From the NCBI GenBank assembly GCA_949751835.1, contig CATKHK010000112.1:62001-126000 (forward strand): a stretch of 64,000 nucleotides of DNA. Reading direction: 5' to 3'. Position 1 is the first letter of the stretch, and each line of letters begins with the position of its first letter. Below are positions 1 to 64,000 of this stretch, one piece after another. The stretch is from Blepharisma japonicum (Eukaryota > Ciliophora > Heterotrichea > Heterotrichida > Blepharismidae). Below the pieces are notes generated by a model. That model was not told the origin of the DNA and did no database searches. It saw only the letters and a list, made by a program, of their open reading frames with translations. The position numbers and the translations under genes were made by a program.

Positions 1-226
1 AACAAGCTAAAACCTCTGAATATTCACAGCTATGCCAATCAGTAAAGCTATTAATATCAGATGACAACTCAAAAATTAAATCTTGGCTTCAGATTTCACT
101 ATTCGTTTTATAGATCACAATTATTTCTAAGCAATTGCAAAAATTCAATAGCAAAATCGATACAAGTAATTTTCACAGGAGATGATAATAACCAAAAATT
201 TTAGCGATTTCTTCAATTAAAAGCAT
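1..226 (-). CDS. receptor-like array copy 0, N-terminus only (cut by window edge)
   Basis: This is the first ~75 residues of another member of the array that fills the next 23 kb. It starts at an ATG at 226 (MLLIEEIAK) and runs off the left edge. The order matches the other copies: a short polar start, a hydrophobic stretch with a TGA-encoded Trp (LLWKLLVSILLLNF), then the conserved step 'CLEIIVIY' and the 'CEYSE' motif. The reading frame is open throughout with TGA as Trp. By comparison with its neighbours it should be a membrane receptor with an extracellular ligand-binding region. Only the leader and the start of the first binding unit are visible, so intactness cannot be judged. Confidence 0.75.
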
Positions 227-664
227 AAGTTTAGGTAAATAATTGATTTTTATTATGCTATGTATTGACTAAATATCAAAATTTATTAAAATACTGGAAT
301 ATTTATTTGATTTAATAAAAGAGTTTTATTTGAAATTTTATAAAATTTATAAAAAGAAAAACAAATATCAAAAATGGGATTTCCAAAAAAAAATATAAAG
401 TCTATAAATTTTCTCGATTAAATATTGATAAGAATATTGCTATTTAAATTTTATTAGTTCTTTGGCCTCGTAATGGATATTTTCTTTTAAGATTTTGCCA
501 GAAAATCATAATAAAGAATCAAAATATAGCAAAAAGTTAATTTATATCTCTTTCTGTAAAATTTTGCTTATTTTTAAACGAATTATATTTAAATTATTTT
601 ATTAATGATAAGAAAACTATTTATATTCAATTAATTATTATAAAACGTTGAAATAATATATAAT
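227..664. other. AT-rich intergenic spacer
   Basis: This stretch lies between the start of copy 0 and the stop of copy 1. It is very AT-rich with homopolymer runs. I see no credible gene, RNA or repeat in it. It must hold the promoter of copy 0 and the 3' end signals of copy 1, but no motif stands out. Confidence 0.5.
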
Positions 665-3600
665 TTAAGGGCTTTGGTCTCCAATTTTACGTGGCGATGA
701 CATAGATGTCCCACTTGGAACAATTTTTGATAATGCAAGCTTTGAATTTTTGCCAAAAGAAAATGCAAAAATAAACAAATTTGATGTATCTTGGCCTTTT
801 TTGCGAAAAAGTAAACTTGGGTACTTTTTATACTGGACATAAACTCCGATTAAAGCAATCATTATAAATCCAAAGCACAAAATTGATACTAAAGCAAGGG
901 GGTCTCCACCAATACTTTGCTCAATTACTGAAATAAAAGCAAGCCACACTACTCCAATGGAAAACAGAGCTTGCCACCAACTGAATCTTGGATAATTAAA
1001 AGGCTTGAATTTAAATAAAAAAACAATATAAAAGCTCATCACTATTATAAATAAAATGCCATGAAGGAGATTCTGGGCCCTTTTTACTGTCTTGTTCATC
1101 ACAATTAAAGTTATTTGAACAATAGTTTTTACCATCAAAAATAGTGGAACTGCTTTTACGTGTAGAATAGGTTGTAGCTCTTGTCAAAGAGGCCTACAAA
1201 ATACTGCAAGCGGCTCGTAAGCTATTAATGCAAATATAGAAAAGATTGCATAAGCTAAATGTTCATCTTTTCAACAAAAATAGTAGCAATCTTGAGCAAG
1301 AAAACTCTCAGTAAAATTATCTCCAATAGCTTGATCGCATAAAAAGATGTCAAGGCAAACTGAAATAAACGGAATAAAGCAAAGATCGCCTAAAATAGGC
1401 ATCAAATAATCAGCCAAAGTGCTTAAATTCCTAAAGACAAAGCTCAAAGGAAATTTCTCATCAAGCCTAAGGAGAACTACTGAGCATAGGATAACTCATA
1501 AGCCAATTAATGCAAAAACAGCATTAGCAATAATTCAAAATACCCCATTTCTCAGTCTCAAAATATGGTCTAAACTAAGCGAAAAAGTATCACCTATTTC
1601 AGCCAATGTAGAATTAAGCAATGAAAAATCTGGCCCCATTGAAGAAAACTGGAAAAATTCTATTATAATTGACCCTGCCACAATTGCGTCTTGCATACAA
1701 ATTTCTTCTTTTGCTGTCAGAGGTTCTATTGAAATTTTCCATCACTTTTTTCATATATAAATAGTAATTGCCAGAGAAATCAAAGCAACAAAAAAGCAAA
1801 TCCCAAAAACCAAGACTCTTCCTTTTGCAAAGGTTTTCGCAAGTCTATCAGGGAAAGGACATTTATAATTGGTATTTCTCAAATCTGTTGGCTTTATTGT
1901 TGAACCGTCAGCATATACTATTTGTTCTTGAATTTGTATTAGCTGTGTGAATTGAGGCCGAAACTGTCCCATCACATAGGTGGTTAAATTGCCATTATCA
2001 TCTAGTTTATTTGCAATAATCTCAAAAGTTTGTATAATCCTATCATTAGACCCTTTTTCTATACTAACTTTTCCAGTACACCCATAAAACTGCTGATTTC
2101 TCATAATTTTTTGCATTTTATCAGGATCAGTATAATCAATTCCTCTATTGATCATAAAATCTAGCGCATATGCAATTAAAAAAACTGCATCCACATAGAA
2201 GCAGCTATATGAATTAATCAATCCCCCATAATTTTTATTAATATACGATAACGATTTTTCTCCTATTTGTCCAACTCAGCTTTGCCCATACATAGTAATT
2301 ATAGGAACTGCAGTTTCATATAATTTATATTTATACAAATTATCATATGCTGTAAATGTAGCAAGATCTGAAAGTTTTGTAAAAATAACAAGATCTCCTT
2401 TTCTTATTCCTAAATCATAAAATTCTTCAAATATATAATACGCCATTGGGTATTGGAGAATTGAAATTAAAAATCTGGCCTGAGTATCAATGATTTCTTG
2501 GAGGAGATATGAATATTCTTTTATTTCAGTCCTGCTAAGATTTGGTGGAATTGCTCTGCTACTTTCTGGATTGATTAGAGAGAGGTCGTGATTTTTAATG
2601 CTTTGGCTGAAATAATAATACCCAGATAGTCCTCATGAATCATTTTGGTAGAGGACTGCAACTTGGGTTCAGCCTAAAGCTCGGATAAAAATTGGGATTA
2701 ATGAGTATCCAAGAGAAAGAGATGCTTGAACTCTCATATACATTGGATAATCTGCAGTTGAATTTAGTGTGACATCTCCATTAGATGCACTTACAATGGG
2801 GAATGTTAAATTAAGCTGTTTAAAAGATTTCATTGATCCAATTGCTACCGCTGATCCTCAAGCTGATATATGGCCTATACCAAAATTGTCTTTATCTTTT
2901 AAATAGCAAGTGTTGGCAAATGTAGAGTTATAAATTGATGTACCACAGTCAAAATTAAATAGGGTAATTTGGAAATTATTTAGCAAGCCAGAACTATCTT
3001 CATTTATTATGTCACAAGCTGCATATGAGCCATATCCTCCAACTAGTCCAACAGTAATAGGAAGACCTGTAGGATTAGAAGAGCCAGCTTCTATGCTAAG
3101 CTGTAAAACTTTTTTTATTGATTTTGGAATTTCTTTAGAATTTCCTAGAAAAATTATATCACTAAATAAGAATAATTCTTCATTAAGGATTTCTCCAACT
3201 ATTACTCTTTCTCCATCTTGGACATTAATTAACGAAAAAAGATTTCTATTTCTTCATAAAACATCTAATTGGAAAAATAATTCTTGTCTGCTTTCAGTTT
3301 TGATATTTTCTAGCAAGTGATTAATTATACTTTTTATTGATGAGATCATATATTCATTGTCTGAAGAAGAAAATTCTTGTCCTTTTACTGTAATTATTAA
3401 GGCTCCGTTTATGGAGCATTTATATCCGCTTTCTTGGTTTAAAACAATTCCATTCCCAATATCTAATAGTTTTGTAGGCTCTAAAACTCTTTGCAATTTA
3501 TAGAACTCTGCCGGATTCATAAAAATATAGTAAAGAGTTTCTCCAAGCGGAGTTATAATTCTGTTAACTAATTCCTCCGTATTTGTATTCGGCTCAATAG

Positions 3601-4123
3601 TCATAAAATTTAAAGTCTTAGAATATTTTTCCAAATTTTCTTTTAAAATATTCTTAAATCCATCAGAAATCGTAAGACCTTTAGTTCATCCAAAATAACG
3701 AAGCACAGAAAGAAATGCATTGGTTTGTTCTAAAGATGATGGCTTAATTGAAAAATTTCATAGATCAGAATAACTTAATTTGTTTTCAAATACCAAATGA
3801 GATATTTCTCTCTCCTTGCATAATTTAGATAAGAAAAATTGAGTTTCAATCCGTTCTGTCAAATCCAAAACCAGTAAAGCGTTCTCAAAAATTTCTAAGC
3901 AAGCTAGAGTCTCTGAGTAATCACAGATGTGCCATTCAACAAGGGAGTTGAATTCTAAAAATTGATAAAATTTATTTTTTGGATTTCAAATAGAATTGCT
4001 TTCTTCATATATCAAAATAATTTCTAAGCTTTTACAAAGATTCAGCCAACTGATAAATAAAGCCGCTTTTCATAGAGATCGATGAAGGGTAAAAAAATCC
4101 CCAAAATAATCAACTAGAGACAT
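665..4123 (-). CDS. receptor-like array copy 1: double type-1 periplasmic-binding ectodomain with ~9 membrane segments
   Basis: One frame of 1152 residues stays open from the ATG at 4123 to a TAA at 665 when TGA is read as Trp. Residues ~15-35 are hydrophobic (leader or membrane anchor). Residues ~32-350 resemble a diverged ANF-receptor/type-1 periplasmic-binding unit, including 'FSIKPSS...VLRYFGW' near 125-146. Residues ~355-765 form a more typical second unit: 'GLVGGYGSYAA', 'YNSTFANTCY', 'FIRALGW', 'VLYQNDSWG' and late 'YGCTGKVSIEKG'. About nine hydrophobic segments follow from ~775 to ~1096, with a conserved 'DCYYFCWK' between segments 4 and 5. The tail ends with a basic 'KKYPSLLFRKKGQDTSN' stretch. 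Type-1 PBP ectodomains usually bind amino acids or other small molecules. A class C GPCR is unlikely because there are more than seven segments. Function is inferred only. Confidence 0.82.
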
Positions 4124-4351
4124 AATTTATTGAATCAATATTATTTTAATTTTATTACTATTTTCAATCCATTTTGATCAGCAAATTACTGCGCTTTTCC
4201 TTCTTCCTCTATGCAGTATTTAGCTAGTTGATTTAATTCTTAATTATTTAATAATAAAATAATTAAAAACTATATATACTAAGTTTCTATGCAAATTAAA
4301 TTTTTGATTATTTGAGATTAGAGTTTTTTAAAATAAATATTAATAAGACAT

Positions 4352-7300
4352 TTATTTTCACGATTCCATGCCTACTTTCGAATTAGAAACAATTTTAGAC
4401 AAAGCCAATTTTGAATGCTTCCCAAAAGAGAAAGCAAATACAAACAAACTCGACGTGTCTTGTCCTTTTTTCCGAAACAGAAGGCTTGGGTATTTTTTAT
4501 ATTGTACATAAAGACCAAGAAGTCCTATAGTTATAAATCCAAAGCATAAAATCGATACCAAAATAATTTGGTTTCCTCCAAAGCTTTGTTCGATTACTGA
4601 AAGGAAAGAAAGTCATACAACTGCAATTAAAATTAAAGTCTGTCATCAGCTGAATCTCGCATAATTATATGGCTTGAATTTAAATAAAAAGATAATATAA
4701 AAGCTCATGACTATTAGAAAGAGAATTCCATGAAGAATGCTTTGAGCTCTTTTTACTGTTTTATTCATCACAACTAATGTAATCTGAACCATTGTTTTTA
4801 CTGTCAAAAAGAGTGGAACTGCTTTTACATGTAAAATTGGCTGCAACTCTTGCCAAAGAGGTCTACAAAATACTGCGAGTGGCTCATAAGCAATTAATGC
4901 GATAATCGAAAAAATTGCGTATACTAAATGCTCGTCTTTTCAGCAAAAATAATAGCAGTCTTGTGCTAAAAAGCTATCAGTGAAATTATTTCCTATAGAC
5001 TGATCACATAAAAAAATATCAAGACAAATTGAAATAAACGGAATAAAGCAAAGATCGCCTAAAATAGGCATCAAATAATCAGCTAAAGTTCCTAAATTTC
5101 TAAGTACAAAACTCATAGGGAATTTTTCATCAAGTCTAAGAAGAACCACTGAGCATAAAATAACCCACAAGCCAATAGATGCAAAAACAGCATTAGCAAC
5201 AATTCAAAATACTCCATTTCTCAGTCTCAAAATATGATCCAAACTTAGTGAAAAAGAGTCACTTATATCTGCATACGTTGAATTAATTGCTGAAAAATCA
5301 GGCCCCATTGAAGAAAACTGAAAAAATTCAATTATAATCGTCGCTGCCACAATAACGTCTTGAACACAAAGTTCTTCTCTAATGGTTAAAGGTTCTATTG
5401 AGAATTTCCATCACTTTTTTCATATATAAATTGTAATGACTAGAGAAATTAATGCTACAGTAAAGCAAATCCCAAATACCAATGCTCGTCCTTTTGCAAA
5501 GGTTCTTACAAGCCTGCTAGAAAAAGGGCACTCATTATTGCTATTCCTCAGATCTGCTGGCTTTATAGTTGATCCATCAGCATATACCATAGGCTCTTGG
5601 ATTGTTATTAATTGTGTGCTTTGAGGCCGAAAATACCCCATAATATAAGTTGTAATATTTCCATTGCTATCTAGCTTGCTAGCAACAATTTCAAAAGATT
5701 GGATAATCCTATCATTTGACCCTTTTTCTATATTAACTTGTCCAGTGCACCCATAAAATTGCTGATTTCTCATAGCATTTTGCAGTTTATCAGGATCTGT
5801 ATAGTCTAATCCTCTATTAATCATGAAATCCAAAGCATAAGCAATCAAAAAGACTGAATCAAAATAAAAGCAGCTATAAGAATTAATTAAGCCACCATAA
5901 GATTTAGAAATCTGTGCCAATGCTTTTTCTCCCCATGATCCTACTCAGCTTTGTCCATATATAGTAATAATTGGGACTGCAATTTCATATATTTTATTGC
6001 TAAATGCATTATCATATGCTGAAAATGTAGTCAAGTCAGAAGTTGTTGTAAAAATAACGAGGTCTCCTTGCCTTAATCCTAAATCATAGAGTTCTTCAAA
6101 TACATAGTAAGCAGCAGGGTACAGCATAATAGAAATCAAAAATCTAGCTTGGGAGTCTATTATTTCTTGAAGGAGGTGAGAATATTGTTTAACACCATTT
6201 CGATCAATGCTTGGTGGAATTCCTCTGGAATTTTCTGGATTAACTAATGAAACATCGTGATTTTTAATTCCTTGAGTTAAATAAAGATAGCCATTCAGCC
6301 CCCATGTATCATTTTGGTAAATAACTGCAACTTTTTGTCATCCTAGGGCGCGGATCAAAATTGGGGTTAGGGAATACATATAAGAAAATGATGCGGTAAT
6401 TCTCATATACATCGGATAAATTGTGGTGGAATTTAGACTTGCATCTAAATTCGAACCACTTACTATGGGAAATGTTAAATTAAGCTGAGCAAAAGATTCC
6501 ATTGATCCGATTGCCATAAGGGAAGATCAAGCTGCAACGTGTCCTAAGCCAAATTTTTCTTTGTCTTTTAAATAGCAAGCATTAGCATATGTGGAGTTAT
6601 AAATCGAGGTTCCACAGTCGAAATTAAACATTTCGATCTGAAAATTATTTAGCAATCCAGATCATTTATCATTAATTATGTCACAAGCGGCGTATGAGCC
6701 ATATGCTCCAACTTTTCCTAAAGTAACAGGCGGACCTGTAGGATTTGAAGTGCCAGCTTCAATGCTAAGCTGCAAAACTTTTTTTATTGATTTTGGAATT
6801 TCTACTGCATTGTCTGGGAAAGTGATATTGCCAAATAAAGATAAATTTCCATTAATGATATCTCCTACTATTACTCTTACTCCATCTTGAATGTTAACTA
6901 AAGAAAACTCATTCATACTATAACGACTTTTCATAAGGGAATTTAATCAAAAAACAATTTCTATATTGTTTTCTGTTTTAATGTGGCTTATTACATAAGA
7001 AATCACATTTTCTATTGCTGATTTCATATATTCTTCATCTGAAGAAACCAATTCCTGTCCTTTGACAGTAATAATCAAGGCTCCATCAATAATACATTGA
7101 TACCCACTTTTCTGATCAAAAATGATTCCGCTTCCACTTGCTAGAAGCTTTGTAGTTGTTAAAATGCTTTGAAGTTTTATTGATTCAGTAGACTCTAAGA
7201 AAACATAATAAAGAGCTTCACCAAGAGGTGTGATAATTCTATTTACTAATTCATTAATATTTGTATTAGGCTCAATTGCTAAAAAATTTAGTTTTTCAGA

Positions 7301-7801
7301 ATAGTTTTCAAGATTCTCTTTTAGACAATCCATAAATCCATCATAAATTGTCAGACCTTGAGTTCATCTAAAATAATGAAGCACAGCAATAAAAGCGTTA
7401 ATTTGAGCGATATATGATGGTTTTAACGAAAAAGTTCACTTATCAAAATAATTAAGTTTATTTTCAAGCACCAAGTGTGGGATTTCTCTTTCCTTACATA
7501 ATTCTGATATAAAAAATTGAGTTTCGATACGATCTGTTAAATCTAAAACTAACATAACATTTTCATAAAATCTAACACAAGTTATTATGTCAGAATATTC
7601 ACAATTATAAAATTCAACAAGGGAGTTTGTTTCAGCCATAAGGTTCAATAAGACTTGATTGCTTATGGTGGTGTTGTTTTTTTCATATATCACAATAATT
7701 TCTAAGCACTTAAATTCATTCAGTAATAAGGCAAATAAGAGTAATTTTCATACGAATTTATGGAAGACTAAATTTTCCACAAGATCTTTGATTATAGACA
7801 T
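4352..7801 (-). CDS. receptor-like array copy 2
   Basis: A 1149-residue frame runs from the ATG at 7801 (MSIIKDLVENLVFHK) to TAA at 4352. A TGA two codons before the TAA is read as Trp. The plan matches copy 1: hydrophobic leader, diverged first binding unit with 'LVLENKLNYFDKW', second ANF-type unit with 'LGKVGAYGSYAACDIIND' and 'YGCTGQVNIEKGSND', nine or so membrane segments, and the 'DCYYFCW' and 'RKKGQDTSS' motifs. It is closest to copy 3; the two share long near-identical stretches in the membrane part and the same 3' flank after the stop, so they arose by recent segmental duplication. I see no frameshift or TAA/TAG interruption. The likely role is a plasma-membrane or ciliary receptor for a small ligand (inference). 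Confidence 0.82.
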
Positions 7802-8111
7802 TATTAAATAGGTAAAATATTAATATTATTTAAGGGTAATTAAATTTATTGTGACATTTATACCTTTAAATCTGATAATAATGCTGGGAGCTTAAAGAAT
7901 TCAAGATTAATGCAAATTCGTTTCTAAGTTTAGTAAACAAGATCTAAAAGAGCTTCGCTACGGCTTAGAGTTGATATTTTAATTCAATAAAAATTACTGA
8001 GGAGATGGTATTTTAACTGGTTTAATGATTAAATATTATTTCTTGTTTAAAAGAGTAATTTTACTTTTCCCAAAATTAGGTTTTTAACATATCTTGCTAA
8101 GTCATGAGGGA
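7802..8111. other. spacer upstream of copy 2, duplicated upstream of copy 3
   Basis: This 310-bp stretch holds no gene. It aligns with the spacer at 12660-12881 upstream of copy 3, beginning at a shared 'ttaaatttattgtgacat' and including the well-conserved segment listed separately. It is therefore part of the duplicated unit [decayed C-terminal piece - 5' flank - receptor gene]. It presumably contains the promoter of copy 2. Confidence 0.55.
7940..7975. repeat. conserved 36-bp spacer element, copy A
   Basis: The segment 'gatctaaaagag' followed by 'ttcgctacgg' and 'tagagttgat' recurs with two transitions at 12801-12836. It lies ~140 bp upstream of the start codon in both places. It is better conserved and less AT-rich than its surroundings. 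It could be a regulatory site or simply a relic of the duplicated flank. Confidence 0.5.
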
Positions 8112-8815
8112 TAAGGGCTTAAATTTTCAATTTTTCTTGACGATAATGATTTTCTTGCTGATGTTGTTAAGCTGGCAGGGACAATTTTTTATAAAGCTTC
8201 CCTTGAATGCCTGCCAAAATTAAATAAATTCGATGTATCTTGAACCATTTTTCCGAAATATAGAAGAAGGCTTGAATTTTTTTTCTTTGAATATAAACTC
8301 CTAGAAATTCAATGATTAGAAGCTTAATTTATCTGCTGCATCATACTATACCTCGAAGATTTTCCTCTTACTGACATCTCATCATTGATGAAAATTTTTT
8401 ATCATAAATATTGGGTGGAAAAGTATCGATTTTACTATGTAAGTTTCTAAAGAGAAAAATTTTAGACCAAATGATATCTGAAAATGTCTGTAAGAGAATC
8501 ATTATGATCAAAAGATGAGATCAGATTCTTGAGCTTTGTTCAAATAAGGAGTATAATGATTCGAGATATTTTTTAATTTATATGCACAATTCTTAAGAAG
8601 CCAAAACATAAAATTGATACTAAAATAAGGGGATCTCCACCAATACTTTGTTCAACGACTGAAACCAAAGCTAGCCATATTACTCCAATCGATACCAAAG
8701 TTTGCCATCAGCTGAATCTTGGGTAATTATAAGGTTTTAATTTAAATAAAAGCAATATAAAAGCGCATCACTAATATAAATAGAATACCATGAAGGAGAT
8801 TTTAGGCCCTTTTTA
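8112..8815 (-). pseudogene. decayed C-terminal fragment of a receptor-like copy (P1)
   Basis: On the minus strand this matches the last membrane segments and basic tail of the array proteins, with pieces such as 'FRKMVQDTSNLF' and 'LVSIL', but frameshifts and stops break it. Its 5' part is missing: homology begins in the region of the sixth/seventh membrane segment. A ~277-bp foreign stretch interrupts it (8319-8595, listed separately). At ~8811-8815 it joins, through a short TTTTTA overlap, the 3' flank also found after copy 2. It is a dead duplicate, not a functional gene. Confidence 0.75.
8319..8595. other. ~277-bp insertion inside fragment P1, flanked by TTA repeats
   Basis: The homologous fragments at ~13080 and ~14090 read straight through 'aatgatta/agaagcc', whereas here ~277 bp of unrelated sequence intervene. 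Left edge TTAGAAGC (8316-8323) and right edge TTAAGAAGC (8593-8601) form an imperfect direct repeat; removal between the TTA copies restores the homologous sequence. A second direct repeat, ttaatttat, sits just inside both ends (8324-8332 and 8573-8581). No coding potential is visible. It could be an IES-like element, a small transposon relic or filler DNA. Confidence 0.5.
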
Positions 8816-8835
8816 AAATAAATATTAATAAGACA

Positions 8836-11800
8836 TTATTTTCACGATTCCATGCCTACCTTAGAACTTGAAACAATTTTAGACAAAGCCAATTTTGAAT
8901 GCTTCCCAAAAGAGAAAGCAAATACAAACAAACTCGACGTGTCTTGCCCCTTTTTCCGAAACAGAAGACTTGGGTATTTTTTATATTGTACATAAAGACC
9001 AAGAAGTCCTATAATTATAAATCCAAAGCATAAAATCGATACCAGAATAATTTGGTTTCCTCCGAAACTTTGCTCAATTACTGAAAGGAAAGAAAGCCAT
9101 ACAACTGCAATTAAAATTAAAGTCTGTCATCAGCTGAATCTCGCATAATTATATGGCTTGAATTTAAATAAAAAAATAATATAAAAGCACATCACTATTA
9201 GAAAGAGAATTCCATGAAGAATACTTTGGGCTCTTTTTACTGTTTTATTCATCACAATTAATGTAATCTGAACCATTGTTTTCACCATTAAAAAGAGTGG
9301 AACCGCTTTTACATGTAAAATTGGTTGCAGCTCTTGCCAAAGAGGCCTACAAAATACTGCGAGTGGCTCATAAGCAATTAATGCGATAATCGAAAAAATT
9401 GCGTATACTAAATGCTCATCTTTTCAGCAAAAATAATAGCAGTCTTGTGCTAAAAAGCTGTCAGTGAAATTATTTCCTATAGACTGATCACATAAAAAAA
9501 TATCAAGACAAATTGAAATAAACGGAATAAAACAAAGATCGCCTAAAATAGGCATCAAATAATCAGCTAAAGTCCCTAAATTTCTAAGTAAAAAGCTCAT
9601 CGGAAATTTTTCATCAAGTCTAAGAAGAACCACTGAGCACAAAATCACTCACAAACCAATAGACGCAAAAACAACATTCGCAACGATTCAAAACACTCCA
9701 TTTCTCAGTCTCAAAATATGTTCCAAACTTAGTGAAAAAGAGTCACTTATATCTGCATATGTTGAACTAATTGCTGAAAAATCAGGCCCCATTGAAGAAA
9801 ACTGAAAAAATTCAATTATAATCGTCGCTGCCACAATAACGTCTTGGACACAAAGTTCTTCTCTAATGTTCAAAGGCTCTATTGAGAATTTCCATCACTT
9901 TTTTCATATATAAATCGTAATAATTAAAGAAATCAAAGCGACTGCGAAACAAATCCCAAATGTCAATGTTCTTCCCTTTGCAAAATTTCTTACAAGCCTG
10001 CTAGGAAAGGGGCACTCATTATTACTATTCCTCAGATCTGTTGGCTTTGTGGTTGATCTATCAGCATATATCATAGGTTCTTGGATTGTTATTAATTGTG
10101 TACTTTGAGGCCGGAAATACCCCATAATATAAGTTGTAATATTTTTATTATTATCTAGCTTGTTAGCAACAATTTCAAAAGATTGAATAATCCTATCATT
10201 TGACCCTTTTTCTATATTAACTTGCCCAGTGCACCCATAAAATTGCTGATTTCTCATAGCTTTTTGCAGTTTATCGGGATCTGTATAGTCTAATCCTCTA
10301 TTAATCATGAAATCCAAAGCATAAGCAATCAAAAAGACTGAATCAAAATAAAAGCAGCTATAAGAATTTATTAAGCCACCGTAGGATTTAGAAATCTGTG
10401 CCAAAGCTTTTTCTCCCCATGATCCGACTCAGCATTGTCCATATATAGTAATAATTGGGACTGCAATTTCATATATTTTATAGCTAAACGCATTATCATA
10501 CGCTGAAAATGTAGTCAAGTCAGAAGTTGTCGTAAAAATGACGAGATCTCCTTGCCTTAATCCTAAATCATAGAGTTCTTCAAATACATAATAAGCAGCA
10601 GGGTACAGCATAATAGAAATCAAAAATCTAGCTTGGGAGTCTATTATTTCTTGAAGGAGGTACGAATATTCTTTTACACCATTTCGATCAAGACTTGGTG
10701 GAATTCCTCTGCTATTTTCTGGATTAACTAAAGAAACATCGTGATTTTTAATTCCTTTAGTTAAGTAAAGGTAGCCAGAGCGCCCCCATGTATCATTTTG
10801 GTAAATAACAGCAACTTTTTGTCATCCTAGGGCGCGGATCAAAATTGGGGTTAGAGAGTACATATAAGAAAATGATGCGGTAATTCTCATATACATCGGG
10901 TAAATTGTGGTGGAATTTAGACTTGCATCTAAATTCGAACCACTTACTATGGGAAATGTTAAATTAAGCTGAGCAAAAGATTTCAAGGATCCGATTGCCA
11001 TAACGGAAGATCAAGCTCCAACGTGTCCTAAGCCAAACTTTTCTTTGTCTTTTAAATAGCAAGCATTAGCATATGTGGAGTTATAAATCGAGGTTCCACA
11101 GTCGAAATTAAACATTTCGATCTGAAAATTATTCAGTAATCCAGAACTTTTATCATTAATTATGTCGCAAGCTGCGTATGAACCATATGCTCCAACTTTT
11201 CCTAAAGTTACAGGCGGGCCTGCAGGATTTGAAGAGCCAGCCTCAATGCTAAGCTGCAAAACTTTTTTTATTGATTTTGGAATTTCTGTAGAATTGTTTG
11301 GAAAAATGATATTGCCAAATAAAGATAAATTTCCATTAATGATTTCTCCTACTATTACTCTCGTTCCGTCTTGAATGTTAACTAAAGAAAACTCATTCAT
11401 ACTATAGCGACTTTTCATAAGGGAATTTAATCAAAAAACAATTTCTATATTGTTTTCTTCTTTAATATGACTTAATACATAAATAACCACATTTTCTATT
11501 GCTGATTTCATATACTCTTCATCTGAAGAAACCAATTCCTGGCCTTTGACAGTAATAATCAAGGCTCCATCAATAATGCATTGATACCCACTTTTTTGGT
11601 CAAAAATAATTCCGCTTCCACTTGTTAGAAGCTTTGTGGTTGTAAAAATGTTCTGAAGTTTTACTGATTTAGGAGACTCTAAGAAAACATAGAAAAGAGC
11701 TTCACCAAGAGGTGTGATAACTCTATTAAATAACTCATTAATATTAGCATTAGGTTCAATTGCCAAAAAATTTAGTCTTTCTGAATATTTTTCAAGATTT

Positions 11801-12659
11801 TCTCTTAGATAATCCATAAATCCATCATAAATTGTAAGACCTTGAGTTCATCTAAAATAATGAAGCACAGCAACAAAAGCGTTAATTTGATTTATTGATG
11901 ATGATTTTACTGTGATAAAATATATCAGTCAAGAATTTCTGTTCTTTTGGCCTATTTTGCATATAAGGTAAACTCCAACTGATATTTATTCTAGAAATAG
12001 CGAGAAACTACTGTTAAAACTAAAGTATCTGTCTCTAGAGAATGGGGAATGGGTAAAGCCACCAGGCGGTAGAAATTGGGACCTTTAGGGTAATGGAAAT
12101 GCTCAAGCAGGTTTTGAGCAAGTTGAAGCGCTGCTGTCTAAGGATTCAACCTTGTGGATGCTTATGCTGATGTCAATATTAGGCTTAATGGGCTCCCAGC
12201 TCCTTTTATAAGAAGCTCTGAAAATAACTGAGAATAAGACTATAAACTTTTAAATAATCTAATAATTTCAGATGACGGTTTTATTGAAAAAGTCCACTTA
12301 TCAAAATAATTAAGTTTATTCTCAAACACCAAGTGTGGGATTTCTCTCTCCTTACATAATTCTGATATAAAAAATTGAGTTTCGATACGATCTGTTAAAT
12401 CTAAAACTAGCATAACATTTTCATAAAAACTAACACAAGCTATTGCCTCAGAATATTCACAATTATACCCTTCAACAAGGGAGTTTGTTTCAGCAAATAG
12501 GCTCAACAAGACTTCTTTGCTGGTGCTGTCATTGCTTTTTTCATATATCACAATAATTTCTAAGCAATTAAATTCATTCAGTAAGCAAGCAAATAAGAGT
12601 AATTTTCATACAAATCTATGGAAGACTAAATTTTCCACAAGATCTTTGGTTGAAGACAT
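8836..12659 (-). pseudogene. receptor-like array copy 3, interrupted by a 374-bp insertion
   Basis: The gene starts at the ATG at 12659 (MSSTKDLVENLVFHR) and ends at TAA at 8836. The first ~129 codons are open, then the frame enters foreign sequence and meets a stop at 12240. Downstream of 11901 the same protein resumes in another frame and stays open to the end. Both parts match copy 2 closely. Subtracting 374 bp (11902-12275) leaves 3450 nt, the exact length of copy 2, and joins 'FSIKPSS' to 'INQINAF' just as in the intact paralogues. As written the gene is broken. If the insert is an internal eliminated sequence removed during nuclear development, or is absent from most macronuclear copies, the gene would be functional. 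Domain layout is as in copy 1. Confidence 0.72.
11902..12275. other. precise 374-bp insertion (IES-like) within receptor copy 3
   Basis: Bounded by the direct repeat GATGA on the plus strand (11897-11901 and 12271-12275; TCATC on the gene strand). Removing one repeat copy plus the interior restores frame and codon count relative to copy 2. The right part (about 12035-12240) is clearly richer in G and C than the flanks and looks coding on the plus strand, with a TAG and a frameshift. The ends show no convincing inverted repeat. At 374 nt it is far longer than the 15-16 nt introns of this genome. The repeat permits a second register 3 bp away (371 bp), which also keeps frame. Confidence 0.72.
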
Positions 12660-12800
12660 TATTATAGAGATAAAATACTTGAACTATTATTTAAAGGTGA
12701 TTAAATTTATTGTGACATATATACTTTTAAATTTGATAATCTCACGGGAACTTAAATAATTTGAAATTAATGAAATTATTAATTTCCAAGTTTATAAATA

Positions 12801-12836
12801 AGATCTAAAAGAGTTTCGCTACGGCCTAGAGTTGAT
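12801..12836. repeat. conserved 36-bp spacer element, copy B
   Basis: Second copy of the element at 7940-7975, upstream of receptor copy 3, differing by C/T changes. The surrounding spacer (12660-12881) otherwise holds nothing recognisable. Confidence 0.5.
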
Positions 12837-12881
12837 GTCAGTCTTAATTTAATAAAAAAATTAAAATATATTACTAAGGGC

Positions 12882-13530
12882 TTAGATTTTAAATTTTTCT
12901 CGCTGATAATGATTTTCTTGCTGATATTGGTAAACTGGTAGAAACAATTTTCGATAAAGCTTCTTTTGAATGCCTACCAAATGAAAAAGAAAATTTAAAT
13001 AAATTCGATGTATCTTGACCTTTTTTCCGAAATAGAAGGCTTTGATATTTTTTCTTTGAATATACTCCCAGAAATCCAATAATTAAGAAGCCAAAACATA
13101 AAATTGATACTAAAATAAGGGGATCTCAACCAATAATTTGTTCAATGACTGAAATCAAAGCAAGCCACATTACTCCAATTAAAACCAAAGTTTGCCATCA
13201 GCTAAATCTTGCATAGTTAAAAGGTTTTAATTTAAATAAAAAAGCAATATAAAAGCTCATCGCTAATATAAACAGAATACCATGAAGTAGGTTTTGGGCC
13301 CTTTTTACTGTCTTGTTCATCACAATTAAAATTATTTGAACCATTGTTTTTACCATCAAAAAAAGTGGGGCTGCTTTTACATGTAAAATAGGCTGCAGTT
13401 CTTGTCAAAGCGGCCTGCATAATACTGCAAGTGTCACATAAGCTATTAATCCAAATACAGACAAAATTGCATAAACTAAATGCTCATCTTTCAACAAAAA
13501 TAATAGCACTCTTCTGCTAAAAAGCTAATA
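12882..13530 (-). pseudogene. decayed C-terminal fragment of a receptor-like copy (P2)
   Basis: Minus-strand sequence matching the array proteins from the 'DCYYFCW' region, with that Trp codon frameshifted, through the last membrane segments to the basic 'FRKKGQD' tail. Single-base indels split it into short frames. The 5' two-thirds of the gene are absent; at ~13530 it abuts a piece of an ectodomain (P3). It is most similar to the C-terminal parts of P4 and copy 4. Confidence 0.72.
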
Positions 13531-13544
13531 AAATTCACCATGAT

Positions 13545-13865
13545 TTTTATCGTTAAATAAGAACAATTATTCATTAAATACTTATCCAACTATTAATCTT
13601 TCTTCATCTTTTCATTGGAGAGATCATATAATCATTGTCTAAAGAAGAAAATTTTTGTCCCTTACCGTAATTATAAAAGGTTCCATCTATGGAACATTTA
13701 TATCCGCTTTCTTGATCTTAAACATATCCATTTCTTATATTTAAAAGCTTTGCGAGCATTTGCAGTTTATATGACTCTGTCGGATTCATAAACATATAGT
13801 AAGGAGTTTCTCCAAGCAGAATTGTGATTATATTAGCTAATAACTCCGTATTTGTATATTTATAT
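13545..13865 (-). pseudogene. decayed ectodomain fragment of a receptor-like copy (P3)
   Basis: This matches the first binding unit of copy 1, roughly the DNA at 3170-3600, with an internal deletion and several frameshifts. Recognisable pieces include 'NRNIIT' and the 'YYMFMNPTESYKLQ' motif. It lies between two C-terminal fragments, so the order of domains is scrambled relative to a real gene. Confidence 0.65.
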
Positions 13866-13874
13866 ATAAATTTC

Positions 13875-15161
13875 TTAATTAAGGGCTTAGATTTTAAATT
13901 TTCTCGCTGATAATGATTTTCTTGCTGAGGTTGGTAAACTGGTAGAAACAATTTTCGATAAAGCTTCTTTTGAGTGCCTGCCAAAAGAAAAAGCAAATTT
14001 AAATAAATTCGATGTATCTTGGCCTTTTTGCGAAATAGAAGGCTTTGATATTTTTTTCTTTGGATATAAACTCCCAGTATCCAATGATTAAAAAGCCAAA
14101 ACACAAAATAGATACTAAAATAAGGGATGTCCATCAATAATTTGCTCAACGACCAAAATCAAAGCTAGCCACGTACTTCAATTGAAACCAAAGTTTGCCG
14201 TCAGCTGAATCTTGGATAATTATAAGGCTTGAATTTTAATAAAAAGCAATATAAAGCACATCACTAATATAAACAGAATACCATGAAGTAGGTTTTGGGC
14301 CCTTTTTACTGTCTTGTTCATTACAATTAAAATTATTTGAACCATTGTTTTTATCATCAAAAAGAGAGAAGCTACTTTTACATAAAAAATAGGCTGCAGT
14401 TCTTGTCAAAGAGGCATACAAAATACTGCAAGTGGCTCATAAGCTATTAGTGCAAATATAGACAAAACTGCATAAACTAAATGCTCATCTTTTCAACAAA
14501 AATAATAGCAATCTTCTGCTAAAAAGCTGTCAGTAAAAATTATTTCCAATAGACTGATTGCATAAAAATATATCAAGACAAACTGATATAAATGAAATAA
14601 AACCAAGATCACCTAAAACAGGCATCAGATACTCAGCTAAGGTGCTTAAATTTCTGAATATAAAGCTCAAAAGAAACTTTTCATCAAGCCTAAAAAGTAC
14701 TACTAACACCCCTCCATGAGCTTACATATATATATACTACTGTAATAATTATCAAAATTTAAATAAGAAATATACTCACCAATCTTTCTCATTCTTTTTG
14801 AATGGAAGTGAGCATAAAACTACTCATAAGCAAATTAATCCAAAAACGGCATTAGCAATGATTCAAAATACTCCATTTCTTAATTTTAATATATTGTCCA
14901 AGCTCAGCGAAAAATTGTCACTTATTTCAGCCAAAGTAGAATTAATAGGAGAAAAATCAGGGCCTATTGATGAAATTGAAAAAATTCAACAATAATGGTC
15001 GCAGCTACGATAATGTCTTGCAAACAGATTTTTTCTCTTACTGTTAAAGGGTCAATTGAGAATTTTCATCATTTTTTTCATATATAAAATGTACACTGCA
15101 GCATCAATATCAGCTGTGATTGGAACGTAATAGCTCTTTTAAATAGATCTAAAAAACTCAT
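13875..15161 (-). pseudogene. decayed membrane-domain copy with a foreign leader (P4)
   Basis: This fragment covers all membrane segments and the tail of the array proteins but no ectodomain. At its 5' end an ATG at 15161 opens a short unrelated leader (MSFLDLFKRAITFQS...) that runs in frame into 'YIWKKWWK', the start of the membrane part, using three TGA Trp codons. Soon after, near 'EFFQF', a one-base deletion shifts the frame. A ~105-bp insertion (14705-14809) and further indels follow. It is dead as written, though young enough that long stretches still align to copy 4. Confidence 0.68.
14705..14809. other. ~105-bp insertion inside fragment P4
   Basis: Paralogues read 'actact' directly into 'gagcata/gaacaca'. 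Here about 105 bp intervene, including a TA-rich run (tacatatatatatactact). No open frame or clear terminal repeat is seen; the edges are fixed only by comparison with copies 1 and 4. Confidence 0.45.
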
Positions 15162-15710
15162 TTTGACCCACTTCAGAGAATATCGTAATTTAATTTTATA
15201 ACTAGATAATCTTTTAATATATATTTTAAACAATTTAAATTGTTTGAAAGATGCAGCTGCGAAAAATTGATTGTATTAAGTTTTACGTATTAAAAGTAAG
15301 TTCGAGAATAAAATTAAAGAATATATAGTTGAAAATTATGGTAAAGCAGTGCTTTATTTAGTATTTTAAATTTATTACGATAAATTATTTGAATATTTGT
15401 GATTTTTGGGATTATATTAGGCCGATAAAGTTCTCTCAGTATTATTTGTCATATTTGGCATTACCAGGACAAAGTTAATGATTTTTACTAAAATACTCTC
15501 AAAAGCATTTCAGCCAAAACATCGAGTAGCTGTTAAGTCTCTGATCAAATCGGCCACCATTTTTGGAAGCAAAGCAAAATATTATAAATAGGCTAAAATG
15601 TAGATTCTAAATAAAATGAGTCTATAATACTCAGTAAGGATTCTTAAAGAGATAATAGTTTACATAATAAAAATATTTCAGCATCTAAGTATTGAATTAT
15701 TAAAAAAAAA
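15162..15710. other. spacer with an orphan open stretch
   Basis: Mostly AT-rich. Between ~15423 and 15591 the plus strand has a less AT-rich open stretch ending in TAG, with the basic end 'SATIFGSKAKYYK'. The minus strand over the same bases also has a ~47-codon ATG frame starting 'MVADLIRDLT'. Neither resembles anything I know, and neither is long enough to call a gene. Confidence 0.35.
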
Positions 15711-18700
15711 TTAAGGAGTATGATTTTCTATTTTTCTCGCTGATAATGATTTTCTTGCTGATGTTGGTAAGCTGATAGGAACTATTTTAGATAAAGCTGC
15801 TTTCGAATTTCTTCCAAAAGTAAAGGCAAATTTAAATAAATTTGATGTATCTTGGCCCTTTTTCCTAAACAGAAGGCTTGGGTATTTTTTTCTTTGAATA
15901 TAAACTCCCATCAAACCAATGATTAAGAATCCAAGGCATAAAGTTGATAGTAAAATAATAGGATTCACTCCTGAGCTCTGCTCAATTACTGATATTAAAG
16001 CAAGCCACACAACTCCGACTGAGACCAAAGTTTGCCATCAGCTGTATCTTTGATAATTAAAAGGCTTGAATTTACAAAGAAAAACTATATATATGACCAT
16101 CACTAATATAAAAAGAGTTCCATGAAGGAGGTTTTGAGCCCGCTTCACAGTTTTATTCATCACAATTAATATAATTTGAACCATTGTTTTTACCATCAAA
16201 AAGAGTGGAACTGCTTTTACGTGTAAAATAGGTTGTAGCTCTTGCCAAAGAGGTCTGCAAAATACAGCAAGTGGCTCGTATGCAATTAAAGCGATAATAG
16301 AAAAAATAGCATAAAATAAATGCTCATTTTTCCAGCAAAAATAATAGCAGTCTGCTGCTAAAAAGCTGTCAGTGAAATCATTTCCTATAGACTGATCACA
16401 TAAAAATATATCAAGGCAAACTGAAATAAAAGGAATAAAACAAAGATCACCTAAAATAGGCATCAGATAATCAGCTAATGTACTTAAATTTCTAAAAATA
16501 AAGGTCATGGGAAATTTTTCATCAAGTCTAAGGAGTACTACTGAACACAGAAATACTCATAAACCAATAGCTCCAAAAACAGCATTAACAACAATTCAAA
16601 ATACTCCGTTTCTTAGTTTCAATATATTGTCTAAGCTTAACGAGAAAGTATCACTGATACCAGACAATGTAGAATTAATAGGAGAAAAATCAGGACCCAT
16701 TGAAGAAAGTTGAAAAAATTCAACAATAATTGTCACAGCTACAATAATGTCTTGTAGGCAGATTTCTTCTCTTGCTGTTAACGGTTCGATTGAGAATTTC
16801 CATCACCTTTCCCATATATAAAATGTAATGACAAAAGAAATCAATGCAACAGTAAAGCAAATCCCAAAAACTAAAATTCTACCTTTATCAAAAGTTTTTA
16901 CAATTTTATCAGGAAAAGGGCATTCGCTGCTAGTAACCCTTAAATCTGATGGCTTTGTGGTTGAACCATTAGCATATTCTAGTGGTTCTTGGATTTTTAT
17001 TAATTGTGTACTTTGAGGCTTAAACTGGCCCATAATATACGTTGTAATATTATAATTTTCATCAAGCTTATTGACTATAATCTCAAATGTTTGGACAATC
17101 CTATCATTTGACCCTTTTTCTATATTAACTTTTCCAGTGCATCCATAAAACTGCTGATTTCTCATATATGTATTTAGCTTATAAGGATCTGTATAATCTA
17201 ATCCTCTATTAATCATGAAATCCAAAGCATAAGCAATCAAAAAGACTGAATCAAAATAAAAGCAGCTATAAGAATTAATTAACCCCCCATAAGCTTCAGA
17301 AATTCTTGACAGCGCTTTTTTCCCTAGTGATCCGACTCAGCTTTCTCCATATATAGAAATCATAGGTACTGCTATTTCATTTAATTTATATAAATATTTA
17401 TTGTCATAAGCCTCAAAAGTAGTCAAATCAGTAACTGTTGTGAAAATTATGAGATCTCCTTTCCTTAGTCCTAAATCATAGAGTTCTTCAAATATATAAT
17501 ATGCAGTTGGGAAATGTAAAATAGAAACCAAAAATCGTGCCTGAGAATCAATTAATTGTTGAAGAACTCCTGAATACTTTTTTACTTCATCACGGCCAAG
17601 ATCTGGTGCAATTATTCTGTTATTTTCTGGGTTTATTATAGAAATATCATGACTTTTAATACCTTCTAAAAAATAAAGGTATCCAGATAGTCCTCATGTA
17701 TCATTTTGATAAAGAACTGCAATTTGTTTTCATCCTAAAGCGCGGATAAAAATTGAGATTAAAGAGTATTCAAAAGAAAAAGAAGGCTGGACTCTCATGT
17801 ACATTGGATAATTTGCAGTTGAATTTAAGGTAAAGTCTCCATTGCAGGCACTTACAATGGGGAATGTTAAATTAAGCTGTTTAAAAGATTTCATTGACCC
17901 AATTGCCATAACTGAAGACCATGCTGATACATGTCCTAAACCAAATTTTTCTTTATCTTTTAAATAGCAGGCATTAGCAAATGTGGAATTATAAATTGAG
18001 GTTCCACAATCAAAATTAAACATATCGACCTGAAAGTTATTAAGGAGGTCTATGTTGCCTTCATTTATGACGTCTATTGCAGCGTATGAGCCATATCCTC
18101 CAACTAATCCAACAGTAATAGGTGAGCCTGTAGGATTTGTAGATCCCGCCTCAATGCTGAGATGCAAAATTTTTTTGATTGATTTTGGGATATTTGTAGA
18201 ATAGCCTGGAAAGTCTATGCTACTGAATAAGGATACTTTTTCGTCAATGATTTCTCCAACAACTACTCTTTCTCCATTTTTGATATTAATTAATGAAAAA
18301 TTGCTGAAAAAATAATGGTTTTTTGAGAGTAAGTTTAATTGGTATAGCATTTCGTAAGTATTCTCTGATTTAATGGACTTTAGCAAGGAAGAAATTACAG
18401 TTCCGATTGCTGATATTATATAATTTTCTTCTGAAGAGATGAACTCTTGAGATTTTACAGTAATAATTAAGGCACCTTCAACAGCACACAGATACCCACT
18501 TTTCTGGTCTAAAAGAATTCCATTCCCCGCAGTTAAAAGTTTTGTGGACATCAAAAGATTTTGTAATTTTAATGATTCTGTTGAGTTCATAAAAATATAA
18601 TAAAGTGTCTCACCAAGAGGGGTTATAATTCTATTAACTGCTTCTTTCATGTTTGCTTTGGGCTCAATATTCAAGTAGTTCAAATTTACTGAATATTCTT

Positions 18701-19184
18701 CCAGGTTTTCTCTTAGAACATTTTTAAAGCCATCATAAATCACTAGTCCTTGGGTCCATCCAAAATGCTTAAGGACACCTATAAATGCATTAATTTGGCT
18801 TAGTGAGGAAGGCTTAGCTGAGAAAGTTCATTTATCAAAATAACTGAGTTTGTTCTCAAACACCAAGTGAGGGATTTCTCTTATTGTGCATAGTTCAGAA
18901 ATAATAAATTGGCTTTCACTGCTCTGAGTTAAATCAACAACTAAAATAGAGTTTTCATAAAAATTAAAGCAAGCCGACATCATTGAAAATTCACAATCGT
19001 GCAATTCTACTACTGGGTTTAGCTCTGAGAGTAAACCCACAAGTTGTTGCAAATCTCAATCGATTTTACTTTTCTCATGAACCACAATAATTTCTAAGCA
19101 TTTGCAATGATCCAACAAACAAAAAAAGAATATCAATTTTCATATGGCCCGATTATTTTTTGAACAGTTTTCAATAAGGGACAT
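15711..19184 (-). CDS. receptor-like array copy 4
   Basis: An uninterrupted 1157-residue frame from ATG at 19184 (MSLIENCSKN) to TAA at 15711. A hydrophobic leader (KLIFFFCLL) precedes 'CLEIIVVHEK'. The first unit carries 'FENKLSYFDK' and 'AFIGVLKHFGWTQG'. The second ANF-type unit begins near 'VGLVGGYGSYAAIDVIN' and has 'YNSTFANACYLKDKEKFG', 'PMYMRVQPSFSF', 'YGCTGKVNIEKGSND'. About nine membrane segments follow, with 'DCYYFCWK' and a tail ending 'SARKIENHTP'. Trp is encoded by both TGG and TGA. Long stretches without Trp, for example over 300 residues of ectodomain, stay open. It is somewhat diverged from copies 1-3. Likely a surface receptor for a small ligand; the ligand is unknown. Confidence 0.82.
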
Positions 19185-19919
19185 TTTTTATTGAGTACCT
19201 ATAATATTACTTGTATAAGAAGAAAGCTTTTTTATATTATTGCATATATATAAATATAAACTTAATTTTTATTATTTATTAGAGGTTAGATGCTTTCAGG
19301 CTATAGACAATTTCATATATAAAATGCGAAAAAATGCTAGCACCTGTTTAAATATTATATATTAAATACAGATGTCGAATATTCAAAGTTTAGCAAATAA
19401 ATAATTTTCAACTTTTGAACCAGTCCTGACGCTTGCAAACTGTATTCTTCTTAGGGAAATACAGACGAGCAAAATAAAAATTTTGAAAAGACGATTACTT
19501 CTATTTCAGAATCTTTATAACGCATTATTTAACACTGAAGCGATAATTAAGTATTTATTATTAATTTTTATCATAATTAATTTTATTAAAGAACAATTTA
19601 ATAAAAACTTGTCGCCATTACCTTTACATTAAGCATAGAATGTAGTCAATCAACTTTAAACATAATCATTTAAATGGAAAGGATTTGCGCATTAATTCTA
19701 CCTTTCAGAATAAAGTAAAATGCTAAAAGAATGATTAATATAAAGCATAATTAAAAATATAAATTTCCTTTTCTACTGAATTTCTTGCTAATAATGTATC
19801 TAAAAATGATAATTATAATAATTAAATATAAAGGCAAATTAATTCAAAAATCAGAATATATCAATAAGTATGTAATATATAAAAGATAATAAATTATTAA
19901 CAATAAAAGACTTTTCAAG
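19185..19919. other. AT-rich intergenic spacer
   Basis: 735 bp upstream of copy 4 and downstream of copy 5. Very AT-rich; no pseudogene fragment of the array, RNA gene or clear repeat is visible here, unlike the spacers around copies 3 and 4. Confidence 0.5.
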
Positions 19920-22900
19920 CTACTTTGACCCAATATTAGGATAAATTTTTGTTAATGCAATTTTTGAATTTTTGCCAAAAGAAAAAGCAAACTTAAATAT
20001 CCTTATAAGAGTGAATAAAAATATATTTTTTTGAGTCAATCCTTTATGAAATGCAGTGCTTATTATACTTAATAGAGATAAAGTAGATGCATCTTGACCC
20101 TTTTTACGAAACAATAGGCTTGGATATTTTTTATACTGTATATAAATTCCAAATAATCCAATAGCTATAAAACCCGAGCACAAAATAGATGCCAGAATCA
20201 GTGGACTGCCCCAGATATTCTGAGAAATTATTGAAAGAAAAGCAAGCCATACAACTGCGATTAAAATCAAATCCTGCCATCAACTAAATCTTGAATAATT
20301 ATAAGGCTTGAATTTATATAAAAAAATGATATATAAAACCATCACTGTTATAAAGAGAACTCCATGAAGTGTGCTTTGTGCTCTTTTTACTGTCTTATTC
20401 ATCACAATTAAAGTAATTTGAACCATTGTTTTTACCATCAAAAATAGTGGGGCTGCTTTTACATGCAAAAGAGGCTGCAGCTCTTGTCAAAGAGGCCTAC
20501 AAAATACAGCAAGTGGCTCATAAGCCATTAAAGCAAAAATCGAAAAAATTGCATATGCTAAATGTTCACCTTTTCAGCAAAAATAATAGCAGTCTTGAGC
20601 AAGAAAACTGTCAGTAAAATTATCTCCGATAGATTGATCGCATAAAAAGATATCAAGACAGACTGAAATAAATGGGATAAAGCATAGGTCACCCAGAACT
20701 GGCATAAAATAATCAGCTAGGGTGTTAAGATTTCTGAACATAAAATTGTGTGGGAATTTTTCATCAAGTCGAAGAAGAATTACAGAGCATAGGATTACTC
20801 ATAAGCCAATAAACCCGAAAACAACATTAACCACAATTCAAAATACTCCATTTTTGAGCTTTATAATATGGTCAAGACTTAGTGAAAGAGTATCACTTAT
20901 GCTTGCTAGTGCAGAATTTATAGGCGAAAAATCTGGGCCCATAGAGGAAAATTGGAAAAATTCAATAACAATAGTTGCGCCAACAATAAAATCTTGTAAA
21001 GAAATTTCTTTTTTAGCTGCTAAAGGCTCTATAGAGATCTTCCACCATCTTTTTCATATATAAATAGTAATAAATAGCGAAATCCCTGCTATTCCAAAAC
21101 AAATTCCAAATACCAAAGCTCTTCCTTTTGCGAAGGTCTTAACAAGTCTCTCAGAGAAAGGACATTTATAATTCATATTCCTTAGGTCAGTAGGCTTTAC
21201 TGTGGATCCATCTGCATATTGCAAAGGTTCTTGGATTTTTAAGAGTTGTGTGCTTTGAGGCCGAAACTCCCCCATAATATAATAAGCTAAATTTCCATTT
21301 TCGTCTAATTTATTTACAATTATTTCAAAAATTTGGACAATCCTATCATTCGACCCTTTTTCAATAATAACTTGTCCAGTGCACCCATAAAATTGCTGAT
21401 TTCTCATTATTTCTTGAAGCTTATAAGGGTCAGAATAATCCAACCCTCTATTTATCATATAATCTAAAGCATAAGCAATCAAAAATAAAGCATCAAAATA
21501 AAAGCAGCTATAAGAATTTATTAATCCTCCATAATCCTTATTAATATGTGCTAAGGCTTTTGTTCCTAATGATCCAACCCAGCTTTGTCCATAGGTTGTT
21601 ATAATAGGTATGGCAACTTCATAAACTTTATATTTATACATATTATCATACCCTGCCAGGGTAACCAAATCTGTAAGTGTCGTAAAAAAGACCAAATCTC
21701 CTTTTCTCAGTCCTAAATCATAAAATTCTTCAAATATATAATAAGCTGCTGGATACTGAAAAATAAAAATTAAAAATCTAGCTTGGCAGTCAATAATTTC
21801 TTGAAGAATATATGAGTATTTTTTTACTCAATTTCTGTCAAGATTTGGCGGAAAAGCTCTGCTGCTTTCTGGGTTAATTAAAGAGAGATCATGACTTTTT
21901 ATGCTTTGGATTAAAAAATAATACCCTGATAGTCCTCATGTGTCATTTTGGTAAAGGACTGCAACTTTTTCTCACCCGAAAGCTCGGATAAAAATTGGGA
22001 CTAAAGAGTATGCATAGGAATAAGAAAGTTGCACCCTCACATACATAGGAAAATTTGTAGTAGAACTTAACGTGGTATCACCATTTGTAGCACTGACGAT
22101 AGGGAATGTTAAATTAAGTTGCTTAAAAGAGGACATTGATCCTATGGCCATGACTGACCCTCATGCTGAGATATGCCCTAGGCCAAAATTTTCCTTGTCT
22201 TTTGAATAACAAGTATTTGCGAAAGTTGCATTATAAATAGATACCCCACAGTCAAAATTTGTAAGGGAAAGTTGGAAATTATTAAGCAGCCCAGAATCTC
22301 CATTATTAATAATCTCGCGAGCGGCATATGAGCCGTATGCGCCTACTAGTCCAATAGGAATAGCTGGGCCTGAAGGATTCGTGGAGCCTGCTTCAATGCT
22401 TAATTGCAATATTTTCTTCTGAGATTTTGGGATTTTTAATATATTGCCTGGAAAAATGATATTTTTGAATAAAAATAATTTTTTGTCAATGATTTCTCCA
22501 ACTATTACTCTTTTTCCATATTGAATATTTATTAATGAAAAATCACTGTTGCTAAAATGACTTTTAAATAAAGCATTTAGATGGAAAAATATTTCTGAAC
22601 TGCTTTCTGTTCTTATATTACTCAGTAAATAAGAAATTATTCGCTTTATTGATAATTTCAAATAATCTTCATCAGAAAAGGTGAATTCTTGACCTTTAAC
22701 TGTAATAATTAAAGCCCCATCAATGCTACATTCATATCCGCTTTTTTGGTCTAAAACAATTCCATTACCACTTGTTAAAAGTTTTGCTGATAATAAAGCG
22801 TTTTGCAGTTTATATGATTCAGTGTAATTCATAAAAATGTAATAAAGAGTGATACCGAGAGGAGTTATAATCCTATTTACCAGCTCATCGATATTTGCCT

Positions 22901-23438
22901 CAGACTCAATAATCAAATAATTCAAATTTTCTGAATATTTTTCAAATTTTTCTTTTAGAGAATTTTTTAATCCATCATAAATCACAAGGCCCTGAGTTCA
23001 TTTAAAATAATTAAGAGCAGATATAAAGGCATTAATTTGGTCTGAATATGATGGAGCAACTAAGAATGTTAAATGATCAATATAAGGCAGCTTATTTTCA
23101 AACAGCAAGTGAGAGATCTCTCTTTCTTGGCATAATTTGGATATAAAAAATTGAGCTTCAATACTATCTGTTAAATCTATTATTAGTGTAGAATTTTCAT
23201 AAAAATCAAAGCAAGTTGATATCTGTAAAAATTCACAATTATGCCATTCTATGAGAGAATTATTATTTGAGGATAGGTCCAAAAGTAAATCTAGCCTTCA
23301 GATTGGGCTATTTTTTTCATAAACTACCATAACTTCTAAAGAATAGCAAAAATTCTGTAGACAAATAAACATGACCAATTTTCACCATGAGAGTTGGCAA
23401 CATCTTAGACTTTCTTCTAAAGTTTTAATGAGAGACAT
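19920..23438 (-). CDS. receptor-like array copy 5, with a 27-residue insertion in the tail
   Basis: An uninterrupted 1172-residue frame from ATG at 23438 (MSLIKTLEESLRCC) to TAG at 19920; the other full copies end in TAA. The ectodomain has both binding units ('APSYSDQINAF' in the first; 'GLVGAYGSYAAREIIN', 'FIRAFG', 'YGCTGQVIIEKGSND' in the second). The membrane part is about nine segments with 'DCYYFCW'. After the last segment, between 'GQDAST' and 'FKFAFSFG', it has 27 extra residues absent from every other copy (DNA about 19999-20080, 81 bp, in frame). It is the most diverged member and lies at the edge of the array next to single-copy genes, so it may be the oldest copy. Confidence 0.82.
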
Positions 23439-24284
23439 TTTATTAGTGATTCCAAGTGATTTTTAATCTAAATTTATATTCAAATAGCTTAACACAAATT
23501 TATTCGAAAATAGTCATAAAATTTTTTGGTAAAAAATTAAAATTTCAAATAAAATATATTATTATCTAGGTTGATTATTAGCTCTCTAGAATAAGAATTT
23601 CAATAATATGGTAGAGATAATTTTTGAAAAGACCATTTTTGTTTGCTTCATAAACTTTAAATTTATGCAAGTTTGCTATTTAATTAATTAGAATAATTAC
23701 TTAATTATTGATTTGAAAATAGTATTTTTTATTAATTTATTATAGACAATATAATCGAAAGATTAAATTAAAAATAATTTTGAAATAATTTTTACTAAAT
23801 AAAGCTCAAAATAATTCACTTATTATTTGTTTTTTACAAAAATTAAAATAATTAGCATAGATTCTCCTTAAAAAAAGGTAGCTAAAATTCAGTTTACGTG
23901 TACGCGTCCTTTTCTGAATTATGTATTTTCAATAAACATCTTCAAATTATAATTTCATTTAATTATATCCTAAATTCGATTCCATTTCAATGAGAAATAT
24001 TAATTTTGTATTATAACAATATGCAATTATGAAATTCCCTATAAAATAGTTAAATTTGAATTTTAACTGAAATAAATAATTATTTTATCTTTAAAATCCA
24101 AGCATTGTGACATTTTTTTCATAGAATATAACCACCGTAGCTTAATCTAATAGTTTCCTAAAGATTTTTAACATAGAATATAATATCTTTCATCTTTTAA
24201 TTCACATAACTAATTAAACAATAATTCCATGTTTTGTCACCTATTAAATAATTCCTCAGTATTCCCCATATATATTAAGCAGTA
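23439..24284. other. divergent intergenic region
   Basis: 846 bp between the start of receptor copy 5 (minus) and the next gene (plus), so it should hold both promoters. It is AT-rich. Near 23886-23926 a short hairpin-like pair (attcag...ctgaat) encloses a less AT-rich 'acgtgtacgcgt'. I see no gene or RNA. Confidence 0.45.
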
Positions 24285-26999
24285 ATGTCAGATTCTCAAA
24301 TCTCATCAACAATTCTGGACCTCTTATCAGGTTCTATCGACAAATCAAACATCGAAGAAACTCTTTTAAAACTTAACTCTACCTCAGAATTTGGCTCCCT
24401 TGAAGTTTCTATGTATATCAGTTACGGTTCTTCAAGTCAAATATCTGCCTTTACATCCCGAGTCGTTGAGGTTATTCAGTCTTTTATTGATAGCTCTGAG
24501 CTCGCCTCAGCTACAAAAGTTTCAGAAAATTTCATTGAATTTCTTACGAAATACAATTTATTGACTCCAGAGATCAATATTGAAATAAAACTTTTGCTCG
24601 GAGAGGTTGCTAAGTGTGAAGAGAAGCTTGAAATATTAAAAAAATATTACCAAGAAGCTTTAGCACTTGCAAAAGAACACTCAAGCTGTAGGGTAAAAAT
24701 CCCGGATATCTATTTAAGAGAATGCGCATTATACCTTGAAAATGATAATACCGAAAAAGCTATTAAAAAGGCTAAAAAATCAGTTTCCTTTGCAGAGCAT
24801 ATGCTGAATATTGAAACTAATGATAAGAAAAGAATTGCTCAGTATTTAGTCAATGGAGCCAGTATTTTATGTGTGATATTTTTACATCAAAATAATACAG
24901 ACCAAGCAGAGGAGTGATATAACTATATAAAAAAGCTGCAAGAGAAATATGAAATAAATGAAGCAAATTGTCAATATTTAGCATTTATTAAGTCACAATT
25001 TGATGAAGAACTTGCTATAAGAACGGCTGAAGAAAAATCATCAGTTCGGACTAAAAAAAAGCAAGCGAAGAAGGACACTTTAAAAACAGTCAGACTTCCT
25101 GGGATAAAGCCTACAAATTTAAACAAAACTGAAATATTGCTCAAAAGTTCTCCTGAAAAGCTAATAAGAGATAATTTTGTCCCACAAGAAAATCCATTTA
25201 TAAGAAAAAGTGTAAAATTGGTTGATAAGCAGCAGAAAAATTTATTGATGCCAATAGACAATGGAGCAGCAATAAAGTCAACCGATGAAGGAAATCCAGC
25301 TTTAAAGTACTTAAATGACCCAAAAATTAACCATGTAAGAAGAAGCAGCATTGACACAATCAACCCATTACCTCATTCTAAAGAAGAAACCCTAAAATCA
25401 GCAAGACCATCTCATAGTAAAATGACTTCATTTGAAAAAGCAAAAGAAGAGGGCAATAAAACTGAAATTATTATAAAAGAAGAAGCAAAAACTATAGAAA
25501 AAGAAGAAGAAATATTAGCTAGAACATTAAAACTCGAAAAATTATTGAATAAACAGGAATTTGACACAAATGAAAATCGCCCTATAGCTTTAAATCCAAA
25601 AACCGATGCTCAAACCGAAAATAATCCAGAAAGATCCCCGGATATTTCTAATAAAAATGACAAAATAGCTGATCTCTCAAAAGATCAAGAAATCCACAAA
25701 GCAAGACATCTAAAGCAAAAAATTTCATTCCCAACTCACCAAGAAATCACTAAAGAAGAATCTCAAAGCAGCCCTCAATCTAGCTTGCACACAGAAAATT
25801 CAGTATACATAGACAAAAAGCCTCAAAAAGGCAAAATTTCACAGAAATCTACAAGGCAAAAATCTGAGCCTCAAAGTCCATTAACAATCCGTAAAAATTC
25901 GAAGAAAAAAACACTAGCCACTTCTCCAAAACCGAGAGACCAAACTCCAGATTTTAGACAGCAAAAAAAAAGCACAAAAAAATTTTCAAGTCCTCCAAGA
26001 TCAGTTTCTCCTACAAAAGACCCACTATTTCCTAAAGAAGCTATTATCCACAATCTTATTTCCAATGGCGAGTTTCCATTAGAAAGAGAAATTACAGGAA
26101 TCTCAGAAAGAAAAGTCGGAATTTCTAATATAGCAAGGCCGCAAAGCATAACTCCTATAAAATCAAAGGCAACTTATCAGGCTAATATAGCAGAAATGCG
26201 CACTGCTGATACCTCAGAAATCCTGCAAGAGCCTAAAATCAGCCATCCAAAAACTGAAGAAAACGTAAAACCTAAAAATTCCTCCCCGAGATGTGCGGAT
26301 ATAACTAAAGCCCTATTAGTGATCCAAAATGCTATACGACGATATAAAGAATACAAACGATATAAAGGCCGAAAAATCCAAAATCAGCTCCTAAAAGAGT
26401 ATATTGCTTTTGGAAAAAAAGAAATTGATGGCGTTTTGTATTTCGTGACAGTCACACAGGATGGTTTCCACCAAAAAGTGCTAAAGCAGCTAGGAGGGCT
26501 ACAAGGTGGCAAATTCACCAAATCTAACATAATTGTGGATGCCTTTCCATTAGTTTCTGGAATTGATAAGCCAAAATGTAGCTGCTATTCAGAAAATGAA
26601 ATCTGTGAACTACTTTCTGTGTGGAAACTTGACGAGCTTGTAGGAATTTACCAAATAATGCTTATTGAGCTTGTTACTATAAAATATGGGTTCGTCGTAT
26701 TAAAGGCTGCAAAAGATAGAGAAGAAGCGAGAAGGAGGCTTCTTTATAGGGGAAGAGGCAAGCTCAGATCAAATAATTATTATTTCATCAAGATATATGA
26801 GCTGGATTTTGGCGGAAAAGAAGAAATCCTTATTGCGGCTACAAGTCCTCAGGAAACTAAAAGTCTAAAAATCAAACCTGACGAGCTGATTGAAATTTTG
26901 AAAATAAAAAAACGGGAAATGCTGCAAGAAAGACTTTCACAAGTAGTAGAATTGCTTTATATAGATCAAGGACTACTTCGCATAGCTTCTGAAACTTAA
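24285..26999 (+). CDS. TPR-like helical / disordered / IQ-motif protein
   Basis: 904 residues from ATG at 24285 to TAA at 26997, with one TGA (24915) read as Trp. Residues ~1-230 are helical and look like diverged TPR units (paired helices with Leu/Ala/Tyr spacing, e.g. 'YYQEALALAKEHS' and 'NTEKAIKKAKKSVSFAE'). Residues ~240-670 are Lys/Glu/Ser/Pro-rich and probably disordered. Near 680-700 'ALLVIQNAIRRYKEYKRYKG' fits an IQ motif, which binds calmodulin or centrin-like proteins. The last ~200 residues form a folded region with 'KKEIDGVLYFVTV', 'CSCYSENE' and 'RGRGKLRSNNYYFIKI', which I do not recognise. A cytoskeletal or calcium-linked scaffold is a reasonable guess, no more. Confidence 0.75.
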
Positions 27000-27133
27000 G
27001 CTATATCTTTGATGATATAGTTAAGCAATTTTTAATTTAATCGGATTTTATAAATATTTTTAATATTCTAAATACTCTAAGCAATCTTTAGAATTTATCA
27101 CAGAATTTCTATTAAACTCTAATAAGTTAAAAT

Positions 27134-28054
27134 TTAACCTTTCACTTGGATCATTGCACTATCAATCCCCACAACAAGTGTAGCGTTCTCTTTATCTTTG
27201 ACTGACCTCAAGAATAAATACTCACTCAGCTCTTCTTGCGAAAGCTGCAATAAATCTATAGCTTGTGAGTAGACATAAGACTGCATATTCAGTGTATTCG
27301 AACTAGCGACTGATTTAGCAAGTTCTTTGAGAAAATAAGCTTGAGCGTTGGCGCTAGACTCAATAATAGTGATATTTTGGTCACATTCTGACTGAAGGAC
27401 TAATGACTTTTGCCTGACAACTTCAGCTTGTTGTTCAAAGCCTTTCATCGTTGTTTTCTGAACCTCAACCTGCGTGTCCACAATGCTTTCTTCATAGGTG
27501 TCAGGTAAAATTATTTTCATCAGCTGTAAATTTCTGCAATGTGCATAGGCACTCCCCAATTCTTCATCTAAAATCTCCTGCATTTTCTTTCCAATTGCAG
27601 TCCTGTTATTCCAATACTCTGGAGCTTGATAATTCCCAGCTTCTTGCAAAATTGTATCCCTTGCAATTCTAATAAAAGTTTGCTCGAAATTCACGTTAGA
27701 AATTTCATAGAGTTTTGGGATTTGGCTTCTTATCAGCTCATATTGGAAAGATAGTTCAAGACCAAGGGAAAGCCCTTCTTTAGTCCTGGTCTTAAGTGAG
27801 TTTCCTTGTGCATGCTTAGACTCAGAAAACTCAATAGTCCTTAAATTCCTTGGGAATGCTATAAAAGAGTTTTGGAAGCCAATCACGTATCTGCCTCCTT
27901 CATAGATTTCGTCAGTGTATACAGTTTTAGTCCAGGTGTTGTAGCACAGTCCCCATTCTGTGGGCTCAATTGAGTCGAAAGATAAAGCGAAAAGGATTAT
28001 ACCGATAAGCAAGAGAGCACCTCCACCAATTATATAAACCTTTGACGTCTCCAT
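27134..28054 (-). CDS. SPFH/band-7 (prohibitin/stomatin-like) membrane protein
   Basis: 306 residues, ATG at 28054, TAA at 27134, all Trp as TGG. Residues ~6-26 form one N-terminal membrane segment (YIIGGGALLLIGIILFALSF). The band-7 region follows: 'SIEPTEWGLCYN', 'GGRYVIGFQNSFIAFPRN', 'LKTRTKEGLSLGLELSFQYEL' in part, and 'FIRIARDTILQEAGNY'. A helical stretch (residues ~195-260, rich in Gln/Glu/Ala) matches the coiled coil that lets these proteins form rings. SPFH proteins organise membrane microdomains or mitochondrial ring complexes; the sequence does not settle which subfamily this is. The gene sits 48 bp from the stop of the next minus-strand gene. Confidence 0.82.
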   Translation of the reverse strand: METSKVYIIGGGALLLIGIILFALSFDSIEPTEWGLCYNTWTKTVYTDEIYEGGRYVIGFQNSFIAFPRNLRTIEFSESKHAQGNSLKTRTKEGLSLGLELSFQYELIRSQIPKLYEISNVNFEQTFIRIARDTILQEAGNYQAPEYWNNRTAIGKKMQEILDEELGSAYAHCRNLQLMKIILPDTYEESIVDTQVEVQKTTMKGFEQQAEVVRQKSLVLQSECDQNITIIESSANAQAYFLKELAKSVASSNTLNMQSYVYSQAIDLLQLSQEELSEYLFLRSVKDKENATLVVGIDSAMIQVKG

Positions 28055-28102
28055 TGAAATATATTAGATTTAATCAAGCTGAATTAAAATATTTATAGGA
28101 TC

Positions 28103-29779
28103 TTAAAGCAATTCAAGCTTATTGAGGAGGGAAAGAATTGCTGTATCTGTACTGTCTGTTTTTACTTGAGGAATAAATTCTGGGATAGGGTTCAGTGGGG
28201 ATGACACTTTAAGAGGCTTTCTGATTGGGGAAATCTGAGGAAACTCAGGAAAATCAGAAATTTCGTCATGAAATTTCGTTTGTAAGCTGTCTGGAGTGCT
28301 TGTGCCAAGAGTCAAAGAATGAGAGTGGTAAGACCCTTTCAAATTTTGCAGCTCCTGCTCTTTCTGTCCAATCATGTCACTTAAATATACAATTTCGCTT
28401 TCCCTTATAGCTGGCTCTTCCTCGTTTTTAAAAATGCAGCTGCAAAGTTCATCAAAAATTTCTGAGTCTTCTTTAATCCTTTTCTCATAACTAAGCCTTG
28501 GTTTTTCTTTATGTTTCCTTGCCTCCCCACACCCTTTTATTAACAATTCTTGTTTGAATTTCTGTACAAAATACTGAGACTCCTTTAAAGCAGGATATGC
28601 AAAAACAGCTTTAAATAGAGAATTTAGAGTAATAAATTCCCATTTTAAAGGAGATAATAAATCTGTTAAAGAATCATCTGAAATTTGGTTTTCTTGGATA
28701 AATCTTCCAACAAGCTCTAAAGCGTCATCTTCGTTAGTTATCTTTAATTGTTTAAATCTTAATAGAAGACTAAGCTGAGTACGAGGAAACAGGCTCAGGT
28801 CTTCTATTAATAAAGTTTCATTTGGGTTTTTAGCTATATAATTGAGGATTGCTGAAGGGACTTTTTCTATTTTTAAAGCAATTTTGGCACTTGGAAGATT
28901 AATAGTTGAATCATAGCCAAAGGAGCTGAGCAAAAATTGAGAATTTGGTCCTGATATCAAATTCAGCGTTTCAAAACTGGATTTATCTGCAATTTGTAAA
29001 CTATAGCTTACAGACATTATCCTTTGCTCTTCATTATTTCTTGACAGCTGAAGGTAGAGCTCACACTTGTTTTCGTTAGGAAATTTAATTAAAATCAGAG
29101 AAAATTTTAAAAATTCCAGCAAAAATGGTTCACTTTCTAAGTAATTATTTGATTTTTCAGTAGGCAGATTTCAATAGAATTCAGTATCATAAGAAATATT
29201 TGGCTTAACTGAAGCTGATTCTTCTTTAGCTAATAAATCTAAAATTCCAAGTGCTTCTTGTTTATTTTTCAATGCGAGAATTAATGAAGGACTGATAGAC
29301 TGAGAATAATAAATATCAATTAAAACTTTTATAGAGTCAGCTGAGAGCTTAGAAAAATCATTTTTGGTATATGATAATATATAGTCATCAATTTTGGCTA
29401 GACAAGCTTCATAAATGTCTTTTCAGGCTTCTTGATTTTTTGTCTTTTGCTGATTAACGGCTTCATCAAAGAAAATGAGTGAGGATTTTTTGTTTAGTTT
29501 TTGGATTATACAGTTTTGAGCTATTTTTTCGCTATTTGAGTGCTGAAGAATTGTAAAAATTTCAAATGCTTTACATAGTGTCTCATAATCTTGGAGATTT
29601 GGCTTGTTGGAAGAGCAAAGAGAGAGAAACTGAGAAAAGTGGGTTTTAGTTATATATTGAGGTAATGTGATGGGAAGTTTTGCATTAATTTCACTAATAA
29701 GTGAGCTGTCAAGATTGATTTTTTCTCCTTCAATGATTATAAACAAGTCTTGGCTTTTCGATTTACTTGATGTTTCCAT
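28103..29779 (-). CDS. unidentified 558-residue protein, possibly BTB/BACK-like at the N-terminus
   Basis: A single frame from ATG at 29779 (METSSKSKSQDLF) to TAA at 28103 when two in-frame TGA codons are read as Trp. The first ~110 residues ('FIIIEGEKINLDSSLISEIN', then a helical stretch) have the rhythm of the BTB-BACK-like proteins common in ciliates, but I see no diagnostic motif. The middle is mixed helix and strand; the last ~130 residues are acidic and probably disordered with one short coiled coil ('DMIGQKEQELQNLKG'). It is a real gene by its length, code use and tight spacing. Function unknown. Confidence 0.68.
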
Positions 29780-30206
29780 AATAAAGGCTGTAATTAATAA
29801 ATATCTAATTTCTTTTTATAATAATGTCAAAATTTTTTTATAATAATTGAGACCTAAAGCTTCAAAAATAATAGACAATGACTTTTAATTTTGTTCAAAA
29901 TGTATAAAAGAAGCAAAATGATACTGAGAACTAAAATTATAAAGCTTAGATCCATAGAGTAATAAATAATTAGTTGAGAACTAAGTATTATTTATAAGAA
30001 TAATCCTTCAATTAGTAATGATTTTAAATAAAATGCATTAAATTCAGCTCAATTTCGATATATCAAACTTGATAAAATAAAGTATCATATAATTTCAATT
30101 CGTGGGCCTGATATATCATTTATCGATAACTTTATAATTTACAGCTGACTTGATTAATAGTTTCTCTACTCCAAATCTTCACTTTTAAGTGATTTAGGTG
30201 AAATAA
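29780..30206. other. divergent intergenic region
   Basis: 427 bp between a minus-strand and a plus-strand start codon, so it carries two promoters. AT-rich; 'gatatatca' and 'tgatatatc' recur as partial inverted repeats around 30055-30120. No gene or RNA seen. Confidence 0.45.
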
Positions 30207-31619
30207 ATGGTGCCACTTATCTTCCTACTTTTCTTAGGAGTTTTATCAAAACGCCTGTCACCACTTAACTATGAAGGTCCGCTTGATATTGGCCCAAATT
30301 ATCAAACACTTTGGTTTACAGAGGACCTTGACCATATAAATAGGGATCCAGGCACAATAAATATCCGTGTTCTTTATAGTCAAGGCAGCCCAACAGCTCC
30401 TCTCTTTGTGTACACAGGCAATGAAGGTCCAATAACTGAATTTTATCAAATGACTGGGTGGCTTGTAGGAACTTTAGGTCCACAGTATAATGCTTCAGTT
30501 GCATTTATTGAACATAGATATTATGGGGAATCAATTCCAAGTCCATTTAGTTGGAAATATCTGAGCACCGATCAAGTCCTATGGGACTTTGCAGACATCA
30601 TCCAACAGCTAAAGCCAAGCAACTCAACACCTGTTATAGTATTTGGAGGCTCCTACGGTGGGATGCTCGCAGCCTATTTTCGAATCAAATATCCACAATT
30701 CGTAGATGGCGCCATTGCAAGCTCAGCACCAGTCCTAATGCCATTAGACGTAAATGGGACCTCTTATGCAAGAATTAGTACAAATGACTATTTTAATGTA
30801 GATAGAGACTGTGAAGGAAACATTCACAATGGCTTCTTAATCTTAGACAATTTTATTGACAGACCTTTAACTTATACAGCCCTTGAAAATATTTTCAACC
30901 CTTGCCAGTCAATACAAGAACAAGGTGATGTCTTAGCTTTAGAAGATTTTATAGCAGACGCTTTTCAAGGAATGGCACAATTTGACTATCCTTATCCTAC
31001 AAATGTAGACGGTCTTTTGCCAGGTTTCCCTGTCAACGTGTCCTGCTCTATCATGTCTCAGTTCTCTCAAAACGAAAACATGTGGCAAGCACTTATGGGA
31101 TTTGCACAAATTAATAACTTGTTTTATAATTGGACTGGAAATTTAACGTGCTATGATTTATATGGAGGTGGAAGTGGGCTTGAACCATGGACCTATCAGA
31201 CTTGTACTGAGCTGATTTTCCCAATTGGCCAATATGGACTGCCAAATGATATGTTTCCAGTAAGACCTTGGGATTATAAACAATGGACCCAAATGTGTCA
31301 AGGCCTTTTTGGAGTGTCACCAAGACCTGATTGGGCACCTATCAACTATGGAATGGGGACAAATGACGTAAATATTACCTTGGCTTCAGCTTCAAATATT
31401 GTGTTTACTTATGGAACTTTAGACCCATGGGGAGGTGGATGTATTCAAGAGCCTATAAATGACCAAACAACAGTGATAGGAATTAAAGGAGGAGCTCACC
31501 ATTTAGATTTAAGAACTCCAAACCCAAGAGACCCTCAGTCTGTGATTTATGCACGCTCCAGAGAGGTAGCAATGATAAATCAATGGATATCTCAAGCCAT
31601 GGAGAAATTTTCTAGGTAA
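30207..31619 (+). CDS. serine carboxypeptidase, peptidase family S28 (lysosomal Pro-X carboxypeptidase / DPP7 type)
   Basis: 470 residues with an N-terminal signal peptide (MVPLIFLLFLGVLS). The S28 plan is complete: 'FTEDLDHIN', 'FVYTGNEGPI', 'IEHRYYGES', the nucleophile elbow 'FGGSYGGMLAAYFR' with Ser149, the Asp in 'YGTLDPWGGG' (Asp406) and the His in 'GGAHHLDLR' (431/432). Length agrees with PRCP and DPP7 (about 450-500). Such enzymes cut after proline, either at the C-terminus or to release N-terminal dipeptides, in lysosomes or outside the cell; in a ciliate, phagosomal digestion is likely. Several Asn-X-Ser/Thr sites fit a secreted enzyme. All Trp codons are TGG and no intron is present. 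Confidence 0.93.
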   Translation: MVPLIFLLFLGVLSKRLSPLNYEGPLDIGPNYQTLWFTEDLDHINRDPGTINIRVLYSQGSPTAPLFVYTGNEGPITEFYQMTGWLVGTLGPQYNASVAFIEHRYYGESIPSPFSWKYLSTDQVLWDFADIIQQLKPSNSTPVIVFGGSYGGMLAAYFRIKYPQFVDGAIASSAPVLMPLDVNGTSYARISTNDYFNVDRDCEGNIHNGFLILDNFIDRPLTYTALENIFNPCQSIQEQGDVLALEDFIADAFQGMAQFDYPYPTNVDGLLPGFPVNVSCSIMSQFSQNENMWQALMGFAQINNLFYNWTGNLTCYDLYGGGSGLEPWTYQTCTELIFPIGQYGLPNDMFPVRPWDYKQWTQMCQGLFGVSPRPDWAPINYGMGTNDVNITLASASNIVFTYGTLDPWGGGCIQEPINDQTTVIGIKGGAHHLDLRTPNPRDPQSVIYARSREVAMINQWISQAMEKFSR

Positions 31620-31667
31620 TTTAATGATCTTAGAATAATTTATAATTGTTTACTATGCAAATAATCA

Positions 31668-32522
31668 TTAAATTACCATAAACCCATAGAAGTATATCAA
31701 ACCTACTGCAAAGTAAGCCAAAATCGCAGCCTTTGCACATGTTTTCCACAGTCTGTCTTTATCTGAAACTTGTCCAATATAGTCAAAAATTGCATAAGCA
31801 GCAATAAAGCCCACAATCATTCCACCAAAGTGTCCTGAATTGTCCGTTTGCGTAGAAACCTATATAAAATTTACAATTCCTGTAATAAGGCTCATGATCA
31901 TTAAAATGAGTAAAACCAATAATGTAATGACTCGATATGCGTTTCCTTCTAAACTATGCCAATTCATAAGCACCCAGGCTATCATTGCAGAAATCATCCC
32001 AAAAATTGAAGTAGACGCCCCTACAGCTCTTGCGTTTGGGTCTAATATTGCTCCTAGTAAATTTCCACCGAAGTCACATAAGAAATAAAGATATAAAGTT
32101 TTCCTCATCCCTACTGTTGGTTCTAGTCTTGTGCCAAGAATTAATTGCATAATCATATTGAATATCAGGTGGGAAAGACTTGCGTGCAATAAAACTGGAG
32201 TAATCCATCTCCAAATTTGGAATTTCTGCAACTTCGTAGCATTTCTTTCACCTAGATCGTTTAATGCTTCATAAGAAGGCCGAAATAATGATTCTTCACT
32301 AGGATCATAAGCGACTGAAATGAAATATAAAACAATTTGAAAGATTGTGATAAAGGAAATAAAAGTTTTTGTCGCAAAAAAAGGACACGCAATCTTCGTA
32401 AGCATCTGCCAAAATGTTTCTGACCGAGCTTCTTCTGGAGTTCCTAATGTGTAAGCACAGTTTACTAGAGGGTAAGGAGAAGCCCCTAGCAATCTTTCGT
32501 TTGGGTTATTTCTGTAGTCCAT
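31668..32522 (-). CDS. rhomboid intramembrane serine protease (two exons)
   Basis: Exon 1 is 32522-31875, exon 2 is 31859-31668, giving 279 residues. Without splicing a TAG in the 15-nt intron would remove the last membrane segments. The rhomboid signature is complete only after splicing: 'WRWITPVLLHASLSHLIFN' (loop-1 WR and the helix-2 His/Asn motif), 'GASTSIFGM' with catalytic Ser170, and in exon 2 'GHFGG' with catalytic His226. Six or seven hydrophobic segments are visible, plus an N-terminal cytosolic region. The protease cuts transmembrane substrates in the membrane plane; substrates and compartment are unknown. It converges with the S28 gene, 48 bp apart. Confidence 0.9.
31860..31874 (-). 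other. 15-nt intron in the rhomboid gene
   Basis: Gene-strand sequence GTAAATTTTATATAG, between codons (phase 0). It contains an in-frame TAG, and its removal joins the last part of the rhomboid fold in frame, including the catalytic 'GHFGG'. Confidence 0.9.
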
Positions 32523-32715
32523 TTATATATCATTTAAAAGATTTAGGTTTTTATCTTCAATAATAATGTAAAACTTATTATTAAAAATATCAAAAATGTG
32601 CTTTGAGTGCAATTAGAGGACATTCCTTTAGTAAAGCATCATATTTTTGCTATAAATCTAGGGTTTAATGTCTTGTTGGGAGAAAAACTATGAAAAATAG
32701 CATATTTTATATAAA

Positions 32716-35217
32716 ATGGAAGCTGAAATTAAAGAAATGCTATATGAAGTCTTTGAAAATGAAATCAGCGATATTCAAATCTTTATCAACAAGAAAAAAC
32801 AGCTCGATGATACCCTGCGAAACTTATTCACGAACTCTCCTCATCTGCTAGAATCGATAAGAAACTACATTGAAGAACTATTTTATGATAAAAGAATAGA
32901 AGATTTTGACGCAGACAACTATGCGAAATATATTGATTCCTTATTAAACGGAGAAAACCCTTTATCCCCAGAACTGAACCCTAACTTCGGGTACCGATTC
33001 GGTCCAATTTTGAAAGAAAATATAGAAAAATACCAAATCCTCCAAAATGAAGAAATCAAAAGATTTACTACGGTCATTACTTGGAATATTTTAGGGGAAA
33101 GAGAAGTATTTCCTTTTGAAAGCTCTACTGATAACACAACTACTTTTGATATAAGCAGTTTAAATTCAAATGAGTCTTCAGAGGAAGAAATTTTGAATAC
33201 CCAGAAATTTAACCGAGCTGCAATTAAATTATTTGAATTTTTGGAAAATAGAAGAAATAGCAGGATAAAAAAAGGATTAGGGAAAATAAAGAAGACTAAT
33301 TTAAAGGCAGAAAAAGATAGAAATTCAGCGGAGAAATATAAAGAAGTTGCATTAAAATATTTGATAGCGATAGTTAGAAGGAAAGAGGTTTTAAAATCTT
33401 TACAAGTTATTGCGAAAAATAAAATGATAGAAGATGTAAATAAAGAGAGAAATTATTTTAAAGATTGTAGGGTTGTGGATTATTTTATTTGATGAGCATT
33501 CAAATTGGAATTGAAAAAAATGAGGATGACGAGGATAAAGCTAGGGGCTAATTTAATTGAAGCAAAATTAAGGAATAAGCAGAAATTTCAGCTGCATAAA
33601 AGTTTTTATATTCAGAAGGATGAAAATAGAGAGTATAAGTATCAAGCTTTATCAAAAATTAATTATGGAATTTTATTTCTATGCAAATGAGAATTACTTA
33701 AAAAATGAACAAATAAATTTATATTTTTCCACAAGCTGAAAGCAACAATTATGATGGAAAAAATAGAAGAAAAAGAATATTTTCAGAATAAAAAGCTGCT
33801 TATATATAATATCATAAAAATTATTCAAAGAATCGAAAAGATTTATGAGAGAAAAAATCAGTCAGAGTCGTTTTTATTGATAAGAATTTATACAATGCAA
33901 AAATCAAATGAAATAATAGAATCATTTTATACAGAAAATGAGAGAGGAATGATTAAGAAACAAAAAATAAGAAATGTAGCAGAGAAATTAAATATAAAAT
34001 GCAATTTAATGCTAAAGCTAGCTTTTGATAGTCTGAAAAATTATTTATTTAGTGAAAAGAATAATTATGAAAAATTTTATGCTATCAATTTGTTAAATAT
34101 TATCAATTTTCTCAAAACTTACCAAAGCAGTCTTATAGCCCATGCATTTTTAAGATTAAAAATAAATTTAATGGCTGAAGAAAATGAAATTTACACACAG
34201 AATCTATTAAAATCCCAATCACATAAAATCTGATCTAGAAAATTAAGCACAAGTCAACTGAAGTTAGAAAAATCTGTAGCCTCTAATGTGCTAAAGCAAT
34301 GAAAAAATATTACTTTATATCAAAAATTATCAAAAATTTCCAAAATTTACGCTTCTAAAGATAAGCTAAAAGCTGCAAAAATTGTATTTTCTGCTCTTCT
34401 TAAAAAAATTGAAATTTCGTTTTTGAGATGAAAAGAGATAAACGGAATCATAAAAATCCGTGAATTTGGTGCCCGAAAAATTGGTATTTCTATATTAATT
34501 ATAATGAGAAAAAGATTGGATTATTCCTATTGGCACATTCAATATTGAAACGATTTGAAAAAATGATCAATAATCAGAAATATAACCAAAAAAATAAAAG
34601 AAGATATACAAAAAATTGAAAAATTAAAAGGAAAACAAATATTAAATTTTGATAATGCAAATTTATTAAGATATAGAATCAAAGAGCATGCTTTATTATA
34701 CGAAAAAAAGCTTGCTCAAATTAATTATGAAATCAGATGCATTAACTCATATATTTTTCAGTCAAATGAAAAATTGTTAGCTTTGAGAGCTCAAAATGCA
34801 TCTTTACACAATAAGTATATTAGTATAACAGCTAAAAATAAGCAAGAGACAGAAAAAATAAAAAAGCTTCAGCTTAAATCTTTACAAATTTCTGAAAATA
34901 AATTAAAAACAAAAGAAAATATTTCAATTATAAAAAAAGATATTAAAGATTGCGAATTTCATATACAAAATATACGAAAAAGCATAGGAAACTCTGAGGC
35001 AAAATTAAGAAAACAGTCTATAGTCACCCGAGTTATAAACATCAAGCCATTTTTCAATTCTTACGGCAAGCTATTTGCCAAATCTCCAAAGCACCTAAAT
35101 TCCAATTTTCTCCTCACAACAAAGAAAAATTATCAAGAAGACATTAAAATACTTAATAAATCCTCCATCATAGCTACAATTTTGTTGGCTTTCTTATTAT
35201 ATTTATTAATAATCTAG
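32716..35217 (+). CDS. tail-anchored, Trp-containing helical protein (833 residues)
   Basis: One frame from ATG at 32716 to TAG at 35215, open only with TGA as Trp; at least eight TGA codons are used, two of them adjacent at 33490-33495. The protein is almost entirely helical and Lys/Ile/Asn-rich. Several ~30-40-residue stretches have the pattern Ala/Leu-x2-Leu-Lys...Trp/Phe ('KLAFDSLKNYLF', 'LIAHAFLRLKINL', 'KIEISFLRWKEING'), which recalls centrin-binding (Sfi1-like) repeats but is too loose to claim. The end, after 'NKS', is a single hydrophobic segment ('IIATILLAFLLYLLII') at the very C-terminus, so it is probably tail-anchored. TGA use is far denser than in its neighbours. Confidence 0.75.
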
Positions 35218-35263
35218 CATTTTTTATCCTTGATGCCTTCATTATTTATCGTTTTAATATAAA

Positions 35264-36694
35264 ATGCAGTCTCTTGAAAATGAAGAAATCACAAACAATG
35301 ATAACAGTCCTGTAAACGAGTCCTCTGAAGAATTTGCTTCCATCAGAGAACTAATTAAATCTGATCCAGAATATTTGAACCGTCAGGACAGCCGCCTAGG
35401 CTCTACACAGCTTTTTTCATCAGTAATGTCAAATAACTATAAAAAAACAGAATTTCTCTTGCATTTAGGAGCCAATCCAAATATTCCAAACAACCTAGGG
35501 GAAACCCCACTGCACATAGCAGCAGATAATTTTGAGTATGATACCGTCAAGCTCCTTTTAAGCCACGGGGCAGACCCTAAAAATGCAAATCTAGAAGGCG
35601 AAACTCCTCTGCACAACGCTACGTATAGAGGAGATGCCAAAACAGTCAATATTTTACTACAAAATTACGCTGAGGCAAACGCTTTGAATTTTCAATTAGG
35701 CCAGTCTCCTTTGCACATTGCAGCAGAAAACGGTCATTTAGAAATTATCAAGCTTTTGCTTTCTCATGGGGCAAATCCTGATATAAAAGATAAGCAAGGA
35801 AATACTCCTTCAAGCCTGACTAAGACACAAAAAATTAAACAAATCTTAGACGATTGGAGCGAAAATGTGGAGTATGATGCTAATACAGGACTTTGTGCCA
35901 TAAGGGAAGCCAGGTCTAGCGAAGAAGATATTTCAAGCTTGCCATCTCTACAATACCAGTCCTCTTTAGCTTCTATTGCCATGAGTCCTTCAAATAAGAT
36001 TTATTCCAGCCCAGCGACCCCTTTTTCAAAGTACCTTAAATCTTGTGGAACAGCTGACACCACTCTTGGGGCTAACCAAAAATCAATTTCTCTTCCAGGG
36101 AGCCGCGAAATTTCTATTTTGGTTAAAGAAAACGACAAACTTTACGAATTTCTGATAAGCATTAAGCTTGACATTTATTTTTCAAATTTAGTAAACGCAG
36201 GATTTGATGATTTTGACAGCTTAATAAGTCAAATGAGTACACCTTTGCCACTAACTGCAGATATGCTAAAAAATATTGGAATTTCTAAGCCAGGACATCA
36301 AAAAAGGCTTCTTTTAATGCTAGAAAAAGCAAAAAATTCCCCAAATGACTTTTTAAATAATTCATATGTAAATGAAAGCATCATTATTGAGTCCACGTTC
36401 TGGAAATGTTGCATTTTCCCGAAAATAGAGCATGATGATTTAACATTAAAAGAAATGCTGGAATCATTGAAATTGGGGAATTTATTTGAAAAATTTTATG
36501 AAGCAGGCTATGATGAATTGGAATTTTTAGTTGAACAGATGAGTTCAAAGTTTATCATAAATGAAAAAGTGCTAAAAGAAGAAATAGGGATTGAGGGAGC
36601 GAGAGACAGGAAAAAAATCATGGGGAAGCTGAAAAGCTTGAGTAAACAGGTAAAGAACAGCGAAAAACAGCCTTCTACTTGCAGAGTGTTTTAA
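35264..36694 (+). CDS. ankyrin-repeat protein with two SAM domains
   Basis: 476 residues, starting only 46 bp after the previous stop. Ankyrin repeats occupy residues ~40-195: four to five copies with the consensus pieces 'LGETPLHIAADN', 'EGETPLHNATYRGD', 'LGQSPLHIAAENGHLEIIKL', 'LLLSHGANPDIKDKQGNTP'. A Ser-rich linker follows. Two SAM-like domains come next, at ~288-365 ('LYEFLISIKLDIYFSNLVNA...ILKNIGISKPGHQKRLL' pattern) and ~395-465 ('MLESLKLGNLFEKFYEAGYD'...'EIGIEGARDRKKIMGKL'). Ankyrin repeats bind partners and SAM domains self-assemble, so a scaffold role is likely. No catalytic domain is present. Confidence 0.85.
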   Translation: MQSLENEEITNNDNSPVNESSEEFASIRELIKSDPEYLNRQDSRLGSTQLFSSVMSNNYKKTEFLLHLGANPNIPNNLGETPLHIAADNFEYDTVKLLLSHGADPKNANLEGETPLHNATYRGDAKTVNILLQNYAEANALNFQLGQSPLHIAAENGHLEIIKLLLSHGANPDIKDKQGNTPSSLTKTQKIKQILDDWSENVEYDANTGLCAIREARSSEEDISSLPSLQYQSSLASIAMSPSNKIYSSPATPFSKYLKSCGTADTTLGANQKSISLPGSREISILVKENDKLYEFLISIKLDIYFSNLVNAGFDDFDSLISQMSTPLPLTADMLKNIGISKPGHQKRLLLMLEKAKNSPNDFLNNSYVNESIIIESTFWKCCIFPKIEHDDLTLKEMLESLKLGNLFEKFYEAGYDELEFLVEQMSSKFIINEKVLKEEIGIEGARDRKKIMGKLKSLSKQVKNSEKQPSTCRVF

Positions 36695-36835
36695 TTAATG
36701 CATCATAATTTGTATAAATAATGCTTTTTAATTTCAAAAGAGTTTCTATTACAATAGACAGCTGTATTACCAATTTTAAGGAAAATAATATTTTGGTCTA
36801 CTAGATTACAATATAAATATAATTTAGCTTTATAA

Positions 36836-37642
36836 ATGGCTTATCCAGGGACTATCAGCAATGAGCATCAGGCCATGGCACAAATCAGGCAGCGCTACCC
36901 AGAAATTAGGCAAGGCCAAAACGGAAGCTACGAAATTTTACTACAGCTCCAAATGGGTGCGTTATATATTTCTGTTTATTTCCCAAAACAATTCCCCTCC
37001 TCTCCTCCTGGTATTTTTGTAGCCTCTCCAGTTGAGCATGCCCTAATTGGTGAAAATTTCAAAATTAATTACCCAGAAGAAAAAATTTGGACATCTAGAA
37101 CCCCTCTTCTTGCAGTCATCCAAAATATCCATTCTGCATTTATGAAAGATCCTCCACGTGTAATACCTCCTCAACAAGAATATTTGCCTAACTTCACTGA
37201 AATTTTACGTAAAAATCCAATGCCTGTAGAAGATGAAGAAGATATGAGAGATGTCGTATATACAAGGGTTCAAAAAGCGATTGACCTTACAGAAGAAAGG
37301 GATAAGCTTTTAAATGAGGTTATAGAGAAGACAGAATTTATTTTATCAAAAAAGACAGAAATAGATAAAATCATTAATGAAAATAGAAGCAAAATTAGTG
37401 AAATTGATGATCTCACAAAACAGTTTGGCAGACTGGTGAATGAAAGTCAACAGATTTCAGGGAGAGTGGACCAGCAAGGGGTTATTGAAGATTTGAAGAG
37501 AAAAGAGACAGTGGTGAACCAGGAGCTGCAAGATTTGAGAAAACAGTTTATGGATGGAGAAATTACAGCTGAGAAGTATATACATAAATCAAAGAAGCTT
37601 ATGATACAGTCAAAATTTATGAGATTGATTCAAGCGAAATAA
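36836..37642 (+). CDS. VPS37-type ESCRT-I subunit with N-terminal UEV domain
   Basis: 268 residues. Residues ~8-115 have a ubiquitin E2 variant fold ('YEILLQLQMGALYISVYFP', 'FPSSPPGIFVASPVEH', 'WTSRTPLLAVIQNIHSAF') without the catalytic Cys of an E2. Residues ~125-268 are the helical Mod(r) domain typical of VPS37, ending with 'FMDGEITAEKYIHKSKKLM' (compare the 'G.i....F...Y...R' pattern of that family). The combination is that of animal VPS37A. ESCRT-I sorts ubiquitinated membrane proteins into multivesicular bodies. All Trp codons are TGG. Confidence 0.85.
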   Translation: MAYPGTISNEHQAMAQIRQRYPEIRQGQNGSYEILLQLQMGALYISVYFPKQFPSSPPGIFVASPVEHALIGENFKINYPEEKIWTSRTPLLAVIQNIHSAFMKDPPRVIPPQQEYLPNFTEILRKNPMPVEDEEDMRDVVYTRVQKAIDLTEERDKLLNEVIEKTEFILSKKTEIDKIINENRSKISEIDDLTKQFGRLVNESQQISGRVDQQGVIEDLKRKETVVNQELQDLRKQFMDGEITAEKYIHKSKKLMIQSKFMRLIQAK

Positions 37643-37806
37643 TCAAATAATTAGATTATGTTATGATTTTATAAATTCATATAATTTAATTGAGAACGAA
37701 ACGCTGAAATTATAGGACTGTTTCCATATGATAACTTTTTAAAAAATGGGATTATCTTTCAAAATTATTTAAAAAAATATTTAAATCTTATAATACTTTA
37801 ATGTAA

Positions 37807-40521
37807 TTATGAGATTTCTATTTTGTGTGTAGAGCATGAGCATATTGGCCTAACACCTTCTTGCTCATAATTGCAGCTTAAGTTGTCTCACTCTCCTTGG
37901 ATAAATCTATAGGTTCCGTTAAGGTGTTTCAGACCAGGTACATCTCCAGGTTCTATTCCTTGAATTTTAAAATCTTTAAGCCACTTATATTCTCCATCAA
38001 TAAGTATCTTATAAGAATTTATCGCGTTTTTTCAAGGCTCTTTTAAAAGCTGAATATTATTTGTTATTTCCAGCCCCCATTTTTGACAGAACCTGCTTTC
38101 TTTATTACATGCTTCATTACAAGATTTTCCGCTTTCTCCAATTACAATATAAGGAATTTTTAGTAATTTTTCATAGAAATTCTTTTCTTTTTGTGAAGGA
38201 GTTGACGTAATATTATAGTCTTTTGAGCTTGTACATAGACAAAACCGCTTCCACCAGCGAAAACTTGATAGTCATTCAAGACAGTAATCTTCATGCTCAT
38301 CAGCCCTTATCAGCTGTATAGGTCGAACAGACAGTAATTTTCCATTAAAATCTGTGTTTATAGCTTCATATCCTGTATACCAGTAGCCTTCTTCTTCATA
38401 ATTTCTAGCTTCATCGCTTGGTAGCACTACAGCTATTACAGTCAGCATATAATTTGGGTGATTTTTTTCAGAAAAAGTTACTTTATAAATTCCTGTATAT
38501 TTTCCTTTCACATCTTCTATACCTTCATGCTTAATCTCAATAACATTTCCAACCTCAATAGTAGCACAATAATAAGTGACCCTTTCTTTTCTGTGTTTTT
38601 TATTAATTTCTATGGCTCCTTGATCTGCAATTCTTTCAGCTAAACTCTTATAATCTTCAAGGCTAATTTCTTTATACTCCAAACAAGCGCACCATTCCAA
38701 GCCGCTTCCTATATCTTTACAATTTCTATTATCTTTAATTTTTTCTAAAAATAAAGACAAAGCAGACTTGTCATTTTTTAAATTTTTGTATTCTTGAGAT
38801 TTTTTTGTAATTTGTTTATAAGGAGCATAAGCTAAATGTTTTAATGATAAATGAGAATCTTGCTTGCTGGTTAAATGCTGGGTGTTGTGGAGGAGGATTT
38901 CATGAGTGTCTGGGCCGAGTTTTCCTATTAGACTTTTACTTGCTATTAGAAAATTGAAGGGAAGTAAATGTTCCATTATGCCTTCTTCATTCCTGCTTCA
39001 AATGCCTACACCTAAACCATGATCTGAGGTTAAAAATAGTGCTAATTCTTCGTTATTTTTAGAGTGTAAGTCTAAAATATCGCTTAGAAGAGCCACTAAA
39101 TCGCTGTCTGCTGTTTTTATGACTGAGCCTGTATCCTCATGCCCAGTATCATAGTGATTATATGCAAATTTGTGATGGCCTTTGTAATTTTCTAGAAATT
39201 CTTTTGTGTAATTGAATAAATATTGGTGAGAATAATGCTTACCTATACACATCTCTTTTAAGCATCCTAAGCAGAGCCCTACTAATTTTTCTGCTGAGCT
39301 ATATAAATTATTTACAACATGATCTGCTAGAACTTTTCTACCTATAATCTTTGATAGCCATCCTGATCTGTTTTCCCAGCCAAACATAGTAACAAATCCA
39401 AATTTTTCATAATATTTCCAAATTGCATCTTTTTGATTTTTCGCAAAATCTTCCTGATACTTATCCTCTAACTTCAAGCCTTTTACCTTTGATTTGGCAT
39501 CTTCTTCAGGTTTTCCGAGTAGCAAAGGGACAATATTTGACATTGTGTTTATATATATTGAGTGCTCAATTTGAAAATCGTATATCGCAAAATCCTTCGA
39601 AAATGCTCCAGACACAATGCTATTATTCATAAAACTAGTTGTTTCAGTTAACGTTCGGTAAAAATGCTGCCTTGACACAGAGTCAAAAACTATCACTAAA
39701 ACAGTCAAAGGCTTTGAAGGCTCTGCCATTTTTACCTTCTCCTCCATTAATCTTCTTCTTTCTTGGGCTCTTTTAGAAGCAGATTTAGAAAATTTATTAT
39801 GAAGAAATCCTTGTCTCTTATCCTTCCCACATTTAGTAAACCCAAATTCAGTTTTTCCTATATCTTGAGTGCCCCGATAAGCTTTTCATTTTGGAGCAAT
39901 AGGACTTTCAAGAAGTTCATCCTCAGGATCTGTCCCCAAGCTTATTTGTGCTACTTCATCTTTTTCGCAATTTATGGTAATATTATTGTCTTGAATTATA
40001 AAAATATCATCCTCCTCCCCACAGCTAAATTTTCGTTTCGCATAAGGGAATTTTAAGGCGATTTGAGTAGGTTTATAACTAAATATCGGAGGGTTACAAG
40101 AAATATTGGAATTTTTTATAGTTATGCTTGGAGATAAAGGTAAAGAAATTATATTTTCGTATATTTCTGATTTAGAGATACTTTTAATTTGGCTGAGTCA
40201 TGAATTATCACTTAAATTTGGGCCAGTAGCTGCTGTTTCATTATTGCTTAATGAGCTATTTTTGTTAGAATTTATATCTTCTATCTGAGGATTTTCAATG
40301 CTTATATTTCCATTCTTATCGGATGCTTCTTCTTGTTCAGTTGTATTAAAAAAGAAAGTATCCATGAATTCTGTCGACAGTATGGAATTGCTGATTTTCG
40401 AAGGTTCTGAACTATATAAATCAATATAAACCGCAAATATTCAATAAAGAGAGCCTCCAAGAAACAATATACCAAAAATAAATGCTTTTGATTTATGAAT
40501 TCTTTTTCTAATAGGCTCCAT
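37807..40521 (-). CDS. DUF229 sulfatase-like type II membrane protein
   Basis: 904 residues from ATG at 40521 to TAA at 37807, open with several TGA Trp codons. Residues ~12-33 are a single membrane segment after a basic start (MEPIRKRIHKSK), so the bulk faces the lumen or outside. A Ser/Asn-rich stalk and a Cys-containing region (~170-250) precede the DUF229 core: 'LTVLVIVFDSVSRQHFYR' near 274, 'MFGWENRSGW', 'FAYNHYDTGHEDTG' and 'LFLTSDHGLGVG...EEGIMEHLLP'. These belong to the alkaline-phosphatase/sulfatase superfamily, where the 'DS' and 'DHG' positions usually bind metal. The last ~150 residues are Cys-rich. Substrate unknown; a cell-surface phospho- or sulfo-transfer/hydrolase role is plausible. 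Confidence 0.83.
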
Positions 40522-40890
40522 AATAAGGGTTTATACGGGTATCATTATTTTAGCAAAACGAGAAAAATTAGCCACTGTAATATAATTTATCATTAATTAG
40601 AATTATATGCGAAAATCCAAAGTCTCAAGCGACATAGAGTCTATTTATTATTCGATTTAAATTAATACTTCTTTTTATTAAATTATTAAAAATATTATTT
40701 AAAATTAGCATTCACTATTAAAAAATCTACTTAATTTTAGTTCAAATTTATATCGTTTTTATATAAATGATTCCACAAGCTTGCTTTATTTAAATTAATC
40801 TGGATATTGGGACTTTGGCTTAAAAAATCTAGACACTATTCATAAATATTATAGCATATCTAAAGTTTCTATTTTTTTACCATTATAATC
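40522..40890. other. divergent intergenic region
   Basis: 369 bp between a minus-strand start and a plus-strand start. AT-rich, no gene, RNA or repeat recognised. Confidence 0.45.
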
Positions 40891-43419
40891 ATGAGCAATA
40901 TTGGTTTGTTTAGACCTGATATCCTCTTTTCTCAGACAGAAAATGCCAATAAAACCTATCTTCAAAAAGAACGAGAGTCTCGACTGAAAAAAGAAGAAGA
41001 AAGCCTAATGCAAGAATTTGAAAAGTCTCTAAAGGTAAACACATCTGAGCAGAAAACTGAAGAAAAAGAGATCGTCAAACTGAAAAAACTATACAACCAA
41101 ATACACTATCACAACAAAAAAAAGCTTCAAATACTAGGAGACCTTAAGACTACAGCGAAGTTTCTTAAAAAGAAAGCAACTGACGCATCTGAGATGTCCC
41201 CAAGTCTCAGTTTTGTATCAGGATCTTTAAAAGATATGCAAAGCACGCTGTATTCTAAGAACCAGGTCTATGTTTCTGAACAGCAAGAATTGATAGAAAG
41301 GCTTAAGGACGAAATTAATAAAGTAGAACTACAAATTACTCAGGAAAGACGCACAACAGAACAATTAGAAAGTATGCAAAAGAAAGAAAAAGAGGACTAT
41401 ATTTATCAAAGAGAAAGATTTCTTGACTGTAAAGCTATGAATAAAGGGATTGATAAATATACAGGCCCGATTGAGGATACTACAGCTAGGGCAAAAAATG
41501 AGTTGATTAAAGCAAATGATAATGTAGTGAAATTGAAGACAGAAATTAAAAAACAGTCGACGAGCAGAATGCAAAAAATTGAAGGAATCAGATCTAAAGG
41601 GGCACATCTTAAGAAAGAGGTAGAAACTTTAGTTCATAGAGTCGCTGAATCAGCAATAGGATTGGAAGAAAACGAAATGAAAAATGAAATGCTTAAATCT
41701 GAGTATGGCAAACTACTAACTGAATTCGACCAAGAAAAGCAGCATAAACAAAGCTATGCAAATCAACTGGAATATTACTCTGAAATATTTGAAAAAATAA
41801 AAAAAATAATTAAAGAATCCAAATGTTTGTCAATCAGTCCAGAAAAAGTGGATAAATTCTCCCCAAAAGATATTCTCAAAGCTTTCGAAAACATGATGTC
41901 AATGGAATCTAGACTTCAAATCCGGTTTATTGGGCTTGCAGCAGACCAGTATGAGCTTAGACAAATTTGTGATCAAACTGCTTTTGAGTTGTCTGAGCTG
42001 AAAGAAGACCCAGAGCTTAGTGGGAATATTCAAGAACTTAGGTCAAGAACCAAAAAATTAACGAAAAATGAGACCTTTGAAGTAGAAACTTATACAGGAT
42101 TGTTAGTTTCTTTAGATACAATAAATTCAGTGTCTAAAGAAGAATTAATTGCAAAATATGAGCAAATAATTGTTTTTTCCTTGAAATTTTTTTATCAGCT
42201 TGCTTGACGAGTAAAAAAACAGCTGGAACTTATCAAAGAACAATGCTATGGACATCCTGAAGTCCTTCAAGAGTACATTTTGCATATCCCTTCAATGTTC
42301 AAAGATGCCCAAACTGAATCCACTCCAAGACCTAAAAATGATAAAAGAAACACCGTTATAATCCTCCCCGCAAACTCAAATAAAAGAAAAGCAAGCTCTT
42401 TTGCCTCTGCCCCAATTACACGAGATTTCTCTTTAAAGCCTGAAGAAACTATTTCCTCTATCAAATTCCAAAATCTCAACAAAACCGACCTCCAAGATAT
42501 GTACCTAGCAATATTCCCAGGATTTCCTACAATTGCCCAGAGCTTTGTGTCAGGAATATTAGAAAATACTATTATGAGATACTTTTTGGACAATGAAACT
42601 ATATATCAATACTTAAAAGATTGCAGAGATCAATATTCAGGGCAGCTTTCCGCTATTGTAAACCTAAGCCAACTTTCAGTATCAGCCCATAGGAACTTAA
42701 AAAAGCAGCTGACTACTACATTAGAAGCATTATCAGGTCTTTTAATTAATGCTACAGCTGCAGATAAAGAGATTTCGACAATAATTGACTCAAAAAGCAT
42801 GACTATGGAGCAGCAAATCCTTTTAATAGCAAAATTAAGAGAAAATGAAAAAGGCTTGATAGTGCCAAATATTGCTGATATTAAGAATTTTTCTGATTTA
42901 GTGAAGATAATACTGCTGCATAAGTTTCAGAATATACCGAAACAGAAAGTGTCGTTGAAAGAAGAATATGATGCATTTGTACAGAGATTTCAGATAAATG
43001 AGGTGAAGTTTAATAGTGTAGAAAATACTGAAGATTTAGTCGGTAAATCTGATGAAGAATCCTTTGAAAAAACATCATCAGATGTAAGCACATATAGAAA
43101 CCAGCAGACAATTGATGAAGAAAGCGCTATTAAAACAAAGTCGCCGAGAGCATTTATGAAGTCTAAGCAACACAAGCCAAGAATGCTAAATTTCGCTTCA
43201 GTGCCGATTTTACCAAAAATCGAAGGAAAAAAAGATTTGATTAAAGAAATGAAAAGGATTGAAAACAGCTTAATTAATGTTAAGAAAAACGCATTAGGGA
43301 TAAGCAAGGCTGAAGAAGAAACTGGAATTAGTGATGAGAGCTTTACGGATGAGCGCAAACTTCCACTGATTTCATCTAAAAGTGAGGGCAGAAGTTTCTT
43401 TCTGCTTAAACATAAGTAG
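40891..43419 (+). CDS. coiled-coil protein (842 residues)
   Basis: ATG at 40891 (MSNIGLFRPDILF) to TAG at 43417; one TGA at 42205 is read as Trp and joins what would be two frames. Residues ~20-440 are long coiled coils with heptads rich in Lys/Glu/Leu/Gln. Residues ~455-700 are a mixed helical region ('FPGFPTIAQSFVSGILENTI', 'KSMTMEQQILLIAKLRENE'), and the tail is Ser/Lys-rich and probably disordered. No known domain is recognised. The layout resembles ciliary or basal-body structural proteins, which are numerous in ciliates, but nothing specific supports that. Confidence 0.75.
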
Positions 43420-43502
43420 TTAATCGAGTAATTCTTATTGTGAATATTATAATTATATTGATTCTGCATAATAAATAGTAAAACAGCTTCTAAAAGTTTA
43501 TT

Positions 43503-44030
43503 ATGAAAACTTTGATTGGACTTACAGCTTTAATTATATTACAGCTGAAATTCCATTAGAAAATAAATTTCACAAGCTTAATCCTGGCAGAATGTCATGG
43601 CCACAAGACACTTGAGTAATTAACCCAATTCAGGTTTCTCAAAGCAACGCAGGCTCAGTTGTCAAATTTACATTTACCTTTAGAGTCAGCACTAATCTCT
43701 CTGGTGGCATCCTTGAAATAAATTTACCCACTGAAATAAGTGGAGGCCTTTTTGTTAATTTCCTCAGATTTTTTTGTAGACGAAGATATCACTTTGATCA
43801 ATTCTTCAATCACTTTGCCATCTGCTGCTGGCAATTATGGACCCTTTGCTCTAATAACCCGAACATCATTAACGGAACAAATCTATGATGCAAACTACCT
43901 TTTCGGCTGTGTCTCTATTAAAAAGAGGCACTGGTACTTCTGGACAACTTTTTGTGTTTGGGAACTCTGATAGTTTTTATTTTACATTTATTCCACCTAG
44001 GAGTGCTAAAAAATGGCGATGTGAGCAATT
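43503..44030 (+). pseudogene. decayed, truncated paralogue of the secreted protein at 48502
   Basis: An ATG at 43503 opens a short hydrophobic leader that is soon broken by TAG. Downstream, in changing frames, the sequence matches the N-terminal ~170 residues of the 48502 gene: 'LNPGRMSWPQDTWVINPIQV' against 'LNPGRITWPKDSWVSNPIQA', then 'SQSNAGSVVKFTFTFR', 'LSGGILEINLP', 'AAGNYGPFALITRT' and 'SDSFYFTF'. Homology ends near 44030 and the remaining ~1000 codons are missing. At least two frameshifts are present. Confidence 0.8.
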
Positions 44031-44242
44031 TGCCCTCTTGACGTAAAATCCAGAATTGATGGCTAAGGTAAATTGGGAATAAACTGAGCTAAAATTAACT
44101 GTAGATTCAGCTAATGTGTATTAGCAAGTATACTTTTATTTAAAATACAAAATCTCAATCTAAGCCTAAATCTTCTGCTTAGATTTAAAAAAAATAATTT
44201 TTTACATTTAAATAATAAAGATTATTTATAGAATCTTATAAA

Positions 44243-44923
44243 ATGTCATCAACCATAAGCTTCAACAATATTCAAACAGATCTTTTTCGCTATCACATTT
44301 TGCCATTCATCCGACACCCTACAACTACCTTTATAAATCTGTGAGGAATCAATAGTCAGGTTCGCAGGAACCTAAAAGAAGCTATTCTCCCAGTGTGAGA
44401 TGGACTTATAGCCCACCATGACAATAAGCTAAGTGAAATTGAACGCGAAATCTCTGAGTACCATAATCCAAACCTAACCAAAGATCTACACTTTGCTGGG
44501 GTTGCTGTAAGTGAGATAGATTTCAGAATTCTAAATTATGAAGATCAAAATACATTGTTTGTCCTTTCTATTTTCTATGAAATTTTAATGCTCACCGAAG
44601 AATTCCCAACAAGAAAGGATGTCGAAGAGTTTTTCAACAAAGAAAATGCAGTTCCGAGATTATGAAATGTGAACCCTAGGGCTGTGCCAAAAAATATACT
44701 TAATGTGGCCATAAAGTTGAATGATACACAAGAATGGAGAAAGGCTGAAGAAAGATTAATTGAAGGCCCAGAATCTAATATTATCAAATGGATAAAGATT
44801 TTAATCACGTATTTACAACGGATGTTTCAGACTGATTCAAGAAGAGAAAGGGAAGATTTTCATTATAAGGCATTGAAACATTTTGAAAAAATGAAAAAGC
44901 ATATAAAAAAGATCTGGGTTTAA
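44243..44923 (+). CDS. unidentified helical protein (226 residues)
   Basis: ATG at 44243 (MSSTISFNNIQTDLF) to TAA at 44921, open only with three TGA Trp codons. The protein is mainly helical and charged, with 'HILPFIRHPTTTFINLWG' early, 'AVSEIDFRILNYED' in the middle and a Lys/Arg-rich end ('ALKHFEKMKKHIKKIWV'). No signal peptide, membrane segment or known motif is seen. It lies between two decayed elements, so it may be a young or rapidly changing gene; function unknown. Confidence 0.6.
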
Positions 44924-45639
44924 TAAGAAATTAACATTAATTCTTAAGTGAATTGGTTTAAATAGTAATGCTCATTCACAGTTATTGATCACTATTATGA
45001 GCATATAGATGTTCCACTGAAACCATATAATATCAATCAAAGCTCTTATTATCAGAAGGACTGTTATTGTTTTTATTTAAATTTTGTACGCTCAAGGCAG
45101 TTACTTTTAGCATTAAGCGGATGCTTAATAAGGTTTTTTTGAAATTACTAGTCTTTAATTTAAAAGCATAGTAGAATCAGGCTTGGGGTGCTTTAAACTT
45201 GAAATAATTGTTACTCTGTCTATTAAATCAATATTTAACATAATTTTAGAGATTAAAATAGTTGATATCAAAAACTTAACAAATCTGATAAAAATTAATC
45301 AAATAAGCTATTTTGAAAGAGGTGTAATTGTTAAAGGCTGGATACTTTATATATTTATGATAATGATGAACTTAAGAATGAGCTCATAAGAATTCTTCAA
45401 ATATTTTATTGTGATTCACCCATGAGTGGTTAATTTTTTAAAGATGGAATTTTAATATAACTATGAGTAATTTAATTGTCCCTATTTATTCATCTAAATA
45501 GAGCTTCAAAATAATTATAATTTTTACATATGCCCTTAACGCTAGTCCTGCCAAGTGTTACTGCAAAAATACTACTGTAAAATTCTATATCAATCTAAAT
45601 GGAAATAATATATAAATTATGTAGAAGAAAGGTTTTGAA
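44924..45639. other. spacer upstream of the piggyBac relic
   Basis: 716 bp with no convincing gene. A ~50-codon open stretch without ATG lies at ~44975-45150 ('HYYEHIDVPLKPYNINQSS'), and a second AT-rich frame at ~45183-45389. Either could be relics. I looked for terminal inverted repeats and flanking TTAA sites of the piggyBac element here and could not pair any convincingly with the other side. Confidence 0.4.
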
Positions 45640-47211
45640 ATGGAAAGTGAGGATGGCATGATTGGGAAAGAAGCAGAAGAAGTATCCGTCTCCTCTTCTG
45701 ATGCAACTTACTCAAGTGAAGAAGATAAAAACGACGAAGATAGTGAAGAAGATACTTTCATAAAGAAATTTATCAAGAAGAGGGCTTATATCACAAAATT
45801 TAGCAGAAGAGATAATATTCCTTCAATGGATCCTCATCTAAATTTGCCTCAGTCAAATAATAAAACTCTTATATTCATATTCAGGAGTTTTTTCTATGAA
45901 GGAATCATAGATGAAATTGTAAAAAATTCGAATTCATATGCAGAAATGCAGTCAAAAGGAAATCCAAAGCAAATGACAAGAATAAAAGATATGATACCAG
46001 TCATAAGAAGAGAATTTGAAAAATGACTTGGGGATAGTTATTATGATAGGCCTAATAATAGCTCCAAAACAAACAGATTACTGGTTAACTGCGCCTCTTT
46101 ATCAAAATAAAGTAATATCTTGAATAATGAAATCTAGAAGCTTTCAAGCAATAAATCTAATGATTCACATATCATCTCATCAAGATTTTGAGGCTAGCCA
46201 GTTTTAAAAATTATAGCCTTTACTTTCAATGATTTGTAAAAATGCAAGATTAACTATTCTCTTGGAAAGTTTATTTCTATTGAACGAATCAATAATAAAG
46301 TTCAAAGGCCAACGAGCAGTACAATATATGTCAGCTAAACCCATAATATGAAGCTTCAAAGTATTTGTCCTTTGTGATTCAAATACAGGATATATGCTAA
46401 TCTTTGATATATTCCTCGTAAAACACAAAGCAATAAATATTCAGCTATTATAGTTGTACAAAAGCTTGTTGAAAGTTTTCAAGAAAATTCAAACAGATTT
46501 TATTTGTCTTTTGATCAATCCATATTTGAGTATTGATCTGTTTCCTTCCATTTCAAATATGGGCTTTGCAGCAACTAGTACAAAAAATAAGAACAGAAAA
46601 GGACTATCAATAAGCCATATCAGCAAAAGATGTAAAACACAATCTTTTTTGAAAGGAGATTTTCTGTATTACCCCTGGTATGATTAAAAGATAATATTTT
46701 TATTATCAAATATAGAGGAAACTGAATTAAAATCTATAAAGAGAGTTGAAAAAGAAAATTGATAAGCCAGTAATAGCATCTAAATATACTTTAGGAATCG
46801 GTGGAGTTGATTATTTTGACTAACTAATTCAAACTTATAATACTCATCGCAAATCAATAAAATGATAGAAATCTTGTTTCTTTTACTTTTTGATGTAGCA
46901 ATTACAAATTCTTATACAATCTACAAGTATTACGCATCAGAAGATTAGCATCAACTTTGACTCATGAAAAATTCAGACGTATATTGTCAGACCGATTAGC
47001 AAAGGATTCAGAAATGAGCCAAAAAGAGATAAAATATCTCTAGAAAAATGAATGGACAATTAAAGATGTAGTTATTGTTGAGAAAATTCAACAATTGAGA
47101 ACAAGAGAAGAAGCAGTACTGAATATTGCTGCAACAATTGCAAAAATCCAGTTCATCGAAAGTGCTTTGAGTTTCAAAAATGTAATGATATCCAATGAAT
47201 TCATAAAATAA
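45640..47211 (+). pseudogene. decayed piggyBac-family transposase
   Basis: Plus-strand sequence follows a piggyBac transposase from end to end but with frameshifts and TAA/TAG stops. In order: an acidic N-terminus, 'RSFFYEGIIDEIVKNSNSYA', after a frameshift 'IVIMIGLIIAPKQTDYW' (compare the 'MG....P...dYW' block), 'LLNESIIKFKGQRAVQYM' with 'KPIIWSFKVFVLCDSNTGYM', 'INPYLSIDLFPSISNMGFAA' with 'KNRKGLS', 'TLGIGGVDYFD', 'LFLLLFDVAITNSYTIYK' and 'LTHEKFRRILSDRLA'. The first catalytic Asp (usual D-E) is Asn and the second (usual DN) is Ile, while the third in 'GGVD' remains. It cannot be active. Known context: in Blepharisma and other ciliates, domesticated piggyBac proteins cut out germline DNA. 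Confidence 0.85.
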
Positions 47212-47397
47212 CTGCCTTATTTTAATATTTTATCATTATAAATTTTTTAGAAGGGCTAATTTAAATCACTTGCAGCTTTAACGTCTCCTGAAGTTTTTAT
47301 TCAGACTTTTAGCTGTTTTGTTATTGCTACTATTAATTCACTTTTGAAGTTATATATATTGCACACTTTAAACACTATATTATTAATCATATTAATT

Positions 47398-48087
47398 ATG
47401 TCAGACACTCTTAGGATTCACGGTACAGTATTTTCCCCGCCTACCCGAGCAGTGATGATTTTTTGCAAGATTCATAACATTCCGAATGAATTCGTCCAAG
47501 TCGATTTGTTAAAGCACGAGCAAAAGTCTCCAGAGTTTCTTGCCATTAATCCATATGGCCAAGTCCCAGCAATTTCTCATGGATCTTTTGGTCTCGGTGA
47601 AAGCAGTGCTATTATTTACTATTTAGCAGAAGCCTTTCATATAGATTCTCAATGGTTTCCAGCCGATATCCAAGCCAGAGCAAAAGTGAACGCTTCATTG
47701 CATTGGCATGATACCAATACAATCAAAGTGATTTCTACTTATACCTACAATAAAATCGTTTTGCCAAAATTCTTCCAACAACCAGCACCTTCACCTAAAA
47801 AAGTAGCAGAATTATCAGCATCATTAGAAAGTTTCCTTGCATCAATTGATGCTGTTTTGGCAAAAGAAAGATATATAGCTAGAACTGCTCAGCCAACAGT
47901 TTCTGATATTTTATTATATTGCAATCTGAGCCAGTTAGAATTGGAAAATTTTGATTTCAGCAGATATACAAACTTGGTAAGATGGAGCGAAGAAATAGGT
48001 AGAATTGATGCTGTCAGAGAAGTGCATGAGCCTGTTAGACAAGCTATAGCGAAGTGAAATGAAGAAAGCCAAAATGTGCAAGCATAA
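47398..48087 (+). CDS. glutathione S-transferase (theta-like)
   Basis: 229 residues. I chose the ATG at 47398 (MSDTLRIHG), since the upstream open stretch has no ATG. One TGA at 48055 is Trp, and the gene ends at TAA 48085. The thioredoxin-like N-terminal half has 'SPPTRAVMIFCKIHNIPNEF', 'NPYGQVPAI' with the cis-Pro, and 'LGESSAIIYYLAE' with the glutathione-gripping Glu-Ser. The C-terminal half is the helical domain with 'PTVSDILLYCNLSQL' (N-capping box). Length is normal for theta GSTs (about 230-240). It conjugates glutathione to electrophiles in the cytosol. The 'SPPTRA' site suggests a Ser-type active site as in theta enzymes. Confidence 0.9.
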
Positions 48088-48501
48088 TAAGTGATCTTAA
48101 TTATATAAACCTAATGAAATATTTTAAAGCACTCTACTCTTTATTTGCATAAATTAAATATTTCAATAAATGAGCCAAGAGCTATAGTGACTTTTAGAAG
48201 TCTAAAATTATATTAATCTAATTTTTTTACATGATTAGGATAATTTCTAAACTAATCAAAGATATTGCTATTAAATCTCGATTTAGATTAAGAATTTATT
48301 GAACTCTCAAAGAAATAAGATTATTATTCATCATAAAAATTTTGTATAAATTTTGACTGATATTATTTTACACAAATAATAGAATTAATACAGAAATTAT
48401 GCTTCAGTTTATCAATTGCAGAGAATTTACAGTCATATTTAATTCATCTACAATTTTTCTCGACAGTTCTTCATTAGAAAACCATATCAAAACAAAAATT
48501 A
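48088..48501. other. AT-rich intergenic spacer
   Basis: 414 bp between the GST stop and the next gene on the same strand. AT-rich; no gene, RNA or repeat recognised. Confidence 0.45.
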
Positions 48502-51500
48502 ATGAGAGTTTTTATAATCTTCATTACACTTCTTTCACTATCAGCTTGCTTTTCATTTGACCATAAAAATTCTCCTCTCAATCCGGGTAGAATTACATGG
48601 CCAAAAGACTCCTGAGTAAGCAATCCTATTCAAGCTTCTCAAAGCAACGCAGGCTCGATCGTAACGTTTACATTTACTTTCAGGACCAGTACCAAACTAT
48701 CTGGTGGAGTTCTCATAATAAATCTACCAAATAGCATCAGTGGAGGCCCTTTATCCATTTCTTCAGATTTTGGAGCAGATAAAGACATCTCTTTGACAAG
48801 TTCTACCACAATTACTTTGCCCCTTTCTGCTGGCAATTATGGGCCTTTTTCTCTTATAACTAGATCATCATCAACAGGAAAAATTTATGATGTAAATTAT
48901 CATTTCGGCTTTATTGCTATTAAAAGTGTAATCTCAAATTCAGTTCTTACTGTATCAAATCAGAACCCAAATCCAATGATTGGAATGAGTGACGATTTTT
49001 ATTTTACTTTTGTAATAATTAACAGCCTTTGAAAATATGATTTTATCGAAATTATCCCTGCTGTAGATTATACAGTTTCTTTATCTTTTACATGCACTTC
49101 TATTGATATTTTTAATGCAAATAATTTGGTCTATGGCCCAAATAAAGACCATAGCCTACCTTGCACATTAGCAGCAGCAAGTAGCTCGACAACTGGTCCT
49201 CAATACACTACATCATCAAGTAATAGCATTTATATTTATGGAATTTCTCAAGATGTTTTACTGTCAAGTGCCTCAACAGTCAAGATTCGTATTTCATCTT
49301 TTATATTTCCGAGATACAAAATTTTAGCAAATAATAATAACTGAATAGTCAAAATATGGCGATGGGGAACTTCAACTTTACTAGCTCAATATACAGGAAA
49401 TGGCCCAAACACTCCTTCTGAAGGTTTAATTACAATAGCATCATGGATTCCAATAAGTGATATGTCAGCTTCTGATGTTGCTTTCGGAATGACTATTTTT
49501 ACAAAGGTAGTCTTTGTAACTTCTAACGATATCCCAGCAGGTGGATATGCATAAATTATATTCAGCAATGTTGATATTTGAGAGACATGGTGGTCAGATC
49601 TTGATGGTTCTTCTTCATCATCATACAATAAATGCCACTTAATGCTGTATATAAAAGGAGCTTCATGCAGTTTTTTCAGCAATAATGACGTTAGGATATA
49701 TTTTGAAAATAGGCAGCCAGCAGGAGTTATTATGTTAGCATTATTGGCTTATTTTAATTCACATTCTCCTAGCATTTCTATGATTAGAACCAGCCAAGGA
49801 AGCTATTTCATTGACAGTACAACAGATATTTTTAGGTGGACTCTTAGCAGCACTAATCTTTTATATCAGCATTTCAAATTTCATGCATACAGAGATATAA
49901 GTAACCCGTATCCTCTTCTTGGTAATTCTGATTCTTTTATGCCTAATTATTTGAATGGAGCTGATATAAATAATGATTTATACTGAGCTTTTAAGTCAAA
50001 TATAGCGGTTACTTGATCCGTATCCACTTCTACAGTAATTCACCTTCCTCTAGCCAATTCGCTTTCATTTACTCGGCCATATATTGGGTACGACTTTTAT
50101 GGATATGAATTGGATAGTCAACTGAGATCCAGTGCACCTTTTACTTTTCTACAAAACAATAAATTTTCCAGAACAAATGACAATAAAATATTTATCTCAT
50201 TTATGATTGCTCCTACTCCAGGCAACTATTACATAGCTGCTATGCATAGGAATGTTGCTCTGCCATATGTTTCTTCTAATTTAGGCACGTTTTATGAATG
50301 CTGGGCTGTATCATTAACAGAATCTGTAAAAGAAATTGGGAGCTCAGTTTACTCTGTATTGAATAAAGATTATAATGGAGTTGATATATTTTCTATGCCA
50401 TTATGTAATGCAAATAATGAAGCAGGTATCCCACTCATGTGTGCATTTAGAGCTAAAATAATGACTATTGATTTCAGTTCTGCTGAGCCTATCTTTCAGC
50501 TTGAAATTCAAATTGATAACGGTGGCGATCTTGGAACTGGCTTAGCAGCTGGAAGCAGTATCCCATTATATTCATCATTAATCTCACCTGTGCAAGCATA
50601 TCTAGTCCAAATAACAAATCCAACTATTATTCTAATTAGAGGTTTAGGAACTCTTTGACCATGGGATCCTGCAATTAATATATTTTTGGCAATGGGAGTT
50701 TTTCCCTATTATCAATTTAAATCTATATCATCTCTCTACTATATCACAAGCATTAATCCAGATATTAAAAATTACTTATATCAGAGCACTGTTTATCCTT
50801 TTAGTTTTACGAATTATGTAACTAATCCTTTGATTTCTGGCACATCATCAAGTTCTTGAGCCATTTCGTCAGCTTCTAATTTTGCAGTCAATGACGCAAT
50901 ATTGACTACAGCTGAACTCTTTACAAATAGTTATATAGGAGTTGGACTTCCTACAGGCTTTAGAGCATTTATGCCTACAATTACATTCAGAAGCATAGAA
51001 TTATCTGAAACTTATTATGCTTCAAATAGCAATGATTATATGAATGGTGGATTTGTAATGGGGAAAAGTCATGAGACAAATTATGACAATCCAACAATGA
51101 TATCACTAGCAGTTACAGGACTCTGAGCACCTGGATATGCTGGAGTAGATCATCTATTTAATATTGTTAATTTCAATATTTTTGCCATTAATATTTATAG
51201 TGCTGGCCAATATTGCACTATTTCTGGAACAACTGCTGCCACAGGCACAGTCACAGTCACTGCAGGATCAATTACAAGTTCATCTCTAACCTGCTCTTTA
51301 TCTTCTGTCTCAGCATGTGGCCCAGACTCTGTGGATTCAACAATGACAATATCACTGGCTACTTTAAATAGCGTCCCGAAAAATGGCTTCATAACTCTTT
51401 GGCTAGATTCTTCTTGAAGTTATAATTTAAGTATTTGCACTGTTATCGGAATAAATGGTCTGGATAATAATCATTCTCCAACTTGTACAATTTCGTCAAC

Positions 51501-52059
51501 TACCTTAGTCGTCACAAGTTTTGCTGGTTTTGCACCCAAAACTCTACAAATTATAATATATCACGTACTTCCTCCAGCTTTGCCAGGCACCTATGATTGT
51601 GTCACAGCTGCTGCTACACAAGATTCAACTCAAAATTATATTGATTATGGCTCTAGTTTGACCCAAGGGATAACTCTCATAGCTGCCACTCCAGTTGGAA
51701 GCACATCTAGTATACCTGCAAGTGGTTATCCTTATTTCCAAAGATCAATTAGATCAGATATTTATTTATCTTTTTCACTTGCACAGTCACTTCCCGCTGG
51801 TGGCTATATAGATATTTTGGCAAGATTTAATTCAAAGCTCAATATATCAGATATCAGTTATTATTGCTGGACTAATATTGATTATAAAAGCTGCATATTG
51901 AATGACAACAAAATAACAATAGTTTTAGTTAAGAGTATTGCTGAGTCTGCACCTATCCAAATTTACATTGACTCTGCCCTTATTTTACCTTCATTAGTTT
52001 CTTCTTCTGAATTTCAAATTGCTGCATCTAATGAAGGCATAACGATTTCCATTATTTAA
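48502..52059 (+). pseudogene. large secreted protein with one in-frame TAA
   Basis: The frame from ATG at 48502 to TAA at 52057 covers 1185 codons and, with TGA as Trp, is broken only once, by TAA at 49552-49554 after 'DIPAGGYA'. The start is a signal peptide (MRVFIIFITLLSLSACFSF). The rest is Ser/Thr/Asn/Ile-rich, mostly beta-like, with recurring phrases 'LSGGVLIINLP', 'IPAGGYA', 'LPAGGYIDILARF' and paired Cys, which suggests repeated extracellular domains. No C-terminal membrane segment or anchor signal is obvious. I found no 15-16 nt intron that removes the TAA. Either it is a recent null allele, or one codon is misread or misassembled. Two decayed relatives lie nearby (43503, 52160). Confidence 0.7.
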
Positions 52060-52697
52060 TTAAAAATTTATTATTAAAAGGAACTAGATATTATATAAAT
52101 ATTTACAATATTTAAAATTAGTGGATTCAAATATTAATATCATGTAAACAGCTTCAATTAGTGGGGCAGATTTTTTGAGCTGACCAAGTGGTATTATAAT
52201 AATCAGGTATCTAAAAATATTTTTGGACTAATATTGATTATAGTGGCTGTGTGCTGAATGACCAAAAGTAGCGATAATATTATTTAAAAGCCTTGAAGAG
52301 TCTACAGCTACCCAAATTACATTGATTCTGCTCTATTTTTTCTTTTCTGTCTATATCTTTTAAATTCCAAATATACACACCTACTAATGATTCAACATTC
52401 TTATTATCTAATTTAAAATATTTTATATTTCAATTATTTAAAGTTAAATAATATGTTCAAAAATCAAGATTCGCTTTATTTCATTGAATGCAGCAGAAAT
52501 TATTAAATTACTATTGATTTTCACCAATAGTTGCTAATAATAGATTTTATTTGTACTGTTCCACTATATTTCTTATCAAGCTAAATTTTAAGGCCCCACC
52601 AAACTCATCGGATGGATCTCTAGAAATATTTCCAATGAAAATTTTTCTTTTTTAATTATAAAAGTATTTTATCAACAGTTTCATATATTAATATCTG
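52060..52697 (+). pseudogene. spacer with a C-terminal remnant of the secreted-protein family
   Basis: Within this 638-bp gap, about 52210-52325 matches the end of the 48502 gene: 'FWTNIDYSGCVLND' against 'CWTNIDYKSCILND', then 'ESTATQI' and 'IDSAL', with stops and indels. The rest is AT-rich without recognisable content. It shows that a third copy of this gene once lay here. Confidence 0.65.
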
Positions 52698-53805
52698 ATG
52701 AGCCTAAAATCTAGACTTAACGAACTTATCGACCTAAAAGAGTTTGAAGAAGCTGCACTTACCCTCCAAAGACGAGCACATGAGCTTATAGATTCAGATC
52801 TCCCATTGATTTATGATTTAGTCCAATTGTAACTTATAACTCAGGTCTCTTGAAGCCAAACAATCTGACATTGCTACCCAAATCTTAAAATCAATAGGAA
52901 AACTATCAGTCCGCTTATATCTTGATGATTTTGAATCATCCATCAAAAGCCTGCTAAGGGTTGGGACACTTGAACAAGGACTTGAAATTATGATCAGTTA
53001 CATAGATAATGGTACCATCAAAGATGCAAAATCTACACTTGCTTTTATCAAGCCAGCAATAGAAGCAGGAGGTTTTGACCAAGCTTTTAATTTGATCCTG
53101 AAGCTCAGCCATAGTAATATCCCTTTGCTTGATTCTTTTTGGGAAGTTGTTATAAAAGATTTTTTAAGAAAAGATGCTTTAACTCATACAAGTCAATGCT
53201 TTAAGATGCTAGAATACCCTTCATTAGACTCAGTTCAGCTATGGGATGAATTTTTTGATAGAGCAATTTCTCGTGGTGTTGTTGATTTAGCCTTTAATAC
53301 GACATTAGAAATATCAGTAAAAGCTCATAAAAACTCAGCAAACCGATGGTGGAATATGCTTTTAAAGAAAATTTCAGCGAATTCTTCTAGCTCAATATAT
53401 GATTTATATAGAACTATTGATCAAATATTAAGACTTGATATAGAAGCTGACGAAGAATCACTAGGACTGGCTTTTTCGAGGCTTGTAAAATCAGGAGAAT
53501 ATGGAAAAATAGTCCCACTTATAAAAGATTTGAAAAAGTCTATGACAGTATTGGTGGTTTCGAATTTAATTTCTTCACTTATAGACAAAAATATTCCAAA
53601 AGAAGCCCTAGAGACTGCAAATTTAGTAGTCCAAGGATTTTTTGGGACTTTAATTACAGTTGATAAACTGTCTCTGAGCAATGAAAAGCTAAAATGGATA
53701 GTAAAAGAGCAGCAAATCCAAATGATGAAATTTATGAAAGCTATGAAAGAAAGCTCAGGGGAAAGGAGTGAAGAAGACGCAGAAAATGAATTCATCTTTC
53801 TTTAA
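52698..53805 (+). CDS. helical-repeat protein (363 residues, one 16-nt intron)
   Basis: Exons 52698-52828 and 52845-53805. Splicing joins 'YDLVQL' to 'SLEAKQSDIATQIL' in frame; without it a TAA inside the intron would end the gene after 44 codons. The protein consists of repeated helix pairs of about 30-35 residues ('AKSTLAFIKPAIEAGGFDQ', 'HTSQCFKMLEYPSLDSVQLW', 'AISRGVVDLAFNTTLEIS', 'AFSRLVKSGEYGKIVPLIKD'), resembling PPR/TPR-like solenoids, but spacing is irregular and I do not assign a family. No targeting signal is clear. The C-terminus is acidic. Confidence 0.75.
52829..52844 (+). other. 16-nt intron in the helical-repeat gene
   Basis: GTAACTTATAACTCAG; it splits the TTG (Leu) codon of 'VQL' after its second base (TT|G), so it is phase 2. 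It contains the TAA that would otherwise end the frame. Confidence 0.88.
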
Positions 53806-53863
53806 TATCCCAAAATCTCTCTATTAATAAATCTTATTTATATTAAATAAATAATTGTTAAAA

Positions 53864-56026
53864 ATGGAAGAAAAGAAACTTTTTGAGTTACGGTTAGAAT
53901 TGAAAGATGTGACTGGAGCGCCAAATGGCAAAACAGTCTTAAAGATTGAACTAGGAGAGGTTAAAGAACAAATTGAGGGAAAAGGTGTAATAACGGCCAA
54001 GCTCGATGACGTTGCTATTGAGACCAAACTTTCATTGTCCCTGCATCAAGGCGACAAACTGTTAGGAAGCTCCAATGTATCTCTGGGAACCTTGTTTGGT
54101 AAAGGACTGATTGGAACAGTTGAAAAATGGTTCAGGCTTAAAAAAGACACAGAAACCACCAATTTAAAACTCAAAATCGGAGCCACGCTTGGCCGCAACG
54201 ACAAAAAAATCCCGAAAATAATAACTCCAGTTAGCTCTCACTCTAGGAGATCAAGCAAAGCTTATAAAGAAGCCAAATGTCCTTACCTTGATAAACTTTC
54301 CCACAGCAAAGACGCACCCAGGGATACGTTAGACGAGATCTGAAAAATTAGAAAAATCTCTGGAGAAATAGACCAATCCAATTTTATTAGAATTTCCTTA
54401 GAACCAGACTCTCCTGCAAAAATTGAAGCAGGAGAAGCTGAGTTCACAAACCCTAGACTTGACGAAATCACTATAGAAAAGCTCCAAACTTACAGTGGCT
54501 CCCAGCTAAAACAAATAGTAAAATCTCTCTGTGAAGAAGCTAGACACCTAAGTGTAATTGCATCCCAGCTTCCTGCAATGCGTGAAAACTTGACCCAAAA
54601 TATCGAAAAACGAAGAAATTTAGAAATTAGCTCACAAAATGAGACAGAAAGCCGAAAAGAGCAATGAACTGCTAAAGAAATAGAGCTTCATGAGTTACAG
54701 AAGAAGAAAAAAGAGCTTGCCACCCTTTTAATAGAAAAACAAGAAAATGCGAGAAAGCTAGAAAGTGAGCTGGATGGGTTGAAAGCCCAAAGTGGCGATT
54801 TAAAGCGAGAAAATTTAAGACTTGAAGCTGAAAAAATGTATAGAGAAGACGTTAGACAAGAATTAGAAGAATTCGAAATTTTAGCTAGAGAGACTGAAGA
54901 AAGAAAAGATGAACTCAAAGCAAAAATAGATCAAGCCCATCAAGAATTGAACGAAGCCCATCAGAGAAATGCCAACCAAATCAGCCATCTTAATGAAGAA
55001 AAAAATCTCATCAAGGCTAAACTTGGTGAAGTTTCTGCGAATTTTGACCAAATTTCTAAAAAAAATAATGAGCTAAAAAACCAGCTAAATTCGCTTAAGG
55101 CAAAGCTAGAAAACCATGATGAGCTAGAGCAGACCAATAAAAACGCCCTAACAAGCTTCCATTTAGAGTCCACAAAGCGAGATGAAATACAAGACAAGCT
55201 CAGCATACTAGTAGAGCAGCTCCGACACCAGTCAGAAGAGCTTAAAACAAGACAAGAAAGCTTGCTTTCTGCAAAACAAGAGCTTTCTCAGTCTCTTTCT
55301 GCTATAGAATCTACCATTGAAGCCAAAGAACAAGAAATTATTGAACTTAGACGTCAGCTTTTCCAGTCTTCCTGCAAGAAAGTCACCCTTGAACAAGTTT
55401 GCTGCATCCGTGCTGACCTTTCTCAGATGATTGAAGACTTGTCAAGGCTGCATTCTTTGCATTTAGAGTCCCGAGATGCCGTTTTACGTGATTTAGAAGC
55501 TGGGGCTGGATATTTGGTAAAAGAAGGCGAAAAAATCCATGAGCAAGCTGAAAAATTAGACCATCTTATTGATGCAGTGGATACTAAAGATAGCGAATTA
55601 GATGGGCTGAAAGGACAAATGGGAGAAATTAAGAAAAGAAACCCGCCATATGTCCCTGGAAAAGATGATAATATTGATATAGCATTGGCAGAATTTTTAA
55701 ATTCGAGGCAGGTGCCAGTGCCAGTGCAGTTTGTGAGGCAAGAGCCTGGAAGCTATTTGTTTGGGACCAGGAAGATTAGTATGAAGATTGAAAATAATAG
55801 GCTAATTGTCAGAATTGGAGGAGGGTTTACCGGAATTGAAGAATTTGTGGATATTTATACACCGATTGAAATAGAAAGACAAGATATAGCTGCACAGAAA
55901 AGCGGGATAATGTCAATTGGAAAAATAGTTGGCTTGAAATCACAAGATTCTGCGTCTCCGAAGCAGGCGAGGGCGATGATGGGAGTTTTTGAAAATTTAG
56001 CAAGATCACCTACAAGGAAAAAATAG
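53864..56026 (+). CDS. C2-like domain plus long coiled-coil protein (720 residues)
   Basis: ATG at 53864 (MEEKKLFELRLELKD) to TAG at 56024, with TGA read as Trp at 54341 and 54665. Residues ~5-115 look like a C2 beta-sandwich ('ELRLELKDVTGAPNGKTVLK'...'VEKWFRLKK') but without an obvious set of calcium-binding Asp residues. Residues ~200-590 are a near-continuous coiled coil. Residues ~610-700 form a small conserved region ('DIALAEFLNSRQVPVPVQFV', 'GSYLFGTRKISMKIENNR') that looks like a beta-rich domain. The layout resembles centrosomal or ciliary C2/coiled-coil proteins. A structural role is inferred, the partner is unknown. Confidence 0.78.
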
Positions 56027-56122
56027 GGTATTTATTAATATTTAAATATAAGTAAAGATACTTCAAAAAATAATTTCTTAAATAAAATATTAAATTCCAT
56101 TTTTAAATATATAATTATACTT

Positions 56123-56329
56123 ATGTGTGATAAAATACAAGAAGGAAATGAAAAGTATAATGATTCAAGGGTAATTGTGGAGAAGTCTGGTTGCGCTGGG
56201 CCTCATGATGCTCTTGATTTGTGCTTAAAAAAACACGGAAAAGATTGGAGACAATGCCAAACTGAGGTTGCAGAGCTTGGAAAATGCATGAGAATTTCAA
56301 GTATTGCTCAGCAAGAATCAAGAAGATAA
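56123..56329 (+). CDS. COA4-like twin CX9C (CHCH) protein
   Basis: 68 residues with the twin CX9C signature: 'CAGPHDALDLC' and 'CQTEVAELGKC', separated by 'LKKHGKDWRQ'. The 'DWRQCQ' stretch is typical of COA4 (CHCHD8/CMC3), an intermembrane-space factor for cytochrome c oxidase assembly; the length fits. Such proteins are imported into mitochondria and oxidised by Mia40. The start is the only ATG ahead of the motif. The gene lies 96 bp after the previous stop. Confidence 0.85.
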   Translation: MCDKIQEGNEKYNDSRVIVEKSGCAGPHDALDLCLKKHGKDWRQCQTEVAELGKCMRISSIAQQESRR

Positions 56330-56725
56330 AATAATTTAAATATTTATAAAATATAGCTTTGCAAATAACAGACACCTTGTTGAATTTATTATTTAAGATG
56401 CGTTTTTAAAGAAAGAAATGAATTCGATCATAAAAATTTTTAAAAAAATTAGCCTATGTTTTCTGAAAGCCGATCGCGTCTATTTATTACAATTCTAACT
56501 AATTAGATAATAATTTACCTAATTTAGAAATTTTTTTTGCATACTTTTGTAAATTCAAATTATAATAATTTTTGGACTTTACTCTAACCAATACATTTTA
56601 GATTTCACAAATAATTTCTTTATTTTTGTGTTTTTAGGCTTTTTATCACTTTTTCAATTTGTAGCATAATAGTTACCAATCAAAATAAAAACTTGCCATC
56701 ATAAAAGATTTATTTTGCTAAGACT
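56330..56725. other. AT-rich intergenic spacer
   Basis: 396 bp between two plus-strand genes; AT-rich, nothing recognised. Confidence 0.45.
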
Positions 56726-57346
56726 ATGAAGCCAGGAATCACAACAAGCCAAACTGAGCCTGCTGCCAAACTTATCATGAGAATCGGCAGCCCAAAACAC
56801 AAGAAACTCATAATTCCAAGCCATCTCTACTCAGAAAGAAAATTATTTTCGCCTGATCCAAAAATCGAAGAATCTCTACAAGAAGCTTCGCCTCTCCCAA
56901 ATCGCCCTTCAGAGATCGAAAAAATCAAAAATGCAATCTTTTCCCCTATAAACCTTTCTCTAAAAAGGTCTTCTTCACAAAAATCTACCATAATCCCCTT
57001 AAGCCAAAGCCAGTCTTCATTAGGCTCAACTGAAATTGAGAGCATTGACCAATTTAATTTGTCAAGCATTGATAATTACTCAAAAAGAAAAGAAAAAAGA
57101 AGCCAAACGCATATAGAAAATGAAAGGGATAGATATTCACACCTAAGGCAGAAGTATGATGAGCTTCTTGAGTACTGTACCCATAGTAAACTTTATTATG
57201 AAGAAGAAATTAGAAGACTTAAGCTTGAAGTAAACGAGCTTAAAGGCTCCAAAAAGTATAATAAAAGTAACGAAAAAGATACAGAAATCTTAAAAGAGCT
57301 GCATGAAATTAAATCAAAAATTTCTGGGCTACAAAAGCATAATTAA
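56726..57346 (+). CDS. small Ser-rich and coiled-coil protein (206 residues)
   Basis: ATG at 56726 (MKPGITTSQTEPAAK) to TAA at 57344, with no TGA or intron needed. The first ~120 residues are Ser/Pro/Lys-rich and probably disordered. Residues ~128-175 form a coiled coil ('RYSHLRQKYDELLEYCTHSK'...'EEEIRRLKLEVNELKG'), with a second short one at the end. No known domain. Upstream of TXNDC9 by 36 bp on the same strand. Confidence 0.68.
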   Translation: MKPGITTSQTEPAAKLIMRIGSPKHKKLIIPSHLYSERKLFSPDPKIEESLQEASPLPNRPSEIEKIKNAIFSPINLSLKRSSSQKSTIIPLSQSQSSLGSTEIESIDQFNLSSIDNYSKRKEKRSQTHIENERDRYSHLRQKYDELLEYCTHSKLYYEEEIRRLKLEVNELKGSKKYNKSNEKDTEILKELHEIKSKISGLQKHN

Positions 57347-57382
57347 AAATCCTAATTTTTCATTTTTTGAATTTATTTACTA

Positions 57383-58009
57383 ATGGACAGACTTGCCGGG
57401 GGAGGACAGGCTAACAAGCTGATGTCAGAGCTTGCCGCTGATATAGCCCTTCGGGACGCCACACGAGACAAACTCGAGTCCTTTGCGTCATCTCAGCAAG
57501 ACAGTCATCAAGCTGGCTCAATGGAAGAAGAAGACGAAGTTGCTGAATGGAGGCGAAAAAGGTTAAGTGAAATGGAAGCCAAAAGAAAAGAAATGCAAGA
57601 AAACGTCACAGTTAGACGGCACGGAGAATATGTAGAAGTCACTCAGGACGAATTTCTACCAGCTGTCACTGGAAGTAAAAAAGTAGTCTGTCATTTTTAT
57701 CACAAAGATTTCCCTCGATGCAGAATTATTGACCACCATCTGAGGATTATTGCACAAAAACATGTAGAAACGAGATTTATTACCATTAATGCGGAAAAAG
57801 CGCCGTTTTTTATAGAAAGACTTGGGATAAGGGTGCTTCCGACGCTTGTGCTGTTTGAAGATGGAATCTCAAGGGATAGGATTATAGGATATGAAGGTTT
57901 TGCTATAAATGATGAGTTTCAGACAGTAGCATTGGTAAAGAGATTGGTAAAAGCTAAAATGATAACCCCAAAAACGGAAGAAAGCGACTCAGAATCTGAC
58001 TCTAATTAA
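57383..58009 (+). CDS. TXNDC9: TXNDC9 / phosducin-like protein 3
   Basis: 208 residues. After a helical, charged N-terminus ('EEEDEVAEWRRKRLSEMEAK'), the thioredoxin-like domain has 'VTVRRHGEYVEVTQDEFL', 'VVCHFYHKDFPRCRIIDHHL' and 'LGIRVLPTLVLFEDG' with cis-Pro. The active site keeps one Cys ('FPRC'), as in TXNDC9, so no CXXC redox pair. TXNDC9 and its relatives modulate the CCT chaperonin that folds tubulin and actin, a natural partner in a cell with many cilia. Family length is about 200-230. The end is acidic and Ser-rich. All Trp codons are TGG. Confidence 0.92.
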   Translation: MDRLAGGGQANKLMSELAADIALRDATRDKLESFASSQQDSHQAGSMEEEDEVAEWRRKRLSEMEAKRKEMQENVTVRRHGEYVEVTQDEFLPAVTGSKKVVCHFYHKDFPRCRIIDHHLRIIAQKHVETRFITINAEKAPFFIERLGIRVLPTLVLFEDGISRDRIIGYEGFAINDEFQTVALVKRLVKAKMITPKTEESDSESDSN

Positions 58010-58130
58010 TCATAGTCTTTGAAAAGTTTATTTACCAATTTTTTAGTTTATATTTATTTATTTGTTTAAGGTGAAATACTAAAACCATTCTCTATAACTT
58101 TATACTATAATGGATAATAAAAGAATTAAA

Positions 58131-58794
58131 TTATTCCGTTTTTAATTTTCTCTTTCTTTGAGTCAGCATATATCCATAAAGATAAGGAAAACCAACTACA
58201 TAAAACACAGGGACTAAGTACTTCACGAATATCAAAAAATCAAAGCTAAAGTTATAAGGATTTGGCATAAAGATTGAATACACCCTTGGGCAGCATTTTT
58301 CTATAACTGGAAGTGCTGAGTATAAACACATAAGTTCGGAAAAAACTCCAACAGGGTAAAGAACGATAAATCCTGAATATCTCAGCCAGATCATGAATTT
58401 TGGCTGTTTTAGTTCTAGGGATGCGTAGAAATAGTTAGAGTATCTAATAGATTCAGCACAACCCCAAGCAATTAGAAGTGAAGCAGTCCACTTAGTCTGC
58501 AATAAAAATTACTGTAGGTTCCAGTTCTAAAGCTCCCCAAACTACTCCTAGTCTGCTGAATACTTGAATAAATGTAGGGAATAAAGGAGATGATGATATT
58601 TTTAGAATTGAATGCAAAATCTACGTAAAAATTGCCTCCATCGCCATCAAATTCTGAAACACAAGCACCAAAATTCTTAAATTCGGGTCCATATAAACTT
58701 GAAGCCCACCCAATGAGGTCACCACAGCTAAGCATAGAATAAGAAACCATCCTAAAAATTGGATCCCATTATATGCAGCTAAATAGAACCCCAT
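58131..58794 (-). CDS. very-long-chain 3-hydroxyacyl-CoA dehydratase, copy A (HACD/PHS1 family)
   Basis: Exons 58794-58636, 58620-58513 and 58496-58131 (159, 108, 366 nt; all phase 0) give 210 residues. Without splicing, stops truncate it. Six hydrophobic segments are visible. The family motif is intact: 'WLRYSGFIVLYPVGVFSEL', with Tyr136 and Glu143 seven residues apart, matching the catalytic pair of yeast Phs1. The end 'YGYMLTQRKRKLKTE' is basic, as in ER proteins of this family. The enzyme performs the third step of fatty-acid elongation in the ER, dehydrating 3-hydroxyacyl-CoA. It is the downstream member of a tandem pair; exon sizes are identical to copy B. The first intron begins with GC rather than GT. 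Confidence 0.9.
58497..58512 (-). other. 16-nt intron (HACD copy A, intron 2)
   Basis: Gene-strand GTAATTTTTATTGCAG, phase 0; same position as the second intron of copy B. Confidence 0.88.
58621..58635 (-). other. 15-nt GC-AG intron (HACD copy A, intron 1)
   Basis: Gene-strand GCAATTTTTACGTAG. It sits exactly where copy B has GTAAATTTTACTTAG, after the codons for 'MAME/MGLE' and before 'ILHS'. If retained, its TAG ends the frame. The donor is GC in place of GT. Confidence 0.82.
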
Positions 58795-58826
58795 TTATTA
58801 TACATTAATTCATACAACTTCCTTAT

Positions 58827-59489
58827 TTAATCCTCCTTTATTTTACGTGTCCTTTGTGTGAGCATGTATTTATAAATATAAGGAAAACCAATAATATAAG
58901 CCAATGGTAAAGATATCTTGAGCACAATAAGATAGTCAAATGCAAAATTATAAGCATTTGGCATTTCTATAGAAAATACCCTTGGACAGCATTTTTCAAT
59001 AACAGGGAAAGCTGCGTACCACCAGAGCATTTCTGAAAAAATTCCCATTGGACAAAGAACGATAAATGCGGAATATCTTAGCCAGAGCATGAACTTGGGT
59101 GTAGGAATCCCTAATGAGGCGAATAAGTAGTGGGAATATCTAATAACTTCTGCAGAACTCCAAGCAAGTAAAAGAGGTGTAGCTGCAGCTGCCTACGTTA
59201 AAATTACTTTTGGCTCAAGTTCCATACAGCCCCAGACGAAGCATATCCTTCCGCCTACTTGCATAAAGGTTGTGGCTAAAGGAGATGGAGTAAGTTTAAG
59301 TAAAGAGTGTAAAATCTAAGTAAAATTTACTTCAAGACCCATAAGATTTTGAAAAATAATCACAATTAGCCTGATTATTGGCACTGAGTATACTTCAAGC
59401 GTAAACGGAGCATAAAAAATTACAAATGTCACTATAGTAAGCCAGCCAATTAGCTGAAATACATTGTATACAGCTAAGTAAATCCCCAT
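58827..59489 (-). CDS. 3-hydroxyacyl-CoA dehydratase-like protein, copy B (catalytic Tyr replaced)
   Basis: Exons 59489-59331, 59315-59208 and 59192-58827 (159, 108, 366 nt) give 210 residues, parallel to copy A throughout. Membrane segments, 'RYSAF', 'GIFSEM' and the basic tail 'YKYMLTQRTRKIKED' are kept. However, the motif reads 'FIVLCPMGIFSE': position 136, the catalytic Tyr of the family, is Cys (TGT), while Glu143 remains. In yeast Phs1 that Tyr is needed for activity, so copy B is probably a non-catalytic or altered enzyme, perhaps a partner of copy A. Both introns have GT-AG ends. Its stop lies 32 bp upstream of the copy A start. Confidence 0.87.
59193..59207 (-). other. 15-nt intron (HACD copy B, intron 2)
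   Basis: Gene-strand GTAATTTTAACGTAG, phase 0, between 'MELEPK' and 'AAAATP'. Confidence 0.88.
59316..59330 (-). other. 15-nt intron (HACD copy B, intron 1)
   Basis: Gene-strand GTAAATTTTACTTAG, phase 0, between 'MGLE' and 'ILHS'. Confidence 0.9.
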
Positions 59490-59614
59490 TTATTAGATTA
59501 TTCTAAATCTATCTATTTACTGCTCCACCAACACCTATCACTCCTTAAAAAATATTTAAAAAGCCTTTCTATTTCTAGGAAATCTTTTGTTTAAACTTTT
59601 CTTAAATAAAAATT

Positions 59615-62600
59615 ATGGAAGAAGCCAAAAAACCGTCTGAAGAAAACCAAAACTTACCCAAAGCAGATCAAGCCCCCGGCAATGAAATCGAGGCAGAGGA
59701 GGCAGTCCAAGAAGAGGTCCCTAAAATCCCACTTGACTACTTCTACTCTTCAACCCATTCAGAAAAAATTCTCCCTGACTCTTCAATATCATCAAAGCTT
59801 TCCAAATTTCATTGGTGTGCTGGCTTTGACGCTGACAAAAGGAACAACTTCCACATCCTGTCAGCCAATGAAGTAATTTTTGCGATTGGGACAACATATC
59901 ATATCTATAATGTGGCGACTCAAGAAAGACAAATTTTCTTTAGTAAAGATGGAGGAGGAATTGGCGCCATCACAGTTCATCCTCAGAGGAAGTATTTTGC
60001 TATTGGCGAAAAAGGGGAATGGCCAAACATTTATATATATGAATTCCCTTCTCTGAAACTCTATAGAATCCTTCGAAAAGGCACTGAAACTGCTTATAGC
60101 TCTTTAGCCTGGAGTGGAAGTGGAAAAATGCTTGCAAGCGTCGGAAGTATCACAGATTATATGTTAACTGTTTGGGACTGGCTCCAAGAACGAGTCATCT
60201 TAAAAAGTAAAGCTTTTGGACAAGAAATTTACAGGGTCACTTTTTCTCCCAAATACGAAGAAGAAATCATCACTAGTGGAACTGCCCATATAAGGTTCTG
60301 GAAAATGGCTAAAACCTTCACCGGTCTCAAGTTACAAGGAGATCTCGGAAAATTCGGCCAAGTGGAGCTTAGCGACATCAATGGTTTTGTAGAGCTTCCT
60401 GACGGTAAAGTTTTATCTGGCAGTGAGTATGGAAATTTAATATTATGGGAAGGCACCCTCATTAAAGCTCTTTTTATGCTAAACGATAAAAAGCCTTGCC
60501 ACAATGGTGCAATAGAATGCGTGATAATAGAAGGTGACGAAGTTATGACTGCAGGTACAGATGGATACATAAAATGGTGGGATTTAAACAAAGTGATGTC
60601 AGCTGACCCAGAAGAAGGCTATGAGTTTTCTATATCAAGTAAGCATCAGGTGTTAATAGGAGATGCCGCTCAAATCATGAATTTAGTTAAAGGAGATAGC
60701 TGCTGGTTCGTAGTAGACCGCAAAGGAAAAATCATAAAAATTTCGGATGATTTTATTGACCAACAGACCATTATGGAATTTCATGCAGGAAAAATCACTG
60801 ATTTGGCTATATCTGAAGATCATAATATCGCGGTCACTATAGGTGAAGATTCTACTACAAGAGCTTGGGACTTTGTGAATCAAAAAGAATTATTTAGCTC
60901 AAAATGGCTTGGAAAAGGGCAATCTTTAGCTTGGTCGCCTCATACACCTATAAATCAAGGGAAAATGATTTTAACTGGGTTCGATAATGGAATTATAAGG
61001 CTCAGCTTTTTGGATTCTAATAAATTTAGCTTATTAGGAGCTTGGAAGCCTCATGACGCAGCTGTTATTTTCATGAAATATTCTCCAGACGGAAGCCATT
61101 TAGTTACTGTGGGGGCAGATAATACAATTTTTTTCTTTGATGTCCAAGAAAATGGAAACTTAGACCCTGTTTGTATTACCCCGTTACCAAGCCAAATAAA
61201 AGATATAGACTGGCATGTGTCATCTGATAGGATTTTGCTAGGGATGCAGTCAGGAGAAGTTTTTGAAATTAATAGGCCTGATAAAATAACGTTGGATACT
61301 TTACATTCTTATGAGGTAGATCTACCAAGGAAAAGCTGGAAAATTAAAATGATGGAATTTCAAAAGAAAAAGCCTACTGAAGAAGAAGAATTTTTAATGC
61401 CGCCAAAAAGACCAGGTGAACAAAAAGTTGACGATGAATGGCCACCAGCTCCTATTTTATCTGCAAAATATTTCCCACTAAACCCTGACCAATTCATCTT
61501 ATCAGCAGATGCTCCTTATAACGGCTTCTTCTATGTCTGTGAATTCAGCTCAGACCGTCCTAACTTCACAATCCCTACCTCCCAATCTTTAAACCAAAGT
61601 ATCACCTTTTCTAAGCATTTTATCGCCTCTTCTTATGCAGACGGTACTTATGAGCTTCACAGCTTAAAAAATCCTGACCGATTCCTATCAGCCCGTCCCC
61701 ACGATATAAAATCTAAGGTAAAAAAAGTCCAATTAAACAATAATGAAACCTATGCGACTACTATTTCAGAAGACGGGACTATGTTTATATCTGAGCTTTA
61801 CCCTGACGAAATTCTTGACGCAGCCAAAAATGGACAATTCATGCCACCTAGTAGTGAGCCTAAACATGAGCTGGGAGCTGGATCATTAAGATTAGAAGAA
61901 CAGCCACAGAATTTACAAAAAATTTCTGACGAAATTGAAGACCCGACTGTTTATTCATTGCAGATGGACAAGCTGAAAACTGACGAAGACAAGAAAAAGA
62001 CCCTTGCTGAGATGAAAAAGGAAAGGAAAAGGCAAGACATAGCAGCATTGAGGGAAATTTTTGAATCATTACTTAGAGAAAACGCAGCACTGGATGAGAA
62101 ATATCGGCTGAATGAAGAAGAGTTGAGGGTGGATCCTGAGTATTATGAAATGCTGAATGGGAGAAATAAAGAATTATTAGATGAAGTACAAAAAGAAAAC
62201 GCATGGGGAAGCGAATATTCTAGACTGTCAGTCGAAAAATACAAGCAATATTTCTTAGATAATGTATCAATTGAAAGATTCCAAGTCCGAGCCTTAAACT
62301 CTGAAGAATACGTCACTTCTTTTCGCGTTAATAAGCCTTCAGACTTTTTAGTCTCAAATCTTACCCAAATCCAAGCTTTTCTTGAAGAAGAAGGCCGCTA
62401 TAAACAAGGAAGTATTATTTCAGACGCAGAAAGCGCCATGTCTCCAGGCAAGTTTTCTCAGCACCCTATAGAACAAAGCGAGAGGCTAGAAGAGACCAAA
62501 ACCGAGTTCAGGATTTCTTCACAAATAGTCGCTGGGAAAATCGAAGGAAAAAAGAAGTCAAAAGCACAAGAAGACAGGGAAAAAAGGACAAAGCTTAGGG

Positions 62601-64000
62601 AAGAAAGAAAAACAAAAATTGACGCAAAAAGAAAACAAGAGCCAAGTGATAAAGCTATTGATCCAATGGACCAAAGAGATATAGAAACTGCTAAAGCAAC
62701 TATGGGAGATTTTAAGCTAAAAACAAGCCCTGATTATGTGGTGCCAAAAAATCTGTGTGTAAATGCTTCACAAAAGCGCCGGCAGATGTTTTTACTTATG
62801 GAGAGTGCCCATAACTTGAAAATGGAGCTAAATAGCAGACTTTTGGCGCTGAGAGAAAATAAAGTGAGACTTATTGACTGGATTAAAGAGCAATACCAAA
62901 GGATTTCTGATATAAATCATGAATTAGGCATAGAAGAAGAGCTTGTGGAGCCAACTTTTAAAGATGAGGAATGGCCTGAGCATTATTATTTGATTTCTAG
63001 TGACGATCTCACTGAGTTTGCTAAATCCAAAACCATAAAGCCAGTTTTGTCTTCTCCTAAAAAAGTTGAAGAAGTAGCTGCTTTAACTTCACCTCGTGAC
63101 GCCCGAAAGAAAAAACATAAAGGTTTAACTGAGGCTGAAAAAATGTTTAAGGCTCATAAAGACTTAAAGCTGCTGAATGAGAAAAAAAGGCTTGATGGGG
63201 AAATTAAAAAAAGAATTATCCATTTTAATGAAGCATTAAAGCAACAACAAGAACAAAAATATTACTTAGAAAGCGACTTAAAACAAATTGATATGAAGCT
63301 GATTACTTATTATTTAGAATTAAACTTACTTGATGAAATGGAACCAGATGACCAAAGACTCTCAGCAAAAATAGAAAAACTGAACGAAGATAAGCAAGCT
63401 CTTTTATCAGAAATAGCAGAAATTAATCGGCAATATGAAATCCACCAAAAAGACCAAGAAGAAATCACCCAAAAACACAAAGAAATTTACGCTACTTTTA
63501 ATTCAATGGTAGAAGGCAGCGCATTTGCTAAAGAACTCCAAGCTGTTCTCGACAGGAACATCAAGAGAAAAAAGAAGAAAAAACGAAAAGAAAGTGAAGA
63601 GGAAGAAGAGGAGGAAGAGGAAGAAGAAGAATTAAGTGATATAAGTTCAGATGAGTCTGATGAAGACGAAGACCAAAACCTAGACTTATGTCCTAATGAT
63701 TGTGATATGAATTTATTCGAAGAAGTTGTCCAGCTGAGAGAATCAAGGCTTGATTTGGTAGAAAGCTCTAATGCCAAAAAACAAATTATTAATGAATTAA
63801 AGAAAAAACAAGAAGACGTGGAAAAGAAAGAAAGGCAGATTTCTCAAGCAATACACAAGACTGAGACTGAAATCCAAGAATTCCAAAGAGATAAAATGCA
63901 AAAATTGAATCAGCTGCTGGTGTCAATTATTCTTTCACAAGACCAAATACAGATCATACAAGATGAAGCACTACCTAAACATTTAGAAGATGCAGTTTTA
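59615..64000 (+). CDS. CFAP44: cilia- and flagella-associated protein 44 (partial, runs off the right edge)
   Basis: 1462 codons from ATG at 59615 (MEEAKKPSEENQ) with no stop before the window edge. Residues ~45-590 are WD repeats with phrases characteristic of CFAP44: 'GGGIGAITVHPQRKYFAIGE', 'YEFPSLKLYRILRKGTETAY', 'TSGTAHIRFWKMAKTFTGLK', 'FVELPDGKVLSGSEYGN'. A second WD-like part covers ~590-740. Long charged helical/coiled-coil regions follow, an acidic run of Glu at ~1330, and the family motif 'CPNDCDMNLFEEVVQLRE' near 1360. CFAP44 with CFAP43 forms the tether of the inner dynein arm I1/f head on the axoneme and controls beating. Human CFAP44 is about 1850 residues, so roughly 400 are missing here. 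Confidence 0.95.
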   Translation, partial: MEEAKKPSEENQNLPKADQAPGNEIEAEEAVQEEVPKIPLDYFYSSTHSEKILPDSSISSKLSKFHWCAGFDADKRNNFHILSANEVIFAIGTTYHIYNVATQERQIFFSKDGGGIGAITVHPQRKYFAIGEKGEWPNIYIYEFPSLKLYRILRKGTETAYSSLAWSGSGKMLASVGSITDYMLTVWDWLQERVILKSKAFGQEIYRVTFSPKYEEEIITSGTAHIRFWKMAKTFTGLKLQGDLGKFGQVELSDINGFVELPDGKVLSGSEYGNLILWEGTLIKALFMLNDKKPCHNGAIECVIIEGDEVMTAGTDGYIKWWDLNKVMSADPEEGYEFSISSKHQVLIGDAAQIMNLVKGDSCWFVVDRKGKIIKISDDFIDQQTIMEFHAGKITDLAISEDHNIAVTIGEDSTTRAWDFVNQKELFSSKWLGKGQSLAWSPHTPINQGKMILTGFDNGIIRLSFLDSNKFSLLGAWKPHDAAVIFMKYSPDGSHLVTVGADNTIFFFDVQENGNLDPVCITPLPSQIKDIDWHVSSDRILLGMQSGEVFEINRPDKITLDTLHSYEVDLPRKSWKIKMMEFQKKKPTEEEEFLMPPKRPGEQKVDDEWPPAPILSAKYFPLNPDQFILSADAPYNGFFYVCEFSSDRPNFTIPTSQSLNQSITFSKHFIASSYADGTYELHSLKNPDRFLSARPHDIKSKVKKVQLNNNETYATTISEDGTMFISELYPDEILDAAKNGQFMPPSSEPKHELGAGSLRLEEQPQNLQKISDEIEDPTVYSLQMDKLKTDEDKKKTLAEMKKERKRQDIAALREIFESLLRENAALDEKYRLNEEELRVDPEYYEMLNGRNKELLDEVQKENAWGSEYSRLSVEKYKQYFLDNVSIERFQVRALNSEEYVTSFRVNKPSDFLVSNLTQIQAFLEEEGRYKQGSIISDAESAMSPGKFSQHPIEQSERLEETKTEFRISSQIVAGKIEGKKKSKAQEDREKRTKLREERKTKIDAKRKQEPSDKAIDPMDQRDIETAKATMGDFKLKTSPDYVVPKNLCVNASQKRRQMFLLMESAHNLKMELNSRLLALRENKVRLIDWIKEQYQRISDINHELGIEEELVEPTFKDEEWPEHYYLISSDDLTEFAKSKTIKPVLSSPKKVEEVAALTSPRDARKKKHKGLTEAEKMFKAHKDLKLLNEKKRLDGEIKKRIIHFNEALKQQQEQKYYLESDLKQIDMKLITYYLELNLLDEMEPDDQRLSAKIEKLNEDKQALLSEIAEINRQYEIHQKDQEEITQKHKEIYATFNSMVEGSAFAKELQAVLDRNIKRKKKKKRKESEEEEEEEEEEEELSDISSDESDEDEDQNLDLCPNDCDMNLFEEVVQLRESRLDLVESSNAKKQIINELKKKQEDVEKKERQISQAIHKTETEIQEFQRDKMQKLNQLLVSIILSQDQIQIIQDEALPKHLEDAVL

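Follow-up and report, generated by a model that had tools for sequence, protein, structure and literature searches.

What kind of protein is encoded by the head-to-tail, minus-strand gene array at positions 1–23,462 of the window (the whole stretch of DNA that was analysed, 64,000 nucleotides), and what would such proteins do for the cell? The array consists of four intact genes of ~1,150 amino acids each, one interrupted gene, remnants, and a further gene that enters the window with its 5′ end (Table 1). The sequence-only reading of this DNA had counted six members, five of them full size, lying head to tail; the arrangement stood, while the count became four intact copies and one interrupted (copy 3). 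Read with TGA as tryptophan, the long frames extend over 665–4126, 4352–7819, 8836–11985, 15711–19187 and 19920–23462. The insertion in copy 3 is flanked on both sides by TCATC, copy 5 carries about 27 additional in-frame residues in its tail, and a first-unit profile match at window positions 1–145 lies inside the 5′ part of the next copy. As judged by profile matches and hydropathy, the chains were shown to be composed of a signal-like segment, two predicted PBP1 (Venus-flytrap) units, ~9 predicted membrane segments and a short tail.

Table 1. Features of the receptor-like gene array, in window coordinates.
Feature	Position	Strand	Basis or remark
Next array copy (L006), 5′ part	1..217, end approximate	-	contig 58,816-62,217; remainder left of window
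Copy 1, intact	665..4123	-	frame; stop 665-667, Met 4123; full chain matches Pfam ANF_receptor, E 4e-23
Copy 1 hydrophobic N-terminal segment, signal-peptide-like	4010..4066	-	family-averaged hydropathy, residues 19-37
Copy 1 first PBP1/ANF unit, diverged (predicted)	3122..4042	-	profile A2 matches GluN1 ATD
Copy 1 second PBP1/ANF unit, typical	1919..3121	-	58.2 bits as one stretch
Copy 1 membrane module, ~9 hydrophobic segments	776..1867	-	family-averaged hydropathy
Copy 1 cysteine loop CD..DCYYFCW.H, segments 4/5, predicted extracellular	1259..1351	-	
Copy 2, intact	4352..7801	-	first unit 6791-7720, second 5588-6790, membrane 4445-5536
Copy 3, interrupted	8836..12659 (about)	-	open frames 12240-12683 and 8836-11985
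~370-bp insertion breaking copy 3 first unit	11905..12269, boundaries approximate		sequence reading
Degenerate remnants with broken frames, from one further copy or more	12889..15138	-	membrane module recurs
Copy 4, intact	15711..19184	-	first unit 18183-19112, second 16980-18182, membrane 15837-16928
Copy 5, intact	19920..23438	-	first unit 22425-23354, second 21222-22424, membrane 20043-21170

Membrane-module places were found at no fewer than 209 positions (at least 209, a few being fragments) on at least 56 contigs, with at least 16 on the array's contig, and the listed places lie mostly in tandem clusters. The family is genome-wide, beyond what the window alone could reveal. The sequences that were read are those of the fetched loci, a minority of these places, and alignment A1 holds 33 rows, i.e., four window copies and 29 of the loci L001–L038 (left out were L001, L002, L004 and L005, which are the window's own copies, L008, L017, L027 and L036, as well as L035, which is short, and copy 3, which is interrupted). 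In 39 of 40 family loci scanned with the family profiles, the first unit is followed by the second and this by the membrane module; most of these loci are themselves profile rows, so that their scores, though not their order, follow by construction. In L035, which spans 2,729 bases, the first unit is missing. In the 33-row tree the seven C112 rows that were taken in, other C112 members being outside the tree, form one clade with support 100/100, which supports a local tandem expansion and agrees with what had been proposed from the letters of the array. Eight C112 sequences are under purifying selection in all three parts: median dN/dS over 28 pairs is 0.24 for the first unit, which is the fastest-evolving of the three, 0.16 for the second and 0.10 for the membrane part.

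The ectodomain had been described as two successive PBP1 units, the first diverged and the second typical, and profile analysis supported this description. By its sequence the second unit is clearly a Pfam ANF_receptor domain: PF01094 was matched in all five window frames (whole-protein E 4e-23 to 3e-28, 82–99 bits), the best stretch always lying in the second half, and its profile (A3) matched best the plant GLR3.4 (E 1.1e-27), with GABA-B1 (E 1e-20), T1R3 and mGluR7 among the other relatives. The Pfam scan of the five frames at E ≤ 1 returned solely ANF_receptor, Peripla_BP_6 and a weak ThiF, and a scan of two copies against NCBIfam returned no family. Searching the halves separately bore out the description in full for the second unit, since all five second units, taken as single stretches, scored 58–73 bits against the curated PF01094 cut-off of 25.4 bits, and in part for the first unit, where copy 4 (contig 80,576–81,022) passed with 30.2 bits and copy 1 stayed under the cut-off (17.0 bits, E 0.0033). 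When the first halves of five paralogs were scanned singly, four passed (L009, L011, L014 and L045) and L044 failed; 17 of the 33 first units match PF01094 at E ≤ 1. The best match of the first-unit profile A2 (33 members) is the GluN1 amino-terminal domain (ATD), with E 1.2e-11, while a profile built from just 15 closer first halves is weak (best GluK5 ATD, E 0.0015). Each ectodomain half also matches the other in hhalign (E 2.8e-5, probability 74%). These comparisons support the first unit as a probable diverged PBP1/ANF unit and, with it, a doubled ectodomain.

Beyond residue 750 the family-averaged plot contains nine hydrophobic segments, in line with the original estimate of about nine, and at a stricter hydropathy cut-off single sequences give six to nine. 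The DCYYFCW loop proved as conserved as had been stated, with C928, C945, C949 and W950 present in 33/33 rows, and polar or charged residues within the membrane are likewise retained (Q824 and K998 in all 33 rows, E821 in 32 and Q1002 in 30). We infer that the N-terminus lies outside and the C-terminus inside. Loops predicted inside carry on average 4.1, 2.5, 2.2, 2.8 and, in the tail, 10.3 lysines and arginines, those predicted outside between segments 2.4, 1.7, 2.0 and 0.3, and three of the four membrane-region sequons of copy 1 (N836, N935, N1009) fall in predicted-outside loops; position N935 is asparagine in 12 of 33 rows. However, the predicted-outside stretch that leads into segment 1 averages 4.5 such residues, and the copy 1 sequon N898 lies in a predicted-inside loop. 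The tail is short and, in the Pfam scan of the five frames, contains no recognised enzyme domain.

Is this module related to any known membrane protein? It had been called unfamiliar, and nothing convincing, be it a known 7TM or a channel family, was matched by Pfam, PDB, hhalign or phmmer searches. When the 33 membrane parts were scanned against Pfam to E ≤ 10, with HMMER filters on, which drop most matches above about 0.1, scattered weak matches to 16 families were obtained, the lowest E being that of DUF981 (0.002, one member) and the most shared being Oxidored_q2 (three members, best 0.064); 7tm_3 was not among them. The whole L010 chain matched Oxidored_q2 with E 0.0016, under the cut-off of that family. 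A PDB profile search with the module gave no match at E ≤ 5, phmmer with the L009 module a single one at E 0.38, and neither a pore motif nor channel homology was found in it. An internal repeat found no support (hhalign probabilities 0.3–0.4% at four split points), nor did kinship with the genome's own 7tm_3-like proteins (0.2%, with three rows on that side). Among viral contigs 21 stretches fit the pattern and none was confirmed as a relative. Two AlphaFold models, one of copy 1 based on the five window copies (mean pLDDT 32.2) and one of the membrane part based on seven rows from the window (39.4), were unusable. At the sensitivity attainable, the module appears to have no convincing relative in Pfam or PDB, and its kind is unmatched.

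The reading that we favour, with reasonable though far from complete confidence, is that of a very large family of heterotrich-type ciliate surface chemoreceptors, in which the second flytrap closes on a ligand, the first has diverged and the membrane bundle provides direct output. In this mechanism the second flytrap would close on a small extracellular ligand (an amino acid, a peptide or another small solute), whereas the diverged first one may bind a second ligand or serve dimerisation, by analogy with the NMDA receptor amino-terminal domain. Closure would be relayed through the short CPF linker to the bundle, which, in the least certain step, might itself be a ligand-gated channel or might activate a channel, and so alter ciliary behaviour. 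Direct output is favoured over a classical G-protein relay because there is no catalytic tail and one genome search revealed no recognisable G-alpha. That six-frame search, which a diverged or intron-split G-alpha could escape, gave 41 matches, mostly over short GTPase stretches; two of the loci, when read, were Arf-like by eye, and the sole frame over the cut-off passes by repeating short GTPase stretches. The size of the repertoire would suit a family that senses a wide range of environmental or mating cues. A further-reaching version, which we put forward tentatively and would not bet on, is a separate eukaryotic chemoreceptor class, in which tandem flytraps directly drive a nine-segment module that has a new fold and works ionotropically or without G proteins, as an "olfactory" repertoire of >200 genes, some members reading gamones.

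The same proteins might be diverged class C-type GPCRs, with flytraps placed on a 7TM core that signals through G proteins and has acquired two additional segments. The second-unit profile does match the ectodomains of GABA-B, taste and metabotropic glutamate receptors, the membrane part is multi-pass with its N-terminus predicted outside, and in another ciliate, Tetrahymena, a GPCR knockout is reported to lower G-protein activity (PMC3226668); yet the ~9 segments, the failure of all 33 membrane parts to match 7tm_3, the hhalign result against the genome's own 7tm_3-like proteins and the lack of a clear G-alpha in the six-frame search make this unlikely. Bacterial PBP units work in transport, and such a role, together with the conserved intramembrane charges E821 and K998 and a tail without signalling domain, would suit ligand capture or uptake, in which nutrients are bound by the flytraps, and the membrane part, rather than signalling, serves as a transporter or an endocytic anchor. 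We consider this improbable, for a family listed at over 200 places, most of them in tandem clusters, is closer to chemoreceptor repertoires than to transporters, and neither Pfam nor PDB offered a convincing transporter family.

Could the array instead encode mating-recognition receptors and their relatives, some of which bind the Blepharisma gamones? The telomere repeat and TGA as tryptophan fit Blepharisma, and a gamone paper mentions putative receptors without naming a gene for one in the text consulted (PMC10892320). However, two gamones would call for a far smaller family, gamone 1 is a glycoprotein (PMC10892320), and nothing ties the family to mating type or expression, so that this reading is very unlikely. 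Even slighter is the chance that these are cell-surface antigens with variable ectodomains and no ligand: large tandem families and the rapid evolution of the first unit would be expected of antigens, but all three parts are under purifying selection in the eight C112 sequences, and an antigen would have no need of a conserved multi-pass bundle with strictly conserved residues.

With an ectodomain of a classical kind that binds small molecules and a membrane part without match, the at least 209 places constitute a concrete candidate list for the reception of environmental and mating cues in a heterotrich. So far, flytraps in eukaryotic receptors have been used with 7TM cores, enzymes and glutamate-receptor pores; should the membrane module be a new transducer, it would add one more use. 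As to the candidate undescribed receptor class that had been proposed, no description of a two-flytrap, ~9-segment architecture in ciliates was found in the open-access titles and abstracts searched. Class C GPCRs (mGluR, GABA-B, CaSR, T1R and the Dictyostelium Grl) resemble the array family in joining an ANF ectodomain to a multi-pass membrane part. However, they have one ANF domain per chain in the architectures shown in PMC12716839, and a 7TM core, whereas in the array family there would be two units, on a membrane part for which no convincing match was found. Ionotropic glutamate receptors and plant GLRs supply the best profile matches of both units (GluN1 ATD for the first, GLR3.4 for the second), but neither the SBP_bac_3 / Lig_chan-Glu_bd domain nor the Lig_chan pore was found in the five frames (Pfam, E ≤ 1); in the same genome there are separate short iGluR-like genes, and the two that were read have SBP_bac_3 and Lig_chan domains and no ANF match. 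Natriuretic-peptide-type guanylyl cyclase receptors share the ANF_receptor ectodomain, although they contain one unit, one membrane segment and kinase-like and cyclase domains, the last two of which were not matched by Pfam in the five frames. It had been claimed that known families have one unit per chain, and this was not supported: most trypanosomatid receptor adenylate cyclases have two Venus-flytrap domains, according to PMC6027212, and the doubling is therefore not unprecedented. Like the array family, these cyclases are a protist multi-gene family with two tandem extracellular flytraps (PMC6027212); they differ in passing from the flytraps through one membrane segment to a cytosolic cyclase, whereas in the array family the predicted flytraps stand on ~9 segments and no cyclase was matched.

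The window covers bases 62,001–126,000 of contig C112. All array copies lie on the minus strand, and their long frames are open only when TGA is read as tryptophan. The sequence-only reading, in which six visible members were counted, five of them full size, came close; its five, however, include the interrupted copy 3, which leaves four intact. The G+C content of the window is 27–39% (2-kb steps), and the whole genome amounts to 45.2 Mb in 224 contigs, at the ends of which the CCCTAACA repeat occurs in blocks (168 places; reversed control 0). For Blepharisma stoltei, the accessible text of the genome paper gives UGA as Trp, 66% AT, CCCTAACA telomeres and an assembly of 41 Mb (PMC9942806).

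Features of the window and of other loci (copies numbered from the window start; L and C prefixes denote fetched loci and contigs)
Feature	Position	Strand	Remarks
Further copy	about 1-217	minus	reaches into the window
Copy 1	665-4123	minus	intact
Copy 2	4352-7801	minus	intact
Copy 3	about 8836-12659	minus	interrupted gene
Insertion breaking copy 3	near 11,905-12,269		~370 bp, flanked both sides by TCATC
Degenerate stretch	12.8-15.2 kb		pieces with broken frame, membrane module among them
Copy 4	15711-19184	minus	intact
Copy 5	19920-23438	minus	intact
Addition in copy 5	about 20000-20080		~27 in-frame residues in predicted cytosolic tail, missing from other window copies
Serine carboxypeptidase S28	30207-31619	plus	right of array
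Ankyrin-SAM protein	35258-36694	plus	right of array
DUF229 protein	37807-40530	minus	right of array
Open frame, at least 1465 aa	59606-64000	plus	WD40/EML-type repeats, Cfap43-like coiled coil; protein likely ciliary
Contig richest in members	C93:4,013-160,092		at least 26 membrane-module places, 22 in a single run
7tm_3-like proteins, ~430 aa	L039:853-2151; L040:961-2253; L041:958-2250	minus	three related proteins
Short iGluR-like genes	L048:1201-2601; L049:811-2202	minus	SBP_bac_3 and Lig_chan

The Pfam family ANF_receptor (PF01094) was matched in all five frames scanned, most strongly in the second half of the ectodomain, and the second units of these frames, each scored as one stretch, gave 58.2, 66.9, 72.7, 58.3 and 61.3 bits against a curated cut-off of 25.4. 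The second-half profile matches plant GLR3.4 (E 1.1e-27) and GABA-B1 (E 1e-20). The first unit is taken here to be a diverged PBP1 domain, by sequence rather than structure. Alone, the first half of copy 1 reached 17.0 bits against PF01094, under the cut-off, and that of copy 4 reached 30.2 bits, over it; in single scans of five paralogs, the first halves of L009, L011, L014 and L045 were over the cut-off and that of L044 under. Across 33 aligned members (four window copies and 29 other loci), the first half matched PF01094 in 17 at E ≤ 1 (best 2.2e-17). The profile of these 33 first halves matched the GluN1 amino-terminal domain (E 1.2e-11), including its closing 'NxQN...VG...FPG' region; counting against this, a profile from just 15 closer first halves gave a weak match, with the GluK5 amino-terminal domain (E 0.0015). 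The two halves were aligned to each other by hhalign with E 2.8e-5 and a probability of 74%, and at one locus (L010) the profile of each half also matches the opposite half (E 5e-7 and 2e-3).

In the membrane module, nine segments follow residue 750 when hydropathy is averaged across the 33 members, and 6 to 9 are found in single sequences under a stricter cut-off. Loop charges favour N outside and C inside, and copy 1 has four sequons here, three of them in loops predicted to be outside. Contrary to this topology, however, sequon N898 sits in a predicted inner loop and the stretch leading into segment 1 carries many lysines and arginines. All 33 members share C928, C945, C949 and W950, which lie in a predicted outer loop, as well as R976 and W979 of an inner loop and, inside segments, Q824 and K998; residue 821 is E in 32. 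Pfam yielded no convincing family for the module, the PDB yielded no chain at E ≤ 5, and a relation to 7tm_3 was not detected. Since both structure models were unusable, it may have a known fold that is masked by divergence.

Searches with five different membrane modules, each represented by 111–115 scored places out of 254–276 candidates, were combined by coordinates, with places from later lists counted as new by eye; at least 209 distinct places on 56 contigs were obtained, a few of them fragments. Of the places listed, 170 belong to clusters with at least two members within 12 kb, and the biggest runs among the matches listed comprise 22 (C93, from which L045 is the sole member read), 20 (C19) and 16 (C112, the contig of the window). 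In 39 of 40 family loci scanned with the family's own profiles, the first unit is followed by the second and then by the membrane module, although four of these loci correspond to copies in the window, most of the 40 went into the profiles themselves, and the window row has no reported membrane matches even though its modules are alignment rows; the exception, L035, is a short stretch without a first unit. In the 33-row tree, which has long branches elsewhere, the seven C112 rows form one clade (100/100), and the array is therefore regarded as a local expansion, although the tree left out other C112 members, one of which has just 52% identity to copy 1. Median dN/dS (Nei-Gojobori; 28 pairs of 8 C112 sequences) is 0.24 in the first unit, 0.16 in the second and 0.10 in the membrane module, at high synonymous differences (median 0.6 per site).

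What do such proteins do? They are, with moderate confidence, chemoreceptors. In the mechanism proposed as most likely, a ligand would close the second flytrap, the first flytrap would serve recognition or dimerisation, and the membrane bundle would be moved via the linker, giving a direct, channel-like output. That output is inferred because an enzyme domain is absent and no clear G-alpha was found, and it is held weakly, as a possible but rather doubtful reading. The genome search for G-alpha gave 41 matches, chiefly over short GTPase stretches, and none recognisable, though introns or divergence could hide one; a 676-aa frame passed the cut-off solely through repeated short GTPase stretches, and the frames of L046 and L047, the two loci read, look Arf-like to the eye. 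A further caveat is the G-protein activity that has been reported in Tetrahymena (PMC3226668). Separate from the flytrap family, the genome has 7tm_3-like proteins (three matches, L039 over the cut-off, L040 and L041 under); their C-terminal region is RGS-like by eye, and Pfam on L039 backs 7tm_3 alone. There are also ten iGluR-like matches, two over the cut-off, and no ANF match was obtained in the two such genes read (L048, L049).

No paper describing the ciliate family was found by title or abstract among the open-access papers searched, and the word 'receptor' is absent from the main text, as accessible, of both the Blepharisma genome paper (PMC9942806) and a paper on ciliate gene-family expansion (PMC10946202). 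Database entries for family members may well exist. In the accessible text of a GPCR survey that included proteomes of Stentor and other ciliates, the class C architectures described carry one ANF domain (PMC12716839). Since two-flytrap chains have been described already, the family is filed here among flytrap receptors, with an unmatched membrane part. Two flytraps in each chain are a feature that it has in common with the trypanosomatid receptor cyclases, as these are presented in the accessible text of PMC6027212.
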